Below, piece after piece: positions 1-64,000 of a stretch of DNA of 64,000 bases; position 1 is the stretch's first letter, and each line of letters begins with the position of its first letter. This DNA comes from Opitutaceae bacterium TAV5 (GTDB lineage Bacteria; Verrucomicrobiota; Verrucomicrobiia; Opitutales; Opitutaceae). The stretch is taken from assembly GCA_000242935.3 (NCBI GenBank), contig CP007053.1:6991001-7055000 (forward strand). Direction: 5' to 3'. The translations under genes and the position numbers were made by a program. The notes beneath the pieces were generated by a model that was given only the letters and a program-made list of their open reading frames with translations, made no database searches and was not told where the DNA came from.

Positions 1-183
1 CACGGGCATGGCGATGTCCATCACGACAACGGTCGGGTGGAGCTTCCGGGCCAGGTCCACCGCCTGGCGGCCATTCGACGCCTCGCCGACGACATCGAAG
101 TCGGGATCCAGCACCAGCAGCGACCTCAATCCTTCACGGACGATGGCATGATCTTCGGCGAGCAAGACGGTGATCCGTTTCAT
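1..183 (-). CDS. NarL/FixJ-type response regulator, receiver domain (gene runs off the left edge)
   Basis: Only the first 61 residues are visible. They read as a CheY-like receiver: beta-1 MKRITVLLAEDH with the acidic pair E10-D11, and a probable phosphoacceptor D56 in VVVMDIAMP. The start ATG (183..181) overlaps the stop of the upstream histidine kinase gene as ATGA, so the two are translationally coupled and form a kinase-regulator pair. In this class (NarL, NreC, LiaR) the missing C-terminal half is normally a LuxR-type helix-turn-helix; that is inferred from the HisKA_3-type partner, not seen. It is the best local candidate for the protein that binds the 17-bp boxes found across the first 21 kb. 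Confidence 0.9.
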   Translation of the reverse strand, partial: MKRITVLLAEDHAIVREGLRSLLVLDPDFDVVGEASNGRQAVDLARKLHPTVVVMDIAMPV

Positions 184-1343
184 GAGCCCGGTCCTCCCTG
201 CTTGACGAGGAACGGAATCTCGGCGCGCACGGTGGTGCCCTTGCCCGGCACCGACTCGATGGCGAAGTCCCCGCCCACCATCTCGACGCGTTCGCGCATG
301 CCGAGCAGACCGAGGCGCTTGTTGTTTCTGGAGGCGAGGATGCGATCCACCTGGAAGGATTTGCCGTCGTCGCGGACTTCGAGCCGGACGGCGTCGGTGA
401 TCTTGCAGATGCTCACCTTTACGCGCCGCGCATGCGCATGGCGGGCGACGTTGGTGAGCGCCTCCTGCGCGACCCGGTAAAGCACGGTGCGCCGGATGTT
501 GCTCAGGGTCTCGACTCCGGGAAATGCCGTGAAACGGATGTGCAGCCTCTTGCGGCCGGGCAGATCCTTGATGTAGGAGCGCAGCGCCGGGATCAGCCCG
601 AGGTCGTCGAGCATCGCGGGGCGAAGTTCGCGGGCGTAGCGATGGACGATCAGGACGGACTGCCCGACCAGCCGCTGGGTCTGGGCGATTCGCTGGCGGA
701 GGTTCCGGCTGTTGATCGCGGCGGCTTCCTGCAAGGCCGCGAGCTGCACATTGATGCCGGCCAGAATCTGGGCGACCTCGTCGTGCAATTCACGGCTGAT
801 TTCCTTTCGCTCCTCCTCCTGCGCCGACAGGACCTGATGTGCCAGACGCCGCGATTGCTGCTGCATGCGTTGCGACTGGGCCAGGAGCCGGCTGTAGTGC
901 CGGGCTCCCCGCACGAGTTGCCTCTCGCCCTTCTTCCGTTGCGCGACTTCGCGCCGCACCTGCTGCCGGGCAACCGCCAGCGCGGCGGTGCGCTCGCGCA
1001 GCCTGGCATCGATCTGTTGCGCGTGGAGGGCGGCCGCCTGCGCGGCCGGGTGCGTTTGCTCGACCGGTGTCAGCACTTCGAGAAAGAAGAACGCGCCGGC
1101 CTGCGCGAGCGGTTTTGTCTGCTTGCGGCCATCGGGCAACGAGTGCGGCGAGGCGAGCCCGGCCACCGCCCGGTCGTGCATGCGGGCCAGATCCAGCGTG
1201 TCCAGCCCCAGGGATACGGCCGCGCGCCCGAGCACGCCGGCCGAACGCACGGGCAACCGTCTGCGTGTCCGTTGACGACGCAGATGGTGTTGCAGCGCAG
1301 TGTGGTACTGTTTCTCGAACTGGATTTTTGTGTCGATTGTCAT
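180..1343 (-). CDS. Cytoplasmic HisKA_3 sensor histidine kinase with RsbU_N-like N-terminus
   Basis: 387-residue kinase without membrane segments. Residues about 10-75 (GRAAVSLGLDTLDLARMHDRAV) resemble the helical N-terminal domain of RsbU-type stress phosphatases; this is a by-eye match. Residues about 105-180 form a charged coiled coil. The dimerisation/phosphoacceptor helix has EISRELHDEVAQ with H187, as in NarX/NreB/DesK kinases. The ATPase domain follows, with an N-box EALTNVARHAHA, a DDGKSF G1 box (the usual G is K) and GLLGMRERVEMVGG. It is upstream of and coupled by ATGA to the response regulator. A 17-bp box in its orientation lies 126 bp upstream (1469-1485), although no good -10 is found at the expected place. 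A stress-sensing role is inferred from context. Confidence 0.92.
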   Translation of the reverse strand: MTIDTKIQFEKQYHTALQHHLRRQRTRRRLPVRSAGVLGRAAVSLGLDTLDLARMHDRAVAGLASPHSLPDGRKQTKPLAQAGAFFFLEVLTPVEQTHPAAQAAALHAQQIDARLRERTAALAVARQQVRREVAQRKKGERQLVRGARHYSRLLAQSQRMQQQSRRLAHQVLSAQEEERKEISRELHDEVAQILAGINVQLAALQEAAAINSRNLRQRIAQTQRLVGQSVLIVHRYARELRPAMLDDLGLIPALRSYIKDLPGRKRLHIRFTAFPGVETLSNIRRTVLYRVAQEALTNVARHAHARRVKVSICKITDAVRLEVRDDGKSFQVDRILASRNNKRLGLLGMRERVEMVGGDFAIESVPGKGTTVRAEIPFLVKQGGPGS

Positions 1344-1468
1344 GGCTGCATCCTTCCGCGCGGGGTGGTTTGCCGGATGGTACTTCCTCTCATGGTCGGG
1401 GAAGGCAATCGGTGCCTGCGTTTGTCTATTAACTAATGCGGAATGCCGGCTTTGGCGAGCGATTGTTT

Positions 1469-1485
1469 ATGGGGTGATGACCTGC
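1469..1485 (-). promoter_or_regulatory. 17-bp box facing the histidine kinase gene (weak copy)
   Basis: On the minus strand it reads GCAGGTCATCACCCCAT, matching the box family and keeping the invariant CCCCAT. The hexamer 22 bp downstream is GCATTC, so unlike the other nine copies no TAnnnT is present. It is back to back with the box at 1495-1511, which suggests shared or autoregulatory control of the two-component system. Confidence 0.45.
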
Positions 1486-1494
1486 CCGGCCGCC

Positions 1495-1539
1495 GTAGGG
1501 TTACGCCCCATGGTGAACGGTCACCTTCAGTCGTATAGT
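1495..1539 (+). promoter_or_regulatory. 17-bp box plus -10 (TATAGT) upstream of the carbonic-anhydrase-like gene
   Basis: Box GTAGGGTTACGCCCCAT at 1495-1511, a 22-bp spacer, then TATAGT at 1534-1539. The predicted transcription start is near 1546, about 78 bp before the ATG at 1624. The box occupies roughly -51 to -35, the position of an activator that replaces a -35 element. Confidence 0.65.
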
Positions 1540-1623
1540 TTAGTTTCACGCTGGCATCCTCCTCCGCCCAGGTCCCCACAAACAAACGGAGCTTCAGGCT
1601 CGGGATGCAGGAGAAACACAAAC

Positions 1624-1779
1624 ATGAAAAATCACGTCTGCAAATTTATCGACCCTGTCGGCACCACGACCATGTCCGCCGAACCAGCGGTCAACCCACT
1701 CGTCCGGCATGTGCGTAACGCTATAAAGAACTTCTTCCGGTTCCTGCCTCGTCCCGAAAGATCCGGGCAAACGGGCGGC
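1624..1779 (+). pseudogene. Degenerate dodecin-like leader sequence
   Basis: From the ATG at 1624 the reading MKNHVCKFIDPVGTTT aligns with the intact dodecin at 2882 ([16 protein letters not shown]) at both protein and DNA level. The match continues with drift to RNAIKNFFRF against [13 protein letters not shown] and then stops. A good Shine-Dalgarno (caggag) precedes the ATG. The frame stays open and runs straight into the next protein, whose own signal peptide begins at 1780. It is therefore the front half of a dodecin copy, either decayed or kept as a leader. Confidence 0.6.
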
Positions 1780-2505
1780 ATGAAATTCCTCCGGCTCGCA
1801 TCGGTCTTGTCGGCTGCCATGCTGGCCGGTTCGTTCGCGCGGGGCGCTGACGAATCCTCTGCCGGCGCCACCACGAATCTGACCCAGGGCGGCCGGGAGG
1901 AAACCACCTCTTCGGTTCAGGCCTCCGATGTCGTTCGCAAGCTCAACGCAGGCAACCGCCGCATGCAGGCAGGCAGCCCCAGGCAGGCAGGATGGCAGGG
2001 ACTGTCACCCGGTCAGCAGGCCCGATCCGGCAGGGTCAGATCGGTGGATGCCTTCGTGGTGACCAGTGTGGAACTGGCGCCCCTGGTTCCCAAAATCGTC
2101 GATGCCGAGCCGGGAGCGATTGTCACGGAGACGGTGGACCTCGAGAACATCACCGAGGCCGACGTCCGGCGCATTGTCGAAAAATTCCTCGCCACCAATA
2201 CGACCCTTTTTGTGGTGCTCGTGCATCCGACACCCGAGCTTGAAGCCCGGTACGGCGGCTCGAAGTCCCGGATAGACGCCGCACTCGACCGGATCGCGAC
2301 AAACGCAAAAAAACGTTTCCTCGATCTGAGCCCCGAGCTGAATGACCGTATCCGGAACGGGACGCTGAGCATGATCACCGGCACCTATGACCGTGCATCG
2401 CTGAAACTCGTGCTCCTCCGCATGCCGGACATCGGCCAGACCTGGGGTTCCAGTTACCAGCTTCCGCATCCCGAGAACATGATACGGGTGAGCCCGTCTT
2501 CCTGA
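1624..2505 (+). CDS. Exported beta-carbonic-anhydrase-like protein without zinc ligands (dodecin-like leader)
   Basis: 293 codons from 1624, or 241 residues from the internal ATG at 1780. The internal start is backed by a classic signal peptide (MKFLRLASVLSAAMLAGSFARG) and may be the true one; the 1624 start has the better ribosome site. The mature part follows the beta-carbonic anhydrase layout. VVRKLNAGNRRMQAG and LSPGQQ sit where that family has LxxGNxRF and LxxGQ, FVVLVHP where it has IVVLGHT, and SMITGTYDRASLKLVLL where it has the terminal VxGxYDxxTGxVxxL. The Cys-Asp-His-Cys zinc ligands are absent, so catalysis is unlikely. It is preceded by a 17-bp box promoter and followed by CsbD and dodecin. 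The family assignment is by eye. Confidence 0.6.
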   Translation: MKNHVCKFIDPVGTTTMSAEPAVNPLVRHVRNAIKNFFRFLPRPERSGQTGGMKFLRLASVLSAAMLAGSFARGADESSAGATTNLTQGGREETTSSVQASDVVRKLNAGNRRMQAGSPRQAGWQGLSPGQQARSGRVRSVDAFVVTSVELAPLVPKIVDAEPGAIVTETVDLENITEADVRRIVEKFLATNTTLFVVLVHPTPELEARYGGSKSRIDAALDRIATNAKKRFLDLSPELNDRIRNGTLSMITGTYDRASLKLVLLRMPDIGQTWGSSYQLPHPENMIRVSPSS

Positions 2506-2561
2506 TTTCGCAGGATCGCGCATCCCGGCTCCCCTCAGGCGGCGGCATCCTGCCTCCCGCC

Positions 2562-2606
2562 GTAGGGTTACACCCCATGGCAACCGGCCGGCCCCGACCG
2601 TAGTAT
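2562..2606 (+). promoter_or_regulatory. 17-bp box plus -10 (TAGTAT) upstream of csbD-dodecin
   Basis: Box GTAGGGTTACACCCCAT at 2562-2578, a 22-bp spacer, then TAGTAT at 2601-2606. The predicted start near 2613 drives the CsbD-dodecin operon. Confidence 0.65.
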
Positions 2607-2687
2607 CAGCCGGCATCCGGATAGCGGAACGCGCTTGCCGTCATGTTGGCGACAAACGGAAACAAGGAACCAACCGAAAGACTCACC

Positions 2688-2885
2688 ATGAACACACTCG
2701 AAATCAAAGGCGACTGGAACATCACCAAGGGCAAACTGAAGCAAAAGTGGGCCAGGCTCACCGATGACGATCTCCAGTACGCCGAAGGCAAGCAGGATGA
2801 ATTGATCGGCCGGATACAGAAGCGCACCGGCGAAACCCGTGAAGCGGTCGAAAAAGCGATCCGGGAATACGGAAAGCGGACATGA
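2688..2885 (+). CDS. CsbD-like stress protein
   Basis: 65-residue, highly charged helical protein with the CsbD signature: an N-terminal [25 protein letters not shown], then [28 protein letters not shown]. CsbD proteins are general-stress proteins (sigma-B regulon in Bacillus, YjbJ in E. coli) of unknown biochemical role. I chose the ATG at 2688 because the family starts here; an in-frame ATG at 2643 would add 15 unrelated residues. The gene is under a 17-bp box promoter and its stop overlaps the dodecin start (ATGA), so the two are coupled. Confidence 0.88.
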
Positions 2886-3091
2886 AAGATCACGTCTACA
2901 AGCTCATCGAACTCACCGGCACCTCGACCACGTCCATCGAGGACGCGGTGGACAAGGCCATCCGGCGCGCCCACAAAACCGTAAAAAACCTCTGCTGGTT
3001 TCAGGTGGTGGAAACACGCGGCAATATCGACAAGGGGAAGGTGCAACACTGGCAGGTGACCATCAAGGTCGGCTTCTCCGTGGAGAACTGA
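2882..3091 (+). CDS. Dodecin (flavin-binding dodecamer)
   Basis: 69 residues, full length for dodecin: [44 protein letters not shown], ending in [17 protein letters not shown]39 in LCWFQVVE is at the position of the tryptophan that stacks on flavin, and Q41 matches the binding glutamine. Dodecins assemble as 12-mers that buffer riboflavin, FMN or other flavins. The start overlaps the csbD stop by four bases. A degenerate second dodecin lies 1.3 kb upstream, which suggests a local duplication of stress genes. Confidence 0.93.
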
Positions 3092-3223
3092 GCGTGTCCC
3101 CGATAACGGCAGAAGGCCGGAGAGGAATCTTCCATCGCTCCCCGGCTCGATGCCCGGGCGGTGGGTGACGCTGGGCAGGCTCAACCCGCCCGATCCGGCC
3201 CGAATGCCGTCGGATTCGTACGG

Positions 3224-3240
3224 GTATTGTTTGTCAATAC
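3224..3240. promoter_or_regulatory. Perfect inverted repeat, possible operator of the export operon
   Basis: GTATTG-TTTGT-CAATAC, six-base arms with a five-base centre, 57 bp before the ATG of the membrane-fusion protein gene. Size and place fit a TetR- or MarR-type operator. No such regulator gene is adjacent, so the role is a guess. Confidence 0.3.
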
Positions 3241-3297
3241 TCGTCGCCGTCTCCGGTCCCGTCACTCCCGATTCGACGAGGGAGAATAATCCATTAT

Positions 3298-4695
3298 ATG
3301 ACTTCGCCCGCCACACCGGCCATTCAGGCAGCGGCCATGGCCGCCCAGGCTGCTGCGATGGCGGCTCAGGCGGCCGCGATGGTTGCCCAGGCCACCGTAC
3401 CGGACAACAACCAGCCCGCCGCACCCGCTGCTCCCCCGCCCGCTGCATCGCCGGCTCCACCAGCCAAACCCGACGACCATGCCACCGCTCCGCCACCCGC
3501 CGCGCCGGACGCCGGGGCCAAGCCCGACGAGAAGGCCGGGGAGCCTGAAAAATCAGGGAAGGACACGCCCGCCGAAAAAGACGGGAAGGCCAAAAAGGAC
3601 GAGACACCGCCCGGGAAAAAGGGCGCCTCGGTCAAAAAAAAGGTGCTGGTTTCGGCCGCCATCGCCGCCGTCGTCATCGTGATCGCGGTGCTGGTCTGGA
3701 GCGCCCTCAAACCCTCCGGCCCGGGCGAAGGCTTTGTCAGCGGCAACGGCCGGATCGAGGCCACCGGGATCGACATCGCCGCCAAGCTCGCCGGACGTAT
3801 CCACGAAATGATGGTCAACGAAGGCGACTTCGTGCAGGCCGGCCAGCCCCTCGCGCAGATGCAGGTCGACGTGCTCGAGGCGCAGCGCAACGAGGCGCGC
3901 GCCCAGTCCCGCCAGGCCACGAGCGAGGTCGCCAGCGCCGAAGCCCAGGTGGCCGCGCGCCAGAGCGACACCGCCGCCGCCCGCGCCGTCGTGGTGCAGC
4001 GCGAGAGCGAACTGGACGCCGCGCAGCGGCGGCTCGCGCGCAGCGAAACGCTCTCCCGCGCCGGCGCCATGACCATCCAGGAGTTTGACGACGACCGCGC
4101 CCGCGTGGATGGCGCGGTGGCTGCCCTGACCGCGGCACAGGCCCAGGTGGTCGCCGCCGCGGCCGCCGTCCGGGCCGCCGAGGCCCAGGTCGTCGGCGCC
4201 GTCGACGGCGTGGCCGCGGCCGAGGCGACCGTCGCCCGCGTCGAAGCCGACATCCGGGACAGCCTGCTCGCCTCGCCCCGCGACGGCCGCGTGCAATACC
4301 GCGTCGCACAGCCCGGCGAAGTCCTCGCCGCCGGCGGCAAAGTCCTCAACCTCGTCGATCTGGGCGACGTCTACATGACCTTCTTCCTGCCCGAGACGGT
4401 CGTCGGCCGGTTGGCGCTGGGCAGCCCCGTCCACATCGTGCTCGACGCCGCGCCGCAATACGTGATCCCCGCCAGCGTGTCCTACGTCTCCGCGGTTGCG
4501 CAGTTCACCCCCAAGACCGTGGAGACCGCCAGCGAACGGCAGAAACTGATGTTTCGCGTCAAAGCCCAGATCGACCCCGCGCTGCTGAAAAAACACGTCA
4601 GGCTGGTCAAGACCGGCCTGCCCGGCGTGGCCTGGCTCAAGCTCGATGCGCAGGCCGCGTGGCCGGCCGATCTGGAAATCAGGGTGCCGGAATGA
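3298..4695 (+). CDS. HlyD/YhiI-type membrane fusion protein with long Ala/Pro-rich N-terminal extension
   Basis: 465 residues. Residues 1-110 are low-complexity: an AAAMAAQ-type repeat at 11-31, then Pro/Ala-rich and Lys/Glu-rich tracts, unusual for the family and presumably cytoplasmic. One membrane helix lies at about 116-136. The periplasmic part has a split lipoyl-like domain ([35 protein letters not shown]), a long alpha-hairpin with Ala/Gln/Glu heptads (about 195-315) and a beta-barrel domain ([17 protein letters not shown]). It would link the inner-membrane ABC exporter encoded next to it with the outer membrane. Its stop overlaps the next start (ATGA). The gene order matches the E. 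coli yhiI-rbbA-yhhJ operon. Confidence 0.9.
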
Positions 4696-7469
4696 CCCCG
4701 GAGACGTCCACGTCCACGCCCGCGTCTGCCCCCGCGCCCGTCGCCCGCCTGGATGGCGTCATCCTCCACTACGGGAAAACCGTGGCGCTGGACGGCATCA
4801 CGCTCGACCTCCCCGCCGGCCGCATGGTCGGCCTGATCGGCCCTGACGGCGTGGGCAAGTCCAGCCTGCTCTCGCTGATCTCCGGCGCGCGGGCCGTGCA
4901 GGAAGGCAGCGTGCGCGTCCTCGATGGCGACATGGCCGAAACGCGCCACCGCGAGCGCGTCTGCCCCCACATCGCCTACATGCCCCAGGGCCTCGGCAAG
5001 AACCTCTACGCCACGCTCTCGGTGGAGGAAAACCTCCAGTTCTTCGGCCGCCTCTTCGGCCACGACGCCGCCGAGCGCCGCCGCCGCATCGACGAGCTGA
5101 CCTTAAGCACCGGCCTGTCTCCGTTCCTCTCGCGCCCCGCCGGCAAGCTCTCCGGCGGCATGAAACAGAAACTCGGCCTGTGCTGCGCGCTCATCCACGA
5201 CCCCGACCTGCTCATCCTCGACGAACCCACCACCGGCGTCGATCCGCTGGCCCGCGCCCAGTTCTGGGACCTCATCCGGCACATCCGCGACCAGCGCCCC
5301 GGCATGAGCGTGATCGTCGCCACCGCCTACATGGACGAGGCCGAGCGCTTCGACTGGCTGGTCGCGATGGACGACGGCCGGGTGCTGGCCACCGGCACGC
5401 CCGCCGAACTGCTCGAACGCGCCGGCAGCGACACGCTCGACACCGCCTTCATCGCCCTGCTGCCCGAAGAGAAACGCCGCGAACACCGCGAAGTGACCAT
5501 CCCGCCCCTCGCCGGCGGGGAGAATGCCGAGATCGCCATCGAGGCTACGGACCTCACCATGCGCTTCAGCCAATTCGTCGCCGTCGATCACGTCAGCTTC
5601 CGCATTCGCCGCGGCGAGATCTTCGGCTTCCTCGGCTCCAACGGCTGCGGCAAGTCCACCACCATGAAAATGCTGACCGGCCTGCTCTCGGCCAGCGAAG
5701 GCCGCGCCTCGCTCTTCGGGCGCGAAGTCGACCCGAAGGACATCGCCACGCGCCGCCGCGTCGGCTATATGTCGCAGGCGTTCTCGCTCTATTCGGAGCT
5801 CTCGGTGCGCCAGAACCTCGTGCTGCACGCCCGCCTCTTCCGCCTGCCGGAGGCGGACATCCCCGCGCGGGTGGACGAGATGGCGCGGCGCTTCGGCCTC
5901 GTTCGCTCGCTCGACGCCATGCCCGACAACCTCCCGCTCGGCATCCGCCAGCGTCTCTCGCTGGCCGTGGCGATGGTGCACAAGCCCGAGTTGCTGATCC
6001 TCGACGAGCCGACCTCGGGCGTGGACCCCGTCGCACGCGACAGCCTCTGGCAACTGATGATCGATCTGGCGCGCAACGACCTGGTCACGATCTTCATCTC
6101 CACCCACTTCATGAACGAGGCCGGGCGCTGCGACCGCATCTCGCTCATGCACGCCGGCCGCGTGCTCGTGACGGACGTGCCGGCCGACCTGGTGCGTAAC
6201 CGGGGAGTGGATACGCTGGAGCGGGCCTTCATCGGCTACCTGGAGGAGGCCGGCGCGCGCGGTGCGGCGAAAACACCGGAGACGAAGGCACCGCCGCCTC
6301 CCGCCCGCGCGCCGGCCACCGCGTCCTCGCGCCACTGGTTTTCCTTCAACCCCGCCCGCGCCTGGAGCTTCAGCCTGCGCGAGACCCTGGAGCTCCGGCG
6401 CGACCCGGTGCGCGCCACCATGGCGCTGCTCGGCGCGGCCATCCTCATGTTCGTGATCGGCTACGGCATCAGCCTGGACGTGGAGGACCTCACCTACGCC
6501 GTGCTCGACCGCGACCAGACCACGCTCAGCCAGAACTACGCGCTCAACCTCTCCGGCTCGCGTTACTTCGTCGAACGCCCGCCGATCGCCGGCTACGACG
6601 ACCTCGACCGGCGCATGCGCTCCGGCGAACTCGCGCTGGCCATCGAGATCCCGCCCGGCTTCGCGCGGGACGCCGCGCGCGGTCGCGCCGTGCAGATCGG
6701 CGCCTGGGTGGACGGCTCCATGCCCCAGCGCGCCGAGACGGTGAAAGGCTACGTGCAGGGCATGCACCAGGGCTGGCTGACGGACCAGGCGCGGCTCCGG
6801 CCCGACGCAGGCTCCGCGGCCGCCCCGGCCACGATCGAGACGCGCTATCGCTACAATCCCGACGTCAAGAGCCTGCCGGCGATGATTCCCGCGGTTATCC
6901 CCATGCTCCTCCTCATGATCCCGGCCATGCTGGCCGCGCTGTCGGTCGTGCGCGAGAAGGAGCTCGGCTCGATCCTCAACCTCTACGTCACGCCCGTCAC
7001 CCGCAGCGAATTCCTGCTCGGCAAGCAACTGCCCTACATCGCGCTGGCGATGCTCAACTTCGCACTGATGACCCTGCTCGCCGTCACGCTCTTCGGTGTG
7101 CCGATCAAGGGCAGCTTCCTCACGCTCGCGGCGGCGACGCTCCTCTTCGTGACCTTCTCGACCGGCTTCGGCCTGTTCGCCTCCACCTTCACCCGCAGCC
7201 AGATCGCGGCGATCTTCGTGGCCATGATCGGCACCATGATCCCGGCCGTCCAGTTCGCCGGCATGATCAACCCGGTCTCCTCGCTGGAGGGTGCGGGCGC
7301 GGTCATCGGCCGTGTTTACCCGGCCTCGCATTTCCTCACCATCAGCCGGGGCGTGTTCAACAAGGCGCTCGGGTTCCCCGACCTCTACGCCGGGTTCGGG
7401 CCGCTGCTGCTGGCGGTGGTGGTGATCCTGGGCCTCTCCATCGTGCTGCTGAAAAAACAGGAGACCTGA
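4692..7469 (+). CDS. rbbA: RbbA/YhiH-like fused ABC exporter: two ATPase domains plus ABC-2 permease
   Basis: 925 residues starting at the ATG inside the ATGA overlap with the membrane fusion gene. ATPase domain 1 has Walker [10 protein letters not shown] (about 50-58), signature LSGGMKQK and Walker [13 protein letters not shown]. ATPase domain 2 has GSNGCGKST, a weak signature ([11 protein letters not shown]) and [12 protein letters not shown]. The switch histidine is present in domain 2 (STHFMNEA) but replaced in domain 1 (TAYMDEA), so the two sites are probably not equivalent. The last 380 residues are an ABC-2 permease with one helix before and five after a large periplasmic loop. E. coli RbbA is ribosome-associated, but the operon context here argues for export. 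The substrate is unknown. Confidence 0.9.
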
Positions 7470-7472
7470 ACC

Positions 7473-8597
7473 ATGTCGCATGCCGCCAATATCTACCGGC
7501 TCGGCGTCAAGGAACTGTGGAGCCTGGCGCGCGAACCGATGATGCTCGCGCTGATCGCCTACATCTTCACGCTGTCGATCTACGTCGCGGCCACGGCGGT
7601 GCCGGAGACCCTGCACAACACGCCTGTCGCCATCGTGGACGAAGACGGCTCGCCGCTGTCGGCGGCCATCGCCTCGGCGTTTTTCCCGCCCCGCTTCAAG
7701 CCCCCGGCGATGATCTCGCTGGCCGGCATCGATTCCGTCCTGGATGCCGGCTCCTATACCTTCGTGATCGACATCCCGCCCGATTTCCAGCGCGACGTGC
7801 TGGCCGGCAAGTCGCCGGCGATCCAGCTCAACGTCGACGCCACCCGCATGAGCCAGGCCTTCACCGGCAGCGGCTACATCCAGCAGATGGTGACGGACGA
7901 AGTCACCGCGTTCGTCCAGCGTTACCGCGGCAACGCCGCCCCGGCGGTGGAACTCGCGCTGCGCATGCGCTTCAACCCCAACCTGGAGCAGGCGTGGTTC
8001 GGCTCTCTGATGGAGCTGATCAACAGCGTCACCCTGATGTCGATCATCCTGACCGGCGCCGCGCTGATCCGTGAGCGCGAGCACGGCACCATCGAGCACC
8101 TGCTGGCGATGCCGGTCACGCCGGCCGAGATCATGCTGGCCAAGGTCTGGTCGATGGGCCTGGTGGTGCTGGTCGCCTCGACCATTGCCCTGGTGTTCGT
8201 CGTGAAAGGGGCGCTAAGCGTGCCGATCGAAGGCTCGGTGGTGCTGTTCATGGCCGGTGCCGCGCTGCACCTGTTCGCCGCCACCTCGATGGGCATCTTC
8301 ATGGCCACACTGGCGCGCTCGATGCCGCAATTCGGGTTGCTCGCGGTGCTGATCCTGCTGCCGCTGCAAATGCTCTCGGGCGGCTCGACCCCGCGCGAAA
8401 GCATGCCGGAGCTCGTGCAGAACCTGATGCTGGTCGCGCCCACCACGCACTTCGTGGCGGTCGGCCAGGCCATCCTCTTCCGCGATGCCGGCCTCGACGT
8501 CGTCTGGCCGCAGTTCCTGACCCTGGCCGCGATCGGCGCGGTGTTTTTCGGCATCGCGCTGAACCGGTTCCGCAAGACTATCACCCAGATGGCCTGA
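7473..8597 (+). CDS. yhhJ: ABC-2 type permease, YhhJ-like
   Basis: 374 residues, three bases after the fused ABC gene. It has the ABC-2 layout: a first membrane helix at about 25-45, a long periplasmic domain (VAIVDEDGSPLSAAIASAFFPPRF to about 175), then five helices. The conserved cytoplasmic EREHGTIEHLLAMPVTPAEIMLAK loop and the LSGGSTPRESMPELVQ segment are typical of YhhJ/YbhS-type permeases. It would complete the exporter with the permease part of the preceding protein. The N-terminal helix could act as an uncleaved signal. Confidence 0.92.
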   Translation: MSHAANIYRLGVKELWSLAREPMMLALIAYIFTLSIYVAATAVPETLHNTPVAIVDEDGSPLSAAIASAFFPPRFKPPAMISLAGIDSVLDAGSYTFVIDIPPDFQRDVLAGKSPAIQLNVDATRMSQAFTGSGYIQQMVTDEVTAFVQRYRGNAAPAVELALRMRFNPNLEQAWFGSLMELINSVTLMSIILTGAALIREREHGTIEHLLAMPVTPAEIMLAKVWSMGLVVLVASTIALVFVVKGALSVPIEGSVVLFMAGAALHLFAATSMGIFMATLARSMPQFGLLAVLILLPLQMLSGGSTPRESMPELVQNLMLVAPTTHFVAVGQAILFRDAGLDVVWPQFLTLAAIGAVFFGIALNRFRKTITQMA

Positions 8598-8639
8598 ATC
8601 CCGGGGCAGCCTGCGTGCAGCGGGCGCAGGTGCGCGGAG

Positions 8640-8684
8640 GTAGGGTAACACCCCATAACGGCAGAGGCTGAAAGGGTGCATACT
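8640..8684 (+). promoter_or_regulatory. 17-bp box plus -10 (CATACT) upstream of the ice-binding-like gene
   Basis: Box GTAGGGTAACACCCCAT at 8640-8656, a 22-bp spacer, then CATACT at 8679-8684. The ATG at 8692 starts eight bases after the hexamer, so the predicted transcript has essentially no leader. Confidence 0.65.
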
Positions 8685-8691
8685 GTCCCTC

Positions 8692-9564
8692 ATGCTCAAA
8701 ATCATACGTTCGATACTTTTCCCTGTGGCAGCGCTCGCCGCAGCGTTTTGCGTCCCGGCCACCGTTTCCGCCCAGTCCATCCTGCTCTCGGCGGGTGACT
8801 TCGCGCTGCTCGGTGGCACGGCCATTACCAGCACCGGTAGCGACGGCACGGTGATCAGCAACGGCAACGTCGGTGTCGGTCCGGGCACCGCGATCACCGG
8901 CTTTCCTCCGGCGGAGATCGAGAACGGGAGCATCATCGGAGCCGGCGATGTGACCGGCCAGGCACGGCTCGATCTCATCACGGCCGCCACGGGTCTGGCT
9001 CTCATGGCGTTCGACACGACCCTGAGCAACGTGGATCTGGGCGGGCTGACCCTGCTCCCGGGTGTTTACAAGTTTGACGCCGGGGCGACGCTGACCGGAG
9101 CGCTCACACTCGACGCCAACGGACAGGATGGCGCATTCTGGGTTTTCCAGATCGGCACCTCGCTCATCACCTCCGTCGATTCGTCAGTCACGGTCATCAA
9201 CACCGGTTCCGGCGGCGGTAGCGATCTCGGCATCTTCTGGAACGCCGGTGCCGAAATCACCTTCGGCGCCAACAACGTGATCGCGGGGAATTACATTTCG
9301 GGCACCAGCATCACTGCCGGCGCCGAAACCGCTGGCGGAGCCCGGCTGCTGGCGCTGGCCGGCGTCTCGCTCGACACCAACCAGATCGATGCCCAGGGCG
9401 GCCTCGATGGCGGCGACTGGAGCGGCGGCCTGACGTATGCTGCCGATGGCATCAACGTGGTGCCCGTTCCGGAGCCGGCCGCCGCTCTCTGGCTGACTCC
9501 CCTCGGCGCTCTTGGCTTCGTCATCTGGCGGAGGCGTCAGGGTCACGGCAAAACAGTCGCGTAA
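8692..9564 (+). CDS. Ice-binding-like (DUF3494) secreted protein with PEP-CTERM tail
   Basis: 290 residues. A signal peptide (1-28, ending VSAQS) is followed by a DUF3494 ice-binding-type beta-solenoid: LSAGDFALLGGTAITSTGSDGTVISNGNVGV, then GQARLDLITA, LPGVYKFDAGATLTGALTLDANGQDGAFWVFQIGTSL. It ends in a PEP-CTERM anchor: VPEPAAALWL, a hydrophobic helix and WRRRQ. Such domains occur both in antifreeze proteins and in cell-surface adhesins, so surface adhesion is at least as likely as ice binding. It would be sorted by an exosortase, none of which is in the window. It has its own 17-bp box promoter, probably leaderless, and is followed by a hairpin terminator. Confidence 0.85.
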   Translation: MLKIIRSILFPVAALAAAFCVPATVSAQSILLSAGDFALLGGTAITSTGSDGTVISNGNVGVGPGTAITGFPPAEIENGSIIGAGDVTGQARLDLITAATGLALMAFDTTLSNVDLGGLTLLPGVYKFDAGATLTGALTLDANGQDGAFWVFQIGTSLITSVDSSVTVINTGSGGGSDLGIFWNAGAEITFGANNVIAGNYISGTSITAGAETAGGARLLALAGVSLDTNQIDAQGGLDGGDWSGGLTYAADGINVVPVPEPAAALWLTPLGALGFVIWRRRQGHGKTVA

Positions 9565-9620
9565 AAACGGGAACATCCCTGCAAGGCAAGCGTGACCGAT
9601 CAAGGTCAAAGGAATAACAG

Positions 9621-9655
9621 GCCCCGGGGTAAAAATATCCCGGGGCTTGTTGTGT
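9621..9655 (+). terminator. Hairpin terminator after the ice-binding-like gene
   Basis: GCCCCGGG (9621-9628) pairs with CCCGGGGC (9639-9646) around a ten-base AT-rich loop, followed by a T-rich TTGTTGTG. It lies between two convergent genes. The rest of 9565-9761 shows nothing else I can support. Confidence 0.6.
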
Positions 9656-9761
9656 GCAACGGAAAGAGCTCCGGTCACCGGACGGTTCAGTTCCCCCGAC
9701 CGTTCGATAAAGTGACGCAGATGCGCACCCGGCACACCTTCCCTGCCAGGCGGGCGGAGTC

Positions 9762-10604
9762 TCACCGGGCCGGACTCCCGATAACAAGGCCACCCAGGTG
9801 ACAGGGCGGACGGTCGGGCTCAAACCACCGGGACAAGGGCGAGCTTCCCGATGCGGCCTCGGGATAGATCCGGACAAGACGTTTGCGAAGATCTTCCCGG
9901 GCCCGGCCGATGCGGCTTTTCACCGTGCCCGGGCTGAGGCCGAGGGTGTCGGCGATTTCGTCATAGGAGCAGCCCTGACGATTGCGCAACGTGAGGATTT
10001 CACGCTGGAGGACGCCGAGTTCCTCCATGCACGCCGTGACGTGCGCGAGAAATTCGCGGTTCATCGCTTCGCGCACGGGGTCGGGATCATCACTGGCAAC
10101 GAGGTCCGCGAAGGTCGTCGTGCTGTCGGCATTGAGCACGCAGTCAAAAGAGAGAGTCGCATGACGACGGCGGCAGAAAAAATACCAGTAGCGGTTACGC
10201 GAGAGATTGGCGGTGATCCGGTGCAACCAGGCGGCGAGCGGGCATTCGCCCCGGAAGAGCGCCAGGCCGCGATGCGCGCGGATGAACGTGTCCTGGACGA
10301 TTTCCTCGGCATCGGCACGGTTGCGCAGCAGGGCGTACGCGATGGCGAACATTTTCCCGCGATGAAGCATGACAATCTCGGCAAAGGCGGCGGCATCCCC
10401 GGCGTTGAAACGCCTCACCAGCGCGGCGTCATGCTCCGTTTCCCGGACGGCGGTCGCATCGGGGCGGCCGCGATCCGGTGGCATCCCCGGCATGGATGGA
10501 CGACGGGGCTTCGCTTTCGCATCGGCAGCAAATCGTCGTCCGGGCAACGCTGTGAGGCGGTCGCTGGACGATGAGGGATCGTAAAAGCGCCGTGACTTGT
10601 CCAT
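9762..10604 (-). CDS. ECF-type RNA polymerase sigma factor
   Basis: 280 residues from the ATG at 10604; an in-frame ATG at 10637 lies upstream of the predicted -10 and is less likely. Region 2 reads AFAEIVMLHRGKMFAIAYALLRNRADAEEIVQDTFIRAHRGLALFRGECPLAAWLHRITANLSRN, and region 4 EELGVLQREILTLRNRQGCSYDEIADTLGLSPGTVKSRIGRAREDLRKRL, a complete sigma-70 family pair of the RpoE/ECF type. The first 60 residues are basic and disordered, and the linker between regions 2 and 4 is rather long. No anti-sigma gene is adjacent. The gene has a 17-bp box promoter, so it is probably a downstream member of the stress cascade rather than its head. Confidence 0.9.
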   Translation of the reverse strand: MDKSRRFYDPSSSSDRLTALPGRRFAADAKAKPRRPSMPGMPPDRGRPDATAVRETEHDAALVRRFNAGDAAAFAEIVMLHRGKMFAIAYALLRNRADAEEIVQDTFIRAHRGLALFRGECPLAAWLHRITANLSRNRYWYFFCRRRHATLSFDCVLNADSTTTFADLVASDDPDPVREAMNREFLAHVTACMEELGVLQREILTLRNRQGCSYDEIADTLGLSPGTVKSRIGRAREDLRKRLVRIYPEAASGSSPLSRWFEPDRPPCHLGGLVIGSPAR

Positions 10605-10611
10605 CGACGCG

Positions 10612-10656
10612 AGACTATCCGAAAACATCCGGCCCAAAAATGGGGTGATGCCCTAC
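10612..10656 (-). promoter_or_regulatory. 17-bp box plus -10 (TAGTCT) upstream of the ECF sigma gene
   Basis: On the minus strand the box GTAGGGCATCACCCCAT covers 10656-10640, the spacer is 22 bp, and TAGTCT covers 10617-10612. The ATG at 10604 starts eight bases after the hexamer, again predicting a leaderless message. Confidence 0.62.
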
Positions 10657-10916
10657 CGGCGCCCGGCCGCGATCCGTTGCGAAACCAATCGGTCCACCTC
10701 GTCAAAATCACAATGCGGCAGCAATCTGTCACGTTGTTCCGGCAAAGTGAGGGTGGCGCCGGGTTGCTCGCCATGATGTTCGAGGATGCGGGCGAGGCCT
10801 TCGGCGTGGCTGCCATTCTCCTCGTCGAGCAGTCCGCGGACGATGGTCAGCAACCCGTATTCCGCCGCGAGGAGGGTTCCGGATCCGTGAGTGATGGGTA
10901 TCGCATTCGAGTGCAT
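10653..10916 (-). CDS. Hypothetical 87-residue protein
   Basis: Soluble protein without a recognised family: MHSNAIPITHGSGTLLAAEYG, then an acidic middle (LLDEENGSHAEGLARILEHHGEQ) and a charged C-terminus. Amino-acid composition is normal and the segment is not explained by another gene, but I see no clear ribosome site and no 17-bp box upstream. It ends against the sigma-factor promoter box. It could be a small regulatory protein of the same stress cluster, or a chance open frame in GC-rich DNA. Confidence 0.4.
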   Translation of the reverse strand: MHSNAIPITHGSGTLLAAEYGLLTIVRGLLDEENGSHAEGLARILEHHGEQPGATLTLPEQRDRLLPHCDFDEVDRLVSQRIAAGRR

Positions 10917-11042
10917 GTCGGAGGCCGGGCGGCCAGCCCTGCTTCAGCGCGGCGGTGTATCCGGAAAATAATGATGGTCGGGGAATCTGCCACGGTCAGC
11001 GAGCGGGCGGAGACCGGCCCCCTCCCCGCTCCCTCGGGAAAC

Positions 11043-11456
11043 TCACGGTTCGCGCCGGTCTTCTCGCCCGGCGGCCCGGGCGGCCTGGCGCATCCGGTCC
11101 TCGCCGGCTTCCTCGACGCCTTTTTCGGCCAGTTGTTCGCTTTCGCTCCGGCCCTCCGCATCCTCGTCCTCGTCGGGGGGCTCGGCGGTCTGGCTCCCGG
11201 CCGAGCCCGGCGCGGGGTCCCAAGGTTTTACTTCGTTGATCGAGTCGAGCATCGCCTCCTGCCGGTCCGCATCGGATTCGCCCGTCACTTCACGCTTCGC
11301 CTGCTCGTAGTTGGCCTGCGATACGTGCGGCGGCGCATGGCCGGCGATCACGGCCAGTTCGCGCGTGCGCCGATGCACCCTCTCGCGAGCCGCCGGCACG
11401 CCGGCGGGGTTTTCGTTTTCGGCCGGATGGTTTTTATCGGGAGAATTTGTATCCAT
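11043..11456 (-). CDS. DUF2934-like acidic small protein
   Basis: 137 residues. Residues about 20-60 (RERVHRRTRELAVIAGHAPPHVSQANYEQAKREV) resemble the DUF2934 helical motif, common in small stress-associated proteins of soil bacteria. The second half is acidic and disordered (AEPPDEDEDAEGRSESEQLAEKG). The start was set by the promoter: TATACT ends six bases before this ATG, so a longer product is not transcribed. The gene is monocistronic between the sigma-factor block and the yqjD-like operon. Function unknown. Confidence 0.7.
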   Translation of the reverse strand: MDTNSPDKNHPAENENPAGVPAARERVHRRTRELAVIAGHAPPHVSQANYEQAKREVTGESDADRQEAMLDSINEVKPWDPAPGSAGSQTAEPPDEDEDAEGRSESEQLAEKGVEEAGEDRMRQAARAAGREDRREP

Positions 11457-11461
11457 GTGGG

Positions 11462-11506
11462 AGTATACCGGGGAAGAGCGTCGGAGGCTATGGGGTATTA
11501 CCCGAA
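11462..11506 (-). promoter_or_regulatory. 17-bp box plus -10 (TATACT) upstream of the DUF2934-like gene
   Basis: Minus-strand box TTCGGGTAATACCCCAT at 11506-11490, a 22-bp spacer, and a textbook TATACT at 11467-11462. The ATG (11456) follows six bases after the hexamer. Confidence 0.68.
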
Positions 11507-11871
11507 ATCGAACAACCAGCCCGAACGCGGGCGGGCGGTTCCTTTTTGGGCGAACCCCGGGCCGTCGCGGTCGCGGCAATGATGCCGCGCACGACAACGA
11601 AGGCGAGCGATCCCCAGCCGACAAGCGGGCTCCGGATTTTCTTTCCCGGACGGGGAAAAATCATGCGCCGGAGAAGGAGGCCCAGCGGTATGGCCGCGAA
11701 TCGCACGAGCGGCGAAAATCGCCGCCAGAATGCCATTCCTCGGTCCAGCCATTCCAGGGGTTGAGCCACCCGGGCCGCGGCCTCGGCGCATCGGGCGCGG
11801 CGGAGCGCAATCTCCCCCAGCAGCGTTTCCTTGCGGGTCGCAAGGCCGATCAGTTCCCGGGACGGATACAT
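11488..11871 (-). CDS. YqjK-like small protein
   Basis: 127 residues from the ATG at 11871, which overlaps the end of the YqjE-like gene by about 22 bases. The N-terminal third is a charged helix (MYPSRELIGLATRKETLLGEIALRRARCAEAAARVAQPLEWLDRG), as in YqjK. A hydrophobic stretch (SPLVGWGSLAFVVVRGIIAATATA) is a possible membrane segment. In E. coli yqjD-yqjE-yqjK form a stress-induced operon of membrane-associated proteins, and the order here is the same. Assignment rests on position and general character, not on strong motifs. The 3' end overlaps the neighbouring 17-bp box. Confidence 0.6.
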   Translation of the reverse strand: MYPSRELIGLATRKETLLGEIALRRARCAEAAARVAQPLEWLDRGMAFWRRFSPLVRFAAIPLGLLLRRMIFPRPGKKIRSPLVGWGSLAFVVVRGIIAATATARGSPKKEPPARVRAGCSISGNTP

Positions 11872-12242
11872 GAGCGGTCTTTCCCGATCTCGCCCAGCGT
11901 GGCGGCGAGCGGTTTTGGCTGGCGGGCAAGGGAGCGGCGAAACGCAATCACGAGCGTCACCAGCGCCCCGGCATAAAAAATCGTCAGTCCGCCCAGCACG
12001 GCGAGGCGGGCGCTTTCCCGGAAAAAACAAACCAGCGCGAGGCTGGCGAAGGTGACCGCCAGCATGGCCGTGAAAACGACCGCGCTGATCCAGATAAAAA
12101 TCCGGATCAGGCGATATTTTTCCTCCTGCAACTCGACGGAGAACAGTTCGAGGCGGTGCTGCAGGAGGGCGATGAGGCCATCGCCGAGCGCCCGCAGCGA
12201 ATCCACAAAACCGGCCGGACCGGAAGGCGGCGGATTCTTCAT
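11850..12242 (-). CDS. YqjE-like phage holin family (DUF1469) membrane protein
   Basis: 130 residues from the ATG at 12242, one base after the YqjD-like stop. An amphipathic N-terminal part (GFVDSLRALGDGLIALLQHRLELFSVELQEEKYRL) is followed by two membrane helices (IFIWISAVVFTAMLAVTFASLALVCFF and LAVLGGLTIFYAGALVTLVIAF) and a basic tail. This is the layout of the Phage_holin_3_6/DUF1469 family that includes E. coli YqjE. The partner genes on both sides support this. The family has no proven enzymatic role. Confidence 0.8.
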   Translation of the reverse strand: MKNPPPSGPAGFVDSLRALGDGLIALLQHRLELFSVELQEEKYRLIRIFIWISAVVFTAMLAVTFASLALVCFFRESARLAVLGGLTIFYAGALVTLVIAFRRSLARQPKPLAATLGEIGKDRSCIRPGN

Positions 12243-12243
12243 T

Positions 12244-12570
12244 TCAGTCAGCGGACTTGCTGCGGCGGCCCGCGAGGAAGCCGATGAACAGACCGACGCC
12301 GGCCGCGATGGCCAGAGCCTGATACGGCTTGGCGCGGATGGCTTCGTCGGCGCAGTGTGCCCCGGCGACGATTTTTTTCTTTGTGCACGCACAGAGATCG
12401 GTCAGGCGCTCCTGTGCGGCAGTGAAGCGCGCACGCAGTGCCTCGAGGGTGTCGGCGGCAGGTTCGGAGGCGGAGTCGCCGGTCAGCTTTTCGACTTCCG
12501 CGACGAGGGTGTGAAGATCGTCGAGAAGTTCCTTGGATGTCCGGGCGGTGGTTTCACTGTTGTTTTTCAT
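12244..12570 (-). CDS. DUF883 (YqjD/ElaB) ribosome-associated inner-membrane protein
   Basis: 108 residues. Residues 12-75 form an amphipathic helical region (SKELLDDLHTLVAEVEKL, LEALRARFTAAQERLTDLC). The C-terminus carries the family signature: KPYQALAIAAGVGLFIGFLAGRRSK, a glycine-rich membrane helix ending in GRRS. E. coli YqjD and ElaB tether ribosomes to the membrane in stationary phase. It is first of the YqjD-YqjE-YqjK series and probably part of the operon that begins with the BON-domain gene at 13845. Confidence 0.88.
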   Translation of the reverse strand: MKNNSETTARTSKELLDDLHTLVAEVEKLTGDSASEPAADTLEALRARFTAAQERLTDLCACTKKKIVAGAHCADEAIRAKPYQALAIAAGVGLFIGFLAGRRSKSAD

Positions 12571-12608
12571 GGAAATATAAACGGATGGATGGATGGTGAC
12601 CGGAACGG

Positions 12609-12767
12609 TCAGACTCTCCTGGAGCGCACCAGCGAGATGATAAAGAGCACGAGGAAGATGACGAAGAGAACCTTGGCGATCGTGGCGGCAGTGCCGGAGA
12701 TGACGCCAAAGCCGAGGACGGCCGCGACGAGCGAGATGACGAGAAAGATGATAGCGTAGCTTAGCAT
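12609..12767 (-). CDS. DUF1328 (YtjA) small membrane protein
   Basis: 52 residues: [20 protein letters not shown], then [20 protein letters not shown] and [12 protein letters not shown]. This is the complete DUF1328/YtjA family protein: two membrane helices with the conserved [27 protein letters not shown] core. These proteins are widespread, stress-linked and of unknown function. The gene lies between the DUF3185 and DUF883 genes in the same direction, consistent with one operon of small stress membrane proteins. Confidence 0.88.
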
Positions 12768-12793
12768 GGGAAAAGTCGGTTACAGGTTACGGG

Positions 12794-13000
12794 TTACAGG
12801 GCTTTCGATCCGCGGAACAGACCGACCGCACCCGCGATGGCTGCGACGAGGCCGCCGATGAGCAACCACATGGTTTTGTCGGTCGGAGCGCCGGTGAAAA
12901 AGCGGGAGAAGCCCGAGCCGATCGAGTCGGAGGCGCTGATGCCGTAGATGATGAGAACGATGCCGCCTGCGAGCAGCGCGATGGATACAGGTCTGTTCAT
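12794..13000 (-). CDS. DUF3185 small membrane protein
   Basis: 68 residues with two membrane helices: VSIALLAGGIVLIIYGISASDSIGSGFSRFFTGAPTDKTMWLLIGGLVAAIAGAVGLF. The segment GISASDSIGSxFSRFFTGxPTDKTMWLLIGG is the hallmark of DUF3185. Function unknown; it is usually next to BON, DUF883 or CsbD genes, as here. No separate promoter is seen, and it probably belongs to the transcript starting at the BON gene 100 bp upstream. Confidence 0.88.
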   Translation of the reverse strand: MNRPVSIALLAGGIVLIIYGISASDSIGSGFSRFFTGAPTDKTMWLLIGGLVAAIAGAVGLFRGSKAL

Positions 13001-13101
13001 GATTTTTGTAGTTTGTGACGGTCAGGGTGGCGAGGCGCCCCGGAGAGACCCGGCGGTATTCCCGTCGGGCCAGCGAGGCAGGAGATAAAGAATCTTCCGG
13101 C

Positions 13102-13845
13102 TCAGCTCTTCACCGTCATGTTGTTGTTGACCGACCTCACGCCGCGGACGTCTCCGGCGAGTTTGGTGGCGAGAGATTTCTCGGCATTGGAGGCGGCTTC
13201 ACCGGTAAGGGTGGTTACGCCGTCGACCGTGGTGACTTTGGTCTTGAGCGCGCTGGTCGACTTGTGGCTGAAGAGCGCGTATTTCACCTGGCTGGTGATG
13301 GAGGCGTCGTCGATCGTCTCGGTGACCGTCTCACCCGTGGCGGGTTTGGCTTCCACGACGATGTTGTTCGTGACCGATTTCACCCAGTCGATCTCTCCGG
13401 CATAAATCCCGGTGAGCTCTTTCTGGGCAATGTTGTCGGCCGTGCCGGTGAGGGTGACAGCACCGTCCTGCACGTCGACCTTGGTGGTGGCGATGCTGAC
13501 GTTGGCTTTCGTCAGCAACCGGCTGCGGATTTTGAAGGCCATCCACGCGTCCGAGTGTTCGGGATAGGCGGACTTGACGGTGAGTTTGTTGTTCACGCTC
13601 GTGACACCCGGGAGATTTTCCACGGTGTCCTCGGCGAGAGCCTTTTCATCCGAATCCCGCACGGTGCCGGTAAGAGTGACCACGCCGTCGCGGGCTTTCA
13701 CCGTCACGTTGTCCTCGAGGACGGTGCGGTAATTCCAGGACGCCTTCGCGGCATCCTCGATCTTGCGATCGGTTGCGGGCGAGGCGAGCAGGGCGATCGG
13801 GCTGACGATGAGCAGTAACAGGACTGACATGTTTTTGATTTTCAT
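13102..13845 (-). CDS. Periplasmic triple-BON-domain (OsmY-like) protein
   Basis: 247 residues with a signal peptide (MKIKNMSVLLLLIVSPIALLAS). Three BON repeats follow, at about 27-95, 97-170 and 173-245. Each has the alpha-beta pattern ending in VKDGVVTLTGTV..(8-15)..V.GV.SVNN.L.V, for example VTTVDGVTTLTGEAASNAEKSLATKLAGDVRGVRSVNNNM. BON proteins such as OsmY bind phospholipid membranes under osmotic or envelope stress. The ATG is only 14 bases after the predicted -10, so the leader is very short. It probably heads the DUF3185-DUF1328-YqjD-YqjE-YqjK operon. Confidence 0.93.
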   Translation of the reverse strand: MKIKNMSVLLLLIVSPIALLASPATDRKIEDAAKASWNYRTVLEDNVTVKARDGVVTLTGTVRDSDEKALAEDTVENLPGVTSVNNKLTVKSAYPEHSDAWMAFKIRSRLLTKANVSIATTKVDVQDGAVTLTGTADNIAQKELTGIYAGEIDWVKSVTNNIVVEAKPATGETVTETIDDASITSQVKYALFSHKSTSALKTKVTTVDGVTTLTGEAASNAEKSLATKLAGDVRGVRSVNNNMTVKS

Positions 13846-13858
13846 AAACTGAACCTGG

Positions 13859-13903
13859 ACTCTACGCCCTCCGCGCTTCCGCCGCTATGGGGTCTTGTCC
13901 TAC
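13859..13903 (-). promoter_or_regulatory. 17-bp box plus -10 (TAGAGT) upstream of the BON operon
   Basis: Minus-strand box GTAGGACAAGACCCCAT at 13903-13887, a 22-bp spacer, TAGAGT at 13864-13859. It shares the 286-bp intergenic region with the divergent antiporter promoter. Confidence 0.62.
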
Positions 13904-13911
13904 CTTCGATC

Positions 13912-13985
13912 GTGGCACGGGCTTCCGGCCCGTGTTCCGGAAGGCGGCGCTTCGCACCGTCCACGGGCAGGGATGCCCGTGCCAC
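13912..13985. repeat. Dispersed REP-like inverted repeat (GTGGCACGGGC family)
   Basis: GTGGCACGGGC (13912-13922) is inverted as GCCCGTGCCAC (13975-13985), and smaller nested palindromes (CTTCCGGCCCG, TTCCGGAAG) lie inside. A near-identical core, GTGGCGCGGGCGTCCCGCC, sits inside the GH42 gene at 26824. The two copies mark a mobile or amplified small repeat family. Confidence 0.6.
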
Positions 13986-14006
13986 TGCTGCGGGATCGCC
14001 GTCGGG

Positions 14007-14051
14007 GTGGGTGAACACCCCATGTCGGCGGGTGGCGTTCGTGCTTATATT
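14007..14051 (+). promoter_or_regulatory. 17-bp box plus -10 (TATATT) upstream of the KefB-type antiporter
   Basis: Box GTGGGTGAACACCCCAT at 14007-14023, a 22-bp spacer, TATATT at 14046-14051. The predicted start near 14058 leaves a leader of about 74 bases. Confidence 0.65.
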
Positions 14052-14131
14052 TGTAGCGGGGCCGGCCGGCGAAGATCGATCCCGCGCGAACCGCCCGAGC
14101 GGAGATCGCCGTCCGGCCTCTGTCCGGAACC

Positions 14132-15868
14132 ATGCATCAACTCGACCTTATTCTGACCCTGACCGGCGGCTTCATCACGGCGCTCGTGCTGGGTCTGGGC
14201 ACGCAGCGTCTGGGGCTTTCCCCCATCGTCGGCTACCTGCTGGCCGGCATCGTCGTCAGCCCGCACACGCCCGGCTTCGTCGCCAACAAGGAAATGGCGG
14301 AGCAGCTCTCGGAGATCGGCGTCATCCTGCTGATGTTCGGTGTCGGCCTCCAGTTTCATTTCAAGGAATTGCTGGCGGTCAGGCGCGTCGCGATCCCGGG
14401 CGCGCTGGTGCAGAGTGCCACCGCGACGCTCCTGGGCGCCGTAGTGGTGTACGGTTTCGGGTGGAGCTGGCCGGCGGGCATCGTTTTCGGCCTCGCCCTT
14501 TCCGTCGCGAGCACCGTCGTGCTGACCCGCGTGCTGGTGGACAACAATCACCTGCACACGCCGACCGGACACATCGCGATCGGCTGGCTGGTGGTGGAGG
14601 ATCTGCTGACGGTATTCGTGCTCGTCCTGCTTCCGGCCATCTTCGGGCCGGGCGGCGACGCGGGCGGCAGCGGCATCCCGCTGGCCCTCGGCGTGGCAAC
14701 CCTGAAGATCGGCGCGCTGGTCGGGTTCACCTTTGCGGTCGGCAACTGGCTGATCCCCCGCCTGCTCACGTTCATCGCCGCCACGGGCTCGCAGGAACTG
14801 TTCACGCTCGGCGTGCTGGCGATCGCCCTCGGCATCGCCGTGGGATCGGCGGCGCTGTTCGGCGTGTCGATGGCGTTAGGGGCGTTTCTGGCGGGCATGG
14901 TCGTGGGGCGGTCGGACTTCAGCTTGCGGGCGGCCACGGATGCGCTGCCGATGCGCGATGCGTTCGCGGTGCTTTTTTTTGTTTCGATCGGCATGCTTTT
15001 CGATTTCAGCAGTCTGCTGGAATCACCCTGGATCGCGCTCGCCACGCTCGGCGTCATCCTGATCGGGAAACCGGCGGCCGCGCTCGGTCTCGTCGTGGCA
15101 ATGCGGTATCCGTTTCGGGTGGCGTTGTCGGTGGCGATGGCGATGGCCCAGATCGGCGAGTTTTCCTTCATCCTCGCGGCCATGGGCCGCCAGTTGAAAA
15201 TCCTCCCCGAGCAGGCGTCCAACATCCTGGTCGCAGCCGCGGTCGTCTCGATCACACTCAACCCTCTTCTCTATCGCACCGTGAAGCCGGTCGAGGCGTG
15301 GGTCTCACGCAGGCCGTGGCTCTGGCGCTGGCTCAACGTGCATGATCACGGCGCGCGCGTGGCCAACGGAAAGCCGGAGCCGGATGCGCGCCACCGCGCC
15401 GTGATCGTGGGATTCGGTCCGGTGGGGCAGACGGTGGTCCGGCTGATGAAGGACAACGACATCGAACCGATCGTCGTCGAACTCAATCTCGAGACCGTGC
15501 AGCAGTTGCGGACCGAAGGCGCCACGGCGGTGTACGGCGATGCCGGCCATCGGGAGACGCTCCGGCAGGCGGGCCTCAAGCATGCCGATGTTCTCATTCT
15601 CAGCGCGTCGAGCATCGAGGCCGGTCGCGAAGTGATCCGCGTGGCGCGCGAACTCAATCCGCGCATCCGCGTGCTCGCGCGGACCGCCTACCTGCACGAG
15701 GTGGCCGCCCTGCGCGTCGCAGGCGCGGATCGCGTCTTCACGGGCGAAGGCGAAGTCGCGCTGGCGATGACGGAGTTTATCCTCGGCCAGTTCAATGCCA
15801 CCCGCGAGCAGATCGACCGCGAACGCGACCGGATACGGAGAGCGCTGTTCGACAAGAAGACCGGATAA
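14132..15868 (+). CDS. KefB/YbaL-type cation:proton antiporter with TrkA-N domain (CPA2)
   Basis: 578 residues. Residues 1-400 form a 12-13 helix CPA2 exchanger domain, with GYLLAGIVVSPHTPG early, VASTVVLTRVL, IGWLVVEDLLTVFVLVLLPAI (the ED pair of the ion site) and AQIGEFSFILAAMG. A cytosolic Rossmann TrkA_N domain begins at about 422: HRAVIVGFGPVGQTVVRLMKDNDIEPIVVELN, then GDAGHRETLRQAGLKHADVLI. The terminal TrkA_C domain is missing, as in YbaL-like members. It should extrude K+ or exchange it for H+ under stress. The 17-bp box promoter places it in the stress set. Confidence 0.93.
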   Translation: MHQLDLILTLTGGFITALVLGLGTQRLGLSPIVGYLLAGIVVSPHTPGFVANKEMAEQLSEIGVILLMFGVGLQFHFKELLAVRRVAIPGALVQSATATLLGAVVVYGFGWSWPAGIVFGLALSVASTVVLTRVLVDNNHLHTPTGHIAIGWLVVEDLLTVFVLVLLPAIFGPGGDAGGSGIPLALGVATLKIGALVGFTFAVGNWLIPRLLTFIAATGSQELFTLGVLAIALGIAVGSAALFGVSMALGAFLAGMVVGRSDFSLRAATDALPMRDAFAVLFFVSIGMLFDFSSLLESPWIALATLGVILIGKPAAALGLVVAMRYPFRVALSVAMAMAQIGEFSFILAAMGRQLKILPEQASNILVAAAVVSITLNPLLYRTVKPVEAWVSRRPWLWRWLNVHDHGARVANGKPEPDARHRAVIVGFGPVGQTVVRLMKDNDIEPIVVELNLETVQQLRTEGATAVYGDAGHRETLRQAGLKHADVLILSASSIEAGREVIRVARELNPRIRVLARTAYLHEVAALRVAGADRVFTGEGEVALAMTEFILGQFNATREQIDRERDRIRRALFDKKTG

Positions 15869-15905
15869 AATCCTGCGAACCGCCAGCCCGGGCCCGGGCG
15901 GCCGG

Positions 15906-15950
15906 GTGGGCGTTCACCCCATGGCGGATCGTCGCTTGCCGGGTTAAGCT
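15906..15950 (+). promoter_or_regulatory. 17-bp box plus -10 (TAAGCT) upstream of the transglutaminase unit
   Basis: Box GTGGGCGTTCACCCCAT at 15906-15922, a 22-bp spacer, TAAGCT at 15945-15950. An ATG at 15956 falls at the predicted transcription start and opens a 41-codon frame. Confidence 0.6.
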
Positions 15951-15955
15951 GGCAC

Positions 15956-16081
15956 ATGAAGACCGGTCAGATCTCCGCGCCTCCGCCGTCCTGCGCCGCA
16001 CAGGCTACAGGTGTCCCGCCAGACTCTTGCTCATGCTGTCCGTGTTGCCGTCACCGGCCTTGCGCCTCCCGCACCGCCTGA
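15956..16081 (+). CDS. Possible leader peptide, Cys-rich, 41 residues
   Basis: The ATG lies six bases after the predicted -10, so it would be leaderless. The frame encodes MKTGQISAPPPSCAAQATGV, then a cysteine cluster (PPDSCSCCPCCRHRPCASRTA), and stops three bases before the transglutaminase ATG. Seven of the 41 residues are Cys. It has no known family. The position suggests translational coupling, or a cysteine-sensing leader, but it could also be a chance frame in GC-rich sequence. Confidence 0.35.
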   Translation: MKTGQISAPPPSCAAQATGVPPDSCSCCPCCRHRPCASRTA

Positions 16082-16084
16082 CGC

Positions 16085-16942
16085 ATGCACCTCGAAATCT
16101 CTCACGTCACCCGTTACGAATACGATCGCGAAGTGCAGTTTTATCCGCATCTGCTCTACCTGCGGCCGCGCGAGAATCCGCTGCTTCAGGTGAACCGCTT
16201 CGCCTTCACCTTCCGGCCCGAGGCGCGGGTGGACTGGATGCGCGACGATTTCGACAACCTGCCGGCCAGCGTGCAATTTTTCCGGAACGCAGCGACCCTC
16301 GAAATCCGCTCCGGATGCGCCGTCACCACCACCGACACGCCGCCGTTCGACTTTCTCGTCCGCGACTACGCGACGACCTTCCCCTTCGTCTACGAACCCC
16401 TGCACCGCTTCAATCTCTCGATCTATCTCACGCCGCCGGCAAGCGCCACTCGCGAAACCCTGCTGCGCTGGCTCGATGCGCGATTCGTCGCCCGGCCGCG
16501 GGAAACCGTGGCGTGGCTTCTCGCCTTCAATCAGGTGATCAACCGGAGCCTTTCCTACCGGCGGCGCGACGAGGCCGGCATCCAGACCGCGCTCGCCACG
16601 ATCACCCTCGGCTCGGGCTCGTGCCGGGATTTCGCCGTCCTGTTCATCGAATGCGCCCGCGCGCTCGGCCTCGCGGCGCGGTTCGTCAGCGGCTACCTGT
16701 TCGATCCCGCGGACAACGGTTCGGGCAGCGCCGCCATGCACGCCTGGGCGGAAGTGTTCCTGCCCGGCGCCGGCTGGAAAGGGCTCGACCCGACGCACGG
16801 CCTTTTTTGCGACAACGCCTACGTGCCCGTGGCCCACGCCGTCGTGGCCGAGAGCGTGAATCCGATCCAGGGCTCCTTCTTCAGCGCGATGCCGGCCGTG
16901 GCGCGGTTGACGACAGAGGTGCGCGTGCGGCGGCCTTTGTAG
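16085..16942 (+). CDS. Transglutaminase-like cysteine protease family protein
   Basis: 285 residues, no signal peptide. The N-terminal 150 residues are the bacterial transglutaminase-like N domain (HLEISHVTRYEYDREVQFYPHLLYLRPRENPLLQVNRF). The core follows with the catalytic Cys in GSGSCRDFAVLFIECARALGLAARFVSGYL, His in AMHAWAEVFLPGAGWKGLDP and Asp in the same segment (LDPTHG). Members act as cytosolic peptidases or peptide cross-linkers, often next to GH, GT or circularly permuted ATP-grasp genes. The ATG at 16085 starts three bases after the 41-codon leader frame. It converges, 18 bp apart, on the GH130 gene. Confidence 0.9.
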   Translation: MHLEISHVTRYEYDREVQFYPHLLYLRPRENPLLQVNRFAFTFRPEARVDWMRDDFDNLPASVQFFRNAATLEIRSGCAVTTTDTPPFDFLVRDYATTFPFVYEPLHRFNLSIYLTPPASATRETLLRWLDARFVARPRETVAWLLAFNQVINRSLSYRRRDEAGIQTALATITLGSGSCRDFAVLFIECARALGLAARFVSGYLFDPADNGSGSAAMHAWAEVFLPGAGWKGLDPTHGLFCDNAYVPVAHAVVAESVNPIQGSFFSAMPAVARLTTEVRVRRPL

Positions 16943-16960
16943 CGTAGCGCCGGCGGCGGT

Positions 16961-18487
16961 TCAGGCCATCGCCGCCAGCACCGCATCGACGGAAACCGTG
17001 GCGAAGCGAGTCGCGTAGTCGGAAACCGCATACGGGATGATCAGCTCGCGGCCGTGCAGCATCGCGCCGCACGAATAGACGACGTTGGGCACATACCCCT
17101 CGCGCTCGTCCTCGGTCGGCGTGATCAGCGGCTCGCGCAGGCGGCCGAGCACTTTGGTCGGGTCGTCGCGATCGAGCAGAAAGGCGCCGATGGAGTACTT
17201 GCGCATCGCCCCGACGCCATGGCTCAGCACGAGCCAGCCCCGTTCGGTCTCGATCGGCGAACCGCAGTTGCCGAGCTGCACGAACTCCCAGGCAAAGGTC
17301 GGCTTGAGCAGAAGCGTCGCCGAGCGCCAGAAGTACAGGTCGTCGGAGAACATGATGAAAATGTTCTCGTTGTCCTGCCGCGAGAGCATCGCGTAGCGAC
17401 CGCCGATTTTTTGCGGGAAGAGCGCCATGCCCTTGTTCTGCACGGCGGAGCCGCCGAGCGTGATGAACCTGAAGTCCAGAAAATCGTTCGTCTCCAGCAG
17501 TTGCGGATGGGTGGCGCGACCGTCGTAAGCCGTGTAGGTGGCGAACCAGGTTGGCGTGCCGTCATCGTTCCGGAAGCGGACGAAGCGCGCGTCCTCGATG
17601 CCGTTGCTCTGGCTGGGCGAGCGGGGAAAGATCACGCGCTCCGACATCCGCTGGTCGGCCGGAAAACGCACCTGGCAGTTCGAGAGCGCGAGCGTGAGGA
17701 TCGCGCCCGCAGTGGCGAGGGTCCCGGCGGGGTCGCCTGCACCGAGCTGGTTTTGCACGAGGGCGATCGCGGTCCGCAATTCGTCGAGGGAAAAGGCGTC
17801 GCCGAGCGCGGCGAGGGTGCGGCGGGTGAATTCGCCCGCGTAGCCGGCTTCCGCGAGTTGCTGCGCAAACCGCGGCCGGGCGTAGGCCATGTCGCGCACC
17901 GGCTGCGGTTCGGTGACGAAGCGCGTCGGCGTGCTGATGCTGATCCGGTTGTCCGCATCGACCACGCCGGTGCGAAACGTGATCGACGAAACGTGGCCCT
18001 CGCCGGTGGCGCGCAGGCTGAGCACAAAGCGCGTCGCGCCCGGAGGCAGGTCGGTCTGGTCCGGATGCGGCACGATGGACGGGTTGAAGAGCGCCGCCGC
18101 CTCCAGCGAATACTCGTGCGTGAAGTAGGAGCCGATCACCAGCTTGCGGGCCTCGGAGAGCTCGAGGTCGGTCACGAGACAGGGGCGCACGAATTCGAAA
18201 CGTTCGAGAAAGAGATCCTTCGTTTTCTGGTGGCGCCCGGAAAACTCCGCCATCACCTGCGCGAGCAGCGCCTCGATGGCGCTCTCCGGCAAGGCGAGCA
18301 GGCGCGCAATGATTTTTACGATACGGTGCTCGCTCGCCGGCGTGAACGGCCGGATCAGCACGCGCGCGCGATCGGGATTGATAAAAATGTCGGTGCGGGT
18401 GACGGCAACCGGAGCGGGATCGGGCGTGAATGCGGATGCAGATGTGGGTGTGGGCAAGGGAACAGATGGAGGTACGTGAGCTTTCAT
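16961..18487 (-). CDS. GH130 family glycoside phosphorylase/hydrolase
   Basis: 508 residues from the ATG inside the ATGA overlap with the glycosyltransferase gene. A helical N-terminal half is followed by the five-bladed beta-propeller of GH130: NGIEDARFVRFRNDDGTPTWFATYTAYDG, FITLGGSAVQNKGMALFPQKIGGRYAMLSRQDNENIFIMFSDDLYFW, GNCGSPIETERGWLVLSHGVG, EREGYVPNVVYSCGAMLHGRELIIPYAVSDY. The SAVQNKGMALFP and IEDAR motifs are characteristic. GH130 enzymes act on beta-mannosides, and many are phosphorylases. Coupling to a GT4 gene suggests a pathway making or recycling a mannose-containing oligosaccharide or solute. Confidence 0.9.
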   Translation of the reverse strand: MKAHVPPSVPLPTPTSASAFTPDPAPVAVTRTDIFINPDRARVLIRPFTPASEHRIVKIIARLLALPESAIEALLAQVMAEFSGRHQKTKDLFLERFEFVRPCLVTDLELSEARKLVIGSYFTHEYSLEAAALFNPSIVPHPDQTDLPPGATRFVLSLRATGEGHVSSITFRTGVVDADNRISISTPTRFVTEPQPVRDMAYARPRFAQQLAEAGYAGEFTRRTLAALGDAFSLDELRTAIALVQNQLGAGDPAGTLATAGAILTLALSNCQVRFPADQRMSERVIFPRSPSQSNGIEDARFVRFRNDDGTPTWFATYTAYDGRATHPQLLETNDFLDFRFITLGGSAVQNKGMALFPQKIGGRYAMLSRQDNENIFIMFSDDLYFWRSATLLLKPTFAWEFVQLGNCGSPIETERGWLVLSHGVGAMRKYSIGAFLLDRDDPTKVLGRLREPLITPTEDEREGYVPNVVYSCGAMLHGRELIIPYAVSDYATRFATVSVDAVLAAMA

Positions 18488-20865
18488 CGCAGGGCGGCGG
18501 CCGCCGGCGGCTGCTGACGGACGTCGGCCAGTTCGTTGTGCAGGAGTTGCAGCTCGGCGAGCGCGAGATGGAAGGCGAGCGTCGATTCCGCGCCCTGGTT
18601 TTCGTTCACGCGGTCGACGTGAAGCGCATCGCAGCAACCGCCGGTCTTCGCGTCGTAGAGCATCAGGCCGAGGTCGTTGCGACCGAGAAACCACTCGAAC
18701 ACGATGTGCGCGCGCTCGAGCCAGTGGCTCTCCCATGTCAGGCGATACGCTTCGAGGCAGGCCGACACGGTCGCCTGGACCTCGATCGGCTGCTGGTCAA
18801 AAAAGGCCCGCTTGCCGTCGCGGTGGAAAAATCCGTCGGACCCGATCGGCTGGAAACAGCCGCTGGCCGAGGTCTGCATCCGCACGAGCCAGCGCAGCGC
18901 GCACAGACCTCTTTCCACCAGGGCCGGCTGATGCATGGCGCGGCCGCTGACCATCAGCGCGTGAGGCAGCCGGGCGTTGTCGTACGTGGCGTCGTCCGCC
19001 AGCCAGTGCCAGTCGTCGCGGGTGTGTTCGGCGAACCGCTTCATCAACCGCTCCGTGAGCACGGCCCGGATGTCGCTGGCGCGTCCGTCGCGCGGCCAGC
19101 GACGCAGGTAGGCGTCGATGCCGAGCAGCGCAAAGGCCCATGTGCGCGGATGGACCAGGCCGGTGACGGCGGGCAGCGCCGCGGTGAAAAGCTGGCTCGC
19201 CAGGTGCCACCGTCCGCGGTCGCGGGATTGCCCGACGCACACGCCGAGCGCCCAGACCGCGCGGCCGTGCGAATCCTCCGATCCCTCTTCCTCGAGCCAA
19301 CGGCGGTCGTAGCCCATGAAGTTGCGAAACCGTCCGGTCCCGGGATGGAACGCATGCGCGAGAAACGCCATGTAGCTGGTGGCGAGCGTGTCCAGCTCCG
19401 GGAAGGTTTCGCCGGGACTTTCCCGGAGAAGCGTGAGGAGGAGGGCGCGGGCGTTGTCGTCGGTACAGTAGCCGTGGGCGAAGTTGGGAACCGAATACAG
19501 CGCGTGTTGCAGCATGCCGGTCGAGTCGCTCATGCGCAGCACGTGATCGGGCTTGAATCCCGGCAGGCGCATGAGTTCCCGGGCTGGCGGGCGGACAAGA
19601 AGCGACTTGCGACGCTGTTCCACCTGCTGCGCGCGGGCGCGGGAAAAGCTTTCCCGATAGTGACCGGCCGTGCGGCTCCAGACCATCTCGCGGCCGAGCC
19701 GGAAGGCGCGCTGGCGCATGGCCAGCCGGCGGGGTTCGTCGCGCAACAGGGCGCGCACTTCGCGGGCGATGGCCTCGCTGTCGGCGAACGGCACGAGCAC
19801 GCCGCGTTCCTCGGCGAGGAGCTCGGCCGCGTGCCAGTACGGGGTGGAGACCACCGCCTTGCCCGCGCCAAACGCGTAGGCCAGCGTGCCGGAGACGATC
19901 TGCTGCTCGTTCAGGTAGGGCGTCAGGTACACATCCGCCGCGCCGATGAAGTCCTTGAGCTCGGGCAGATCGGCGAACCGGTTGAAAAATATGACGTGCT
20001 GGTCGACGCCGTTTTTCCGGGCCAGCCGCTCCAGGCCGATGCGGTAGGCTTCGCCCTGTTCGCGGAGCAGATTCGGATGCGTGGCGCCGAGGACGAGGTA
20101 CACGACCTGCGGAAACTCCGCGATGATCGCCGGCAGCGCGTTGAGCACGTTTTCGATGCCCTTGTTCGGCGACAGGAGGCCGAAGGTGAGCAGCACCAGC
20201 CGGCCGTCCACGGCGAAAAGCCGCTTGTAGCGGTCGGGCTCCTCGAAGGGCACGTCGTGGATGCCGTGGGGGATGAGGTCGATCTTGTCGGCCGGCGCTC
20301 CGTAGATTTCGCGCAAGAACATGCGGCCGCGTTCGGTCATGACCACGAGACGATCGGACGCCTTGATCAGCGCCTCCATCACCCGGCGCTGCGCGGGGTC
20401 GGGATCGCGCAGGATCGTGTGCAGCGTGGTGACGACCGGCATTTTCAGCGCGCGCAGCAAGACCAGCAGATGGCTGCCCGCATTCCCGCCAAAAATGCCG
20501 AACTCGTGCTGCACGCAGACAACGTCCACGCCACTGCGGTTCAGAAATTCCGCGGCGCGTTCGTAGCTGGCAATATCCTGCTCGGCGATTTCGCAGACCA
20601 CCTCGGGCGGATACTCGCAGATTTCCACAGCGTCGTTCACTGCCACCACGGGGCACGCCTGCTCGCCGCATTGCGCAGCCACGGCGTTGCGCAGGTCGTG
20701 CGTGAAGGTCGCGATCCCGCATTTTCGCGGAAGATAGGTTCCCAGAAATGCGATTTTCATCGCCGGCGTGAGGACATGACGGGGACCGTCGAACCCGGAC
20801 GGCTGGTCGGTCACAGCAAGAGAAGACGCCGGAGAACGTGGAGAGGAGGTGACAGGTTGGTTCAT
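18484..20865 (-). CDS. GT4 glycosyltransferase with C-terminal alpha/alpha-toroid domain
   Basis: 793 residues from the ATG at 20865. A GTG at 20916 is possible, and the family homology begins only at MKIAFLGTYLPRKCGIATFTHDL (20760). Residues 36-400 are a GT-B fold: the N-terminal GIATF loop, QHEFGIFGG, LIPHGIHD, TFGLLSPNKGIENVLNALP, and the nucleotide-sugar site EQQIVSGTLAYAFGAGKAVVSTPYWHAAELL. Residues 430-790 form a helical six-hairpin-like domain (GYCTDDNARALLLTLL, RRWLEEEGSEDSHGRAVWALG, DDATYDNARLPHALM, GCCDALHVDRVNENQGAES). The GT4-toroid fusion with a coupled GH130 is a recurrent pair. The product is not known. Confidence 0.9.
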   Translation of the reverse strand: MNQPVTSSPRSPASSLAVTDQPSGFDGPRHVLTPAMKIAFLGTYLPRKCGIATFTHDLRNAVAAQCGEQACPVVAVNDAVEICEYPPEVVCEIAEQDIASYERAAEFLNRSGVDVVCVQHEFGIFGGNAGSHLLVLLRALKMPVVTTLHTILRDPDPAQRRVMEALIKASDRLVVMTERGRMFLREIYGAPADKIDLIPHGIHDVPFEEPDRYKRLFAVDGRLVLLTFGLLSPNKGIENVLNALPAIIAEFPQVVYLVLGATHPNLLREQGEAYRIGLERLARKNGVDQHVIFFNRFADLPELKDFIGAADVYLTPYLNEQQIVSGTLAYAFGAGKAVVSTPYWHAAELLAEERGVLVPFADSEAIAREVRALLRDEPRRLAMRQRAFRLGREMVWSRTAGHYRESFSRARAQQVEQRRKSLLVRPPARELMRLPGFKPDHVLRMSDSTGMLQHALYSVPNFAHGYCTDDNARALLLTLLRESPGETFPELDTLATSYMAFLAHAFHPGTGRFRNFMGYDRRWLEEEGSEDSHGRAVWALGVCVGQSRDRGRWHLASQLFTAALPAVTGLVHPRTWAFALLGIDAYLRRWPRDGRASDIRAVLTERLMKRFAEHTRDDWHWLADDATYDNARLPHALMVSGRAMHQPALVERGLCALRWLVRMQTSASGCFQPIGSDGFFHRDGKRAFFDQQPIEVQATVSACLEAYRLTWESHWLERAHIVFEWFLGRNDLGLMLYDAKTGGCCDALHVDRVNENQGAESTLAFHLALAELQLLHNELADVRQQPPAAAALR

Positions 20866-20955
20866 GATTTCTTTGGTGCATCTGTGCGTGCATCCGGAGG
20901 TTTTCCGTGTATGCACGACTGCCAGCCCCGTGAGTCGCGAAATTCGCCGGGTTCA

Positions 20956-21000
20956 ATAGTATGACCGGTCCCACACCCGGCATATGGGGTATAACCCTAC
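20956..21000 (-). promoter_or_regulatory. 17-bp box plus -10 (TACTAT) upstream of the GT4-GH130 operon
   Basis: Minus-strand box GTAGGGTTATACCCCAT at 21000-20984, a 22-bp spacer, TACTAT at 20961-20956. This is the rightmost box; I found none between 21 and 64 kb. Confidence 0.65.
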
Positions 21001-21053
21001 CATGCACCGCAACTGCTCCCGCCGTCCCCTCTCTCCCCGCCTCCGGCATACGC

Positions 21054-22301
21054 TCACATCACCACGCGAAACCTCCTCCGGTATTCGGTCGGCGTCATTC
21101 CTGTTTCTGCGCGGAACACCACGCTCAACCGGTGCGAACCCGGCAACCCGCATCGTTCCGCCACCGCCTCCATCGGCAAATCGCTTCCGGCTAAAAAACC
21201 CTGCGCCAGCACGATCCGCGCTCGTGTCAATTCGTCCATCAACGAATGCCCCAGCACCTCCTTGAAACGCCGTTGCAAGGCCGTCCGCGCCACGCCCGCC
21301 GTCCGCACGATCTCGTCAACATAGAGCTCGCGCGCCGCGTTGGCGCGGATGTGCCGCACCGCCCGCGCCACGGCCTCGTCCGCCACGAACAACGTATCCG
21401 TTGACTGCCTCGCCGCGATCTCGCTCACCGGCAGCACCCGCACCGGTGGCGACGTCACTCTTCCTCGCCCCTGCCTGCCCGCGCCATTCGTCTTCGCCCG
21501 CCGCTGCTGTTTCTGACCGTTTACAATCAACTCATCCAGCAGCTCCGCTGCTTCGTATCCAATTTTAAACGACGGAAGTTTCACACTGGAAAGCGGCACG
21601 TCTTCAAACTTCACCCAGAACTCGTCATCCCCCGCGCCCAGCACCGCCACATCATCCGGCACCCGCCAGCCCAGCGACGCCACCGCCCGCTGCAAATACA
21701 ACGCCGCCGTGTCCAGCACGCAAAACACCCCGATGGGACGCGGCAACGACGGCAGCCACTCCACCATGCGGGCAAAACTCTCCGACGCCGGTTCCATTGC
21801 GAACTGCCCGTTCACATGCAACGCCCGTTGCATGCCATGCTTCGCCAGCACCTCGCGGAAGCCCTCCAGCCGTTGCTCGGAAAATCGCGAACCCTGTTCA
21901 CTCCAGAAACCGAAACACCGGCACCCGCACGCCAGCAAATGCTCCGCTGCCAGCCGCCCCACGCCCACATCATCCTGCGTCACCAGCGGCAGGTCCGGCT
22001 GTGGCACGACATTGGACACATTGACGACCGGCACGTTCAACCCCGCGAACTGCTGCACCATCTCCTCCCTGTGCGCCGCAACGATAACCCCCTCAATGGC
22101 ATCCCGGACAACCAGTTCCAGCCAGGACGCGGTTTCGTGGTCGAGCCACCGGTTGGCCAGCACAAACCTCTTGGTATCAAAAGCATAGTGTCTCGCCCCC
22201 AGCGTCACATTCCGAAAATACTCCAGGGAGCTATCATGGAGAATCTGCACCTTGAACGGCGGTCCCTTGGCTGTTTCTGACCGGGAGGATGAAAGCATCA
22301 T
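21054..22301 (-). CDS. XylR-type AraC family regulator with LacI-like sensor domain
   Basis: 415 residues from the ATG pair at 22301/22298; the frame is open further upstream but runs into the divergent promoter region. Residues about 15-285 are a periplasmic-binding-like sugar sensor (VQILHDSSLEYFRNVTLGARHYAF, DDVGVGRLAAEHLLACGCRCFGFWS, DDVAVLGAGDDEFWVKFEDVPLSSV). Residues about 310-415 are two AraC helix-turn-helix motifs (ELYVDEIVRTAGVARTALQRRFKEVLGHSLMDELTRARI, PMEAVAERCGLPGSHRLSVVFRAETGMTPTEYRR). Such proteins activate sugar-use genes. It is divergent from a PEP-CTERM, prepilin-like and glycosidase operon, which it probably controls. Confidence 0.92.
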   Translation of the reverse strand: MMLSSSRSETAKGPPFKVQILHDSSLEYFRNVTLGARHYAFDTKRFVLANRWLDHETASWLELVVRDAIEGVIVAAHREEMVQQFAGLNVPVVNVSNVVPQPDLPLVTQDDVGVGRLAAEHLLACGCRCFGFWSEQGSRFSEQRLEGFREVLAKHGMQRALHVNGQFAMEPASESFARMVEWLPSLPRPIGVFCVLDTAALYLQRAVASLGWRVPDDVAVLGAGDDEFWVKFEDVPLSSVKLPSFKIGYEAAELLDELIVNGQKQQRRAKTNGAGRQGRGRVTSPPVRVLPVSEIAARQSTDTLFVADEAVARAVRHIRANAARELYVDEIVRTAGVARTALQRRFKEVLGHSLMDELTRARIVLAQGFLAGSDLPMEAVAERCGLPGSHRLSVVFRAETGMTPTEYRRRFRVVM

Positions 22302-22450
22302 GTCTGAAAAACAAAATCTTTTATCCTTTTCAGCCAAGACGAAAACGTTCGCCTCCGGCATACTTTCCCGCATCGGAGACACGCCCGCCCCGCCGGACGC
22401 GCTCTCTTTTTCCCACCCGTTCCCCGTATTCAAAAAAACTGACAAAACCC

Positions 22451-23266
22451 ATGAAACCGACATCCCGGCCATCACTCCCGCTGTTCCTCCTCGCCTGCGC
22501 CCTGGGGTTTTCAGCCATGCTTCCCGCGGGCCTCGCCGCCCGCGACCTCATCAATGAGTCGTTCACCTCCTTCGACACCAGCACATGGTCGAACATGCAC
22601 GGCGCCACCACCAACCCATCCATCACATCCCTGGATGCAGGAGCCGGCAGTGCGCTGGCGCTGGGCAACCGCGGCATCTGGACCCAATTTTCCCCCACGC
22701 CCCTTGCCCAGGACTTCGAACTCAGTCTCAAAATCGCCGCGCAGGCCGCTGGCGAACGTTTCTTTTATGCGGTGGTTACCAGCGCCCCCGATACGGACAA
22801 CAAGATCTCCGGTTATGGTTTTCGCTGGCAGGTCAACCCGGGCACAACGGCGGTCAGCAATCTCAGATTTCTCAAACTCGACGGAGTCGAACTCTCCAGC
22901 ATGACCGCCAGCTCAAGCGGAGGGAGCCTGATCTCCGGCAGCAATATCGCTTCAGGAATAGCTGTATTGTCAGCCGCACCGGACTCCTCCGCCGTCTTCG
23001 GCGCCATCCGGCTGACCTGGAACTCCAGCGGGGCATTATCCCTCTACCTCGGCGACAGCGTTGCCGCGACCGTCACCGTCTCCGACACCAGCTTTTCGTC
23101 CTTCACCAATCTCTACGTTTCCGGCGGCCAGACTTTTTATCTGGATCAGCTCACGCTCTCGACCATCAGCGCCATCCCGGAACCCGGCGCCTTTGCCTTG
23201 CTCTTCGGGCTCGGTTCCATCGGCCTTGTGATGCTGCGCCGCCGCATCACACTCCTCCGTCACTGA
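22451..23266 (+). CDS. PEP-CTERM secreted protein, laminin-G/concanavalin-like (locus A)
   Basis: 271 residues. Signal peptide MKPTSRPSLPLFLLACALGFSAMLPAGLAA, then a beta-rich domain with LINESFTSFDTSTWSNMHGATTNP, GSALALGNRGIWTQF and DFELSLKIAAQAAGERFFYAVVTSAPDTDNKI. It ends in IPEPGAFALL, a hydrophobic helix and MLRRRITLLRH. This is the exosortase sorting signal, so the protein is surface-attached or released. It is first in an operon with a prepilin-like protein, a beta-helix protein and a GH42 enzyme. Equivalent proteins head the loci at 47-48 and 60 kb. A glycan-binding role is plausible, not shown. Confidence 0.85.
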   Translation: MKPTSRPSLPLFLLACALGFSAMLPAGLAARDLINESFTSFDTSTWSNMHGATTNPSITSLDAGAGSALALGNRGIWTQFSPTPLAQDFELSLKIAAQAAGERFFYAVVTSAPDTDNKISGYGFRWQVNPGTTAVSNLRFLKLDGVELSSMTASSSGGSLISGSNIASGIAVLSAAPDSSAVFGAIRLTWNSSGALSLYLGDSVAATVTVSDTSFSSFTNLYVSGGQTFYLDQLTLSTISAIPEPGAFALLFGLGSIGLVMLRRRITLLRH

Positions 23267-23292
23267 CGAATTTCCCCCCTGCACCAATCCCC

Positions 23293-24033
23293 ATGAAAAC
23301 AGCCTCGTTCCCCTACTCCGGCTTCTCTGTTTCCGTGCGCGTTCTCGCCCGCCAGCGCCAATCGCGGCGAGGCTTCACGCTCGTCGAATTGCTGACCGTC
23401 ATTGCCATCATCGGCATACTCGCGGCGATCATCATCCCGGTTGTCGGCGCCGTGCGTCAAAAGGCGCGCGGCGCCCAATGCATGAGCAACCAGCGCCAGC
23501 TCGCTCTGGCAATTCGCCTCTATGCCAACGACAACAAGGGCCAGATTCCATGGCTGTCCGAAGGCAATACAAACAACAACAAGTGGTGGACCAATCTGCT
23601 GGTGGATGGCGGTTACGTCCCCGAGTGCCAATGGCGTGACCGAGCCTGGGGCGCGGCCGTTTCCGGCGTGTTCCGCTGCCCGTCCATTGTCGATCCGGTG
23701 GGATGGTATGGAGGCATTGCGCTCTCCAAGGCGGTGGCAAATTACGGCACCTCGGCAAACGGATCCTCGGCCAACATCAACCGCATTGAAAACCCCGCCA
23801 GGGTTTCCCTGCTCGCCGATGCGCCTGCCAATCCGGGCAACACCAGTGCGCAGCCCGACATCGGGAAAACCACCAACGCCTGGAGCGGCAGGCGCGTCAA
23901 CCGCCACAGTGAAGGTGGTTATGTCGCCTTTGTTGACTGCCATGTGTCGCACTGGAAAGAAACCGACCTGCTCGCCAACAAATCTGGCGTGTTTGATCTC
24001 CCCTACGAGCCACTCTTCCCCAAGCCATTCTGA
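23293..24033 (+). CDS. Prepilin-like protein with H-X9-DG type C-terminus (locus A)
   Basis: 246 residues. After a 28-residue basic leader comes the type IV prepilin cleavage and helix motif ([34 protein letters not shown]), cut between G and F by PilD-type peptidases. The globular part has CMSNQRQLALAIRLYANDNKG and ends with RHSEGGYVAFVDCHV, the H-X9-DG motif in which G is replaced by C. The leader is longer than usual. It resembles the pseudopilin-type proteins very numerous in Planctomycetes and Verrucomicrobia, whose role is unknown. It lies directly after the PEP-CTERM gene. Confidence 0.88.
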   Translation: MKTASFPYSGFSVSVRVLARQRQSRRGFTLVELLTVIAIIGILAAIIIPVVGAVRQKARGAQCMSNQRQLALAIRLYANDNKGQIPWLSEGNTNNNKWWTNLLVDGGYVPECQWRDRAWGAAVSGVFRCPSIVDPVGWYGGIALSKAVANYGTSANGSSANINRIENPARVSLLADAPANPGNTSAQPDIGKTTNAWSGRRVNRHSEGGYVAFVDCHVSHWKETDLLANKSGVFDLPYEPLFPKPF

Positions 24034-24132
24034 TTCCCTTCCGGCCCGTTCACGCCGCCGCTTCCGTCCCTCCGCGCGCTCCGCTCTGGCCGGCCAACCT
24101 CTTTTTTCCCTTCGGTATTTTGTATCCAGATA

Positions 24133-25890
24133 ATGCCTGCATCCACTCATACGTCTCTCACGCTCCTTTCCCTGCTCTTCGCCGTCAGCCTGTCGGCCGG
24201 CGGGATCGCCGCGCCGCACGTATTCTTTGCCCGTGATTATGGAGTTGTCCCCGGACAAGCGACATCCTCCACGGAATCGATCCAAGGCGCACTGGACGCC
24301 GTGCAGGAGCACATCCGCACCACCGGACAACCTTGCGAACTCCGCTTTGACCCTGGCCGCCACCTGCTCGCCCCCAGGGCCGGCGCACAGGGATGGCGCA
24401 TATTCCGCCTCACCCACGCCAGCAACCTCACCATCAATGGCAACGGTGCCGAATTCATCATCACCGACCCGCGCCACGGATTATTGTCCCTGTCCGAATG
24501 CGAGAACATCCACATCCGTGACCTCGTGATCGACTACGATCCCCTTCCCTTCACCGCCGGTCACATCCGGGCCATTCACCTGGACCTGCGGGCCATCGAC
24601 ATCGAGATTGCCGCGCCCCATCCATTGCCCGACGCGCCTCATTTCACCGAACAGCAAACCTACGGATATCCGCTCGACCCCGACGTCCCCGGACGCCTGC
24701 GCGATGGCTGCCACAACGCCTGTTTCGCGAAACGCGTCGAACCCCTCCCCAATGGTCTGTTCAGAATCCACATGCGCCCCCCCACCGGGCCCGGCGAACT
24801 GAAAAACCTCCACGTCGGCGACAAATGGGCTCAACTCAGCCGGCAAGGCGGCGGAGACCTCTTCATGGTCTCAAGCAGCCAAAACGTCACCTTCCAGGGC
24901 ATCACCAGTTACGCCGCCACCGCCGGCCACTACGTCAGCGCCAACACCTCCGGCCTCAAAATCCTCGCCTGCAAAGCCCTCATCAAACCCGGACGCTGGA
25001 AAGGCGGCAATGCCGACGGCATCCACGTCCAGAATCCGCGCAGCGGCCCCCTCATTGAAGACTGTCATTTCGAAGGACTCGGCGATGACGGAGCCAATAT
25101 CTACCGCAAGCCCTTCAAGGCCACCGCCGTCTCTCCCTCCGGCGAACTCACCCTCCAGGTCCTGCCGCGCGGCGTCTTTCTTCCCGGCGACACGGTCGAG
25201 TTCTTCGATCCCCTCACTGGCCTGATCACCCATCACGCCGTCATCACCGCCGTCAACGTATCCAAAAAACAATTAACCCTCGACTCTCCGCCCCCTCCTG
25301 TCCGCACCGGCGCCGGGAAAGACGCCACCCAAATCTACCGCAAAAGCCCCGGCCAGGAGTTTGTCATCAGAAACTCAAAATTCCTCAACCTCCGCCGTCA
25401 CGGCACCATCGCCAAGACCAGCGGCCTCATCGAAGGCTGCACCTATTCGGGAACCAGCAACGCTGCCCTCGCCGTGATGAACGAACCCGGCTGGCCCGAA
25501 GGCCTGTATGCCGAAAACCTCCGTATCCAAAACAACCGGTTCGAACACTCCGCCTTCGAGCACAACGTCATCAGCCAGAAAACCCCGCTCCTCCTCATCA
25601 AGGCCAACCGCCTGGGTTCGCCCGTCACCACGCCCGGCCTGCACGGCACGCTGGAGATCACCGGCAACACCTTCGCCCAATGGCACTACGCCGCCCTCTC
25701 CCTCCGCAACACCGGCATCGCTCGCATACACGGCAACCATTTCCTCCCCGCTGCGAACAGCGGCCCCGCCATTCGCATCGCCCACAACACGGATGTGCTT
25801 GTAGAACAAAACACCTTTCCCTCCACGGCGACACTGGAAAAGCAGGTCATTGACGAAGGCGGAAACACGACTCTCCGCATCCTGCCCTGA
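24133..25890 (+). CDS. Secreted right-handed beta-helix protein, probable glycosidase (GH110-like)
   Basis: 585 residues with a signal peptide (to about 27). A pectate-lyase-like start (FFARDYGVVPGQATSSTESIQGALDAVQ) is followed by beta-helix coils: NLTINGNGAEFIITD, NIHIRDLVIDYDPLPFTAGH, NVTFQGITSYAATAGHYVSANTSGLKILAC. The segment GGNADGIHVQ...CHFEGLGDDGANIYRK contains the acidic cluster where GH28/GH110 enzymes have their catalytic aspartates. More coils run to the end. Fold is certain; GH110-like alpha-galactosidase activity is my best guess from the DDG(A)N motif and the GH42 neighbour. Confidence 0.8.
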   Translation: MPASTHTSLTLLSLLFAVSLSAGGIAAPHVFFARDYGVVPGQATSSTESIQGALDAVQEHIRTTGQPCELRFDPGRHLLAPRAGAQGWRIFRLTHASNLTINGNGAEFIITDPRHGLLSLSECENIHIRDLVIDYDPLPFTAGHIRAIHLDLRAIDIEIAAPHPLPDAPHFTEQQTYGYPLDPDVPGRLRDGCHNACFAKRVEPLPNGLFRIHMRPPTGPGELKNLHVGDKWAQLSRQGGGDLFMVSSSQNVTFQGITSYAATAGHYVSANTSGLKILACKALIKPGRWKGGNADGIHVQNPRSGPLIEDCHFEGLGDDGANIYRKPFKATAVSPSGELTLQVLPRGVFLPGDTVEFFDPLTGLITHHAVITAVNVSKKQLTLDSPPPPVRTGAGKDATQIYRKSPGQEFVIRNSKFLNLRRHGTIAKTSGLIEGCTYSGTSNAALAVMNEPGWPEGLYAENLRIQNNRFEHSAFEHNVISQKTPLLLIKANRLGSPVTTPGLHGTLEITGNTFAQWHYAALSLRNTGIARIHGNHFLPAANSGPAIRIAHNTDVLVEQNTFPSTATLEKQVIDEGGNTTLRILP

Positions 25891-25904
25891 TCCCTGACAG
25901 CCAT

Positions 25905-28178
25905 ATGAACCTCGGTGTCCAATACTACCGCCCGCCCTTCCCGATACAAAAACACTGGGCCGACGATCTACGGCGCATCCGTGATTCCGGCCTCGACACG
26001 CTGCAACTGTGGGTCACCTGGGCCTGGGCGGAGAGCAGGCCGGACGTATTCAATTTTGATGACTACGACCGGCTCGTGGAGCTCGCGGCGGACGCCGGCC
26101 TTGACGTTATCCTCAGCACCATCGCCGAGCTTCAGCCCCACTGGATTCACGATATCGTCCCCGGCAGCGAGATGATCGACCACCGCGGCCACCGCGTCAT
26201 CTCCTCCCTGCGCGAAGAATCCAACTTCGGCCTCACCCCCGGCGGCTGCACCGAAAACACCGCCGTATGGGAACGCATGTCCGCGTTCCTCCGTGAAACC
26301 GTCCTGCGCTACCGCTCCGCCCCCCATCTCGCCGGCTGGGATGCATGGAACGAACTGCGCTGGCACGAGCAATCCGACGGCCTTGTCTGTTTCTGTCCGC
26401 ACTGCCTGCGCGAATTCCGGGCGTGGCTGGATTCCCGATACGGCGGCCTCCACGGCCTCAACCGCGCCTGGCAGCGACGCTATGGAAACTGGAACGAAGT
26501 CGTGCCCGGCAAAACCCACTGGCGCCCCTTCACCGAGATGATGGCCTGGCAGCGCTTCATCACCTGGAAGGCCAACCGCCATGGCAAACGCCGCTACGAC
26601 CTCATAAAATCGCTCGATCCCAACCACCCTGTGACCGTCCACGCCGGCGACCCGTCTCCCGTCTCCTCCGGCTGGGCCGAAGCCTACGCCCTCGACCGCG
26701 GCAACGACTGGGTTTTCGCCGACGAACTCGACGGCGTCGGCTGCTCCAGCTTTCCGAAACTCTTCGGCATGGATGACACCACGTTCACCACCCGTGTGGA
26801 ATTCGTCCGCTCGGCTGCGACAAGTGGCGCGGGCGTCCCGCCCGCTGTATCACAATCACGACGCAAAAAACTCTGGCTCAGCGAAGTCCAGGGCGGGCGC
26901 GGTTCGCTCGGCTTCCAGCCCACCGCGGCCGTGGATGCCGCCTCGCAACAACGCTGGATCTGGCGCGGCTTCGCCAGCGGGGCCGACAAAGTGCTGTTCT
27001 GGTGCTGGCGCGACGAAGTGTTTGGACGCGAGTCCGCCGGCTTTGGCCTCACGGGCAATGACGGCCACGCCCCCGCGCGCCTCGCCGCCATGAAACACAC
27101 GGCCGGCATCCTTGCGCAGCATCGCGAACTCCTCTCCGGCTACGAACCCGACACGCCCTCTGTCGGTGTTCTCTTCAGCCCGTCGAGCTACTATCTGCAC
27201 TGGTCGCTCGAAGGCAACGCCGCCACTCCACGCAAAGCCCTCGAAGGCTACTGCCACGCCCTCGTCAACCTCTCCATCCCCTACACCGTGATCGAGGAAA
27301 ATCACCTCGATGCGCTCACCGCTCCCCCCGCGTCCACCAGTCCGCTGCGCACGCTATTCCTTCCGCGCGTGATTGTCGCCGGCAAGGAACTCGAAAACGC
27401 ACTCGCCACTTTTGTGCGTCGCGGCGGCACTCTCGTTTGCGAATCCGAATGCTGCGCCTTTACCCCGGAAGGCATTTACCGCGAACCCGCCAACCGCTTT
27501 TTTCAAAACCTCGGCCTGTTCCCCGCCAACAGCCACGAAGCCGGACGCCGGACACTGGATCCGGAACGGCAATCCATCCTTTTCGACGGCGCAACGCTCC
27601 TCGCCCGCCAATGGCTTACTCCCTGGCAAAATTTTCCCTTCACCGACGGCCTCAAACCCTGGGCAACGCATCCGGAGGGCGTCCTTGTTGGCGAGGCACA
27701 CATCCCGATCTCGGCCCACGACAACAACCCTCGCCATCGTCACCTGCATCCGGGCCGTGTCATTCACGCCGGCACATTTTTGGGCGACGCCTACATGGAA
27801 ACCCGCTCACCCGCGTTTGAGCATTTTGTAATGCGTTGCATCGGCGCATTCGATCAACCCATCCGCCTCCCCTCTCCCTCCGCCGCTACGTCCGCTGCCT
27901 GCGCCTCCGCCACCACCGCCGCACCAACCGACAGCGACGCCCGCTGGTTCGTGAAAACCGGACGCTCCGGAACGCATCGGATCGCCTGCATATTTTCCCC
28001 GCCCGGCATGACCTCCGCCCGTCTGACCATCCGGGAGGATTTTTTCAGCGCGCCCAGGCCCAAAGAGCTGATTTCGGATCGCACTCTCGCATTTGATAAC
28101 ACCCCTCCCGACGAACCTGGATGGAAGACACTCGACCTGCCGCTGGGCGACTGGGGCATTGCGATTCTCTGCGCGTAG
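25905..28178 (+). CDS. GH42-type beta-galactosidase
   Basis: 757 residues without a signal peptide, so probably cytoplasmic. The barrel starts GVQYYRPPFPIQKHWADDLRRIRDSGLDTLQLWVTWAWAE. The acid/base Glu lies in AGWDAWNELRWHE, and the nucleophile Glu in KLWLSEVQGG (about residue 327). Zinc-binding cysteines appear in VCFCPHCLREF. The middle trimerisation domain (VGVLFSPSSYYLHWS, FLPRVIVAGKELENALATFVRRGGTLVCES) and a beta domain follow. Residues about 307-318 (SGAGVPPAVSQSR) are encoded by a REP-like repeat inserted in frame just before the nucleophile strand. It is last in the locus A operon. Confidence 0.9.
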   Translation: MNLGVQYYRPPFPIQKHWADDLRRIRDSGLDTLQLWVTWAWAESRPDVFNFDDYDRLVELAADAGLDVILSTIAELQPHWIHDIVPGSEMIDHRGHRVISSLREESNFGLTPGGCTENTAVWERMSAFLRETVLRYRSAPHLAGWDAWNELRWHEQSDGLVCFCPHCLREFRAWLDSRYGGLHGLNRAWQRRYGNWNEVVPGKTHWRPFTEMMAWQRFITWKANRHGKRRYDLIKSLDPNHPVTVHAGDPSPVSSGWAEAYALDRGNDWVFADELDGVGCSSFPKLFGMDDTTFTTRVEFVRSAATSGAGVPPAVSQSRRKKLWLSEVQGGRGSLGFQPTAAVDAASQQRWIWRGFASGADKVLFWCWRDEVFGRESAGFGLTGNDGHAPARLAAMKHTAGILAQHRELLSGYEPDTPSVGVLFSPSSYYLHWSLEGNAATPRKALEGYCHALVNLSIPYTVIEENHLDALTAPPASTSPLRTLFLPRVIVAGKELENALATFVRRGGTLVCESECCAFTPEGIYREPANRFFQNLGLFPANSHEAGRRTLDPERQSILFDGATLLARQWLTPWQNFPFTDGLKPWATHPEGVLVGEAHIPISAHDNNPRHRHLHPGRVIHAGTFLGDAYMETRSPAFEHFVMRCIGAFDQPIRLPSPSAATSAACASATTAAPTDSDARWFVKTGRSGTHRIACIFSPPGMTSARLTIREDFFSAPRPKELISDRTLAFDNTPPDEPGWKTLDLPLGDWGIAILCA
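26824..26852. repeat. REP-like repeat inserted in frame in the GH42 gene
   Basis: GTGGCGCGGGCGTCCCGCC and following bases match the intergenic repeat at 13912. Translated here it gives SGAGVPPAV, in a loop ahead of the catalytic nucleophile, with the frame kept open. Confidence 0.6.
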
Positions 28179-28394
28179 CATCCTCCCGGCACGGCTGCCA
28201 CGGTCCTACATTTCCGTAGGAACCCCCATCGCCAGCCGACCCGGCGGTAGTTTTCTTCCCGGCCATCTCCGTCACGCCGGAGGTCCCCTCAAAATTCCTC
28301 CATTTTTATCAAACCGGAAACCAACGATTAACACAGCACCAGACACTGGCCCGGAACCGCATGGCACCGCTCCCGCTATGGGCAACGGCAGCCA

Positions 28395-29927
28395 ATGGTC
28401 CAGATCGCCGACAATCCGCCGCCCGTCGAACCGACACCACCCGCCGCCGCCCGCGACGACGCCCGCGCGATGCCGCCCGCATCCGCCGCCGCACAGTCCA
28501 TCCGCATCCTTCCCGGCCGCGCGGCCTCGATCACCGTCGCCGGCGCGCCTTCCGCCGATCCCTCCGCCCGCGCCACCGCTTCCCTCGCCTGCGATCGTTC
28601 CAGCCTCGCCGGCTCCGTCACCCAGCGCGCCTGCGCTTTCTGCGGCTCCCGCGTCGTCCTCTACCCCATCGCCGACGCCCTCCATCTCGTCCACGGCCCC
28701 ATCGGCTGCGCCGCCTACACCTGGGATATCCGCGGCGCGCAGAGCAGCGGATCGCAGCTCTTCCGCAACAGCTTCTCCACCGATCTGCAGGAGATGGATG
28801 TCATTTACGGCGGCGAAAAAAAGCTCGGCGCCGCCCTCCGCGAACTCATCGCCCGCCACCAGCCCAAAGCCGCCTTTGTGTACTCCACCTGCATCGTCGG
28901 CGTCATCGGCGACGACGTGGAAGCCGTCTGCCGCGAGGTCGCCCGCGACACCGCCATCCCCGTCATCCCCGTTGCGTCCGAAGGCTTCAAGGGCACCAAA
29001 AAAACCGGCTACCGCGCCGCCTGCGACGCCGTTTACCGCCTCGTCGGCACCGGCGACACCGCCGGCATCCCGCCTGCCAGCATCAACCTCCTCGGCGATT
29101 TCAACATCGCCGGCGAGACCTGGGTGATCCGCGACTACTTCGAGCGCATGGGCGTCCATATCGTCGCCACCCTCACCGGCGACGGCCGCGTGGACACCAT
29201 CCGCCGCTGTCACGGCGCGAAGCTCAACCTCGTGCAGTGCTCCGGCTCCATGACCTCGCTCGCGAAGATGCTCGAGAAAGACCACGGCATCCCCTTCAAA
29301 CGCGTCTCCTTCTTCGGCATCGAGGACATGTCCGCCGCCCTCTACGACGTTGCCCGGCACTTCTCCGCCGAAGACCCCGCGCTCCTCGAACGCGCCCGCC
29401 AGGTTGTCCGCGAGGAGCTGGAAAAACTCATGCCCGAGCTTCGCCGCTACCGCGAAAAACTCGTCGGCAGGAAAGCCGCCATCTATGTCGGCGGGGCCTT
29501 CAAGGCCTTTTCGCTCGTGCGCGCCCTGCGCACCCTCGGCATGACCACCGCCCTTGTCGGCACCCAGACCGGCGACAAGGACGATTACGAATTGCTCCGC
29601 CAGATGTGCGACCCCGGCACCGTCATTGTCGACGACTCCAACCCGCTCGAACTCGCCAAATTCTGCCTCGAGAAAGACGTCGATCTCTTCATCGGCGGCG
29701 TGAAGGAGCGCCCCATCGCCTACAAACTCGGCATCGGTTTCTGCGATCACAACCACGAGCGCAAGGAGGCCCTCGCCGGCTACGTCGGCATGCTCAACTT
29801 TGCCCGCGAGGTGTATGCCAGCGTCATGTCACCGGTCTGGCAATACACTCCCCGCCGCGCCGCCTGCTCCCTGCCAACTGCCAATTTCCAATTGCCAACT
29901 CCCCGCGCCGGAGGCGCGCCCGCATGA
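28395..29927 (+). CDS. nifE: Nitrogenase FeMo-cofactor assembly scaffold NifE
   Basis: 510 residues. The first 75 are Pro/Ala-rich and atypical. The NifE core starts at QRACAFCGSRVVLYPIADALHLVHGPIGCAAYTWDIRG (P-cluster-type cysteines of the scaffold), with EMDVIYGGEKKLGAALRELIARHQPKAAFVYSTCIVGVIGDDVEAVC, LLGDFNIAGETWVIRDYFERMGV and FIGGVKERPIAYKLGIGFCDHNHERKEALAGYVGMLNFAREVY. With NifN it forms the NifEN complex, where NifB-co is matured to FeMo-co. The last 20 codons (TANFQLPTPRAGGAPA) come from a dispersed repeat. Coupled by ATGA to nifN. Confidence 0.96.
   Translation: MVQIADNPPPVEPTPPAAARDDARAMPPASAAAQSIRILPGRAASITVAGAPSADPSARATASLACDRSSLAGSVTQRACAFCGSRVVLYPIADALHLVHGPIGCAAYTWDIRGAQSSGSQLFRNSFSTDLQEMDVIYGGEKKLGAALRELIARHQPKAAFVYSTCIVGVIGDDVEAVCREVARDTAIPVIPVASEGFKGTKKTGYRAACDAVYRLVGTGDTAGIPPASINLLGDFNIAGETWVIRDYFERMGVHIVATLTGDGRVDTIRRCHGAKLNLVQCSGSMTSLAKMLEKDHGIPFKRVSFFGIEDMSAALYDVARHFSAEDPALLERARQVVREELEKLMPELRRYREKLVGRKAAIYVGGAFKAFSLVRALRTLGMTTALVGTQTGDKDDYELLRQMCDPGTVIVDDSNPLELAKFCLEKDVDLFIGGVKERPIAYKLGIGFCDHNHERKEALAGYVGMLNFAREVYASVMSPVWQYTPRRAACSLPTANFQLPTPRAGGAPA
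29871..29902. repeat. Dispersed AATTTCCAATT-type repeat forming the nifE tail
   Basis: CTGCCAACTGCCAATTTCC and following bases belong to the same family as the tracts at 32903-32940 and 37746-37775. In nifE it is translated as LPTANFQLPT at the C-terminus. Confidence 0.55.
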
Positions 29928-31423
29928 TCGCTCCCGTCGAATCCTTTGCCCGCGTCAGCGACACCGGGGCCGAACCGTGGCCCAATGCCACCACCAACGC
30001 CTGCAAGCTCTGCACGCCGCTCGGCGCCTGCCTCGCCTTCCGCGGCGTCGAGGGCGCGATTCCCTTCCTTCACGGTTCGCAGGGCTGCGCCACCTACATC
30101 CGCCGCTACGTCATCAGCCACTTCCGCGAGCCGATGGACATCGCCGCGTCCAATTTTTCCGAAACCAGCGCCGTCTTCGGCGGCGGCCTCAACATCCGCA
30201 TCGGCCTCGAGAACGTCCTCCGCCAGTACCGGCCCGCGCTTGTCGGCCTCGCTACCACCTGCCTCAGCGAAACCATCGGCGAAGACCTTCCCGGCCACCT
30301 CCGCGATTTTCACGACACGCATGCCGATGGCGTGGACGGCGCTCCGGTGCCGCCCATCGTTCCCGTCTCCTGCGCCAGCTACCGCGGCACCCACGCCGAC
30401 GGTTTCCATTCCACCATCCGCGCTCTCGTCGAGACCCTCTGCCCCGGAGCGGCGGCGTCCCCGCCGCCGGACGCGCGGCAGCGCGCCTTCCGATCCAGCG
30501 GGACTGCCGGCCCGGCCGGCGGCGGTTTGGCAGAAAAAGCCGCCGCTCCGTCGGATCATATCGCCCTCTTCCCCGGCATGGTCTCTCCCGCCGACCTGCG
30601 CGAACTCAAGCGCCTCGCCGCCGCCTTCAACCTCCCCGTCACGCTCCTCCCCGATTACAGCGACACTCTCGACGGCCCTTCCTGGTCCGACTACGAAAAA
30701 CTCCCCTCCGGCGGCACGCCCGTCGCCGCCATCCGCGCCCTCGCCCGCGCCCGCGCCTCGATCGAATCCGGTCGCGTCCTCGCCTGCGCCACCGACACCG
30801 CCGCCACTGTCCTCGCCCGCCGCCATGGCGTGCTTCCCTACCGGCTCGGCCTCCCGATCGGTCTGCGCGAGACCGATCGCCTCGTCGACCACCTCGCCGC
30901 TCTCGCCGGCTGCCTGCCTCCGTCCGAACTCACCCGCGAACGCGGCCGTCTCATCGACAGCTGGGTGGATGGCCACAAATACGTTTTCGAGAAACGCGCC
31001 GTCGTTTACGGAGAAGAAGATCTCGTGGTCGGCCTCGCCGCACTCCTCGCCGAGATCGGCGTCGTCCCCGTGCTCTGCGCCTCCGGCGGACGCAGCGGGC
31101 ACCTCGCCGCCGCCCTGCGCGCCGCCGCGCCCGAGCTCGACGAACGCACCGTGATCCGCGAAGGAGCCGACTTCGCCGACATTGCCGACGAGGCCGCCGC
31201 GCTCCGGCCCGATTTCCTCATCGGCTCCAGCAAGGGCTACAGCCTGGCCCGCCGGCTCGATGTCCCGCTCGTCCGCTGCGGCTTCCCCGTCCACGACCGC
31301 ATCGGCGGCCAGCGCATCCTTCACGTCGGCTATGCCGGCGCACAGTCCCTCTACGACCGCATCGTCAACGCCCTCCTCGACCGCAAACAGTCCGACTCCC
31401 CGGTCGGATACAGCTACCTGTGA
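29924..31423 (+). CDS. nifN: Nitrogenase FeMo-cofactor assembly scaffold NifN
   Basis: 499 residues, start in the ATGA overlap with nifE. Family motifs: NACKLCTPLGACLAFRGVEGAIPFLHGSQGCATYIRRYVISHFREPMDIAASNFSE near the N-terminus, GLATTCLSETIGEDLP, VSCASYRGTHADGF, IALFPGMVSPADLRELKRL and RLGLPIGLRETDRLV. It is the beta-like partner of NifE. Residues about 174-209 (GAAASPPPDARQRAF...GGGLAEKAAAP) are a foreign insertion encoded by a 106-bp inverted-repeat element. It sits between VETLCP and the IALFPG strand, where NifN proteins usually have a short linker. The frame is intact, so the protein is likely functional. Confidence 0.96.
   Translation: MIAPVESFARVSDTGAEPWPNATTNACKLCTPLGACLAFRGVEGAIPFLHGSQGCATYIRRYVISHFREPMDIAASNFSETSAVFGGGLNIRIGLENVLRQYRPALVGLATTCLSETIGEDLPGHLRDFHDTHADGVDGAPVPPIVPVSCASYRGTHADGFHSTIRALVETLCPGAAASPPPDARQRAFRSSGTAGPAGGGLAEKAAAPSDHIALFPGMVSPADLRELKRLAAAFNLPVTLLPDYSDTLDGPSWSDYEKLPSGGTPVAAIRALARARASIESGRVLACATDTAATVLARRHGVLPYRLGLPIGLRETDRLVDHLAALAGCLPPSELTRERGRLIDSWVDGHKYVFEKRAVVYGEEDLVVGLAALLAEIGVVPVLCASGGRSGHLAAALRAAAPELDERTVIREGADFADIADEAAALRPDFLIGSSKGYSLARRLDVPLVRCGFPVHDRIGGQRILHVGYAGAQSLYDRIVNALLDRKQSDSPVGYSYL
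30445..30550. repeat. 106-bp MITE-like element inserted in frame in nifN
   Basis: Bounded by perfect 11-bp inverted ends, CGGAGCGGCGG (30445-30455) and CCGCCGCTCCG (30540-30550). Its right half (GGCGGTTTGGCAGAAAAAGC) is repeated in inverse orientation, with few changes, at 33822-33867 downstream of the 2Fe-2S ferredoxin gene. Confidence 0.65.
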
Positions 31424-31451
31424 CCGCAACCGTCAAACCCGACTGTATCCA

Positions 31452-32810
31452 ATGATTCACGACATCACCGAAACCGCCGCCACCGCCGATGCCACCGGGA
31501 CCGCCTGCGTCGAAACCGTCACCCCCGCCGACGTGGCGCTCGATTTCAGCAAACATCCCTGCTTCAACAAGGCCTCGCACCACACCCACGGCCGCATCCA
31601 CCTGCCCGTCGCCCCGCGCTGCAACCTCCAGTGCAACTTCTGCAACCGGAAGTTCGACTGCATGAACGAGAGCCGGCCCGGCGTCACCAGCGCCGTCCTC
31701 ACTCCCGCGCAGGCCGCCGACTACCTCGACGCCACGCTCAGGCGCGTGCCCAACCTCGCCGTCACCGGCATCGCCGGCCCCGGCGATCCGTTCGCCAACG
31801 CCGTCGAGACCATGGCCACGCTCGCCGCCGTCCGCCGCCGCCATCCCGACATGATCCTCTGCCTGGCTACCAACGGCCTCGGCCTCGCCCCCCACATCGA
31901 CAACCTCGCCGCCCTCCAGGTCAGCCACGTCACCCTCACCGTCAACGCCGTCGATCCCGTCATCGGCGCGAAAATCTACGCCTGGATTCGCGACGGCCAC
32001 CGCCCCATGCGCGGGCTCGCCGCCGCGCAGCTTCTGCTCGACCGCCAGCTCTCCGCCATCCAGCGGCTCAAGGAGGCCGGCATCGTCGTCAAGATCAACA
32101 CCATCATCATGCCCGGCATCAACGACCAGCACATCGAGGATGTCGCCCGCCAGATGGCCGCGCTGAAGGTGGACATCATGAACTGCATGGCCTTCCTCCC
32201 CGTCGCCGGAGCCGAGTTCGAAAACATCCCGCCGCCCGATGGCGCGCTCGTCGCCGGCACCCGCCTGCGCGCCGGCCGTCACGTGCCGCAGATGACCCAC
32301 TGCGCCCGCTGCCGCGCCGACGCCGTCGGCCTCATCAACGAACCGATGACGCAGGAAAACCTCACTTCCCTCGCCGCCTTCGCCCGCCCCTCCGTCAAGG
32401 ACCTTGCCCGCCGCCCCTACATCGCAGTCGCTTCGCAGGAAGGCATGCTCGTCAACCAGCACCTCGGCGAGGCCGCCCGCGTCCTTGTTTTCCGGCAGGA
32501 CGATTCGATGCCCTCCGGCTGCAAGTTCGTCGAAGTCCGCCGCACGCCCGAGCCCGGCTCCGGCCCTGCCCGCTGGAGCGAGTTTGCCGACCTGCTCCAT
32601 GATTGCCGCGCACTCCTCGTCTCCGCCGCCGGCCCGCAGCCCCGGCGCGCGCTGGAGGAACGTGGCGTCCGCATCGTCGAGATGGAAGGCATGATCGAGG
32701 AAGGCCTCGCCGCGGTCTTCAAGGACCAGCCGCTCCCTGCCTCGCTCACCCGCCGCTTCACCGGCTGCGGCAGTTCCGGCTGCAAGGGAGCCGGCACCGG
32801 CTGCGGATGA
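31452..32810 (+). CDS. nifB: NifB, radical SAM FeMo-cofactor core synthase, with NifX-like C-terminal domain
   Basis: 452 residues. The radical SAM cluster is CNLQCNFCNRKFDC (C57, C61, C64), preceded by HPCFNKASHHTHGRIHLPVAPRC. Other NifB landmarks are GIAGPGDPFAN, CLATNGLGLAPHI, VTLTVNAVDP, INTIIMPGINDQHIEDVA, MNCMAFLPV and HCARCRADAVGLI. Residues about 320-430 form a NifX/NafY-like domain (YIAVASQEGMLVNQHLGEAARVLVF) that may hold NifB-co. The C-terminal GCGSSGCKGAGTGCG is a Cys/Gly tail. NifB makes the 8Fe-9S-C core passed to NifEN. It lies 28 bp after nifN in the same operon. Confidence 0.97.
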   Translation: MIHDITETAATADATGTACVETVTPADVALDFSKHPCFNKASHHTHGRIHLPVAPRCNLQCNFCNRKFDCMNESRPGVTSAVLTPAQAADYLDATLRRVPNLAVTGIAGPGDPFANAVETMATLAAVRRRHPDMILCLATNGLGLAPHIDNLAALQVSHVTLTVNAVDPVIGAKIYAWIRDGHRPMRGLAAAQLLLDRQLSAIQRLKEAGIVVKINTIIMPGINDQHIEDVARQMAALKVDIMNCMAFLPVAGAEFENIPPPDGALVAGTRLRAGRHVPQMTHCARCRADAVGLINEPMTQENLTSLAAFARPSVKDLARRPYIAVASQEGMLVNQHLGEAARVLVFRQDDSMPSGCKFVEVRRTPEPGSGPARWSEFADLLHDCRALLVSAAGPQPRRALEERGVRIVEMEGMIEEGLAAVFKDQPLPASLTRRFTGCGSSGCKGAGTGCG

Positions 32811-32902
32811 AACCCGGCTGTGCCGGGAGTAGCTGGAATTTTGTAATTGGAATTTAGTGACAATCCGCATCGCCCCTTCTTCCAGCCACCGCCCGCCAGC
32901 CA

Positions 32903-32940
32903 CCAACTTCAAACTACCAACTTCAAATTTCCAACTTCAC
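32903..32940. repeat. Dispersed AACTTCAAA-type repeat
   Basis: Tandem near-copies of CCAACTTCAAA(TTT) between nifB and the ferritin gene, preceded by a partial inverted tract at 32833-32856 (GGAATTTTGTAATTGGAATT). Same family as the nifE tail and 37746-37775. Confidence 0.5.
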
Positions 32941-32949
32941 CTTCCCGTT

Positions 32950-33450
32950 ATGTCACCCGCCCTCATCGACGCCCTCGCCCGACAAGCCAACCGCGAGCAC
33001 TACACCTCGCTCCTTTTTCTCGCCCTCAAGTACTGGGCCGAAGCCGAACAGCACGCCGGCTTCGCCCGGTTTTTCGCCATCCAGGCCGAAGAGGAGGAAT
33101 CGCACGCGAAAAAATTCTATCAGCACCTCACCGACCGCGGCGTCATCCCCGCCATCGGTCCCGTCGCCGCCCCGCCCGCCAGTTATCCCGATCTTCTCAC
33201 CGTCGCGCAGGCTCTCTACGATCACGAACGCGAGAACACCCGCTGCATCCACGCCGTCTACGAAGTCGCCCTCGCCGAGAGGGACTACGCCACCCAGGTC
33301 TTCCTTCACGCATTCATCACCGAACAGGTCGAGGAGGAAGCCTGGACCGACCGCCTCCTCGAACGCACCCGCCGCGCCACCTGCGCCGGCGGCCTCTTCA
33401 ACCTCGATCATCACCTCGTCAAGGACCTCCTCGGCGACAAGGCAGCCTGA
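32950..33450 (+). CDS. Ferritin-like iron storage protein in nif operon
   Basis: 166 residues from ATG 32950; a longer frame from 32857 would translate the AACTTCAAA repeat (NFKLPTSNFQL) and is rejected. The four-helix bundle carries ferroxidase residues: E17 in ANREHYTSLLFLALKYWAEAEQHAGFARFF, EExxxH in AIQAEEEESHAKKFYQHL, and E and Q/E in YDHERENTRCIHAVYEVALAERDYATQVFLHAFITEQVEEEAW. The length and motifs fit a non-haem bacterial ferritin (Ftn type). In the nif operon it presumably buffers iron for nitrogenase assembly or removes Fe(II) and peroxide. Confidence 0.9.
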   Translation: MSPALIDALARQANREHYTSLLFLALKYWAEAEQHAGFARFFAIQAEEEESHAKKFYQHLTDRGVIPAIGPVAAPPASYPDLLTVAQALYDHERENTRCIHAVYEVALAERDYATQVFLHAFITEQVEEEAWTDRLLERTRRATCAGGLFNLDHHLVKDLLGDKAA

Positions 33451-33507
33451 TCCGTTCCGCCCGTCAATCCGGCCGTAAATCGCAACCCGTCATTTTCCTC
33501 CACTACA

Positions 33508-33816
33508 ATGTCCAAACCCACCCATCACCTGTTCGTGTGCGGCAGTTTCCGCGCCAACGGCGAACGCCAGGGCGTTTGCCACAAAAAAGACTCCATGAGT
33601 CTTCTGTCCTATCTGCAAAGCGAGGTGCAGGATCGCATGCTCGACGGCGTCGAAATCGCCGTGACCGGCTGCATGAACTTCTGCGTCAAGGGACCCGTCA
33701 TGGTCGATTACCCGAAAGGCAATTTTTATCGCGTCCCGAACAATGACGCCGTCGACGCCATTCTCGATGCCATCGAGGAAGACACGATCGCCGAGGACTA
33801 CCTCATCGCGGACTGA
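33508..33816 (+). CDS. Thioredoxin-like [2Fe-2S] ferredoxin
   Basis: 102 residues. Four cysteines in the thioredoxin-like ferredoxin pattern: FVCGSFRANGERQGVCHKK (C11 and C24) and VTGCMNFCVKGPVMVDYP (C55 and C59). This matches the family of Aquifex and Azotobacter 2Fe-2S (FdI/Shethna-type) ferredoxins often encoded in nif regions. It probably donates electrons to, or conformationally protects, nitrogenase or its assembly proteins. It lies between the ferritin and the 2[4Fe-4S] ferredoxin in one operon. Confidence 0.9.
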   Translation: MSKPTHHLFVCGSFRANGERQGVCHKKDSMSLLSYLQSEVQDRMLDGVEIAVTGCMNFCVKGPVMVDYPKGNFYRVPNNDAVDAILDAIEEDTIAEDYLIAD

Positions 33817-33821
33817 CCGGC

Positions 33822-33867
33822 GAAGCGGCGGCTTTTCCGCCAAACCGCCGCCAGACGCGCGCCTTCC
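33822..33867. repeat. Second copy of the nifN-type inverted-repeat element
   Basis: GCGGCGGCTTTTCCGCCAAA and following CCGCCGCC is the inverse of the right half of the element inside nifN, and the ensuing GACGCGCGCCTTCC matches its left half. It lies in the 109-bp gap before the ferredoxin gene and can fold as a hairpin. Confidence 0.55.
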
Positions 33868-33925
33868 CCCGACCGACCTTTTCCTGACCTGACCAACCAC
33901 CACTGCACCGCCACCCGCCACGACC

Positions 33926-34096
33926 ATGGCCTACAAAATATCACCCGACAAATGCATCGCCTGCGGCAGTTGCGCCGCCGAGTGTCCGGCTTCCGCGATC
34001 AAGGCCGGCACCCCTTATCGTATCGAGGCGGATGAATGCCTCGACTGCGGCACCTGCGAAACCGCGTGCCCCGAACTGGCCATCAGTCCGGGCTGA
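33926..34096 (+). CDS. 2[4Fe-4S] ferredoxin
   Basis: 56 residues with two classical clusters: C10-x2-C13-x2-C16-x3-C20 ([20 protein letters not shown]) and C38-x2-C41-x2-C44-x3-C48 ([17 protein letters not shown]). Full length for a clostridial-type ferredoxin. It can supply low-potential electrons to nitrogenase reductase or to NifB. It is transcribed with the nif genes, with nifV starting 26 bp later. Confidence 0.95.
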
Positions 34097-34122
34097 AGCG
34101 AACTTTTCCGCCCCGCTCCGAA

Positions 34123-35283
34123 ATGTCAGCCCGCCATCATCTCATCGACACCACGCTCCGCGACGGCGAGCAGGCGGCGGGCGTTGTCTTCGGCCGGGCC
34201 GACAAGATCGCCATTGCCCGCGCCCTCGCCGAGGCCCGCGTCCCCGAGCTTGAAGTCGGCATTCCCGCGACCGGCCCCGATGTCATCGACGACATCAATG
34301 CCGTCGCCGACGCCTTCTGCTCCGCTCCCCGCCCGCGTCTCATCACCTGGTGCCGCGCTTCCGCCGCCGATCTTGCCCTCGCCACCCGTTGCCGGGTCAC
34401 CGGAGTCCACCTCTCCTTTCCCGTTTCCGAACTGCACCTGCGCATCTGGAAAAAGTCGCCGGACTGGGTGTTTTCCGCGCTCCGCGAACTCACTGCCGCC
34501 GCCCGCGAGCACTTTGACCAGGTGACAGTCGGGGCCCAGGATGCCTCGCGCGCCGACCCGGTGTTTCTCGATGAATTCACCGCCGCTGTCGCCGAAACGC
34601 CCGCCGCCCGCCTGCGCCTTGCCGACACCGTCGGGCTGCTCTCCCCCGCCCGCACCACCGCGCTCGTCGGCCGGCTTCATCGCCTCGTTCCCGGTCTCGC
34701 GCTCGAAATCCACGCCCACAACGACCTCGGCCTCGCCACCGCCAACACCCTGGCCGCTCTCGCCGCCGGAGCCGTTGCGGCCAGCGTCACGGTCAACGGA
34801 CTCGGCGAACGCACCGGCAACGCTGCGTTCGAGGAAGTCGTCATGGCGCTCCTCGTCGCCGAAGGCGTCGATTGCGGCATCGAAACAAAAAACCTCGCCG
34901 GGCTTTCCGCGCTCGTCGCCCGCGCCTCCGGTCGCCCGGTTCCACCGCAAAAACCTGTCACCGGCGCCGCCGCCTTTCTCCACGAGTCAGGCATCCATTG
35001 CGCCGGCCTCCTGCGCGACTCGCGCAGCTACGAGGCTTTCTCTCCGCAACGGGTGGGCCGCTCCCGGCCTCCCTTCGTGCTCGGCGCCCACACCGGCGCC
35101 GCCGCCGTGGCGGCTACCCTCGCCGAAAAAGGCGAAACGCTCTCCGCTACCGCCGCCCGCGCTCTTGCCGCCCGGGTGCGCGCAACTGCCCGCGAACGCG
35201 GCTTCCCCCTCACCGCAGCAGAAACCCAGGCTCTCGCCTCCGCCTTCACCACGCCACTCGCCATCAACGCCATTTCAACCTGA
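34123..35283 (+). CDS. nifV: Homocitrate synthase NifV
   Basis: 386 residues. Condenses acetyl-CoA and 2-oxoglutarate to (R)-homocitrate, the organic ligand of FeMo-co. It is a DRE-TIM metallolyase: [15 protein letters not shown] at the N-terminus (catalytic R and D), [50 protein letters not shown], the metal-binding [14 protein letters not shown] and [20 protein letters not shown]. The [13 protein letters not shown] segment follows. Length and the absence of a regulatory domain fit NifV rather than LeuA. Homocitrate use implies a true Mo- or V-nitrogenase elsewhere in the genome. Confidence 0.95.
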
Positions 35284-35289
35284 CTTCCC

Positions 35290-35814
35290 ATGAGTTTCAA
35301 ATCCTGCGCTCTCCATCCGCAACCCGACGGCTCCATCGTGCTCGACGATCCGCAGCCACTCGTCTTTTCCGGTCGCCACGGCCTCATCGCCCGCTTTGTC
35401 GCCACCGAGCCGCAACGCGCCAGCGAACCGTGGAAACTCTGTCCCGGTGAACTGCACGCGCTCGCCATGCCTGGCGTCCTCGTGCGCGACCGGGCGATTT
35501 TTTTCGAAGAAGTGGACGGCGGACGCCGCCAGCTCCAGCAGTTGCAAGGCATCCACGGCGTCTCCGCGCAACGCACCGAGATGCTGTTCAGCCTCATGCC
35601 GCTGATCGTCGAACATGAAAATGCCCCCCTGCGCATCCGTATTCCGGATACCGGATGCACCTACAACGAGGAGCTCGATCTCGACGGAGGCGTCCTCCAG
35701 CCGGAAGGCCCCTGGCGCTGGGCCAAACCTCATCTCGCCCTCGGCGGCGTGGTCCTGCAACGCCGGCGCTCCCCGCTGGACGATCGCCCGGGCATGATGT
35801 CCTGCGTCGGTTAG
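35290..35814 (+). CDS. Unknown protein at the end of the nif operon
   Basis: 174 residues, starting six bases after nifV, so co-transcribed. Soluble, no membrane segment, no recognised motif: it opens MSFKSCALHPQPDGSIVLDDPQPLVFSGRHGL and contains IFFEEVDGGRRQLQQLQ and RIPDTGCTYNEELDLDGG. The closing segment PEGPWRWAKPHLALGGVVLQRRR has a Trp pair. Three cysteines are spread out and do not form a cluster motif. Position suggests a nitrogen-fixation accessory role, but I cannot name one. Confidence 0.75.
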   Translation: MSFKSCALHPQPDGSIVLDDPQPLVFSGRHGLIARFVATEPQRASEPWKLCPGELHALAMPGVLVRDRAIFFEEVDGGRRQLQQLQGIHGVSAQRTEMLFSLMPLIVEHENAPLRIRIPDTGCTYNEELDLDGGVLQPEGPWRWAKPHLALGGVVLQRRRSPLDDRPGMMSCVG

Positions 35815-35830
35815 CCCGCATACTTCATGC

Positions 35831-36093
35831 GTTCCGTTTTCACAAACGGAACGGCTTGCCGATGCAGGGGCTTCGCTTGCGACGGAGCACGCCAGTGCGG
35901 AGAAGGCATCGCCGCAGGCGATGGCCCGCAGGGCCGACCGAGGCGGGTGCCCTTTGGGCAGCCGAGGGAGCAAATGGCGCACCTGTAAGGTGCGGTCTGG
36001 AGCGAAGCGCAAGACCAGACCGGAACGGTCTGCAAGCCCTCGAACGGGACAGGAGGCTTCGTCCTGCTGGCGCGGGCGTCGCAAGCGACGCCC
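35831..36093. other. Non-coding tract of tight hairpins, unknown
   Basis: The 316 bp between the nif operon and the DUF3300 gene hold a 9-bp stem (GTTCCGTTT/AAACGGAAC, 35831-35852), then perfect 5-9 bp stems with two- or three-base loops at 35907-35923, 35923-35935, 35948-35960, 35978-35994, 36016-36032 and 36074-36093. I see no credible gene in it. It could be a structured RNA, a cluster of REP sequences, or the remnant of a mobile element end. Confidence 0.5.
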
Positions 36094-36130
36094 CTACGGC
36101 TCATTCGAAACATCCCGACCGGATCTACCG

Positions 36131-37594
36131 CTACCGCTGCCGCTGCTGCTGTTGCCGCTGCGGCGGTGGCGGACGCCCTTCGTTCGCCTGCCTTGGCTGA
36201 GCCGGCTGCACCGCCGGCGGCGGAGGAGGCGCCGGGCGAGGCGCTACGCGCGGCGGCGGGGAGCGGAAATTTTGTCCGGAAGACGGCGGCTGCATGCGCT
36301 CCGGCGGAGGACGCACCCGGCGTTCTTCACGATTGCCGGCCTCCGGCGGCCGCGTGCCGCCGCGCCGCCCGGGATCGACGGAATACTCCGGCCCCCTCGG
36401 CGGCGGGATCCGCGTGCGTGCCGACGGCATGTCGCCCATCGCCGGCGGCGGTCCTGAACGTCCGGGACGCGGCGACACCCGTGGCGGCGGGGAACCCGGC
36501 TGCAAGGCCGAACCCGGCTGCTGCTGCGGCGGCGTGGTCAGATCCGGCGCCCGATTCCTTCCCGGTCGCTCTCCCGAATCCTGGCGCGGAGGCCGCGGAC
36601 TCACACCGTCGCCGCGCCCCGGCTGCGGCGGCCGCGGTTGCTGCTGCAAGCTGTCCTGACGATCCCGCGACGGATTCGAGGGACGCGGGCGCACGCCCGG
36701 CGTCGACGGCCGGTCCGGCCTGCCCGGGGTGACACCGGGCATCGGTTCAGGCCGCGTCACCCCTCCCCGATCAAAGCGTGAAGGCGGCGGACGGCGGCCC
36801 GGGCGCGGATGCCAGACATGGGCGGGAGGCGGCCGATGGCCGCTGCCGTAATGCGGAGGCGGCGGGGGCGGCCGGTGTCCCCATGCCGGCCGCCGGTAAT
36901 ACACCGGTCCCCACGAACCGATCCAGATGTTAAAACCCAGCCAGTTGCAGTCGTAACGCAACCAGGCGCCGCTCCGGTAGGGCGGGCCAAAGATCACCGG
37001 CGGACCGTAATAATAAGTCACCGTCGACGGATAATAAACGACCAGCGGATCGTAGCGCGGCACGTAGATGACCTCCGGCTCCGCAGGCACGATGCGGATG
37101 TATTCTTTTTCCACGACAACGTTCTGCTCCGGTGTATCCGTGAGGTTGCCCGCTTCCTTCGCGCGGGCGCGCAGCCGCTGCACGGCCTTCATCACGTCGG
37201 CAGGCTGGGCGAGAAAGGCCGCGCCGAGTTGCTGCGTCCACGCCAGGTTTTCATCCATCCATTTCAGCACTTCCGGATAACGGGCCAAGGCGCGCACGCT
37301 TTCGTCCCAAGGCTGCTCGTCGATCTTTTCGACATCGCCGCCGGCTGCGAGCCAGCGCGCCGCCAGCACCACATCCGACGACTCCGTGGCCGCCGGCAAT
37401 ATCAGCGCCAACAACGGATCCGGATAAAGCGCGACGGGGCCGAGCAGCTTGTCCAGTTCCTCGTCATCGAGCATCGCCGCAGTCGCGGCCGGTGCGCCGG
37501 CCGCTTCGGCGGGCGGAAGCGCCAGCGTTTCCTGCTGCGCCCGAAGAACACCGGCGAGAGCCAGACCCGAAAAGAGAAAAAATATGGTTTTCAT
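36131..37594 (-). CDS. DUF3300 secreted protein with Pro/Arg-rich tail
   Basis: 487 residues, signal peptide MKTIFFLFSGLALAGVLRAQ. Residues about 40-240 are DUF3300: LDKLLGPVALYPDPLLALILPAATESSDVVLAARWLAAGGDVEKIDEQPWDESVRALARYPEVLKWMDENLAWTQQLGAAFLAQPADVMKAVQRLR, then PAEPEVIYVPRYDPLVVYYPSTVTYYYGPPVIFGP and NWLGFNIWIGSWG. The second half is low-complexity Pro, Arg and Gly, ending in Gln/Arg. The family is found in the periplasm or envelope of many Gram-negatives, with unknown function. Monocistronic and convergent with the nif operon; no 17-bp box. Confidence 0.9.
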   Translation of the reverse strand: MKTIFFLFSGLALAGVLRAQQETLALPPAEAAGAPAATAAMLDDEELDKLLGPVALYPDPLLALILPAATESSDVVLAARWLAAGGDVEKIDEQPWDESVRALARYPEVLKWMDENLAWTQQLGAAFLAQPADVMKAVQRLRARAKEAGNLTDTPEQNVVVEKEYIRIVPAEPEVIYVPRYDPLVVYYPSTVTYYYGPPVIFGPPYRSGAWLRYDCNWLGFNIWIGSWGPVYYRRPAWGHRPPPPPPHYGSGHRPPPAHVWHPRPGRRPPPSRFDRGGVTRPEPMPGVTPGRPDRPSTPGVRPRPSNPSRDRQDSLQQQPRPPQPGRGDGVSPRPPRQDSGERPGRNRAPDLTTPPQQQPGSALQPGSPPPRVSPRPGRSGPPPAMGDMPSARTRIPPPRGPEYSVDPGRRGGTRPPEAGNREERRVRPPPERMQPPSSGQNFRSPPPRVAPRPAPPPPPAVQPAQPRQANEGRPPPPQRQQQQRQR

Positions 37595-37745
37595 AGGCGG
37601 AGGGGGCCGAGGGTTTTATTTGCAACAAATCTACATGACGCCCGCCCCCGGTCAACGGTTTCACCCCGTTTGCCGGCCAGCTTCTCCGGCAGGGCGGAAG
37701 CGCCGGCAACAGACTGTAACAAGGTTTGTTGCCACATCGCCGGAA

Positions 37746-37775
37746 ACAAATTTCAAACTTCGAACTTCAAATCTC
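37746..37775. repeat. Dispersed AATTTCAAACTTC-type repeat
   Basis: ACAAATTTCAAACTTCGAAC followed by TTCAAATCTC; third member of the family at 29871 and 32903. The surrounding 37595-37977 region has no gene I can support. Confidence 0.5.
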
Positions 37776-37794
37776 AGGGGAGTAGCCAGAAACT

Positions 37795-37944
37795 GAACAG
37801 AAGTTAAGAAGATCACGAAGGCACTCCCGTTCCCGTAAGCACCTCCCGCATCTGACACATCTTTTTCAAAAGAAGAACCCGTCACATCCGCTCAACGACC
37901 TTCCAGCCTCCTCCGGACCTTCGTGATCTTCTTAACTTCTGTTC
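37795..37944. repeat. 150-bp MITE-like element with 27-bp perfect inverted ends
   Basis: GAACAGAAGTTAAGAAGATC continuing to ACGAAGG (37795-37821) is repeated exactly in inverse at 37918-37944. The 96-bp centre encodes nothing recognisable. Shorter relatives with GAAGATCGCGAAGG-type arms are at 38344-38418 and 63528-63670. Confidence 0.75.
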
Positions 37945-37977
37945 AAAAAAATTCCGGATCCTCCCTCAAATATTCAC

Positions 37978-38286
37978 ATGCCCCGGTCCACATCCGCCAA
38001 CACACATCAAAGCGAGTTTCTTTTCAGCGACGGGCCGGTCCCTGAACTGGCTCCGCCCGATGCGCTGACCGATCTGGTGACCGAGATCGCCCGCTGCTGG
38101 CGGTTGCCGCTCATGGAAACCACCCGCATCACCCTGCGCAGTCACGAGATTGACGAAGTTTGCGGCCGGCTGGAACTCGTCGCCGCGCCCGATCTCCCGC
38201 TCAACCCGCACCGCGAACCGCTCCGGCTGCGCGTGCGCGGAGTCGAGTTCACCAGCAACCAGATCGTGGAGTGGTCGCTGGCATAA
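37978..38286 (+). CDS. Hypothetical 102-residue protein
   Basis: Soluble protein, MPRSTSANTHQSEFLFSDGP followed by LTDLVTEIARCWRLPLMETTRITLRSHEIDEVCGRLELV and a basic-hydrophobic end (RLRVRGVEFTSNQIVEWSLA). No known motif. It starts 34 bp after the MITE-like element and ends before another inverted repeat, so it is isolated from both flanking units. Normal composition and a plausible C-terminal beta-rich half (LRVRGVEFTSNQIVEW) suggest a real gene. Confidence 0.6.
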   Translation: MPRSTSANTHQSEFLFSDGPVPELAPPDALTDLVTEIARCWRLPLMETTRITLRSHEIDEVCGRLELVAAPDLPLNPHREPLRLRVRGVEFTSNQIVEWSLA

Positions 38287-38343
38287 CACCGCACTCTCGT
38301 TCTCCTTTCGCGTACTTCCGTTGCGTGCCTCCCGACGCCGGAT

Positions 38344-38418
38344 TTTTACACAAAGATCGCGAAGGGCGCGGAGGGGAAACTCCCGGTCCTTTGCGCCCTT
38401 CGCGATCTTAGTGTAAAA
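38344..38418. repeat. Inverted repeat between convergent genes, likely bidirectional terminator
   Basis: Arms of 26 bases (TTTTACACAAAGATCGCGAA to GGGCGC at 38344-38369, inverse at 38393-38418) match at 25 of 26 positions. The outer TTTT/AAAA ends would give a T-run in both directions, fitting a shared terminator for the hypothetical gene and the SGNH hydrolase gene. The arms belong to the GAAGATCxCGAAGG family. Confidence 0.65.
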
Positions 38419-38430
38419 TCAAAACCACCT

Positions 38431-39816
38431 TCACTCCAACCCGACCGGCTCGCCGAGCAGGAACAGGGCGCCGGCATACCAGTTGGAACCGACATACTTT
38501 TCCGGCGACTTGTCGAAATCGTCCCTGTTGCGCTCGAAAAGCACGTTTTTCTTGTCCACGGCATCGGCCAGCACCGTCACCTCGACGGTGTGCTCCGCGT
38601 CGGGCAAACCGTCGCCGAGGACGGTTGTCCCGAGACGATGATAGGTGCAGTAGCCGTCGAACCGGCGTTGCCCGGTCGTTTTTCCGTCAATCGTGACTCG
38701 CAGCGCACCGCAATCGGGACCGAGCAGGTCGTAGACCGCCGCGCGGGTGCCACGAAAACGGAAACGCAGCGTGGCTCCGGGCTCCAGTTTCCAGAGGCCC
38801 GGCAGGCGCGAGGCAAAGCTGCGCGCGCGTGCATCGGTCGCAGGATCGAGCAACGTAGCCGGTCCGTCGATACGGATGCCGATGGCGGCAGGCGTGGCAC
38901 CGAAAGGAATCATGCGGGCGTTCTCCCAGTTGTCGGCAACCAGCGGAGCGGGCAACGTGCGCGCAGACGACTGCGACGATTTCCCGCCTGCGGCGCGGAT
39001 CGCCGGGATCGAACGGATGATCGCCTGGGTGTAAAGCGCGTGGCCGGTGTCGAGGTACGGATGCACGCCATCTTTGGAAAACAGGATGCGGCCTTCCGCA
39101 TCGGTCGGGATGCCGGAAGACACATCGAGTTCGTCACCGGAGGGGCGTTCCACGCGGGCATCAGGCGAGGCCATGACGAGCTTGCCCTCCGCTTCCAGCC
39201 GGACGACTTCCACGCCGAGATGGATGGACGGGATGCCGTAGTGATCGGCCACGTCTTCCATGACGCTTTCGGAGCGTTTCATCTTGCCGGTCCTGAGCAC
39301 GGCCATGTCGTTTTTGGTGATCGTATAGACAAAGGCGATGTCGCAATCGGGCACTGCCCGCCACGTCTTGCGCACGATGCCCTCCATCGCCTTGCGGATG
39401 CGGTCGGGCGAGGCGCCGGCGTCGTTGACGGCAAACTCCACGAAGAGCAGGTCGGGTTTCCGGTCGAGAACATCGCTCTGCACGCGAAAGACGCCGAGGT
39501 CCGACCCGGTGCCGCCGATGGCGGCGTTGATTTCCTCGATCTGCGCTTTCGGAAACTGCTTTTGCAGCCACGCGCGACTCTGCACGCGCCAGCCTTTCTG
39601 CGCCGTGATGCTGCCGCCGAGATAGCCGATCCGGACGGCCTTGCCGTCTTCGAGTTTCCGGAAGAAGCGCGGCAGCCCGTCGCGCGGCGAAACCTCCTTC
39701 AGGTCGCGCGGCGCGAAGGCAGCCGGATCAGCGGCTGCGTGACAAACCGGGGCCGACAGCAACAACGCGCTGACGAGCGAAAGAACAGCAGAACAGGGGA
39801 ATGATAACAGGCGCAT
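38431..39816 (-). CDS. Secreted SGNH/GDSL-type esterase
   Basis: 461 residues with a signal peptide (to about 28, VCHAAA). SGNH blocks: nucleophile S69 in RIGYLGGSITAQKGW, Gly in NAAIGGTGSDLGVFR, Asn in FVEFAVNDAGASPDRIRKAMEGIVRK, and Asp-His in FSKDGVHPYLDTGHALYTQ. A C-terminal beta domain (about 300-450, LWKLEPGATLRFRFRGTRAAVYDLLGPDCGALRVTIDG) resembles a carbohydrate-binding jelly roll. It probably de-acetylates or de-esterifies a polysaccharide, acting with the glycosidases encoded just upstream (locus B). Confidence 0.88.
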   Translation of the reverse strand: MRLLSFPCSAVLSLVSALLLSAPVCHAAADPAAFAPRDLKEVSPRDGLPRFFRKLEDGKAVRIGYLGGSITAQKGWRVQSRAWLQKQFPKAQIEEINAAIGGTGSDLGVFRVQSDVLDRKPDLLFVEFAVNDAGASPDRIRKAMEGIVRKTWRAVPDCDIAFVYTITKNDMAVLRTGKMKRSESVMEDVADHYGIPSIHLGVEVVRLEAEGKLVMASPDARVERPSGDELDVSSGIPTDAEGRILFSKDGVHPYLDTGHALYTQAIIRSIPAIRAAGGKSSQSSARTLPAPLVADNWENARMIPFGATPAAIGIRIDGPATLLDPATDARARSFASRLPGLWKLEPGATLRFRFRGTRAAVYDLLGPDCGALRVTIDGKTTGQRRFDGYCTYHRLGTTVLGDGLPDAEHTVEVTVLADAVDKKNVLFERNRDDFDKSPEKYVGSNWYAGALFLLGEPVGLE

Positions 39817-39895
39817 GGAGAGGTGTTATTCGGTGCAGTTGGAATCGTGCATTTTTTATCCGGTATTCCACAAGCAGGTCAACATGGACAAACGC

Positions 39896-42343
39896 CTAAT
39901 CCACGGTAATCGCATACAGTTTCCAGATAGCACCCACTCGCCCGAGTATCCGGCAGGAGCCGGTATCGAACATGATGGGCACCGACAACCCGGATCCTGA
40001 CAGAGAAAAACCTGGAGGAGCGATCATCTCGGCAAACTCCACCGGCTCCGTACTGCCGCGTGTGACGGTGTACGACGGTCCGTTCACGTAAGCGCCCAGA
40101 GCTTCTCCTGTGACGGTGACAAACACCGGAGCGCCCGTGGCGGAAACCTGCTTGCCTGATGTCCCGATGTCCACCGGATGCCCATACAAATCCCGGGCGG
40201 CAGTCGCCGCATCCGGCAGATTTGTCACCCGGGTCGCGCCGGTCTTCGTCCAGAGCGCCAACAAGGTCCTGCCCGATCCGGTGGCCGTGAATACCCGCAG
40301 ATCCGCGCCGAGGTACAGATAGCGCCTCTGTCCGGTGCAGGCGGCCACCTCCCGCGCGGCGCGCGCATAGCTGGCGAAAGGCAGGCGAGGCGTGAAGTCC
40401 GGATTCAGGAACGAATAATGGTCCAGTCCGCCACCGCTGAGATGCCGAAGACAAAAGCTCTGGGCTGCTTCGATCTGATAGTCGTCCGCCCGCGACAACA
40501 ACAGCAGCCAGGCACGCGCTGTATAGTTGGCATGATCCGTCTCCGAAACCGCAGGCTGCCAGTCGCCCGGATTCCCCGACTGCCAGCCGAACTCGGTGAA
40601 ATACACCGGCAGCGAACCGGCTCCGATGCTCACCAGATAATCCCTGAATCCATCGAGTCTCGTCAAAAACTGGTCTTCGGGCGCCGAACCGTTTCCGTAA
40701 GCGTGCATCGAAATACCATCGAGACTGGCGACGACGTTTTGCACACGGAGCAGGTCGTCCAGCATGAGATATTTGTTGGCGAAACCATAGCTCGAATCCG
40801 GACTCGTATCAGGATCCGGATACGCCGGAGTCGAGAGATGGGCAAAAACCGGCCCGATCAACTTGAGATCCCGTCCGACATCCTCGGCATTCACGTCGTC
40901 CACCACCTCCCTTATCGCCTTGATGTAGTCTCCAAGCTGGGCCCAGGTACCGCCCCAGTTTCCCCACTCGAGCTCGTTGCCAGTCTCGACGTAGTGAACG
41001 AACGAAGGCAAATCCGTCAGCACCCACTTGAGCATCGCCTTGAATTGCGCGCGGTCGTTGAAATACTCCCACTGTTTTCGATTGGTTGAATCCTTTCCCG
41101 TCGGCAGCAATTCATCGGGGATGCCATCGAGGCAGGCGATCCACTCCTGATCGACGGACTCCGGGAGATAGAGCATCGAATTGGTGAAGGAGGAACTGCC
41201 GGACAACCATTCACTCCTGGCGTTGTTGGATGAACCGGTGTATCTGAATGTCGTGCCCGAGCTGATCACGTTCCTGAAATGAATGAAGTAACGATTCCAT
41301 CGGGAGCCGGCTGCCTCCGCCAGCGGGTTATCGGAATTGACGCTGAAAACGCCAAAGGGAGAGACTGTGGCGACGGGAGACCCGATGATGGCCGCAGTCC
41401 ATGTTTTTACAACCGGACTTCCGCCGGCAGGGGTAATGGTGGCCTGAACCGTATAATGTCCCTTCTCGAGAAACCCGACCTGCAGTTTCTTGCTCGTCAG
41501 AGCGGTCACGGTGGCCTGTGTCGATGAAGCGGCGCTGCCCGCATGATCGAGAACGCTCACATTGATCGATGCGGTTCGCGGATCATAAAGCTCGACGGTC
41601 ATCATGCCGTTATCGGCCTCGAAAACATTCCCGGTTTGTCCTGAACTCGCCTCTACCAGATAATCGTCATTCGCATCGAGGGCAGTCACAGACACGTTAT
41701 CCAGCCAGACCACGCCGTTGGCGTTGGTGCCGTCCATCACGTATACGTAAACGAACAAACGCGTCGTGTCGTCCCGCAACCAGGCAATTTTCTCGAATTG
41801 TACCCATTGTCGTGACGCAGGCACTTCGAGAAAATTTTCCCTGTCCATCACCCAGTGGGACACGCCATCATCCGTCTGCTCCAGGACACGGATGACCAGA
41901 TCGCCTGCGGCAAGAGCTTCCGAGCGGATGCCCAGGCTCACATGGATGCGGCGCGGTACCGGTGGCGTTGTCGCCACCGCCACCGGAATCAGGCTCTGAT
42001 TGCGAATATAGCGGGCGCCCGTATCGGTTCCTGTCATCACAAACTGGAGACAATTTCTTCCTTCCTGCACCGGGAGAATATCATCGTTGCCCACCTGCGT
42101 AATCCCGGCGTTCGCCCCCGATACAATCCACCCGGATATGGACGCCGGGGTTTCGAAGCCATAAGTTGCCAGCGATGTATCCGCCCAAACCCGGCCCGTG
42201 ATGCCGAGGCAGAGCAATAACAGACAATGCAGAGGCCTCCGAAGGCAGGCATCGATAACAGGGACAGGGGCAATCCGGCTGGACGGGCTGGCCTTGAATG
42301 CAAGGTCGCGCGGCATGTATTCGGAATTTTGACGGGTTTTCAT
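39896..42343 (-). CDS. Secreted clan GH-A glycosidase with N-terminal carbohydrate-binding-like domain
   Basis: 815 residues from the ATG at 42343; an upstream in-frame ATG adds 17 residues. A long basic start is followed by a signal helix (HCLLLLCLGITGRVWA). Residues about 55-215 are a jelly-roll domain (TYGFETPASISGWIVSGANAG, VWLDNVSVTALDAN). The (beta/alpha)8 domain carries a probable acid/base E in SFVHYVETGNELEWGNW and nucleophile E in LPVYFTEFGWQSG, the clan GH-A spacing. The family (GH39, GH5 or unclassified) is undecided. It lies between the SGNH esterase and the large GH of locus B, all on one strand. Confidence 0.85.
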   Translation of the reverse strand: MKTRQNSEYMPRDLAFKASPSSRIAPVPVIDACLRRPLHCLLLLCLGITGRVWADTSLATYGFETPASISGWIVSGANAGITQVGNDDILPVQEGRNCLQFVMTGTDTGARYIRNQSLIPVAVATTPPVPRRIHVSLGIRSEALAAGDLVIRVLEQTDDGVSHWVMDRENFLEVPASRQWVQFEKIAWLRDDTTRLFVYVYVMDGTNANGVVWLDNVSVTALDANDDYLVEASSGQTGNVFEADNGMMTVELYDPRTASINVSVLDHAGSAASSTQATVTALTSKKLQVGFLEKGHYTVQATITPAGGSPVVKTWTAAIIGSPVATVSPFGVFSVNSDNPLAEAAGSRWNRYFIHFRNVISSGTTFRYTGSSNNARSEWLSGSSSFTNSMLYLPESVDQEWIACLDGIPDELLPTGKDSTNRKQWEYFNDRAQFKAMLKWVLTDLPSFVHYVETGNELEWGNWGGTWAQLGDYIKAIREVVDDVNAEDVGRDLKLIGPVFAHLSTPAYPDPDTSPDSSYGFANKYLMLDDLLRVQNVVASLDGISMHAYGNGSAPEDQFLTRLDGFRDYLVSIGAGSLPVYFTEFGWQSGNPGDWQPAVSETDHANYTARAWLLLLSRADDYQIEAAQSFCLRHLSGGGLDHYSFLNPDFTPRLPFASYARAAREVAACTGQRRYLYLGADLRVFTATGSGRTLLALWTKTGATRVTNLPDAATAARDLYGHPVDIGTSGKQVSATGAPVFVTVTGEALGAYVNGPSYTVTRGSTEPVEFAEMIAPPGFSLSGSGLSVPIMFDTGSCRILGRVGAIWKLYAITVD

Positions 42344-42487
42344 ACAAAAGCGGGGTTCGGACGGAATCGCGGGGCACGGTTCTGCCGGCTGCATCAGTCC
42401 CCCGCCCTCGCAAGAAATCGCAAGGCAGGATGATGCATTCAGGGAATCGAAAAACAGATCAAGGCAAGGAACGCTGTGCTGAAAAAA

Positions 42488-45400
42488 TCAGGGGACCACC
42501 AGGCCATAACCGGAGGTGTCGACATTGTTGGTGGCCGAGCCGAAAAGAATGATCTGGCTCTTGCGCTGGTCGGCACGCGAAGGATGGGCGTCTGCGGGAA
42601 AGGGTGCGTCCACCGCCACATCGAAGCCGAAGGCACGTGTCGGCCCTCCGGTAGCCGGGTCGAGCGGGAGACCGGTGGAGGTCCACGGAATGCGGAAGGC
42701 AACGCGGTAGCCACCGGCACGCGGAGCACCGAAGGCCGTAGTTTTTTCAAGGATACCATGTTGTTTTGAGGCGTTCCAGATTTCGACCGTATCGCCGGGC
42801 TGGAGCGCGGGGCGGAGCACGACCTGATAAACGCCTTTGCCGTAGGCGGGCGTGGTCGTGGACTGCGCGGGCGGACGGAAATCGAAAAACAGTTCAACCA
42901 CCGAACCGCGCACGTCGGGCCAGCGGCGGGGATGGCGGGCATGGGCATCGGTGACGTCTATATAAACGAGCAATCCATCGCGGTCGCCGCCGAGTCTTGC
43001 GCGGGCGGAGAGTTCGGCGGGACCAGCCCAGAATTGTTCTTCCTGGATCGAGGTGAGCCTGGGCGGACGACCGATGGCCACCTGGTCGGGCATGTCGATG
43101 CGGAGATCGCCATTTGCCGGTTGCCATGCGGCAAGGGCGGCGAGGGAAACTTCGCCTGAGGTTTGGGAAAAATTGGCTGGCAGCGGCGAGAGGCGTGCGG
43201 TTGGCCGGGCTTCGAGCACAACGGGAAACGTGAAACGCGTGCCATCGGCGAGACGCGTAACGGCGTCGATGACAAAGCTGCGCTGGCTGGCGTCCGGGAT
43301 TGCGCCGGGAGCGGCGGGGGCAATGGCGGTGAAGGCGAGCTGGGTGCGCTTGCCGGGAGCGAGATTGAACGCAAGCGAGGCGGGTTCGAAGCGCCATCCT
43401 TGTTGCGGGGGGAGTTCCACCCGGTCGGCCCAGGATTGGGCACGGTCACGATTGACAAGCGTAAAGCTGACGGCGGTGCGTCCGGGCTCGCCGGTTTCCA
43501 GACGCAGGTTGATGACGGGAGAGGACATCACGCGGATGCCGGGGCGTGCGGTGTGCAGGTAAACGGGTTCGTCGCCGAGTTCGATGGCATGGAGGTTTCC
43601 GTCGAGATAGCGGGTTTGTCCAAAAAGGGTAACAAGTTCGGCGCGGGGCGTGGTGACAGTCGCGGCGGTTTCGATGAGCACGCTGCGTTTGCCCATGCCC
43701 GACCAGAGGACGGCAACTTCACCCCCATTGGCTTTGGGGAAGACTGCTCCAAGAACGCCGGCGTTGTCGATGGCGCGGCCTTGCTGGTGGAGCGCCCCTT
43801 CGAGTTGCGCGGCGAGGACGCCGATGGCGAGCGTGTGCCGGCTGGGTGTACGGATGCCGTCCTTGGTGGCGGAGATGAGGGCGAAGCCGCCGTCACCGGA
43901 ACCGGACGCTGCCTGCTCGGCCCAGTTCGCGGCGGGCCAGTGGAGGTTCCAGCCGAAGAAGGTGAAGCGTTCGGCTCCCGCGAGGAAGTTCCAGGTGGCG
44001 TTGCGGACGATGGAGAGCGCGCCTTCGCGTTCAGAGAGAGCGTAATTGGGCCAGCCGCGGGCAACGGCAAGGCCGGGATGTCCCTGGCGGATGAGTTCGG
44101 CAAGACGGGCGTCGGGGATGGGGCGGTCGACCTCCTCGCGAAGAGCAACGTAGGTACCGGTTTCGGAGTTGAGAATGGGGAGGTTGGGGTGGCCGCTTTT
44201 TGCAATGATGTCGCGCACCTCGCCGAGTTTTTGCGGGAGATTGGCGGCTTCGGGAAGTTGCGGGGTAACGTAGGTGTGGATCGAGACGGCGTCCATGTAT
44301 CGGGCTCCACCGTCCTTGAAGACCTCTCGCATCCAGGGGACGAAGTTGCCGGTGCCGCAAATGCCGTAAACGCGGGCGGAGGGATCGACAGCGTGGACTT
44401 CCTCGAACACGGCCTGCGCGATGGGTACATAGTCGGCAGGCGGGATACCGTTGTCGCCGCCGGCGTTGGGTTCGTTTTCAACTTCGTAGTGGAGGACGCG
44501 TCCTTGGTAACGAGTGGCGAGGGCGCGGACGAACTGGCGGTAACGGGCAAGGTTCGGGTACCCGCCGCGATCGCCCCACTCGTATTTCTTGAGCTTCTGC
44601 TTGGGGTAGGTACGTTCGCGCATCCAGGGGAGCAAGGGTTCGGACTGGAGGCTGATGTAGGTGGTGAGGTTCTGGCCGAGGAGCCAGTCCACGCGGCGGT
44701 TCCAGTTCCACTCGGCGGGCGGGGTGGCGGGATCAATACCGTAGTCGCCATTGTTGTCGCGGACCCAGGCGGGTCCGACTATGTATCCCCAGTAAGAATA
44801 CACATGGGCGAAATCGATGCCGAGAGCATCGGGCCAGGAACCGAAGTGGTTGTCGTTGGCGTCGTGGAGTCCGAATTTGGGCGTGCCGGCGGGTTCTCCG
44901 GAACGGCGGGCGGCGTGGAAGAAGTGTTTTTCGGTATCGAGCTCGACAACAGCCAGCGCGCCGGAAGGGGAAGGATCGGCAAGGCCGGTGGTGCGGATTT
45001 TCAGATGGTAAACATCACTCGCAAGCGCTTCGGGAAGAGTGACAGGAGCGAGGGTTTCGGAGCGCGGGGGGGCGGTGAGCGTTTGCGTCCAGCGGACGGG
45101 AGCAGTTGCGGCAGGGCCGACTTCGCCGCGGAGGTTGAAATCGATCGAGATGGTGCGGGGCGTGTCGGCGGGGTTGATGAATTGAAGGGTCGGCGTATCG
45201 CGTTTTCCCGGCGCGGTAGTGATGGCATAGGTATCGAATCCATGAAGCCGGATAGCAGGCATGGCAGAAGGGGGAGAATGGGCGAGTTCGAGAGTTGCGG
45301 CGTATCCATTTTCCCAATCGAGAGAAAGGGTGCCGATGGCAGCGGCGGAGAGGGAAAGCTGGTCGATGTGCCAGGTGGCAAGTTCGAGACGTTTGGGTGC

Positions 45401-45919
45401 AAACCCGCCGGAGAGGGCGAGCGTTACAGGAGGTTGACCGGCAATCTGGCAGATGAGCTGGCCCTGGTTCCAGCGGAGAACAAGGTGTGTCCAGACGTCG
45501 CCCCACGGTTGGCCGAGGGAAATGGTTCCCGATTCCGGATCGGGAGTGAAGTTTTCAAGAACGAGTTGCGGGGAGCGTCCGTCAGCGGCACGGGCAAAGC
45601 GCAGGACGAGTTTGCGGTCGCCATCGATGAGGGTGAGCACGTCCTTGGCAGCGCGGCGGGAGTTGTCGCGGAGGTCGACGGTGAGACCGAAGGTATTGGC
45701 AGGAAATGTGAGGTGAGGCGCGAGGTCGTAGGCAAAAACAGCTTCGATGGGCATGCAGTGTCCTGCGCTGCCTCCGGGGACGGGAGGGACGGCGGGGTGG
45801 AGGGGATTGGCGACAGTGGCGGAATCGGGGTAGAGATGAATGGGAGCAGCCGGAAGGAGGGATTCGAAGAGGAACGCAAGGGCGAAGAATACAGCGGAGG
45901 AGCAGAGGAGGGGTTTCAT
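42488..45919 (-). CDS. Large secreted clan GH-A glycosidase with C-terminal CBM9-like domain
   Basis: 1143 residues from ATG 45919, chosen for its signal peptide (MKPLLCSSAVFFALAFLFESLLPAA). The N-terminal 350 residues are beta-rich. The catalytic barrel has FAHVYSYWGYIVGPAWVRD, acid/base E in RVLHYEVENEPNAGGDNG and nucleophile E in NLPILNSETGTYVALREE. A beta domain follows (about 640-900). The last 220 residues resemble the CBM9/DOMON-like sugar-binding fold (FWAGPAELSARARLGGDRDGLLVYIDVTDAHARHP, GFDVAVDAPFPADAHPSRADQRKSQIIL). The substrate is unknown. Confidence 0.87.
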   Translation of the reverse strand: MKPLLCSSAVFFALAFLFESLLPAAPIHLYPDSATVANPLHPAVPPVPGGSAGHCMPIEAVFAYDLAPHLTFPANTFGLTVDLRDNSRRAAKDVLTLIDGDRKLVLRFARAADGRSPQLVLENFTPDPESGTISLGQPWGDVWTHLVLRWNQGQLICQIAGQPPVTLALSGGFAPKRLELATWHIDQLSLSAAAIGTLSLDWENGYAATLELAHSPPSAMPAIRLHGFDTYAITTAPGKRDTPTLQFINPADTPRTISIDFNLRGEVGPAATAPVRWTQTLTAPPRSETLAPVTLPEALASDVYHLKIRTTGLADPSPSGALAVVELDTEKHFFHAARRSGEPAGTPKFGLHDANDNHFGSWPDALGIDFAHVYSYWGYIVGPAWVRDNNGDYGIDPATPPAEWNWNRRVDWLLGQNLTTYISLQSEPLLPWMRERTYPKQKLKKYEWGDRGGYPNLARYRQFVRALATRYQGRVLHYEVENEPNAGGDNGIPPADYVPIAQAVFEEVHAVDPSARVYGICGTGNFVPWMREVFKDGGARYMDAVSIHTYVTPQLPEAANLPQKLGEVRDIIAKSGHPNLPILNSETGTYVALREEVDRPIPDARLAELIRQGHPGLAVARGWPNYALSEREGALSIVRNATWNFLAGAERFTFFGWNLHWPAANWAEQAASGSGDGGFALISATKDGIRTPSRHTLAIGVLAAQLEGALHQQGRAIDNAGVLGAVFPKANGGEVAVLWSGMGKRSVLIETAATVTTPRAELVTLFGQTRYLDGNLHAIELGDEPVYLHTARPGIRVMSSPVINLRLETGEPGRTAVSFTLVNRDRAQSWADRVELPPQQGWRFEPASLAFNLAPGKRTQLAFTAIAPAAPGAIPDASQRSFVIDAVTRLADGTRFTFPVVLEARPTARLSPLPANFSQTSGEVSLAALAAWQPANGDLRIDMPDQVAIGRPPRLTSIQEEQFWAGPAELSARARLGGDRDGLLVYIDVTDAHARHPRRWPDVRGSVVELFFDFRPPAQSTTTPAYGKGVYQVVLRPALQPGDTVEIWNASKQHGILEKTTAFGAPRAGGYRVAFRIPWTSTGLPLDPATGGPTRAFGFDVAVDAPFPADAHPSRADQRKSQIILFGSATNNVDTSGYGLVVP

Positions 45920-46029
45920 GTAGGACAGGCGGAGCGAGGCGAGCGACGACGTGTTTGCAGGTGTACGGATATAGGGAAAGCGGGAGGGGCTAAAAAAAGG
46001 TGGGATGGGACGTCGGGTCGACCTCCCCA

Positions 46030-46051
46030 GGGCGGCGTCAGGACGCCGCCC
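46030..46051. terminator. GC-rich palindrome, possible terminator
   Basis: GGGCGGCGTC (46030-46039) and GACGCCGCCC (46042-46051) form a ten-base perfect stem, ten bases beyond the stop of the carbohydrate-binding-like gene. No T-run follows on either strand, so it may be a REP-type palindrome instead. Confidence 0.35.
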
Positions 46052-46061
46052 CCGAAGGGGA

Positions 46062-46652
46062 TTATTCGTCGGCCAGGATGAGAATCGCGTCGTCGAAGCG
46101 GGCCTTGATTTCGACATTGGAGCTGATGCCGAGGCGGACGCCGATCCTGGCGGCGTTGTCGGGAGCGGTGGCCTTGAGGGTGACGGTTTGCCAATCGGTG
46201 GTGAATTGTTGCGTGGGCAAGGGCTGGTAGCCGATCCACTTGTTATTCGCATCCAGAAAATAGATACCGATGTCGGTGCCTGCGTAGCCTTTTTTTTCGC
46301 CGGCGGCGAGGCCGGCAGGAATATCTCCCGCGATGCGGACGGTAAGTTCGTAAGTGGAGCCGCCTTCGGCGAGAACTTCCTGCTGCCACCAGACGTGGGC
46401 TTTGACAGGCCCGGAGACCGCCACCATGGCGAAGCGGTTGCCATCGGCGTCGGCATCGCTGCCCCAGGTGATTTTATCGGCGTCGGCACCATGCGCCTTG
46501 AGCGGACTTTGAGGGAAAACCCAGCGGGTGACGCTGCGATCCTTGCCGGATGCGAAGTCGCCGTTCTGGAGGAGATTATTCGGGGTCTGGGCGATGGCGA
46601 CAGACGCGAAAATGAGCGAAAAAAGGGCGGCAAGACTGATGATAATACGCAT
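46062..46652 (-). CDS. Secreted carbohydrate-binding-like jelly-roll protein
   Basis: 196 residues, signal peptide MRIIISLAALFSLIFASVAIAQ. One CBM4/9-type domain: NNLLQNGDFASGKDRSVTRWVFPQSPLK, VKAHVWWQQEVLAEGGSTYELTVRIAGDIPAG, WQTVTLKATAPDNAARIGVRLGISSNVEIKARFDDAILIL. The NGDFASG start and FDDAILIL end are typical. A stand-alone binding module, probably helping the glycosidases of locus B. The start was set by the signal peptide. It lies between the large GH gene and the prepilin-like gene, 13 bp from the latter. Confidence 0.85.
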   Translation of the reverse strand: MRIIISLAALFSLIFASVAIAQTPNNLLQNGDFASGKDRSVTRWVFPQSPLKAHGADADKITWGSDADADGNRFAMVAVSGPVKAHVWWQQEVLAEGGSTYELTVRIAGDIPAGLAAGEKKGYAGTDIGIYFLDANNKWIGYQPLPTQQFTTDWQTVTLKATAPDNAARIGVRLGISSNVEIKARFDDAILILADE

Positions 46653-46665
46653 GGTGGAAAAGGAG

Positions 46666-47358
46666 TCAGGGAGAAGGTTCGTCAAGGGTAAGCGGGGTGT
46701 CGCTCCACTGGAACCCGCGCCAGAAAACGTGATGCGAAATGGAGCTGTAGTAGTCCATCTGGTTCTGGTTCCTGGGAGCGACGTGGCCGTCAATGAATGC
46801 GACATTGACCTTTTCCTTGTGCGGATAAACAAGGGCGGTGTTCATCCAGCGTCCCCCGCCACCGCTGCCGAAGAGGTCCACGAACAAATATGTTTTCGAC
46901 GGGTATTCTATCTGTGAATACTTCGCGCCCACCCTGTCCCAATTGCCTCCGCCGTCGGTGAGGTGAAGGTTGATGCTGTAGCGGATGCGGACGCGGTCTT
47001 CGACGTACCAGGTAGCGGGCGGAGAGGCTTTGTTGGGTTTTTCCACGGGGCACAGGAAGATCGTCTGGTCCACTTCGCCGCTGTTGGGTTTTTTCGCGCT
47101 GATGTAGGGCAGCAAACTGGTTGTCCAGTAGGGAGCGGTATTGTTGACGCGCCAGGGGACAATGGTGTCCTTGTTGTCCCCGGCATAGGCAAGGGAGGCC
47201 AGCGCGAGTTGGCGGAGATTGCTGGCACATTGGGCAGCGCGTGCGGATTCGCGGACTTTGCCGACAGCAGGAATGGTGATCGCCGCAAGGATGCCGATGA
47301 TCGCAATAACGGTGAGGAGTTCGATGAGGGTAAAGGCGGAGGCGGGTTGTTTTTTCAT
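46666..47358 (-). CDS. Prepilin-like protein with canonical H-X9-DG C-terminus (locus B)
   Basis: 230 residues. Short leader MKKQPASA, then [31 protein letters not shown] with E5 of the mature pilin. The globular part has [31 protein letters not shown]. The C-terminus has [22 protein letters not shown], in which H is followed by exactly nine residues and DG, the defining motif of this protein class. It presumably uses the type II secretion or type IV pilus peptidase. It is second gene after the PEP-CTERM gene, as in loci A and C. Confidence 0.9.
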
Positions 47359-47425
47359 GGGGAATGGCGGAGGCAGAAAGGGGAGACAAGACGACGCAAT
47401 GCGGGAGCTGGAGCAAGCGCCTGGA

Positions 47426-48325
47426 TCAGCGATGGCACCGGCGGTAGCGCAGGAGGAGAGGAATGAGGCTGGCGGCTCCGATGAGCATGGCAACGGTGGA
47501 AGGTTCGGGGATGTTGGAGGTGACGAGGATGTTGCTCATGTAGGCTTGCGTTGCGCTCTGGCCGCTGAAGGCGGCGATGACGGCTTCGTTAAAGGTAAGG
47601 GTTGTTGCCGTTGTGGTGACGGAGGCGGTGTGGGAAACGGCGTTTTCCCCGGAGCCGCCGGTGATTTCGTAGGTGATGTTCAGGTCGGTCAGATTGTCGG
47701 CCAGCGTGAGGGTGAGTGTGGTCGCATAGATGGTATTGGCCTGAAGGGTAAACCCGCTGTCCTCGATTTTGACCGGGGCCCCTGACCAGTGGTAGAAGGC
47801 GTTCGTGCTGCCTGCCGTCTGGCTTTGGATTTTCACGTCGTTGGCGGAGGCCGAGGCGAGCTTGGTCGCCTTGTAGCCAGCATCGTCGGCGAAATAGTCC
47901 GCATAGGCCGTGGAACTGATCGCATCTGCTGTTATTTGGGTCGCGCCTGAATTGAAGAGGCCGAGCAGAGGGCCGGTGTTGGTCGTGTTGGTAAGTGAGG
48001 TGTAGTAGATTTGTGAGGAAATCCGGATGTAATCGCCTGCTTTGACGAGGGTGACGGGCTTGAAGGCGGCGACGGCGATGCTGTTGCCCCAACTGGACCA
48101 GAATTGCATCGCGTATGAACCTCCGAATGTCGTGTTGGCCGTGATCTCGTTGCCGGCACCGGCAGTTGCAGTCGAATACCATTGCGTGGCGCGACCGGTG
48201 CCGTTGCGGAGGCCATCGGCGAAGGTTTCGTTAATGAGGGTGACCTGGGCCCGGGCGATGGGGGCGCCAAGGACAAACACGCCAAGGATGACGGTGACGA
48301 GGGGAAGTTTTGCGGGTTTTTTCAT
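47426..48325 (-). CDS. PEP-CTERM secreted protein (locus B)
   Basis: 299 residues. Signal peptide [27 protein letters not shown]; beta-sandwich with [47 protein letters not shown] and [10 protein letters not shown]; exosortase signal [29 protein letters not shown]. The LINETFADG...GDYIRIS...LGLFN pattern recurs in the duplicated N-terminal domains of the 1262-residue glycosidase at 51957 and in the locus C PEP-CTERM protein. It is first gene of the minus-strand operon and divergent from the GntR-type regulator. Confidence 0.87.
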
Positions 48326-48388
48326 GGTAGGACCGGGTTGGATGGAACAGAAAAACGTGACAACGGGGGGGATTTTTTCGAAGCAAAT

Positions 48389-48490
48389 CTGTTATATATC
48401 AATAAGTGAAACAATCCCTCCCTACTATCGTCAAGAGAAATTTTACCTCTGTCTTAATTTAGGAATTGAGATTCCCCCAAAGTATAACAG
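48389..48490. promoter_or_regulatory. Inverted pair CTGTTATA/TATAACAG in the divergent regulator region
   Basis: CTGTTATA at 48389-48396 and TATAACAG at 48483-48490 flank the AT-rich promoter region between the PEP-CTERM gene and the GntR-type regulator. The 86-bp distance suits two operator half-sites or a loop. Weak evidence: one pair only. Confidence 0.25.
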
Positions 48491-48510
48491 TTTTCTGTTT
48501 CATTCGCTCC

Positions 48511-50055
48511 ATGACGCACCAAACCGATCATACCCGCACCATCGCGCATTCGCTGACCGCACGCCGGGCCGCCCGGTCGGGCGCCGTGTCCAGCGGGCCG
48601 GGCAAGCAGCCATTCATCAAGAAGCTGCTCGCGGACTCTGTATCCGAACAACCAGCACATACCCGCCTCCCTCCCATGCGCGAACTGGCTGGATACCTCG
48701 GAGTATCGCTCGTTACGGCGCAGCGGACAGTCACCGATCTGATTGCCGACGGCCTGCTTTACAGCCGGCCACGTGCCGGAGTATTTGTCGCGGATGCCGG
48801 GGAAAACAACGCCGCCCCTGAAAACGGGCAACCCGATGCGGATACGGATGCCGCAAATAATACAGGCAGGCACCGGACAGCGGGACGGAAAACCATCCGG
48901 CGGGGAGCGGCGCAATCGCCCTTCGACAGTTGCTTCCGGTTCGGAACCGAAAGCCATGCGGACTTCCAGCGTCCGCTCTGGGAACAACTGGCAGGGAGTT
49001 TTGGCGAACGGTATCCGCACAACCGCACCGAAATGGTTTTCGTGCCTGACCCCGAAGACTCCGCCCATGAACTTGATGCTTACGAGCGGTTGGGGTGGAA
49101 CATGCAATGGGCGGGGGACGAGGATCATTTGCTCGATCTGCGCAGTTACGCTCCGGCGGAGCTGGCGGCGCGCTGCACGCCCCAAGGGCTGCTGCCGTTG
49201 TACTATCGGACAAACTACCTGTTTTTCAACCGCGAGCTTCTGCAACGATGCGGGGTGCCAGTGCCGGCGTTCCGGACTTTCGAGGGACAGATTGCCTACC
49301 TGCGGGCGGCCGCGCCGCTGCTGGAGAAGCAAGGATTTGATCCGCATCCCGTATCGGTGCAGCAACCGGTAACGCTCATCGGGAACCGTCATCTGCAACT
49401 TTATCTTTCATCCGTGCGCGCAACCACGCCCAAAGCTGGCAGGCACACCGGCGCATATAAAAACTTTCTGGCCGCCGCGCAGGCGGCCATGGAGCTCTGC
49501 CGCCAGAGCCGACGCGGACCCGGCGTCAAAAGTCCCCTGAGCCGAGAAGGGCGCGAAAGCTTCATGAACGGGCAGGCTCCGTTTTTTTTGAGTTACAGTG
49601 TGGACGCGTGGCTGTTTACCGAATCGAAACTGTCATTTCCATTCGAATACGTCCCCTCGCTCTGCACGGATGATTCCCTCTTTCTCTGGCCAATGGTAGG
49701 CGCGATCAACCGCTGGTCGAGACATCCGGCGGAATGCATCCGTTTTCTGACCTATCTTCTCGGCCCGGAAGCGCAGTCCCGGTTCTCCCGGACAGGCAAT
49801 TTTCCGGCATCGCTCAACGTTGGCGACTCACCCGCCATGCCGTGTGATCGCGCATGGCTGGCGAAGGCACTGGCGCACTCGGAGCCATTTCACCTGCCGA
49901 CCCCCGAACTGTTTTATCTGGTGATCAACGTGCTCAACAATGAACTCTGGCACGCGTTGCTCGACCACGTCTCGGTCGAGGAGGCAGTGGAGCAGGCGGC
50001 GCAATTCGGCCAAGCCTACTTGCGCCAGCACACCCAAACATTTCCCTCGCAGTGA
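48511..50055 (+). CDS. GntR-type winged-helix regulator fused to an ABC sugar solute-binding-protein domain
   Basis: 514 residues from ATG 48511. Residues about 30-95 are a GntR winged helix (FIKKLLADSVSEQPAHTRLPPMRELAGYLGVSLVTAQRTVTDLIADGLLYSRPRAGVFVAD). A disordered linker (to about 145) leads to a type II periplasmic-binding fold like sugar solute-binding proteins: SYAPAELAARCTPQGLLPLYYRTNYLFFNRELLQRCGVPVPAFRTFEGQIAYLRAA, FMNGQAPFFLSYSVDAWLF, LTYLLGPEAQSRFSRTGNFPAS. There is no signal peptide, so it is a cytoplasmic sugar sensor. Common GntR sugar regulators carry UTRA or LacI-type sensors instead. It is divergent from the locus B operon. Confidence 0.88.
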   Translation: MTHQTDHTRTIAHSLTARRAARSGAVSSGPGKQPFIKKLLADSVSEQPAHTRLPPMRELAGYLGVSLVTAQRTVTDLIADGLLYSRPRAGVFVADAGENNAAPENGQPDADTDAANNTGRHRTAGRKTIRRGAAQSPFDSCFRFGTESHADFQRPLWEQLAGSFGERYPHNRTEMVFVPDPEDSAHELDAYERLGWNMQWAGDEDHLLDLRSYAPAELAARCTPQGLLPLYYRTNYLFFNRELLQRCGVPVPAFRTFEGQIAYLRAAAPLLEKQGFDPHPVSVQQPVTLIGNRHLQLYLSSVRATTPKAGRHTGAYKNFLAAAQAAMELCRQSRRGPGVKSPLSREGRESFMNGQAPFFLSYSVDAWLFTESKLSFPFEYVPSLCTDDSLFLWPMVGAINRWSRHPAECIRFLTYLLGPEAQSRFSRTGNFPASLNVGDSPAMPCDRAWLAKALAHSEPFHLPTPELFYLVINVLNNELWHALLDHVSVEEAVEQAAQFGQAYLRQHTQTFPSQ

Positions 50056-50190
50056 ATTTTCATCCCGTGAGCATAACCGCCACGCTCCTTCCTGCCCATC
50101 CCGCCACGGCTCTCCCTGTCTCCGACCTGCTGGAACGGTAATTCCTCCCGGGGTGAAGGGGCCGACGAGGGTTTGATGCGGTGATGCGAA

Positions 50191-51960
50191 TCACACTTTC
50201 CATACCGGTTTTTCCGCAAGCGGGTCAACATGCACGAGCGTGGAGCCGCCAGCACCGGGCCATGTCATTTGCCAGGCATCGTCATTGGCCATACGGATGC
50301 CTCCGTCTCCTCGCTGACCGGAAGGACGCAGCGCGGGCAGTGTGGGCACGTCACGTCCCCAGCAGATCATCCAGACACAGGCAGCGCGCTCCTGCTGTTT
50401 CAGCATGCTCTCCGTCCAGATGGCTTCCCATACGACTTCACCAGATTCGCGCCAGAGCCGCGGGCGCACGCCCGAACCGAGCGGCAGGAAAAATACGGTC
50501 ACCGGCTCGCCGCCGGCTTCGAACAGAAGGCGCGAGGCGTCCATGCCGAGCTCTTCCCGAACGATGGTGAAATCAGACCCCGTCAACACGAGCTGGTCCG
50601 CGAGCAGGTCCCACGAACGTGAAAGGGCCGGCATGCGACGCAGGATACAGGCGTCGGGGCCGTCTTGCAGGGAATCGGTCAGACCGACGACAGGGGGAAC
50701 GATGACATCGGTAAGGGCGTTTTTCAGGTACGCAGTCTGTCTGTCGCGTGCGGGATGGAAACGGTCGACGCCACCCTCGCGGGTGTGCCAGCGCAGGAAG
50801 CCCCATCCGTCGCCCCGCGTGGCGAAGGCGACGGGCATCGACTGCCAGGAAAGTCCCCATGCTGCGTGGTCGCTTCGCGGCATCATCGGATAGCGCGACA
50901 TCGTGCCGAGCCGACTGTGGTTCACGGGCGATATCCACGCACGGGCGACCGTGCCGCCGTGGCAGGGAATCTCGATGCGTTCGCGCCCCGGCTGACGCGG
51001 GCCGGCAAGGGCATGCCAGCCGAGTTCGTTAAAGAGGTGGCCAAAGTAAAAGTGTGTGTTGCGCGGCATGCGTTGCGAATCCGTCTGGCTGACCCAAGGG
51101 CGGATGGTGTCGCGCCAGGGATGGAGGACGGGGCGGGAAGCGAAGGCGTAGGTGCGGATTGCCGGGACGCGTACGTCGTTGCCGTAGGCATCCTCGATGG
51201 CGAGGAGCTGGCGAAGGAGGCGCGTATAGTGTTCGCGAACGGATTCGGGCAAGCGACGGGAAAGGAGGAGCAAGGCGGAAAGTTCGTTGAAAAGAATTCC
51301 CGTGTAGCCATCGCTCAGATGCTCGCCCCAGCCCCAATGGTGCTCTGTCCAGTATCGGGCGGCGGCTTCCAGGGCTGCGATCAGCCGGGTCGCAGGAGGA
51401 TGACCGGGAGCAGCCGTTTGTTCGTGGAGAAGCCACGCACAGACAAGATCGCCAAGGTATTTGTTCGGATAGTACGGGATGGCGACCGCACTCTCGCGCT
51501 CGAACCAGAAAAAAAGGTCGGCGAGCATGAGGTCGAGTTCGGCGAGAGCACCGGAGTCGAGTTGGTCGCGATACGCGGCGGAGAGGACGATGAGGTTGAG
51601 GCCGACGAAAAAGGCGGCGTTGGTATCAACGGGATGCGGCTCCTCGGCGAACCACTTGAAACAGCCATGTCGCTGCGATCCATCCAGCCATTGCAGGCGT
51701 CGGATACCGGCGAGGATGCCTGAAACAGGCAACTCGTGCAGAGCACCGAGTTGCGCAGCAATCACCAGCCGACAGGCCCCCATCACGCCGGAATGCACAT
51801 GCAGATGCTCTACAACAGGTCGGGTATGGCCAGCCTGTCGCAGCGTCCAGAGGCCGAGCTCGTGGTTGAACGCTTCGGGAAACGCGATGCGTTGCGGACG
51901 TCGTAAAACGGGAGGCTCAGCCGTCGTTTGCATGGAGATGTGAACAAGATGCCAACTCAA
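50191..51960 (-). CDS. Cytoplasmic protein with alpha/alpha-toroid-like fold, possible glycan lyase or hydrolase
   Basis: 589 residues (580 from the alternative ATG at 51933); no signal peptide. The first 300 residues are helical and aromatic, with TNAAFFVGLNLIVLSAAYRD, YWTEHHWGWGEHLSDGYTGILFNELSALLLLSR and HWGWGEHLSDGY suggestive of an (alpha/alpha)6 barrel. The second half is beta-rich (VARAWISPVNHSRLGTMSRYPMMPRSDHAAWGLSWQSMPVAFA). This layout resembles polysaccharide lyases or GH families with heparinase II-like beta domains, but I find no diagnostic motif. The start overlaps the stop of the upstream 1262-residue glycosidase, so it is the last gene of the locus C operon. Confidence 0.75.
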   Translation of the reverse strand: MSWHLVHISMQTTAEPPVLRRPQRIAFPEAFNHELGLWTLRQAGHTRPVVEHLHVHSGVMGACRLVIAAQLGALHELPVSGILAGIRRLQWLDGSQRHGCFKWFAEEPHPVDTNAAFFVGLNLIVLSAAYRDQLDSGALAELDLMLADLFFWFERESAVAIPYYPNKYLGDLVCAWLLHEQTAAPGHPPATRLIAALEAAARYWTEHHWGWGEHLSDGYTGILFNELSALLLLSRRLPESVREHYTRLLRQLLAIEDAYGNDVRVPAIRTYAFASRPVLHPWRDTIRPWVSQTDSQRMPRNTHFYFGHLFNELGWHALAGPRQPGRERIEIPCHGGTVARAWISPVNHSRLGTMSRYPMMPRSDHAAWGLSWQSMPVAFATRGDGWGFLRWHTREGGVDRFHPARDRQTAYLKNALTDVIVPPVVGLTDSLQDGPDACILRRMPALSRSWDLLADQLVLTGSDFTIVREELGMDASRLLFEAGGEPVTVFFLPLGSGVRPRLWRESGEVVWEAIWTESMLKQQERAACVWMICWGRDVPTLPALRPSGQRGDGGIRMANDDAWQMTWPGAGGSTLVHVDPLAEKPVWKV

Positions 51961-54900
51961 AAGCTGCCACGCAGGTATTGGGGAAGCGGGCTGACCTTGA
52001 GCGTGACCTTGCCCGCAACGGGGACAAGATTCTGCTCGCGTCCGTAGATATCGGTCAGCGTGATCAGGCTACCGGTGACAGGAAGGGTCAGAACGATTTC
52101 GCCTGCGGACCTCCAGATGACGACGGTCTCGGGCCGACCAGGATCGGCATTGGTGACACGAATGTGGCTCACTCCCGACGGGAGACCGGTGAGCGCCGGG
52201 AGTTTGTTGCGGCCATCGAGCAGATGACTGGCGATATTGGCCGCGTTGACGATCGGAAGCGGATCGCCGTGAAGGCTGTCGAATCCGAGTCCGGCGCTGT
52301 TGTAGTCAGGTCCTCCATACGGGACCAGGTAACTGAGTCCGATCACCGGAGCGACGGGAGCATCGCGCCAGTTCACTCCCCAGGCCAGCTGTTTGACCAG
52401 ATCACCCGCGTGACCGAGGGCACCGCCGTTATTGAGTGCGCGGGGCGAGGAAATTTCTCCATAAATGAGAGGACCGGTGTAGCCTGCGGCGAGAAGCATG
52501 GAACGGCCTTCACCCAAGGAAGGATACAGTGAAGCGTCTCCGGGTTCGGGCGCCTTGTTCGGATGCGTATGCACATCGACAATGTCAGGAACCGCGAGAT
52601 AGCCGGCGTCGATCAGATCCCGGGCATGGCTTTGGGCCACGAGAGACGAACTGATATAAAGCGCGGAAGGATCGGCCGCCTTGAGGCCAGCGATAATCTG
52701 CCGGGCGGCGGCGACATAAAGTTCGGCACCGCGCGGGCCAAGGTCGGCCGCGATATCTATCTCGTTGGATCCACCCCAAACGGAAATCCGGGAGCGATAG
52801 CGGTCGGCAAGTCCGTGACCGTAGTTATAGAATGTGTCGTTCCAGGCAGCCGTTCCATATGCAGGCAATGAACCGCCGATGCCGGGCAACTTCAGATTAT
52901 CCGCCACACTGTCATAAAAACCCTCGAGCGCATCGCCGTAAACAACGACGCCGGCTGTGGCCGCCTCGACAAGAGTCGCGTCGAGCGTTGCCGATGCGTC
53001 GACAGTGACATGGCCTGCGCCGTCGTGGCTGGCCTTCCAGACACCCCAGCTCGCGACGAGTTTTTGCTGCGCAATGATGCCCACACGTTCCAGCCACCGC
53101 CAGCGTTGGGGTGCACGTGTGGCGTTGGAAAGCAGCCAGTGGCCTTCGGCACCGAGCAGGCGGTGCTTCTGATCGGCAGCAACATCCACCGGGCCGGGAA
53201 TGACTGAAAACGCGTGCTCGTAATCGCGGGCGAGGACCCGGTCGGAGGAATCAAGTATTTCAGAAAACACTACGTAATGGCCAAGAGGAAACCCTGCGAA
53301 TGACAGTGAGAGCGGCGCCGTGATGACGCCTTCCTCCGGGCCGCCGAAGGTAACCGCGAAAGTCTGTGCCGCGATCTCTGTGCCGGCATCGTCAATTACC
53401 CGCAACCGGACTCTGGCAGGAGCGTAAGCTTGCCAGGAACCGGAGGGTACGGTCGTCCAGGAGGGAGATCCGGAGCCTGCCAGGGCAGGATCGGTCGAAT
53501 AGACCCAGGGATAGCCCGAAAAGGATTTGGTGCGGCGGATGGCCGGCTCCTGGTAATTGGCGGCAGTGCCGAGGGCGACCTTGAGCGTATAGTCGAGATT
53601 GACGGTCATGCTCGCAGCGGTCCCGAGTGTGAAAACCGGCGTGTCACCATCTGTACGGGCAAGGCTGGAAAGATAGCGGAAGGCCTGACCATCATCCGTA
53701 ACGAGCACCTTGCGCCCGGGATCAGTCAGGCCTGACTCTATCGTGGTCGTGACTCCGGCCAGCGACGCGCGGAACAGCCATCCGGTACTCAACGAATCAC
53801 CTGCCGAAGTGGCCGGACTGCGGACTCTGGCCATGAGACGATTCCACCCGGGCTGAAGTGTGATCGTGGCTCCGGGTCGGACGGGCTCGCCGTTCAGCCA
53901 CAACGCAGGCGCATAAGGAGATGATTGCACGCGCAGGATAGCCGTGGCGGGGATTGTATCACTCGCCTTCAGATAGGTGTGCAGGTAATTGACCATGCCG
54001 GCCCAGTCGTGATCGCCAGCCAGGCTGGATTCGACGACACGAGGGAAACGGGTGTCGTCTAGAAAATCGAGCCAGCCATCGGATTCGGCCGAAACGGCCC
54101 GCCACTCGACCATTCCCCGGCCTCCGTGGGCCGAGTTGATCTCGATGTCGCCGGGTTGCGGATGCATGGCGCCTTCGGCATCAAACCGGATGACACCCAG
54201 GCCCGCGCGGCCCCAGAACGGTCCGCATTCCGCCCAGGCAAGAAGTGGCAAATCGCGGTTGAAGGAAACCCGGATGTTATCGAAACGAAAATCGGCCTGA
54301 GATCCCTGAAGCTTGATTTCGTTGAACCAAAACGTGACCGGCGCGGAATCTTCCACGGTGGCCGCTACTCCGTCATGTTCGAGGGTGACGGCGAGCCTGT
54401 CTTCGGCCAGTCGGGTAAGAACAAGAGCGACATGATGAGGGATGTTATCCGTCTCCATGGCATAGGGTCCGGCAAGACCCGAGAGAGTCGCAGGCGAACC
54501 GCCACCGGGAGACTGACGCTGGAGAGAAGCACCGGAGGCACCGGAGTATTTGACCAGCATGTAGCCGCCGTCATCGGCCACGCTGCTGGATGAGACGCCA
54601 AATTCGTTGGTGCTGATGGCGGTGCCATTGTCGTCGTAAAGACCGACGATGAAAGCGCGGTTGAGAGTGCCGGCCAGCCGGACATCCAGCTCGATGCGAA
54701 TGGAATCCCCGGGTTGCGCGAGTTCGACTCCGCCTCCCGGCAGGGAACCATAAGCGATCGTGTTGGAGGCCGATCCGACAGGATTACGCATGACGAAACC
54801 GGCCAGAGGAGCCGTATTATCCGTGGTCAGTGTGTAGGCTGTGCCCGCAGCGGAAGAGTTCCAGAAATACCAGGCGGTGTCGTTTTCTCCGACCGCGGTC

Positions 54901-55745
54901 CCATTGCCGAAAGAACCATCGAGGAATTGTTCGTCCAGGACGGAATTCAGGATGTTACCCCTGGTGACCACGATATTATCGAAACGATAATCGATCTGGG
55001 AGGCCTGCAGCCTGATCTCGTCAAAAGTGAAGGTAACCGGTGAAAAATCTTCGACGATGTTGACAACGCCATCATGTGAAAAAGCGATCTCCAGTTTGTT
55101 CAACGCGGTGCGGGTGATCTGCAATGCAAGCCAGTGCGGAGAGCCATCGGTATCGGCGGCAAATGGACCGGAAAGCGAACCGAGCGTGGTTGTGCCGCCG
55201 CCCGCTATCACCTGACGCAGAGCGACCGCCCGGGAGGCGCCGGTGTATTTGCGCACGGAGTAGCCGCCGTCATCCAGAACCCGGCTGTCAGCAGATCCGA
55301 ATTCGTTGCCGATGATTGGCGTGCCGTTGGCATTAAAAAGACCGAGGAAGAGAGCACTGTCCGTGAGTCCGGCGGCGCGGCCATCCAGTTCGAGACGGAT
55401 GAAGTCTCCCACACGAGCGAGCGTAACGGCCCCGCCCGGGAACGCCGCATAGGCCACGGTGTTCGCTGCACTGCCGTTGGGGTTGCGCATGACAGATCCG
55501 GACAATGGCGCCGTGTTATCGGTAATCAGGGTATAGGCGGAACCACCCGCGGAAGCGTTCCAGAAATACCAGGAGGTATCGATCTCGGCCGGATTCGTAC
55601 CGTTGGCAAACGTGCCATCGAGAAACTGCTCGTCGATAAGGGTAGTCGTAGCCTGGATTCGGGTATATGCGGATACAAGCGTGATCAGGAAGGCTGCGGC
55701 AAGGGCCGCGTATGGAATATGGCGGGGATGGGTGCCTGTGTTCAT
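51957..55745 (-). CDS. 1262-residue secreted clan GH-A glycosidase with tandem-duplicated N-terminal domains
   Basis: Signal peptide to about 33. Two N-terminal domains (about 35-265 and 270-500) are close copies: LIDEQFLDGTFANGTNPAEIDTSWYFWNAS against VLDEQFLDGSFGNGTAVGENDTAWYFWNSS, both with AYTL.TDNTAPL. They are paralogous to the PEP-CTERM proteins of loci B and C. A middle beta region (about 500-860) precedes a GH-A-like barrel with a probable acid/base E in ISVWGGSNEIDIAADLGPRG and nucleophile E in GPLIYGEISSPRALN. No C-terminal anchor. The last four bases overlap the next gene. Confidence 0.85.
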   Translation of the reverse strand: MNTGTHPRHIPYAALAAAFLITLVSAYTRIQATTTLIDEQFLDGTFANGTNPAEIDTSWYFWNASAGGSAYTLITDNTAPLSGSVMRNPNGSAANTVAYAAFPGGAVTLARVGDFIRLELDGRAAGLTDSALFLGLFNANGTPIIGNEFGSADSRVLDDGGYSVRKYTGASRAVALRQVIAGGGTTTLGSLSGPFAADTDGSPHWLALQITRTALNKLEIAFSHDGVVNIVEDFSPVTFTFDEIRLQASQIDYRFDNIVVTRGNILNSVLDEQFLDGSFGNGTAVGENDTAWYFWNSSAAGTAYTLTTDNTAPLAGFVMRNPVGSASNTIAYGSLPGGGVELAQPGDSIRIELDVRLAGTLNRAFIVGLYDDNGTAISTNEFGVSSSSVADDGGYMLVKYSGASGASLQRQSPGGGSPATLSGLAGPYAMETDNIPHHVALVLTRLAEDRLAVTLEHDGVAATVEDSAPVTFWFNEIKLQGSQADFRFDNIRVSFNRDLPLLAWAECGPFWGRAGLGVIRFDAEGAMHPQPGDIEINSAHGGRGMVEWRAVSAESDGWLDFLDDTRFPRVVESSLAGDHDWAGMVNYLHTYLKASDTIPATAILRVQSSPYAPALWLNGEPVRPGATITLQPGWNRLMARVRSPATSAGDSLSTGWLFRASLAGVTTTIESGLTDPGRKVLVTDDGQAFRYLSSLARTDGDTPVFTLGTAASMTVNLDYTLKVALGTAANYQEPAIRRTKSFSGYPWVYSTDPALAGSGSPSWTTVPSGSWQAYAPARVRLRVIDDAGTEIAAQTFAVTFGGPEEGVITAPLSLSFAGFPLGHYVVFSEILDSSDRVLARDYEHAFSVIPGPVDVAADQKHRLLGAEGHWLLSNATRAPQRWRWLERVGIIAQQKLVASWGVWKASHDGAGHVTVDASATLDATLVEAATAGVVVYGDALEGFYDSVADNLKLPGIGGSLPAYGTAAWNDTFYNYGHGLADRYRSRISVWGGSNEIDIAADLGPRGAELYVAAARQIIAGLKAADPSALYISSSLVAQSHARDLIDAGYLAVPDIVDVHTHPNKAPEPGDASLYPSLGEGRSMLLAAGYTGPLIYGEISSPRALNNGGALGHAGDLVKQLAWGVNWRDAPVAPVIGLSYLVPYGGPDYNSAGLGFDSLHGDPLPIVNAANIASHLLDGRNKLPALTGLPSGVSHIRVTNADPGRPETVVIWRSAGEIVLTLPVTGSLITLTDIYGREQNLVPVAGKVTLKVSPLPQYLRGSF

Positions 55746-55767
55746 GGGGAGAAAACAACGAGCCGGA

Positions 55768-58700
55768 TCAGAAGCGCGTAAGCCGTTCGTAATTGTCCCG
55801 GGTGAGCAGGTAAACGGGACTGTCCGTCAGCGCCAGAGTGAGCGTGCCGTCGGGAGCGAAGGCATCGGCGGACAGGTCGGTCACGCGGCCGACAACATCA
55901 ACGAGCACGAAGGGGCCTTTTTCGCCGGGACGATATTTGAGCGTGGCCGGGCGGGTTGTGTCGGTGCTCCAGACCATGAGCGTGGGTCCGAAGCGGGCAG
56001 CCTGTATCGTTTTTTCGGTTACGACTCGTTTGTAGTCAAAACCGTCGATGAGAGCGCTGGCGGTATAGAGGGCCGCTTCGGCGGGCATGTGGCCGTTTTC
56101 GATGTCGGAGATGTAGTAGCGGTTTTCGCCGCGGCTGTACCGCCAGGGAACAAGGAACCCGACCTTCTGGAAGTCGTCCCGGCTGAGCACGCAGGCGGCA
56201 ATTTTGGCGATCGTGGCAGCCTGCCAGCGGCGGGCGTCGTGACCATGACCGGAGCGTGCGCCGGTCTCTCCGATCCAGAAGGGCCTGGTGTTTTTGAGGC
56301 CGAGTTTCTTGTAAACCTTCAACACACCGAGTTCGGTCTCGTTGGGACTATTGGACATGCTGCCTTCAAGGACGGGCGGTTTTTGCGGATAACAATGCAC
56401 ATCCCATGCATCGTGATAGTCTGCCAACCCGAGCTTGAGGCATGCTTCGAACCACGAATCGGAGGCCGGCCGCACAAGGCTGGCGCCGATCATGAACGCC
56501 GAGGGGTTTTGTTTTTTGATGATTTCGTAATCCTGTTTGGCCTTGGCGACCCAGGCGGCAGGCGTGCCACGCTGGGCAGGATGAATGTCCACTTCGTTGA
56601 AGGCTTTCCATGTGGTGACAAGCGGGGTGGTTTCCTTGACGTAGGCGCGCAGGTAGTCGGGATCGCGATGAGTCCAGGTATCGGCGATCACGTCGAGACC
56701 ACGGTCGCGGGCCTGTTGGTAAAAATCGGGAGCGCGTCCGTTGTGGCCACCTATGTTGCGGAGAATGCCGATGCGCTCCATGTAGGGGAAAAAGAGGGTT
56801 CGATAACGCTCCTGACCGGCCATGAAATAATAGGTGACTGACATCTTTTTGGCATCCTTGCGTTCGCGTTGGGCGGCAGTTCCCCGAATGACACTGAATC
56901 CGTCGGGAGGATACGAATGAACAGGGTTTCCGTCCGTGTCGAAAATGCGAAGGTGCGTGGCGTAGTAACCGCTGGAGACCGGGGCGGATCCGAGATCGAA
57001 GGTAGTGCGTCCGGGCAGCGTGAAAGATCGGGTACGGCGCAGGATTTCCTTGCCGTCATAGTCGGTGAGGATGAGTTCCAGCCGGCCGGCGGGTTGTCGG
57101 GGAAACGGCTCGATCGTCTGGCCGAGGAGATCGCCGGAAGCGAGGTCGACATCGATGGCGAGAGGGGCGCCGGGAGAAACAAGATTGAAGGGAGCACTCG
57201 TGTAAACGCGGGGTATAAACCGGCTGGCAACGTCACGGGAAATTTGCGCGGGGGAAGGATCGGAGATGGTGGTTCGAATATCGGCAAGAGATGCCTGCGA
57301 ACCCGAAAAACGGGCGGTAAAGGCGAAGTTTTCGCCTTTGCGCTGTTGCATGACGAGTTTGACGAGAAGCCGGTTCCAGCCCGCATCGAGTTTCAGCGCA
57401 GCGACGTGGGCAGTATCTCCTCGTATCCGCCGGATAACGACGGTTCCTCCCTGATCGTTGCGGCCGGTTTCTTCGATTTCGTCGTTTCCGGATGCGACGG
57501 TAGAGTCCCGTTTCCAGTCGAGCGAGCGACCGTTGAGCCAGCCACTGATCCTGGAACCGGTTTGTGATATACGAAGAGCGATCTCTACCGGGTTCGGCGT
57601 GTGGACATAAAGATGCGCATACGCAGCGCCTTTGGCCCAGGCGTAATCGCGGGAGAGGGTTTCGATGAGAATACGATGGTCATCGGCGGCACCCGGCTGG
57701 TGAGGCGTCCAGCGGGCATACCAGGCACTGTCCCAGTAGGTAACGATTTGCGGAGCGCCAGGAACCGGGCGAACCTGGGCTTCATAATCCAGACCCCAAA
57801 GAGAAAGGCCGGCAGGGCCGGCCCAGGTTCCCAGTGTCAGCCAGTGCGCCGGCGTATCGCGGGCGGGTCCGCCGAGAGGCTCACCGGGAGGAGCCGCAGA
57901 CGATGCGGCAGGAACGGATGCAGTGGAGGGGATGACAAAGGGAGCAAGGGGCAGGACGTTGGCGCCCTGGGGCGCCGGATCGTTGAGCGCCACGAGAATG
58001 GTTTTGGCGGTGGCGGTATCGAAAGGAGACGTCCACAGAGCGAGGATTTCCTGCCGGGAGGAAGTGAGAACGAGAGCGGGAAGCTTAGCTTCGGGGATGC
58101 CGAGTTCCCGGGCAATGTCCGATGAAGAACGCTCGGCAATGAGCGTTTCGGCGGCCGTTGGCGGCTGGCGGCTGGCGGGACGCCTGTCCGCGGAAGGCGA
58201 AGGGAGGGTGTAGGGAACAATCTCGAGTGACGTGCGACTCGCAGCAGGTGTGGTGGCTGCAGAGGCCAGCAGGTCGTAGAAGGCTGCGGTGTCAGCCGTA
58301 GTGGCGCTTTCGAGAACGATGAGGCGAGCCTGAGGCCTTTCGGGGCGCCAGAGAGCGGATACCCGTGCCCCTGCCGGTGGGGCAGGAACGGAAGGGGATG
58401 CTGTTGCCACCCTGATACCTCCGATCTGCCAGCGGGCGGGAGAGGTGCCGGGGGAAACCGCGAGGAAAAAACCGATGCCGGTGCGGTTCCAGTCGGGCAT
58501 ATCATCCACGTTTTCGGATGTGGAAGAACGGAGGGGCTGGTCGCGCGCAACCGGGGTGTCAATGTCGTCACAATAGTAATCGAAGGTGCGGGTGGCGGTG
58601 TTGACTTCGATTTTGAAGTGACGCCACCCGGGTGCGGCTTTTCCGAGGACGGTTTTCCCGTGACGGACTTCACCGCTGGAGGGAAACTCGAGGCGGAGAA

Positions 58701-59124
58701 GAAGCGCCTTGTAGTCGTTGGCCCTTGAGCCAACGCGACCCCAAAGCTCCATGCTCGGGTTGTAGACGCCAGCCTGGATATCGGCACTCCATGCCACCGA
58801 AAAACGCCCCTCGCCGACGCGGATTGCCCGACTGCGAATGTAGGAGGCCTTGCCACGGTCAGCGGACGTGGCGGTCTCGCCCAGGACGAAGGCTGCGACA
58901 TTGCCGGGAGGGGCGCCGGCGGCATTTTCGGCAGGACCGGCGGTGATCGCCATCCGGTCTTTCATATGGGTGTAAGCCGTCAGCCAGTCGGGATAGCCGA
59001 CTTTGTTGCCGGTGAACGAGGGTTCGAAAACGACTGCATCCGCGGCAAACAGGGTGCTGCTCACGAGGGCGAAGGTCGAGGAGACAAGGATGGCGGCGAA
59101 TGAAATCCGTATTCTTTTTAACAT
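55768..59124 (-). CDS. 1118-residue secreted clan GH-A glycosidase
   Basis: Signal peptide MLKRIRISFAAILVSSTFALVSSTLFAAD. A beta-sandwich N-terminus (VVFEPSFTGNKVGYPDWLTAYTHMKDRMAITAG, EGRFSVAWSADIQAGVYNP) is followed by a linker region and a jelly roll with NPVEIALRISQTGSRISGWLNG. The C-terminal barrel has probable acid/base E in TTWKAFNEVDIHPAQRGTPA, nucleophile E in RPFWIGETGARSGHGHDARRW, and DYHDAWDVHCYPQKPP between them. Same general architecture as the gene at 51957 and 22 bp upstream of it. Family not assigned; the substrate presumably matches the other locus C enzymes. Confidence 0.85.
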   Translation of the reverse strand: MLKRIRISFAAILVSSTFALVSSTLFAADAVVFEPSFTGNKVGYPDWLTAYTHMKDRMAITAGPAENAAGAPPGNVAAFVLGETATSADRGKASYIRSRAIRVGEGRFSVAWSADIQAGVYNPSMELWGRVGSRANDYKALLLRLEFPSSGEVRHGKTVLGKAAPGWRHFKIEVNTATRTFDYYCDDIDTPVARDQPLRSSTSENVDDMPDWNRTGIGFFLAVSPGTSPARWQIGGIRVATASPSVPAPPAGARVSALWRPERPQARLIVLESATTADTAAFYDLLASAATTPAASRTSLEIVPYTLPSPSADRRPASRQPPTAAETLIAERSSSDIARELGIPEAKLPALVLTSSRQEILALWTSPFDTATAKTILVALNDPAPQGANVLPLAPFVIPSTASVPAASSAAPPGEPLGGPARDTPAHWLTLGTWAGPAGLSLWGLDYEAQVRPVPGAPQIVTYWDSAWYARWTPHQPGAADDHRILIETLSRDYAWAKGAAYAHLYVHTPNPVEIALRISQTGSRISGWLNGRSLDWKRDSTVASGNDEIEETGRNDQGGTVVIRRIRGDTAHVAALKLDAGWNRLLVKLVMQQRKGENFAFTARFSGSQASLADIRTTISDPSPAQISRDVASRFIPRVYTSAPFNLVSPGAPLAIDVDLASGDLLGQTIEPFPRQPAGRLELILTDYDGKEILRRTRSFTLPGRTTFDLGSAPVSSGYYATHLRIFDTDGNPVHSYPPDGFSVIRGTAAQRERKDAKKMSVTYYFMAGQERYRTLFFPYMERIGILRNIGGHNGRAPDFYQQARDRGLDVIADTWTHRDPDYLRAYVKETTPLVTTWKAFNEVDIHPAQRGTPAAWVAKAKQDYEIIKKQNPSAFMIGASLVRPASDSWFEACLKLGLADYHDAWDVHCYPQKPPVLEGSMSNSPNETELGVLKVYKKLGLKNTRPFWIGETGARSGHGHDARRWQAATIAKIAACVLSRDDFQKVGFLVPWRYSRGENRYYISDIENGHMPAEAALYTASALIDGFDYKRVVTEKTIQAARFGPTLMVWSTDTTRPATLKYRPGEKGPFVLVDVVGRVTDLSADAFAPDGTLTLALTDSPVYLLTRDNYERLTRF

Positions 59125-59183
59125 GACAATACAGCAGGAGCCGGGGCGAAGTTTTATGCTGAGGGGCCAAGAGCCGGTAGTGG

Positions 59184-59861
59184 TCAGCGTTGTTCGTATT
59201 TCACATGACCGTCGAGATACGCGTAGACGGTTTTGTATTTCTTGCCCGTGGGCACCGCGTAGTTTTCCTTCGAATCCTCGTGATTGCCGTAATAGTCACG
59301 AAGCCAGGGTTTGGTGCTGATGAGTTCATAAACGCTGTCCAGAGCGAGACCGGAGGTCGTCACCGCAGGATTCATGTACTGACCCATATAAAAATAGTAG
59401 CAGGTGGCGCCATGGCCACTGATGGTAAGCGTGACGTCGGTCGTCACCGGACAATACCAGGGCGTCTGATAGCGATCGGGGATTGGCGTGCTCCAGGCAA
59501 CCCACTTGGCCCGTCGGACCCCGTAGGGTTCAAGAAGCTTTGTAAGGTAGCCGGTGGTATTGATGGAGGATTGGTCTCCCTGAATAGTACCGGAACCGTT
59601 TGTACCGCTCGGCCGGTAATAGAGTTTCCCGCGGTTGTCGTTGAGATATTGAAGATAGCCGATGGTGATCTGCCGGTGATTGCTCAGACAGGTGGAGACC
59701 TTGGCCTTTCGTCTGACACTCCCCACGACAGGGATGAGAATGCCCGCCAGGATGCCGATGATGGCGATGACAGTGAGGAGTTCGATCAGGGTGAAACCGT
59801 GCCGGAAGCGGATGCAGGGGCCGCTGGCAAGGGAGCGGATATCGGAACGTACTGTGTTCAT
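59184..59861 (-). CDS. Prepilin-like protein (locus C), H-X9-DG variant without the His
   Basis: 225 residues. Leader to GFRHG, then [62 protein letters not shown]. The C-terminus ends YKTVYAYLDGHVKYEQR: DGHV is kept, but the residue ten before the Asp is Lys instead of His. The RFRHGFTLIE cleavage site is standard. It occupies the same place, between PEP-CTERM gene and glycosidases, as the locus A and B homologues. Function unknown. Confidence 0.9.
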   Translation of the reverse strand: MNTVRSDIRSLASGPCIRFRHGFTLIELLTVIAIIGILAGILIPVVGSVRRKAKVSTCLSNHRQITIGYLQYLNDNRGKLYYRPSGTNGSGTIQGDQSSINTTGYLTKLLEPYGVRRAKWVAWSTPIPDRYQTPWYCPVTTDVTLTISGHGATCYYFYMGQYMNPAVTTSGLALDSVYELISTKPWLRDYYGNHEDSKENYAVPTGKKYKTVYAYLDGHVKYEQR

Positions 59862-59945
59862 ATGGGGAGGGGGAGTGTTGGTATTTGCAGCGGCATCAGA
59901 TATCGATGCCGCCAGGTTTGTGCAACCAAACGGATGGAGCAGGCT

Positions 59946-60875
59946 TCACGCGACGACTCCGGCTTGACCATGGGAACGGCGGCGACGCGATGCGATAAAA
60001 GCGGTAGCGAGGACGGCGGCACCAAGAAACATGGCCACAGTGGCCGGTTCGGGAACCGGAGAGGTATTGGTCGTGACGGTGATGTTGTCGAAATTGACCG
60101 TGCTGGCGACGCCTCCGGTAAGAAGCCAGAGCGTATCCACCGTGATACTGCCGCCGGCAAGGCTCTCGAGCGTGTAGCTGGACATCGAACGGTCATCGAA
60201 AATGGTGGCGAGTTCCAGGCCAGCGGCGGTCATTGTGAGAGTAAACGTAAGCTTGTGATCGGCACTGGCAGTGAACAAGGCACCCTCGATAGTGCCGGTA
60301 CCGCCCGTGCTGCCTGTAACGTTGCTGGCCCCGCTTTTCAGGGCGTAGGTTCCCCTGTCGGTCGTAAAACCCTGGCCGTAGGCGTATCCGGTTTTTCCGG
60401 CGACAGGATCGTCTCCCGGCAGCAGGTTTGCGTCGAGTTTGGTTCCCAGGTCAAAGAACCCGACCTGGAGTTGCTTGGTGCCATCCGTGACACCGGAAAA
60501 GACATCGAAGGACACGCTGATGAAGTCGCCCACACTGGACAATGTGACCGCGTCGAATTGTTTCATCGCGGAAGTGTTGGCTGCGCCGCTGGCGGGATTA
60601 CGGAGAACCTTTCCGGACTGTGTAGTGGATGCGGCAGGCTTGTCCACTACCGTCCAGGTCGTGCCAGCGGCATTACTGTTCCGGAAATACCATCCATAAT
60701 CGTTGAGGGATTGAGTGGTATCGGAACCATTGGTGCTCACACCGGTGAAATCGTCGCTAAAAAGTGGCGGGCGATCTGCAGCGGCGGCATGCGGAATCAC
60801 GGCAGCGAAGAGACCGGCGAAAGCGGCGCAAGAGATGAAAACAGGGAAATTGCGGATCATATTGTGCATATTCAT
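59946..60875 (-). CDS. PEP-CTERM secreted protein (locus C)
   Basis: 309 residues. Signal peptide (MNMHNMIRNFPVFISCAAFAGLFAAVIPHAAA), then LFSDDFTGVSTNGSDTTQSLNDYGWYFRNSNAAGTTWTVVD, VLRNPASGAANTSAMKQFDAVTLSSVGDFISVSFDVFSGV, STVNFDNITVTTN, and the anchor VPEPATVAMFLGAAVLATAFIASRRRR. The GWYFRNSNAAGT, VLRNPASGAANT and VGDFISVSFD blocks align with the duplicated domains of the 1262-residue glycosidase, so the stand-alone protein and the enzyme share a module. It heads the locus C operon, divergent from the LacI regulator. Confidence 0.88.
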   Translation of the reverse strand: MNMHNMIRNFPVFISCAAFAGLFAAVIPHAAAADRPPLFSDDFTGVSTNGSDTTQSLNDYGWYFRNSNAAGTTWTVVDKPAASTTQSGKVLRNPASGAANTSAMKQFDAVTLSSVGDFISVSFDVFSGVTDGTKQLQVGFFDLGTKLDANLLPGDDPVAGKTGYAYGQGFTTDRGTYALKSGASNVTGSTGGTGTIEGALFTASADHKLTFTLTMTAAGLELATIFDDRSMSSYTLESLAGGSITVDTLWLLTGGVASTVNFDNITVTTNTSPVPEPATVAMFLGAAVLATAFIASRRRRSHGQAGVVA

Positions 60876-60963
60876 GGCAGGCAGACCGGGTTTGATGGGT
60901 TGGCGGGTTTGGATAACGCCAACAGCACTGGCAGCAGTCTTGATTTCGGAAAAGCAGCTCGTT

Positions 60964-60978
60964 ACGTTAGCCTAACGT
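60964..60978. promoter_or_regulatory. Palindromic operator ACGTTAG-C-CTAACGT over the LacI-type start codon
   Basis: A perfect 15-bp palindrome with a one-base centre, overlapping the GTG start of the LacI-type gene and 89 bp upstream of the divergent PEP-CTERM gene. Size, symmetry and place fit a LacI-family operator allowing autoregulation and control of locus C. Confidence 0.55.
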
Positions 60979-62041
60979 GAAATCTCCCCGTTCCCCCTCC
61001 ATAAAACGCACCGCCCGGGACATGCGCGTTACCATGGCCACAGTGGCTGACAAAGCCGGGGTGAGCCAGATGACGGTGTCGCGTTCATTGCGCGACGATC
61101 CGACGATTCCCCTCACCACACGCCAGCGCATCAAACGCATCGCCGCGCAACTCGGTTATCGTCCCGATCCGGCCGTATCGCAACTGATGGCACGGTTGCG
61201 GCAAAGCCGGGTGTCGGATTCGGCTTCGGAAACCGTGGCGTGGATCACCACTCACCCGACGGCGACGGGATGGCGCGACAATCCGGCAAGCGTCGCTTTC
61301 CACGCCGGTATCACCGCACGGGCCCGCGAACTGGGATACCGGATCGAGGAGTTCTGGTTCACCGCACCCGGCATGAACGGCCACCGCCTCAGCGAAGTTC
61401 TGCGAGCGCGCGGCATTCGCGGCGTATTGGTGGCGCCGGTCATCAACACGGGATTGGTCATTGATCTGGAATGGTCCAGTTTTGCGGCGGCCTCGTGCGC
61501 GGCGCTGGCTTTGCCGGGCGTAGGGCTGCACCGGGCGTGCGCGCACTACGCCAACGCGGTCCATGTTGCGTGGCGGGAACTGACGCGGCTCGGTTACAGG
61601 CGGATCGGCCTGGCACTCCCGACAGACAACCACAGACGCGTGGCCGGCTTCTGGCTGGCAAGCGCATTGCTGGAACAACGCGGACTTCCGGTGAAACAGG
61701 TGGTGCCGCCGCTCGTGACGGACGACTGGCGTCCGGAAACGGTGCTGGCGTGGATGGGCAAACACTGTCCCGACGTGGTGCTGTCATTTCGCCAGGTATG
61801 CGACTGGTTGCAAGCGGGCAGCGTGCGCGTGCCGGAGGATTGTGGATTTGCGTTGCTGCACATCGAGGACCCGCTGTTCGCCGGCGTGGATGAGCAGCGA
61901 CCCGACATCGGCGCAGCGGCGCTCGATCTCGTTGTCGAACAAATCAACGCCAACCAGCTCGGCCTGCCCGCAAAGCCGAAAACGGTGTTCGTCGAGTGCT
62001 CGTGGGTCGATGGACGGACAGCGCCTTCCCGGACCGGATGA
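60977..62041 (+). CDS. LacI family sugar-responsive regulator
   Basis: 354 residues with a GTG start. The helix-turn-helix is at about 19-42 (VTMATVADKAGVSQMTVSRSLRDDPTIPLTTRQRIKRIAAQLGYRPDP), with the hinge to about 75. The sensor domain is a diverged periplasmic-binding fold (VAWITTHPTATGWRDNPASVAFHAGITARARELGYRIEEFWF, GIRGVLVAPVINTG, HVAWRELTRLGYRRIGLALPTDNHRRVAGFWLASALL, DIGAAALDLVVEQINANQLGLP). A palindrome covers its start codon. It is divergent from the locus C operon and probably controls it. Confidence 0.93.
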   Translation: MKSPRSPSIKRTARDMRVTMATVADKAGVSQMTVSRSLRDDPTIPLTTRQRIKRIAAQLGYRPDPAVSQLMARLRQSRVSDSASETVAWITTHPTATGWRDNPASVAFHAGITARARELGYRIEEFWFTAPGMNGHRLSEVLRARGIRGVLVAPVINTGLVIDLEWSSFAAASCAALALPGVGLHRACAHYANAVHVAWRELTRLGYRRIGLALPTDNHRRVAGFWLASALLEQRGLPVKQVVPPLVTDDWRPETVLAWMGKHCPDVVLSFRQVCDWLQAGSVRVPEDCGFALLHIEDPLFAGVDEQRPDIGAAALDLVVEQINANQLGLPAKPKTVFVECSWVDGRTAPSRTG

Positions 62042-62078
62042 ATCCGTCAACAGCCGCAGCTCCATCCGGTCAGCCCGC

Positions 62079-62993
62079 TCAGGCCAGCGCCACGATCACC
62101 CCGAGCGACACCGCCGAAGCCAGCGTGCTCAGCACGATGCCTCCCGCCGCCAGCGCCTCGTCGCCGCCGAGTTGCTGCACCATCGTGTACGACATGATGG
62201 CCGTCGGCGCCGCCATGTAGACCAGCATCACCGTAAGGTCGTCTCCCGTGACGCCCAGCCATCGCGCCACCGCGTACCCGACCAGCGGACACACCCACGC
62301 CTTGCCCACCGCGCCGACCGTGGCCGCCCGGAGGTTGCCCCGGAGCGGCAAGGTCACCAGCGCCGAGCCGATACACAGGAGCGACACCGGCACCACCATG
62401 CCGGCCACCAGCGTCAGCGTCTGCATCACCGGCAGCGGACACGTCAGCCCCGTCATGTAAAACAGCCCGCCCGCCACGCTCGCCAGGATGATCGGGTTTT
62501 TGACGATCGCCAGCACCAGCGCCTTGACCACGCCCGGCCCGAAACCGTGATGGCTCGCGAGCAGCACGGACACCGCCAGCACGTTGTAAACGACCATGAG
62601 CGGCGCGATCACCAGCATCGCCACGGTCGACGACACCTGCGGCAGCGCCACCAGCACCGGCAGCCCGACAAAGGCGCCGTTGCCGCGAAACACCCCCTGC
62701 ACAAACGTGCCGCGCGCCGCCATCGGCAACCGCAACGCCCGCGCGCCCGCCCAGCCGGCCAGCAGCATGACGAGAGTCGCCAGCACCAGCGCGCCGAGCA
62801 GCCGCACCGGTTCGTGGTCTGAATGCTCCGCCGAAGCCAGCCCCGAAAAAATCAGCGCAGGCAAGCCCACGAAAAACGCCAGCCGGTTGAGCGCCGGCAC
62901 GACGCCTTCACGAAAAAAGCCGCCCCGCTGCAACGCCGCGCCCAGCGCGATGATCAGGAAGATCGGCAAAAGGGTCGCGAGAACGGCGTGCAT
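62079..62993 (-). CDS. AEC family (auxin efflux carrier-like) transporter
   Basis: 304 residues from ATG 62993. About ten membrane helices in two five-helix halves: MHAVLATLLPIFLIIALGAALQRGGFF, ALNRLAFFVGLPALIFSGLAS, and the conserved GVFRGNGAFVGLPVLVAL, ALVLAIVKNPIILASVAGGLFYMTG, SLLCIGSALVTL, AAPTAIMSYTMVQQLGGDEALAAGGIVLSTLASAVSLGVIVAL. The RGNGAFVGLPV and PTAIMSYTMVQQ motifs are typical of bacterial AEC permeases for small organic anions. It lies 19 bp after ridA, so both form one unit. Converges on the LacI gene. Confidence 0.92.
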   Translation of the reverse strand: MHAVLATLLPIFLIIALGAALQRGGFFREGVVPALNRLAFFVGLPALIFSGLASAEHSDHEPVRLLGALVLATLVMLLAGWAGARALRLPMAARGTFVQGVFRGNGAFVGLPVLVALPQVSSTVAMLVIAPLMVVYNVLAVSVLLASHHGFGPGVVKALVLAIVKNPIILASVAGGLFYMTGLTCPLPVMQTLTLVAGMVVPVSLLCIGSALVTLPLRGNLRAATVGAVGKAWVCPLVGYAVARWLGVTGDDLTVMLVYMAAPTAIMSYTMVQQLGGDEALAAGGIVLSTLASAVSLGVIVALA

Positions 62994-63012
62994 CGGTCCG
63001 GAGGAACGCCCC

Positions 63013-63474
63013 TCACTCCGCGACCTCGACCACAAGCTGCACCTCGGTGGTCGCGCCAAACGGCAGGCCGGCCACCGCCACGGCGGCGCGCGCGTGCTTG
63101 CCGGCGTCGCCGAAAACCGCCACGAGCAGATCGCTCGCGCCGTTGATCACCGCCGGGCTGTCCGCAAAACCCGCCACGCCGTTGACGAAACCGTTGACCA
63201 TGACGATGCGCCTGACTTTTTCCAGCGAACCGGTGGCGGCCTTGATGTTGGCCAGCGTATTCAGGACGGCAATACGGGCGGATTCGTAACCGGTCTGCAC
63301 CGTCTGCTCGCTGCCGACCTTGCCGGCATGCGTGACCTGGCCGTCCCGGATCGGGAGCGTGCCCGCGCAATAAAGCAGGTTGCCCGTGCGCACGACAGGC
63401 AGGTAATTGCCGCCGGCGGCAGGCCCGGCGGGAAGTTTCAGTCCGAGTTCGGCAAGTTTTTGCTCCGGAGTCAT
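63013..63474 (-). CDS. RidA/YjgF family enamine/imine deaminase
   Basis: 153 residues. Conserved pattern: NYLPVVRTGNLLYCAGTLPIRDG, QTGYESARIAVLNTLANIKAATGSLEKVRRIVMVNGFVN, the catalytic Arg in GKHARAAVAVAGLPFGATTEVQLVVEVAE. The family includes hydrolases of reactive enamines (RidA) and a longer YjgH/endoribonuclease-like group; length and the GSLEKVRRIVMVNGFV motif fit the longer subgroup. It is co-transcribed with the AEC transporter, suggesting a small-molecule export or detoxification pair. Confidence 0.93.
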   Translation of the reverse strand: MTPEQKLAELGLKLPAGPAAGGNYLPVVRTGNLLYCAGTLPIRDGQVTHAGKVGSEQTVQTGYESARIAVLNTLANIKAATGSLEKVRRIVMVNGFVNGVAGFADSPAVINGASDLLVAVFGDAGKHARAAVAVAGLPFGATTEVQLVVEVAE

Positions 63475-63527
63475 GGGTGTGGATCGATGGTAAACGGATT
63501 AAAGGAAGCTCTGAAAAAGTTTTTGAA

Positions 63528-63670
63528 CAGAAGATAACGAAGGAAACGAAGGCTCGCTGATAGCGGGTGGAGGGTTGGGCATGGGCAACCTTTTCCTTTC
63601 CTGAAAAGGGTCCGGATGCGGGACGGATGACAGAATCCGGAAAACATCTTCGTTATCTTCTTATCTTCTG
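63528..63670. repeat. 143-bp imperfect inverted repeat, GAAGATAACGAAGG family
   Basis: CAGAAGATAACGAAGGAAAC (63528 on) is repeated in inverse as GTTATCTTCTTATCTTCTG ending at 63670, about 21 of 24 positions paired. Arms and length recall the 150-bp element at 37795. It fills most of the 63475-63914 gap, which otherwise holds no gene I can support. Confidence 0.6.
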
Positions 63671-63914
63671 TGAAAGGGATTGGCCGGTTTTGGCGTTTTT
63701 CAGAGGTTCGTTAATGGAATCGAAAGCTGAAACCACCATCCTGATGCTCGCCTCGCGGAAGGAAAAGCCGGTGTTTCCCGAATTTCGGGAGATCAGTCTC
63801 ACCCGGGCGGCGACGCGAGGACCACCCGGCCTGCCGGCTGCACAATCCCCCTCTTTTCTCACTCACCCAAATTCCCTCTTGATCTGAGACTGAGTCTTGT
63901 TTTCAGATTTTATC

Positions 63915-64000
63915 ATGCTTGCTCGCATCCCGTCCACATGGCGTCACACCGGTCCGATCCGCTCGGTTCAGGTGCGGGCGCGTCCAGAAGGCGAGCGCAT
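63915..64000 (+). CDS. Possible start of a gene running off the right edge
   Basis: From the ATG at 63915 the frame is open to the end: MLARIPSTWRHTGPIRSVQV and eight more residues. Upstream is AT-rich (TTGTTTTCAGATTTTATC), but there is no clear ribosome site. Only 28 codons are visible, so I name no product. Confidence 0.3.
   Translation, partial: MLARIPSTWRHTGPIRSVQVRARPEGER

What the first reader, a model, noticed from the sequence alone, without database searches (positions are those of the whole stretch)
21054..60979. Same three-part module at three loci: regulator, PEP-CTERM protein, prepilin-like protein, then glycosidases
At 21-28, 38-50 and 50-62 kb the order is the same: a regulator divergent from a PEP-CTERM gene, an H-X9-DG prepilin-like gene next, then secreted glycosidases. 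The regulators are of three unrelated families (XylR/AraC, GntR-SBP, LacI), so the core pair PEP-CTERM plus prepilin-like was kept while sensors and enzymes were exchanged. This looks like a surface system for glycan capture or enzyme display, parallel in idea to the SusC/D loci of Bacteroidetes.
Basis: partly seen in the sequence, partly recalled or inferred. Interest (0 to 1): 0.85.

Follow-up and report, generated by a model that had tools for sequence, protein, structure and literature searches.

The report
Prepilin-linked glycan-degradation gene modules
A termite-gut bacterium carries many, perhaps more than two hundred, small gene modules that combine a sugar-type sensor, a pilus-like protein, often a lectin-like surface protein, and sugar-cutting enzymes, which looks like an alternative to the sugar-harvesting systems of Bacteroides.

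Summary
The three modules are real; the genome matches Opitutaceae bacterium TAV5. They sample a genome-wide system: a prepilin motif pattern hits 264 places, its reversed control none. Of 112 prepilin genes examined, 79 have a same-strand PEP-CTERM gene within two genes (shuffles 28.6; strictest control 40.5, maximum 54) and 69 a LacI/AraC/GntR regulator within three genes upstream (expected 30.6); 51 have both plus a large same-strand gene, only 11 the exact order described. Neighbouring genes are often carbohydrate-active.

Corrections: two distant prepilin-rich genomes have regulators and large enzyme-type genes beside prepilins without PEP-CTERM, so PEP-CTERM looks like an Opitutaceae addition. 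Between two same-genus genomes the pair diverges fastest (prepilin 53%, PEP-CTERM 51%, regulator 86%, large genes 73%), against 'core pair kept, rest exchanged'.

Clue: PEP-CTERM ectodomains recur in nearby genes in 12 pairs (chance 0.4), including a module 3 large protein; one models as lectin-like (low confidence). Verdict: a PUL-like system; its biochemistry is inferred.

The parts
21054..22298 (-). Module 1 regulator: LacI-type periplasmic-binding sensor domain plus AraC-type HTH (XylR-like); start uncertain (ORF open to 22475)
   Evidence: Pfam Peripla_BP_3 1.4e-25, HTH_18 3.1e-14; gene call
22451..23266 (+). Module 1 PEP-CTERM surface protein; start 22451 is my inference from the signal-peptide-like N-terminus (caller chose 22517, longest ORF starts 22289)
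   Evidence: PF07589 21.3 bits above cut-off 20.7, TIGR02595 16.7 bits above cut-off 16; sequence
23293..24033 (+). Module 1 prepilin (N_methyl, DUF1559-like, H-X9-DC)
   Evidence: PF07963 7.5e-8; PF07596 2.7e-4, below its cut-off; gene call
24133..25890 (+). Module 1 right-handed beta-helix protein with signal-peptide-like start
   Evidence: PF13229 6.2e-11; sequence
25905..28178 (+). Module 1 GH42-type beta-galactosidase-like enzyme
   Evidence: PF02449 6.6e-40
38431..39816 (-). Module 2 GDSL-type esterase-like protein (weak CE2_N)
   Evidence: PF13472 8.2e-13; PF17996 below cut-off
39896..42394 (-). Module 2 large protein, no Pfam family at E 0.1
42488..45919 (-). Module 2 large protein with CBM9-like and weak cellulase (GH5) similarity
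   Evidence: PF06452 8.8e-4, PF00150 0.013, both below cut-off
46062..46652 (-). Module 2 small protein, weak HpiC1-like (below cut-off)
   Evidence: PF22825 0.019
46666..47358 (-). Module 2 prepilin (N_methyl, DUF1559, H-X9-DG); AlphaFold model made here
   Evidence: PF07596 4.6e-8, PF07963 3.6e-6; model pLDDT 79.3
47426..48325 (-). Module 2 PEP-CTERM protein
   Evidence: PF07589 and TIGR02595 weak, below cut-offs; PEP, hydrophobic stretch, basic tail
48511..50055 (+). Module 2 divergent regulator: GntR-type HTH fused to a solute-binding-like domain
   Evidence: PF00392 9.2e-7; PF13416 1.3e-5, just below cut-off
50191..51933 (-). Module 3 large protein, no Pfam family at E 0.1
51957..55745 (-). 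Module 3 large protein with two N-terminal copies of the PEP-CTERM ectodomain
   Evidence: BLASTP 32% and 30% to 59946-60869; A5; no Pfam family at E 0.1
55768..59124 (-). Module 3 large protein with signal-peptide-like start, no Pfam family at E 0.1
59184..59861 (-). Module 3 prepilin (N_methyl; DGHV end without the H)
   Evidence: PF07963 2.2e-7, TIGR02532 33.3 bits
59946..60869 (-). Module 3 PEP-CTERM protein; ectodomain models as a lectin-like jelly roll
   Evidence: TIGR02595 22.0 bits above cut-off; model; Foldseek
61034..62041 (+). Module 3 divergent LacI-family regulator
   Evidence: PF00356 4.8e-13

Best explanation
Each locus is a substrate-induced glycan capture-and-degradation unit, a PUL-like module of this lineage. 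A cytoplasmic LacI/XylR/GntR regulator senses a breakdown sugar and switches on the (often divergent) operon. The operon exports (i) glycan-cutting enzymes, (ii) in Opitutaceae a PEP-CTERM protein with a lectin-like domain, anchored at the surface by one of four exosortases, which holds the glycan that the enzymes attack, and (iii) a prepilin matured by the single prepilin peptidase found and threaded into a shared type IV pilus or type II secretion machine; its locus-specific head most likely faces the substrate and helps to pull glycan or enzyme across the outer membrane. Shown: the repeated architecture, its link to carbohydrate enzymes and sugar-type regulators, ectodomains shared with neighbouring proteins, the counts of peptidase, exosortases and ATPases. 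Inferred: induction, glycan binding, anchoring and the role of the prepilin.
For: 264 prepilin-pattern places, reversed control 0. PEP-CTERM within two genes, same strand, 79 of 112; shuffles 28.6 +/- 4.0; within segment and strand 40.5 +/- 4.6, maximum 54 of 1000. Regulator within three genes upstream 69 of 112 against 30.6, downstream 22 against 30.2. Same-genus G005: PEP-CTERM 16 of 21 (6.1 expected), regulator upstream 15 of 21 (5.4), downstream 1 (5.3). Pfam at E 0.001 on 90 sampled genes of prepilin operons (of 281 unclassified ones): beta-helix 7, cellulase 5, CBM9 5, GH42 4, heparinase 4, GDSL 4, GH39 3, against 90 genes outside: heparinase 2, beta-helix 2, BNR 2, pectate-lyase-like 2, and not more than one of GH5, GH39 or GH42 (these genes are shorter, 33042 against 47968 residues). 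Signal-peptide-like start by a crude rule: 137 of 281 in prepilin operons, 121 of 532 outside. PEP-CTERM ectodomain in nearby genes in 12 pairs against 0.4 by chance, 11 of these 12 PEP-CTERM genes with a prepilin within three genes. Lectin-like fold matches, best E 2e-6. One prepilin peptidase, 4 exosortases, 13 T2SSE matches, 9 over 280 bits. Prepilin and PEP-CTERM diverge fastest, as expected of exposed, substrate-facing proteins.
Against: The prepilin model finds no confident structural match (best, a type IV pilin, E 0.7), so glycan binding by its head has no support from fold. The PEP-CTERM model is weak (pLDDT 54, TM about 0.3-0.5) and its sequence profile finds nothing in the PDB. 33 of 112 prepilins have no PEP-CTERM nearby and 41 no recognised regulator. 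In 13 prepilins of the control tiles regulators are as common downstream (6) as upstream (7). Six of the 12 ectodomain partners are small (175-244 aa), possibly tandem paralogues. Module 3's large proteins match no Pfam family. No expression or biochemical data.
Confidence: 0.5

Rival explanations
1. The prepilin is a dedicated type II pseudopilin: a cargo-specific piston or adaptor that exports the enzymes of its own operon, with no role in glycan capture.
For: N-terminus matches the GspG model in 49 of 49 members scanned and PilA/GspG structures; 58 of 91 first downstream proteins have signal-peptide-like starts; several assembly ATPases are present; regulator, prepilin and large gene without PEP-CTERM occur in G069 and G306.
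Against: All 49 members also match PilA and ComGC models; where scores are shown they are below these models' cut-offs. Classical T2SS use one pseudopilin set for many substrates (recalled). It does not explain the PEP-CTERM partner.
Confidence: 0.3
2. Two large paralogous families (prepilins and PEP-CTERM proteins) expanded by duplication and hitchhike in enzyme loci; they have no locus-specific role.
For: Large paralogue families of this kind are known without such a role: 74 DUF1559 genes in R. baltica, there linked to solute binding and stress (PMC2754498, passages), 68 paralogues of unknown function in P. limnophila (PMC10632474, passage), and one of the largest families of the Planctomycetes compared in PMC4807772 (passage). 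Prepilin-enzyme similarity correlates hardly (0.064) and PEP-enzyme not at all. Order is variable. In 79 loci across the superphylum a regulator lay upstream in only 13.
Against: Pairing and upstream regulators in TAV5 far exceed shuffles; 12 ectodomain-sharing neighbours against 0.4; several modules kept together between two genomes; regulators upstream also exceed shuffles in G306 (18 of 22, 0 of 1000 shuffles) and less clearly in G069 (8 of 12, 26 of 1000).
Confidence: 0.15
3. The PEP-CTERM/prepilin pairs build extracellular matrix or holdfast fibres, and the enzymes remodel the cell's own polysaccharide.
For: PEP-CTERM/EpsH was described with exopolysaccharide (recalled; title seen in the reference list). 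Some linked enzymes are alginate lyases and heparinases.
Against: Many loci with separate sugar-type regulators fit foraging on many substrates; cellulase, GH39, GH42 and rhamnosidase families suggest plant glycans; the host is a wood-feeding termite (PMC4358385, whole text read).
Confidence: 0.05

Closest known systems
SusC/SusD polysaccharide utilization loci of Bacteroidota
   Same: Many separate loci in one genome, each with a regulator, surface proteins and carbohydrate enzymes
   Different: No TonB plug domain lies in the window, and the whole genome has 18 matches; the recurring partners are a prepilin and, in Opitutaceae, a PEP-CTERM protein. SusD was not searched for.
Planctomycete pilin 'fishing rod' polysaccharide uptake (Boedeker et al. 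2017; seen only as a passage of review PMC12078418)
   Same: Dedicated pilin-like proteins proposed to bind whole polysaccharides and pull them into the periplasm; relatives of this prepilin family occur in Planctomycetota loci
   Different: Here separate prepilins sit in many regulated enzyme operons, with a PEP-CTERM partner in Opitutaceae. The genes of that work were not compared.
Akkermansia muciniphila mucin utilization loci (seen only as a passage of PMC12997984)
   Same: Same phylum; type IV-like pilus proteins in glycan loci
   Different: Its genes were not compared here; the passage mentions no PEP-CTERM pairing and no such number of loci
PEP-CTERM/exosortase protein sorting
   Same: C-terminal PEP, hydrophobic and basic signal; four exosortases
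   Different: Linked here to prepilins and glycan enzymes, some ectodomains shared with neighbouring proteins
DUF1559 / H-X9-DG prepilin-like proteins (PF07596, TIGR04294)
   Same: Prepilin N-terminus, DGHV-type C-terminus, large paralogue numbers
   Different: In passages of the four papers that hold the word DUF1559 they are called solute-binding or of unknown function; here they are tied to regulators and enzymes

Membership tests
SusC/D-type PUL | SusC-like TonB-dependent receptor in the locus | tested here: not met
   18 plug-domain matches in the genome, none inside the window C1:6991001-7055000; the other loci were not checked one by one
SusC/D-type PUL | SusD-like lipoprotein | not tested
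   No search with a SusD family; none of the 18 module ORFs scanned hit one
SusC/D-type PUL | Clustered regulator and carbohydrate-active enzymes | tested here: met
   (module 3 of the window without a recognised enzyme family)
PEP-CTERM/exosortase system | C-terminal PEP motif, hydrophobic stretch, basic tail | tested here: met
   98 genes by rule; TIGR02595 above cut-off for two of three modules, module 2 below
PEP-CTERM/exosortase system | Exosortase in the same genome | tested here: met
   4 matches over cut-off
PEP-CTERM/exosortase system | Cleavage and surface anchoring | not testable with these tools
   Needs cell biology
H-X9-DG prepilin family (TIGR04294/DUF1559) | Prepilin N-terminal cleavage/methylation motif | tested here: met
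   TIGR02532 matches 49 of 49 members scanned
H-X9-DG prepilin family (TIGR04294/DUF1559) | H-X9-DG domain | tested here: inconclusive
   16 of 49 members at E 0.01; of the three window genes only module 2 has it, below cut-off
T2SS major pseudopilin GspG | Match over the TIGR01710 cut-off | tested here: not met
   31-35 bits against a cut-off of 88.85 for the three window prepilins
Type IV pilus / T2SS substrates in general | Prepilin peptidase and assembly ATPase in the genome | tested here: met
   PF01478 1 match; PF00437 13 matches
Planctomycete fishing-rod pili | Pilin-dependent internalisation of polysaccharide | not testable with these tools
   Needs labelled glycan uptake

The most novel reading that the evidence does not exclude
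The bacterium runs one shared pilus/secretion machine with a library of about 260 interchangeable, separately regulated prepilin heads, many paired with a surface lectin and an enzyme for one glycan: a plug-in glycan-foraging system in which the pilus tip or piston, not an outer-membrane transporter, is the substrate-specific part, rooted across Verrucomicrobiota and enlarged on its own in this termite-gut genus.
Probability: 0.3. Interest if true: 0.88.

Novelty: new variant of a known kind. Interest (0 to 1): 0.66.

Why it matters
Prepilin-like DUF1559/H-X9-DG proteins form some of the largest gene families without a settled function in the Planctomycetes-Verrucomicrobia group (passages). 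Finding them beside a regulator and an enzyme gene, with a lectin-like surface partner in one family, suggests a direct and testable function: substrate-specific parts of a PUL-like system that does not rest on SusC/D. It would offer a rule to find and sort glycan loci in Verrucomicrobiota, where a search for SusC/D finds none of them.

Tried and rejected
Counting with the short family profiles TIGR04294 and TIGR02595: only 150 of about 400 candidates are scored, so 41 and 45 are lower bounds; replaced by a DNA motif pattern and own gene calls.

'Core pair conserved, rest exchanged': not supported. 'Fixed order': rejected (11 of 112). 'Chance adjacency': rejected. 'Genus-only system': rejected in part. 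Prepilin-pattern counts are low in the other 59 Opitutaceae sampled (at most 25) but high in several distant lineages of the phylum, with no PEP-CTERM match at E 0.001 in 9 of 9 of those checked. The pattern is tuned to TAV5, so counts elsewhere are lower bounds: at 0 mismatches five distant genomes gave none, and a re-tuned pattern with up to 1 mismatch gave 249 and 259 in two of them.

In 79 loci from genome contigs (80 fetched, 1 without a matching ORF) a regulator lay within three ORFs upstream in 13, downstream in 3, and a PEP-type C-terminus within two in 7; ORFs there were chosen by length, so these counts are rough. They show that the regulator link is not general across the prepilin family. 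VIA-align was not available.

Limits: 112 prepilin genes were examined of about 264: 94 of the first 100 listed pattern places (0 mismatches, C1 9.6 kb to 3.70 Mb) lie in a gene that I classed as prepilin; the other 6 were missed by my gene caller or rule and dropped; 3 are the window's and the remaining 15 were met nearby. Regulators were found with three home-made HTH profiles; of 10 upstream genes without a class, one is a WYL regulator and two are LacI-type sensor domains that the profiles missed, the others not regulators. Pfam lists for alignments are cut at 25 families. In the syntenic comparison n is small (8 prepilin, 10 PEP-CTERM, 9 regulator, 11 large genes; regulator range 32-88%), only part of each genome was sampled, and prepilin against large genes is not significant (p 0.09). 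Stretches of G005, G069 and G306 were chosen around prepilins and those of G037 around PEP-CTERM genes.

Papers: in the listings and passages seen from ten searches none described this module; one search listed 10 of 20 papers. The library lacks most subscription journals, so this is weak evidence of novelty.


Full report
Where it is. The window is C1:6991001-7055000 of a two-contig genome of 7,417,673 bases. [quoted passage not shown] That paper mentions glycoside hydrolases and nitrogen fixation but neither PEP-CTERM nor prepilins.

The observation. ORFs, translations, Pfam and NCBIfam and a trained gene caller confirm the three modules: a divergent regulator, a PEP-CTERM gene, a prepilin gene, then large co-directional genes. 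To correct: the module 1 regulator has a LacI-type sensor domain with an AraC HTH, so it is not unrelated to the LacI regulator of module 3; H-X9-DG is intact only in module 2; the large genes of module 3 match no Pfam family at E 0.1.

Census. A degenerate DNA pattern for the prepilin motif (up to 3 mismatches) hits 264 places, the reversed control none. The first 100 listed places (0 mismatches, 9.6 kb to 3.70 Mb) were fetched with 9 kb on each side and genes called (1129 with the window). By simple rules these hold 112 prepilins and 98 PEP-CTERM genes, and by profiles grown from the window's regulators 68 LacI, 25 AraC and 13 GntR genes. 94 of the 100 places lie in a gene classed as prepilin; 6 were missed and dropped. 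A same-strand PEP-CTERM gene lies next to the prepilin in 53 of 112 and within two genes in 79 of 112; label shuffles give 16.3 and 28.6, maxima 32 and 43 of 1000; shuffling within segment and strand gives 40.5 for the latter, maximum 54. A regulator lies within three genes upstream in 69 (expected 30.6) and downstream in 22 (expected 30.2). Of 105 prepilin operons 75 also hold a PEP-CTERM gene; the gene upstream is a divergent LacI/AraC/GntR in 46, against 32 of 372 other operons; a further 16 start with a regulator. PEP-CTERM, regulator and a same-strand gene of 400 aa or more occur together at 51 of 112; the exact order of the finding at 11. Twenty control tiles at least 9 kb from the listed prepilins still hold 13 prepilins and 18 PEP-CTERM genes; 9 of the 13 prepilins have PEP-CTERM within two genes (1.8 expected), and regulators are about as common downstream (6) as upstream (7), unlike in the main set. 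Of all PEP-CTERM genes, 84 of 98 in the main set and 11 of 18 in the tiles have a prepilin within three genes.

Enzymes. 90 unclassified genes sampled from prepilin operons (of 281) gave at E 0.001 beta-helix 7, cellulase 5, NosD 5, CBM9 5, GH42 4, heparinase 4, GDSL 4, GFO/IDH/MocA oxidoreductase 4, GH39 3. 90 genes outside prepilin operons gave heparinase 2, beta-helix 2, BNR 2, pectate-lyase-like 2, alginate lyase 1, and not more than one of GH5, GH39 or GH42 (list cut at 25 families, and these genes are shorter). First downstream genes (75 of 91, E 0.01): alginate lyase, heparinase, GH5, GH39 and GH42 in 5 each, sialidase-like repeats in 4, then esterases and others. Totals per protein are not available.

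Relatives. In 61 genomes of the family the pattern gives 264 in TAV5, 172 in a same-genus genome (G005) and at most 25 in the other 59. In 288 genomes of the phylum counts are again high (up to 245) in several distant families. Nine such genomes have no PEP-CTERM match at E 0.001, while 7 of 7 Opitutaceae checked do. In stretches of two distant genomes, G069 and G306, prepilins have no PEP-CTERM but a regulator within three genes upstream in 8 of 12 (26 of 1000 shuffles reach this) and 18 of 22 (none does), and a gene over 500 aa in the next two downstream in 10 of 12 and 16 of 22; 27 downstream genes there include DUF4838 7, GH39 4, GH42 3, GH10 3. So regulator, prepilin and large enzyme-type gene looks like the wider unit, and PEP-CTERM like an addition in Opitutaceae. 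In G005 the full pattern holds (PEP-CTERM within two 16 of 21, regulator upstream 15 of 21, downstream 1; no shuffle of 1000 reaches the first two). In G037, another Opitutaceae, stretches chosen around PEP-CTERM hold 31 PEP-CTERM genes but 7 prepilins; 6 of the 7 have PEP-CTERM within two genes, 4 a regulator upstream, 2 a large gene downstream, while 23 of the 31 PEP-CTERM genes have no prepilin within three. Named relatives include Victivallis vadensis and Geminisphaera colitermitum TAV2; in 79 loci across the superphylum a regulator upstream was seen in only 13.

Evolution of the parts. Across 75 TAV5 modules prepilin similarity follows PEP-CTERM similarity weakly (r 0.115, best of 500 permutations 0.105), enzyme similarity at the limit (0.064, best 0.065) and regulators not at all; the best prepilin partner module is also the best PEP-CTERM partner in 8 of 75. 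Syntenic reciprocal best hits between G005 and TAV5 give median identities of 86% for regulators (9), 73% for large genes (11), 81% for other small genes (14), 53% for prepilins (8) and 51% for PEP-CTERM (10). Some modules are kept whole, such as those of L114, L121 and L125. The surface pair changes fastest, so a conserved pair with exchanged sensors and enzymes is not supported.

Clues to mechanism. For 31 of 98 PEP-CTERM genes the ectodomain is also found in other genes; 12 pairs lie within five genes, against 0.4 by chance (maximum 4 of 500). Of these 12 partners six are 498-1582 aa and six 175-244 aa; 11 of the 12 PEP-CTERM genes have a prepilin within three genes. In module 3 the large protein 51957-55745 starts with two copies (32% and 30% identity). 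The ectodomain of 59946-60869, modelled with four window sequences (pLDDT 54), matches calreticulin lectin domains, Emp46/47 carbohydrate-recognition domains, legume lectins and sialidases (best E 2e-6; TM 0.3-0.5): a lectin-like jelly roll, at low confidence. The prepilin models well (pLDDT 79) as a long N-terminal helix with a small mixed head; the best PDB match is a type IV pilin at E 0.7, and by sequence only the N-terminus matches pilins and GspG. The genome has one prepilin peptidase match, four exosortases, 13 matches to the assembly ATPase family and 18 TonB plug domains, none in the window.

Reading. I take each locus as a PUL-like unit: sensor, enzymes, a locus-specific prepilin fed into shared machinery and, in Opitutaceae, often a lectin-like exosortase-sorted partner. 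Whether the prepilin captures glycan (as in the planctomycete 'fishing rod' idea, PMC12078418, passage) or carries its enzyme out is open; I lean to a substrate-facing role because head and PEP-CTERM diverge fastest and PEP-CTERM ectodomains are shared with neighbouring proteins. Akkermansia mucin loci with type IV-like pilus proteins (PMC12997984, passage) are the nearest described parallel. DUF1559 paralogues are numerous elsewhere and called solute-binding or of unknown function (passages of PMC2754498, PMC10632474 and PMC4807772).

Noticed in passing
window 28395-35283: A nitrogen-fixation cluster lies between modules 1 and 2: two nitrogenase component 1-type proteins, a radical SAM protein with a FeMo-cofactor domain (NifB-like) and a homocitrate synthase-like protein.
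   Followed up: partly
window 8692-9564: A fourth PEP-CTERM gene in the window, without a prepilin: an ice-binding-like (PF11999) protein next to ABC-2 transporter genes.
   Followed up: partly
window 16961-20865: A GH130-type mannooligosaccharide phosphorylase-like gene (16961-18457) and a glycosyltransferase gene (18484-20865) on the same strand directly downstream of the module 1 regulator.
   Followed up: no
G000:C1:2414756-2415121: The only match to prepilin peptidase (PF01478) in a genome with 264 prepilin-pattern hits: a single processing enzyme may serve them all.
   Followed up: no
L128-L147 (genome G037): An Opitutaceae genome with 41 PEP-CTERM matches and 25 prepilin-pattern hits; in the stretches taken, 23 of 31 PEP-CTERM genes have no prepilin within three genes.
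   Followed up: partly
L158-L167 (G306) and L148-L157 (G069): Same-strand regulators directly upstream of prepilins (10 of 22 and 5 of 12), unlike TAV5, where 46 of 71 are divergent.
   Followed up: no
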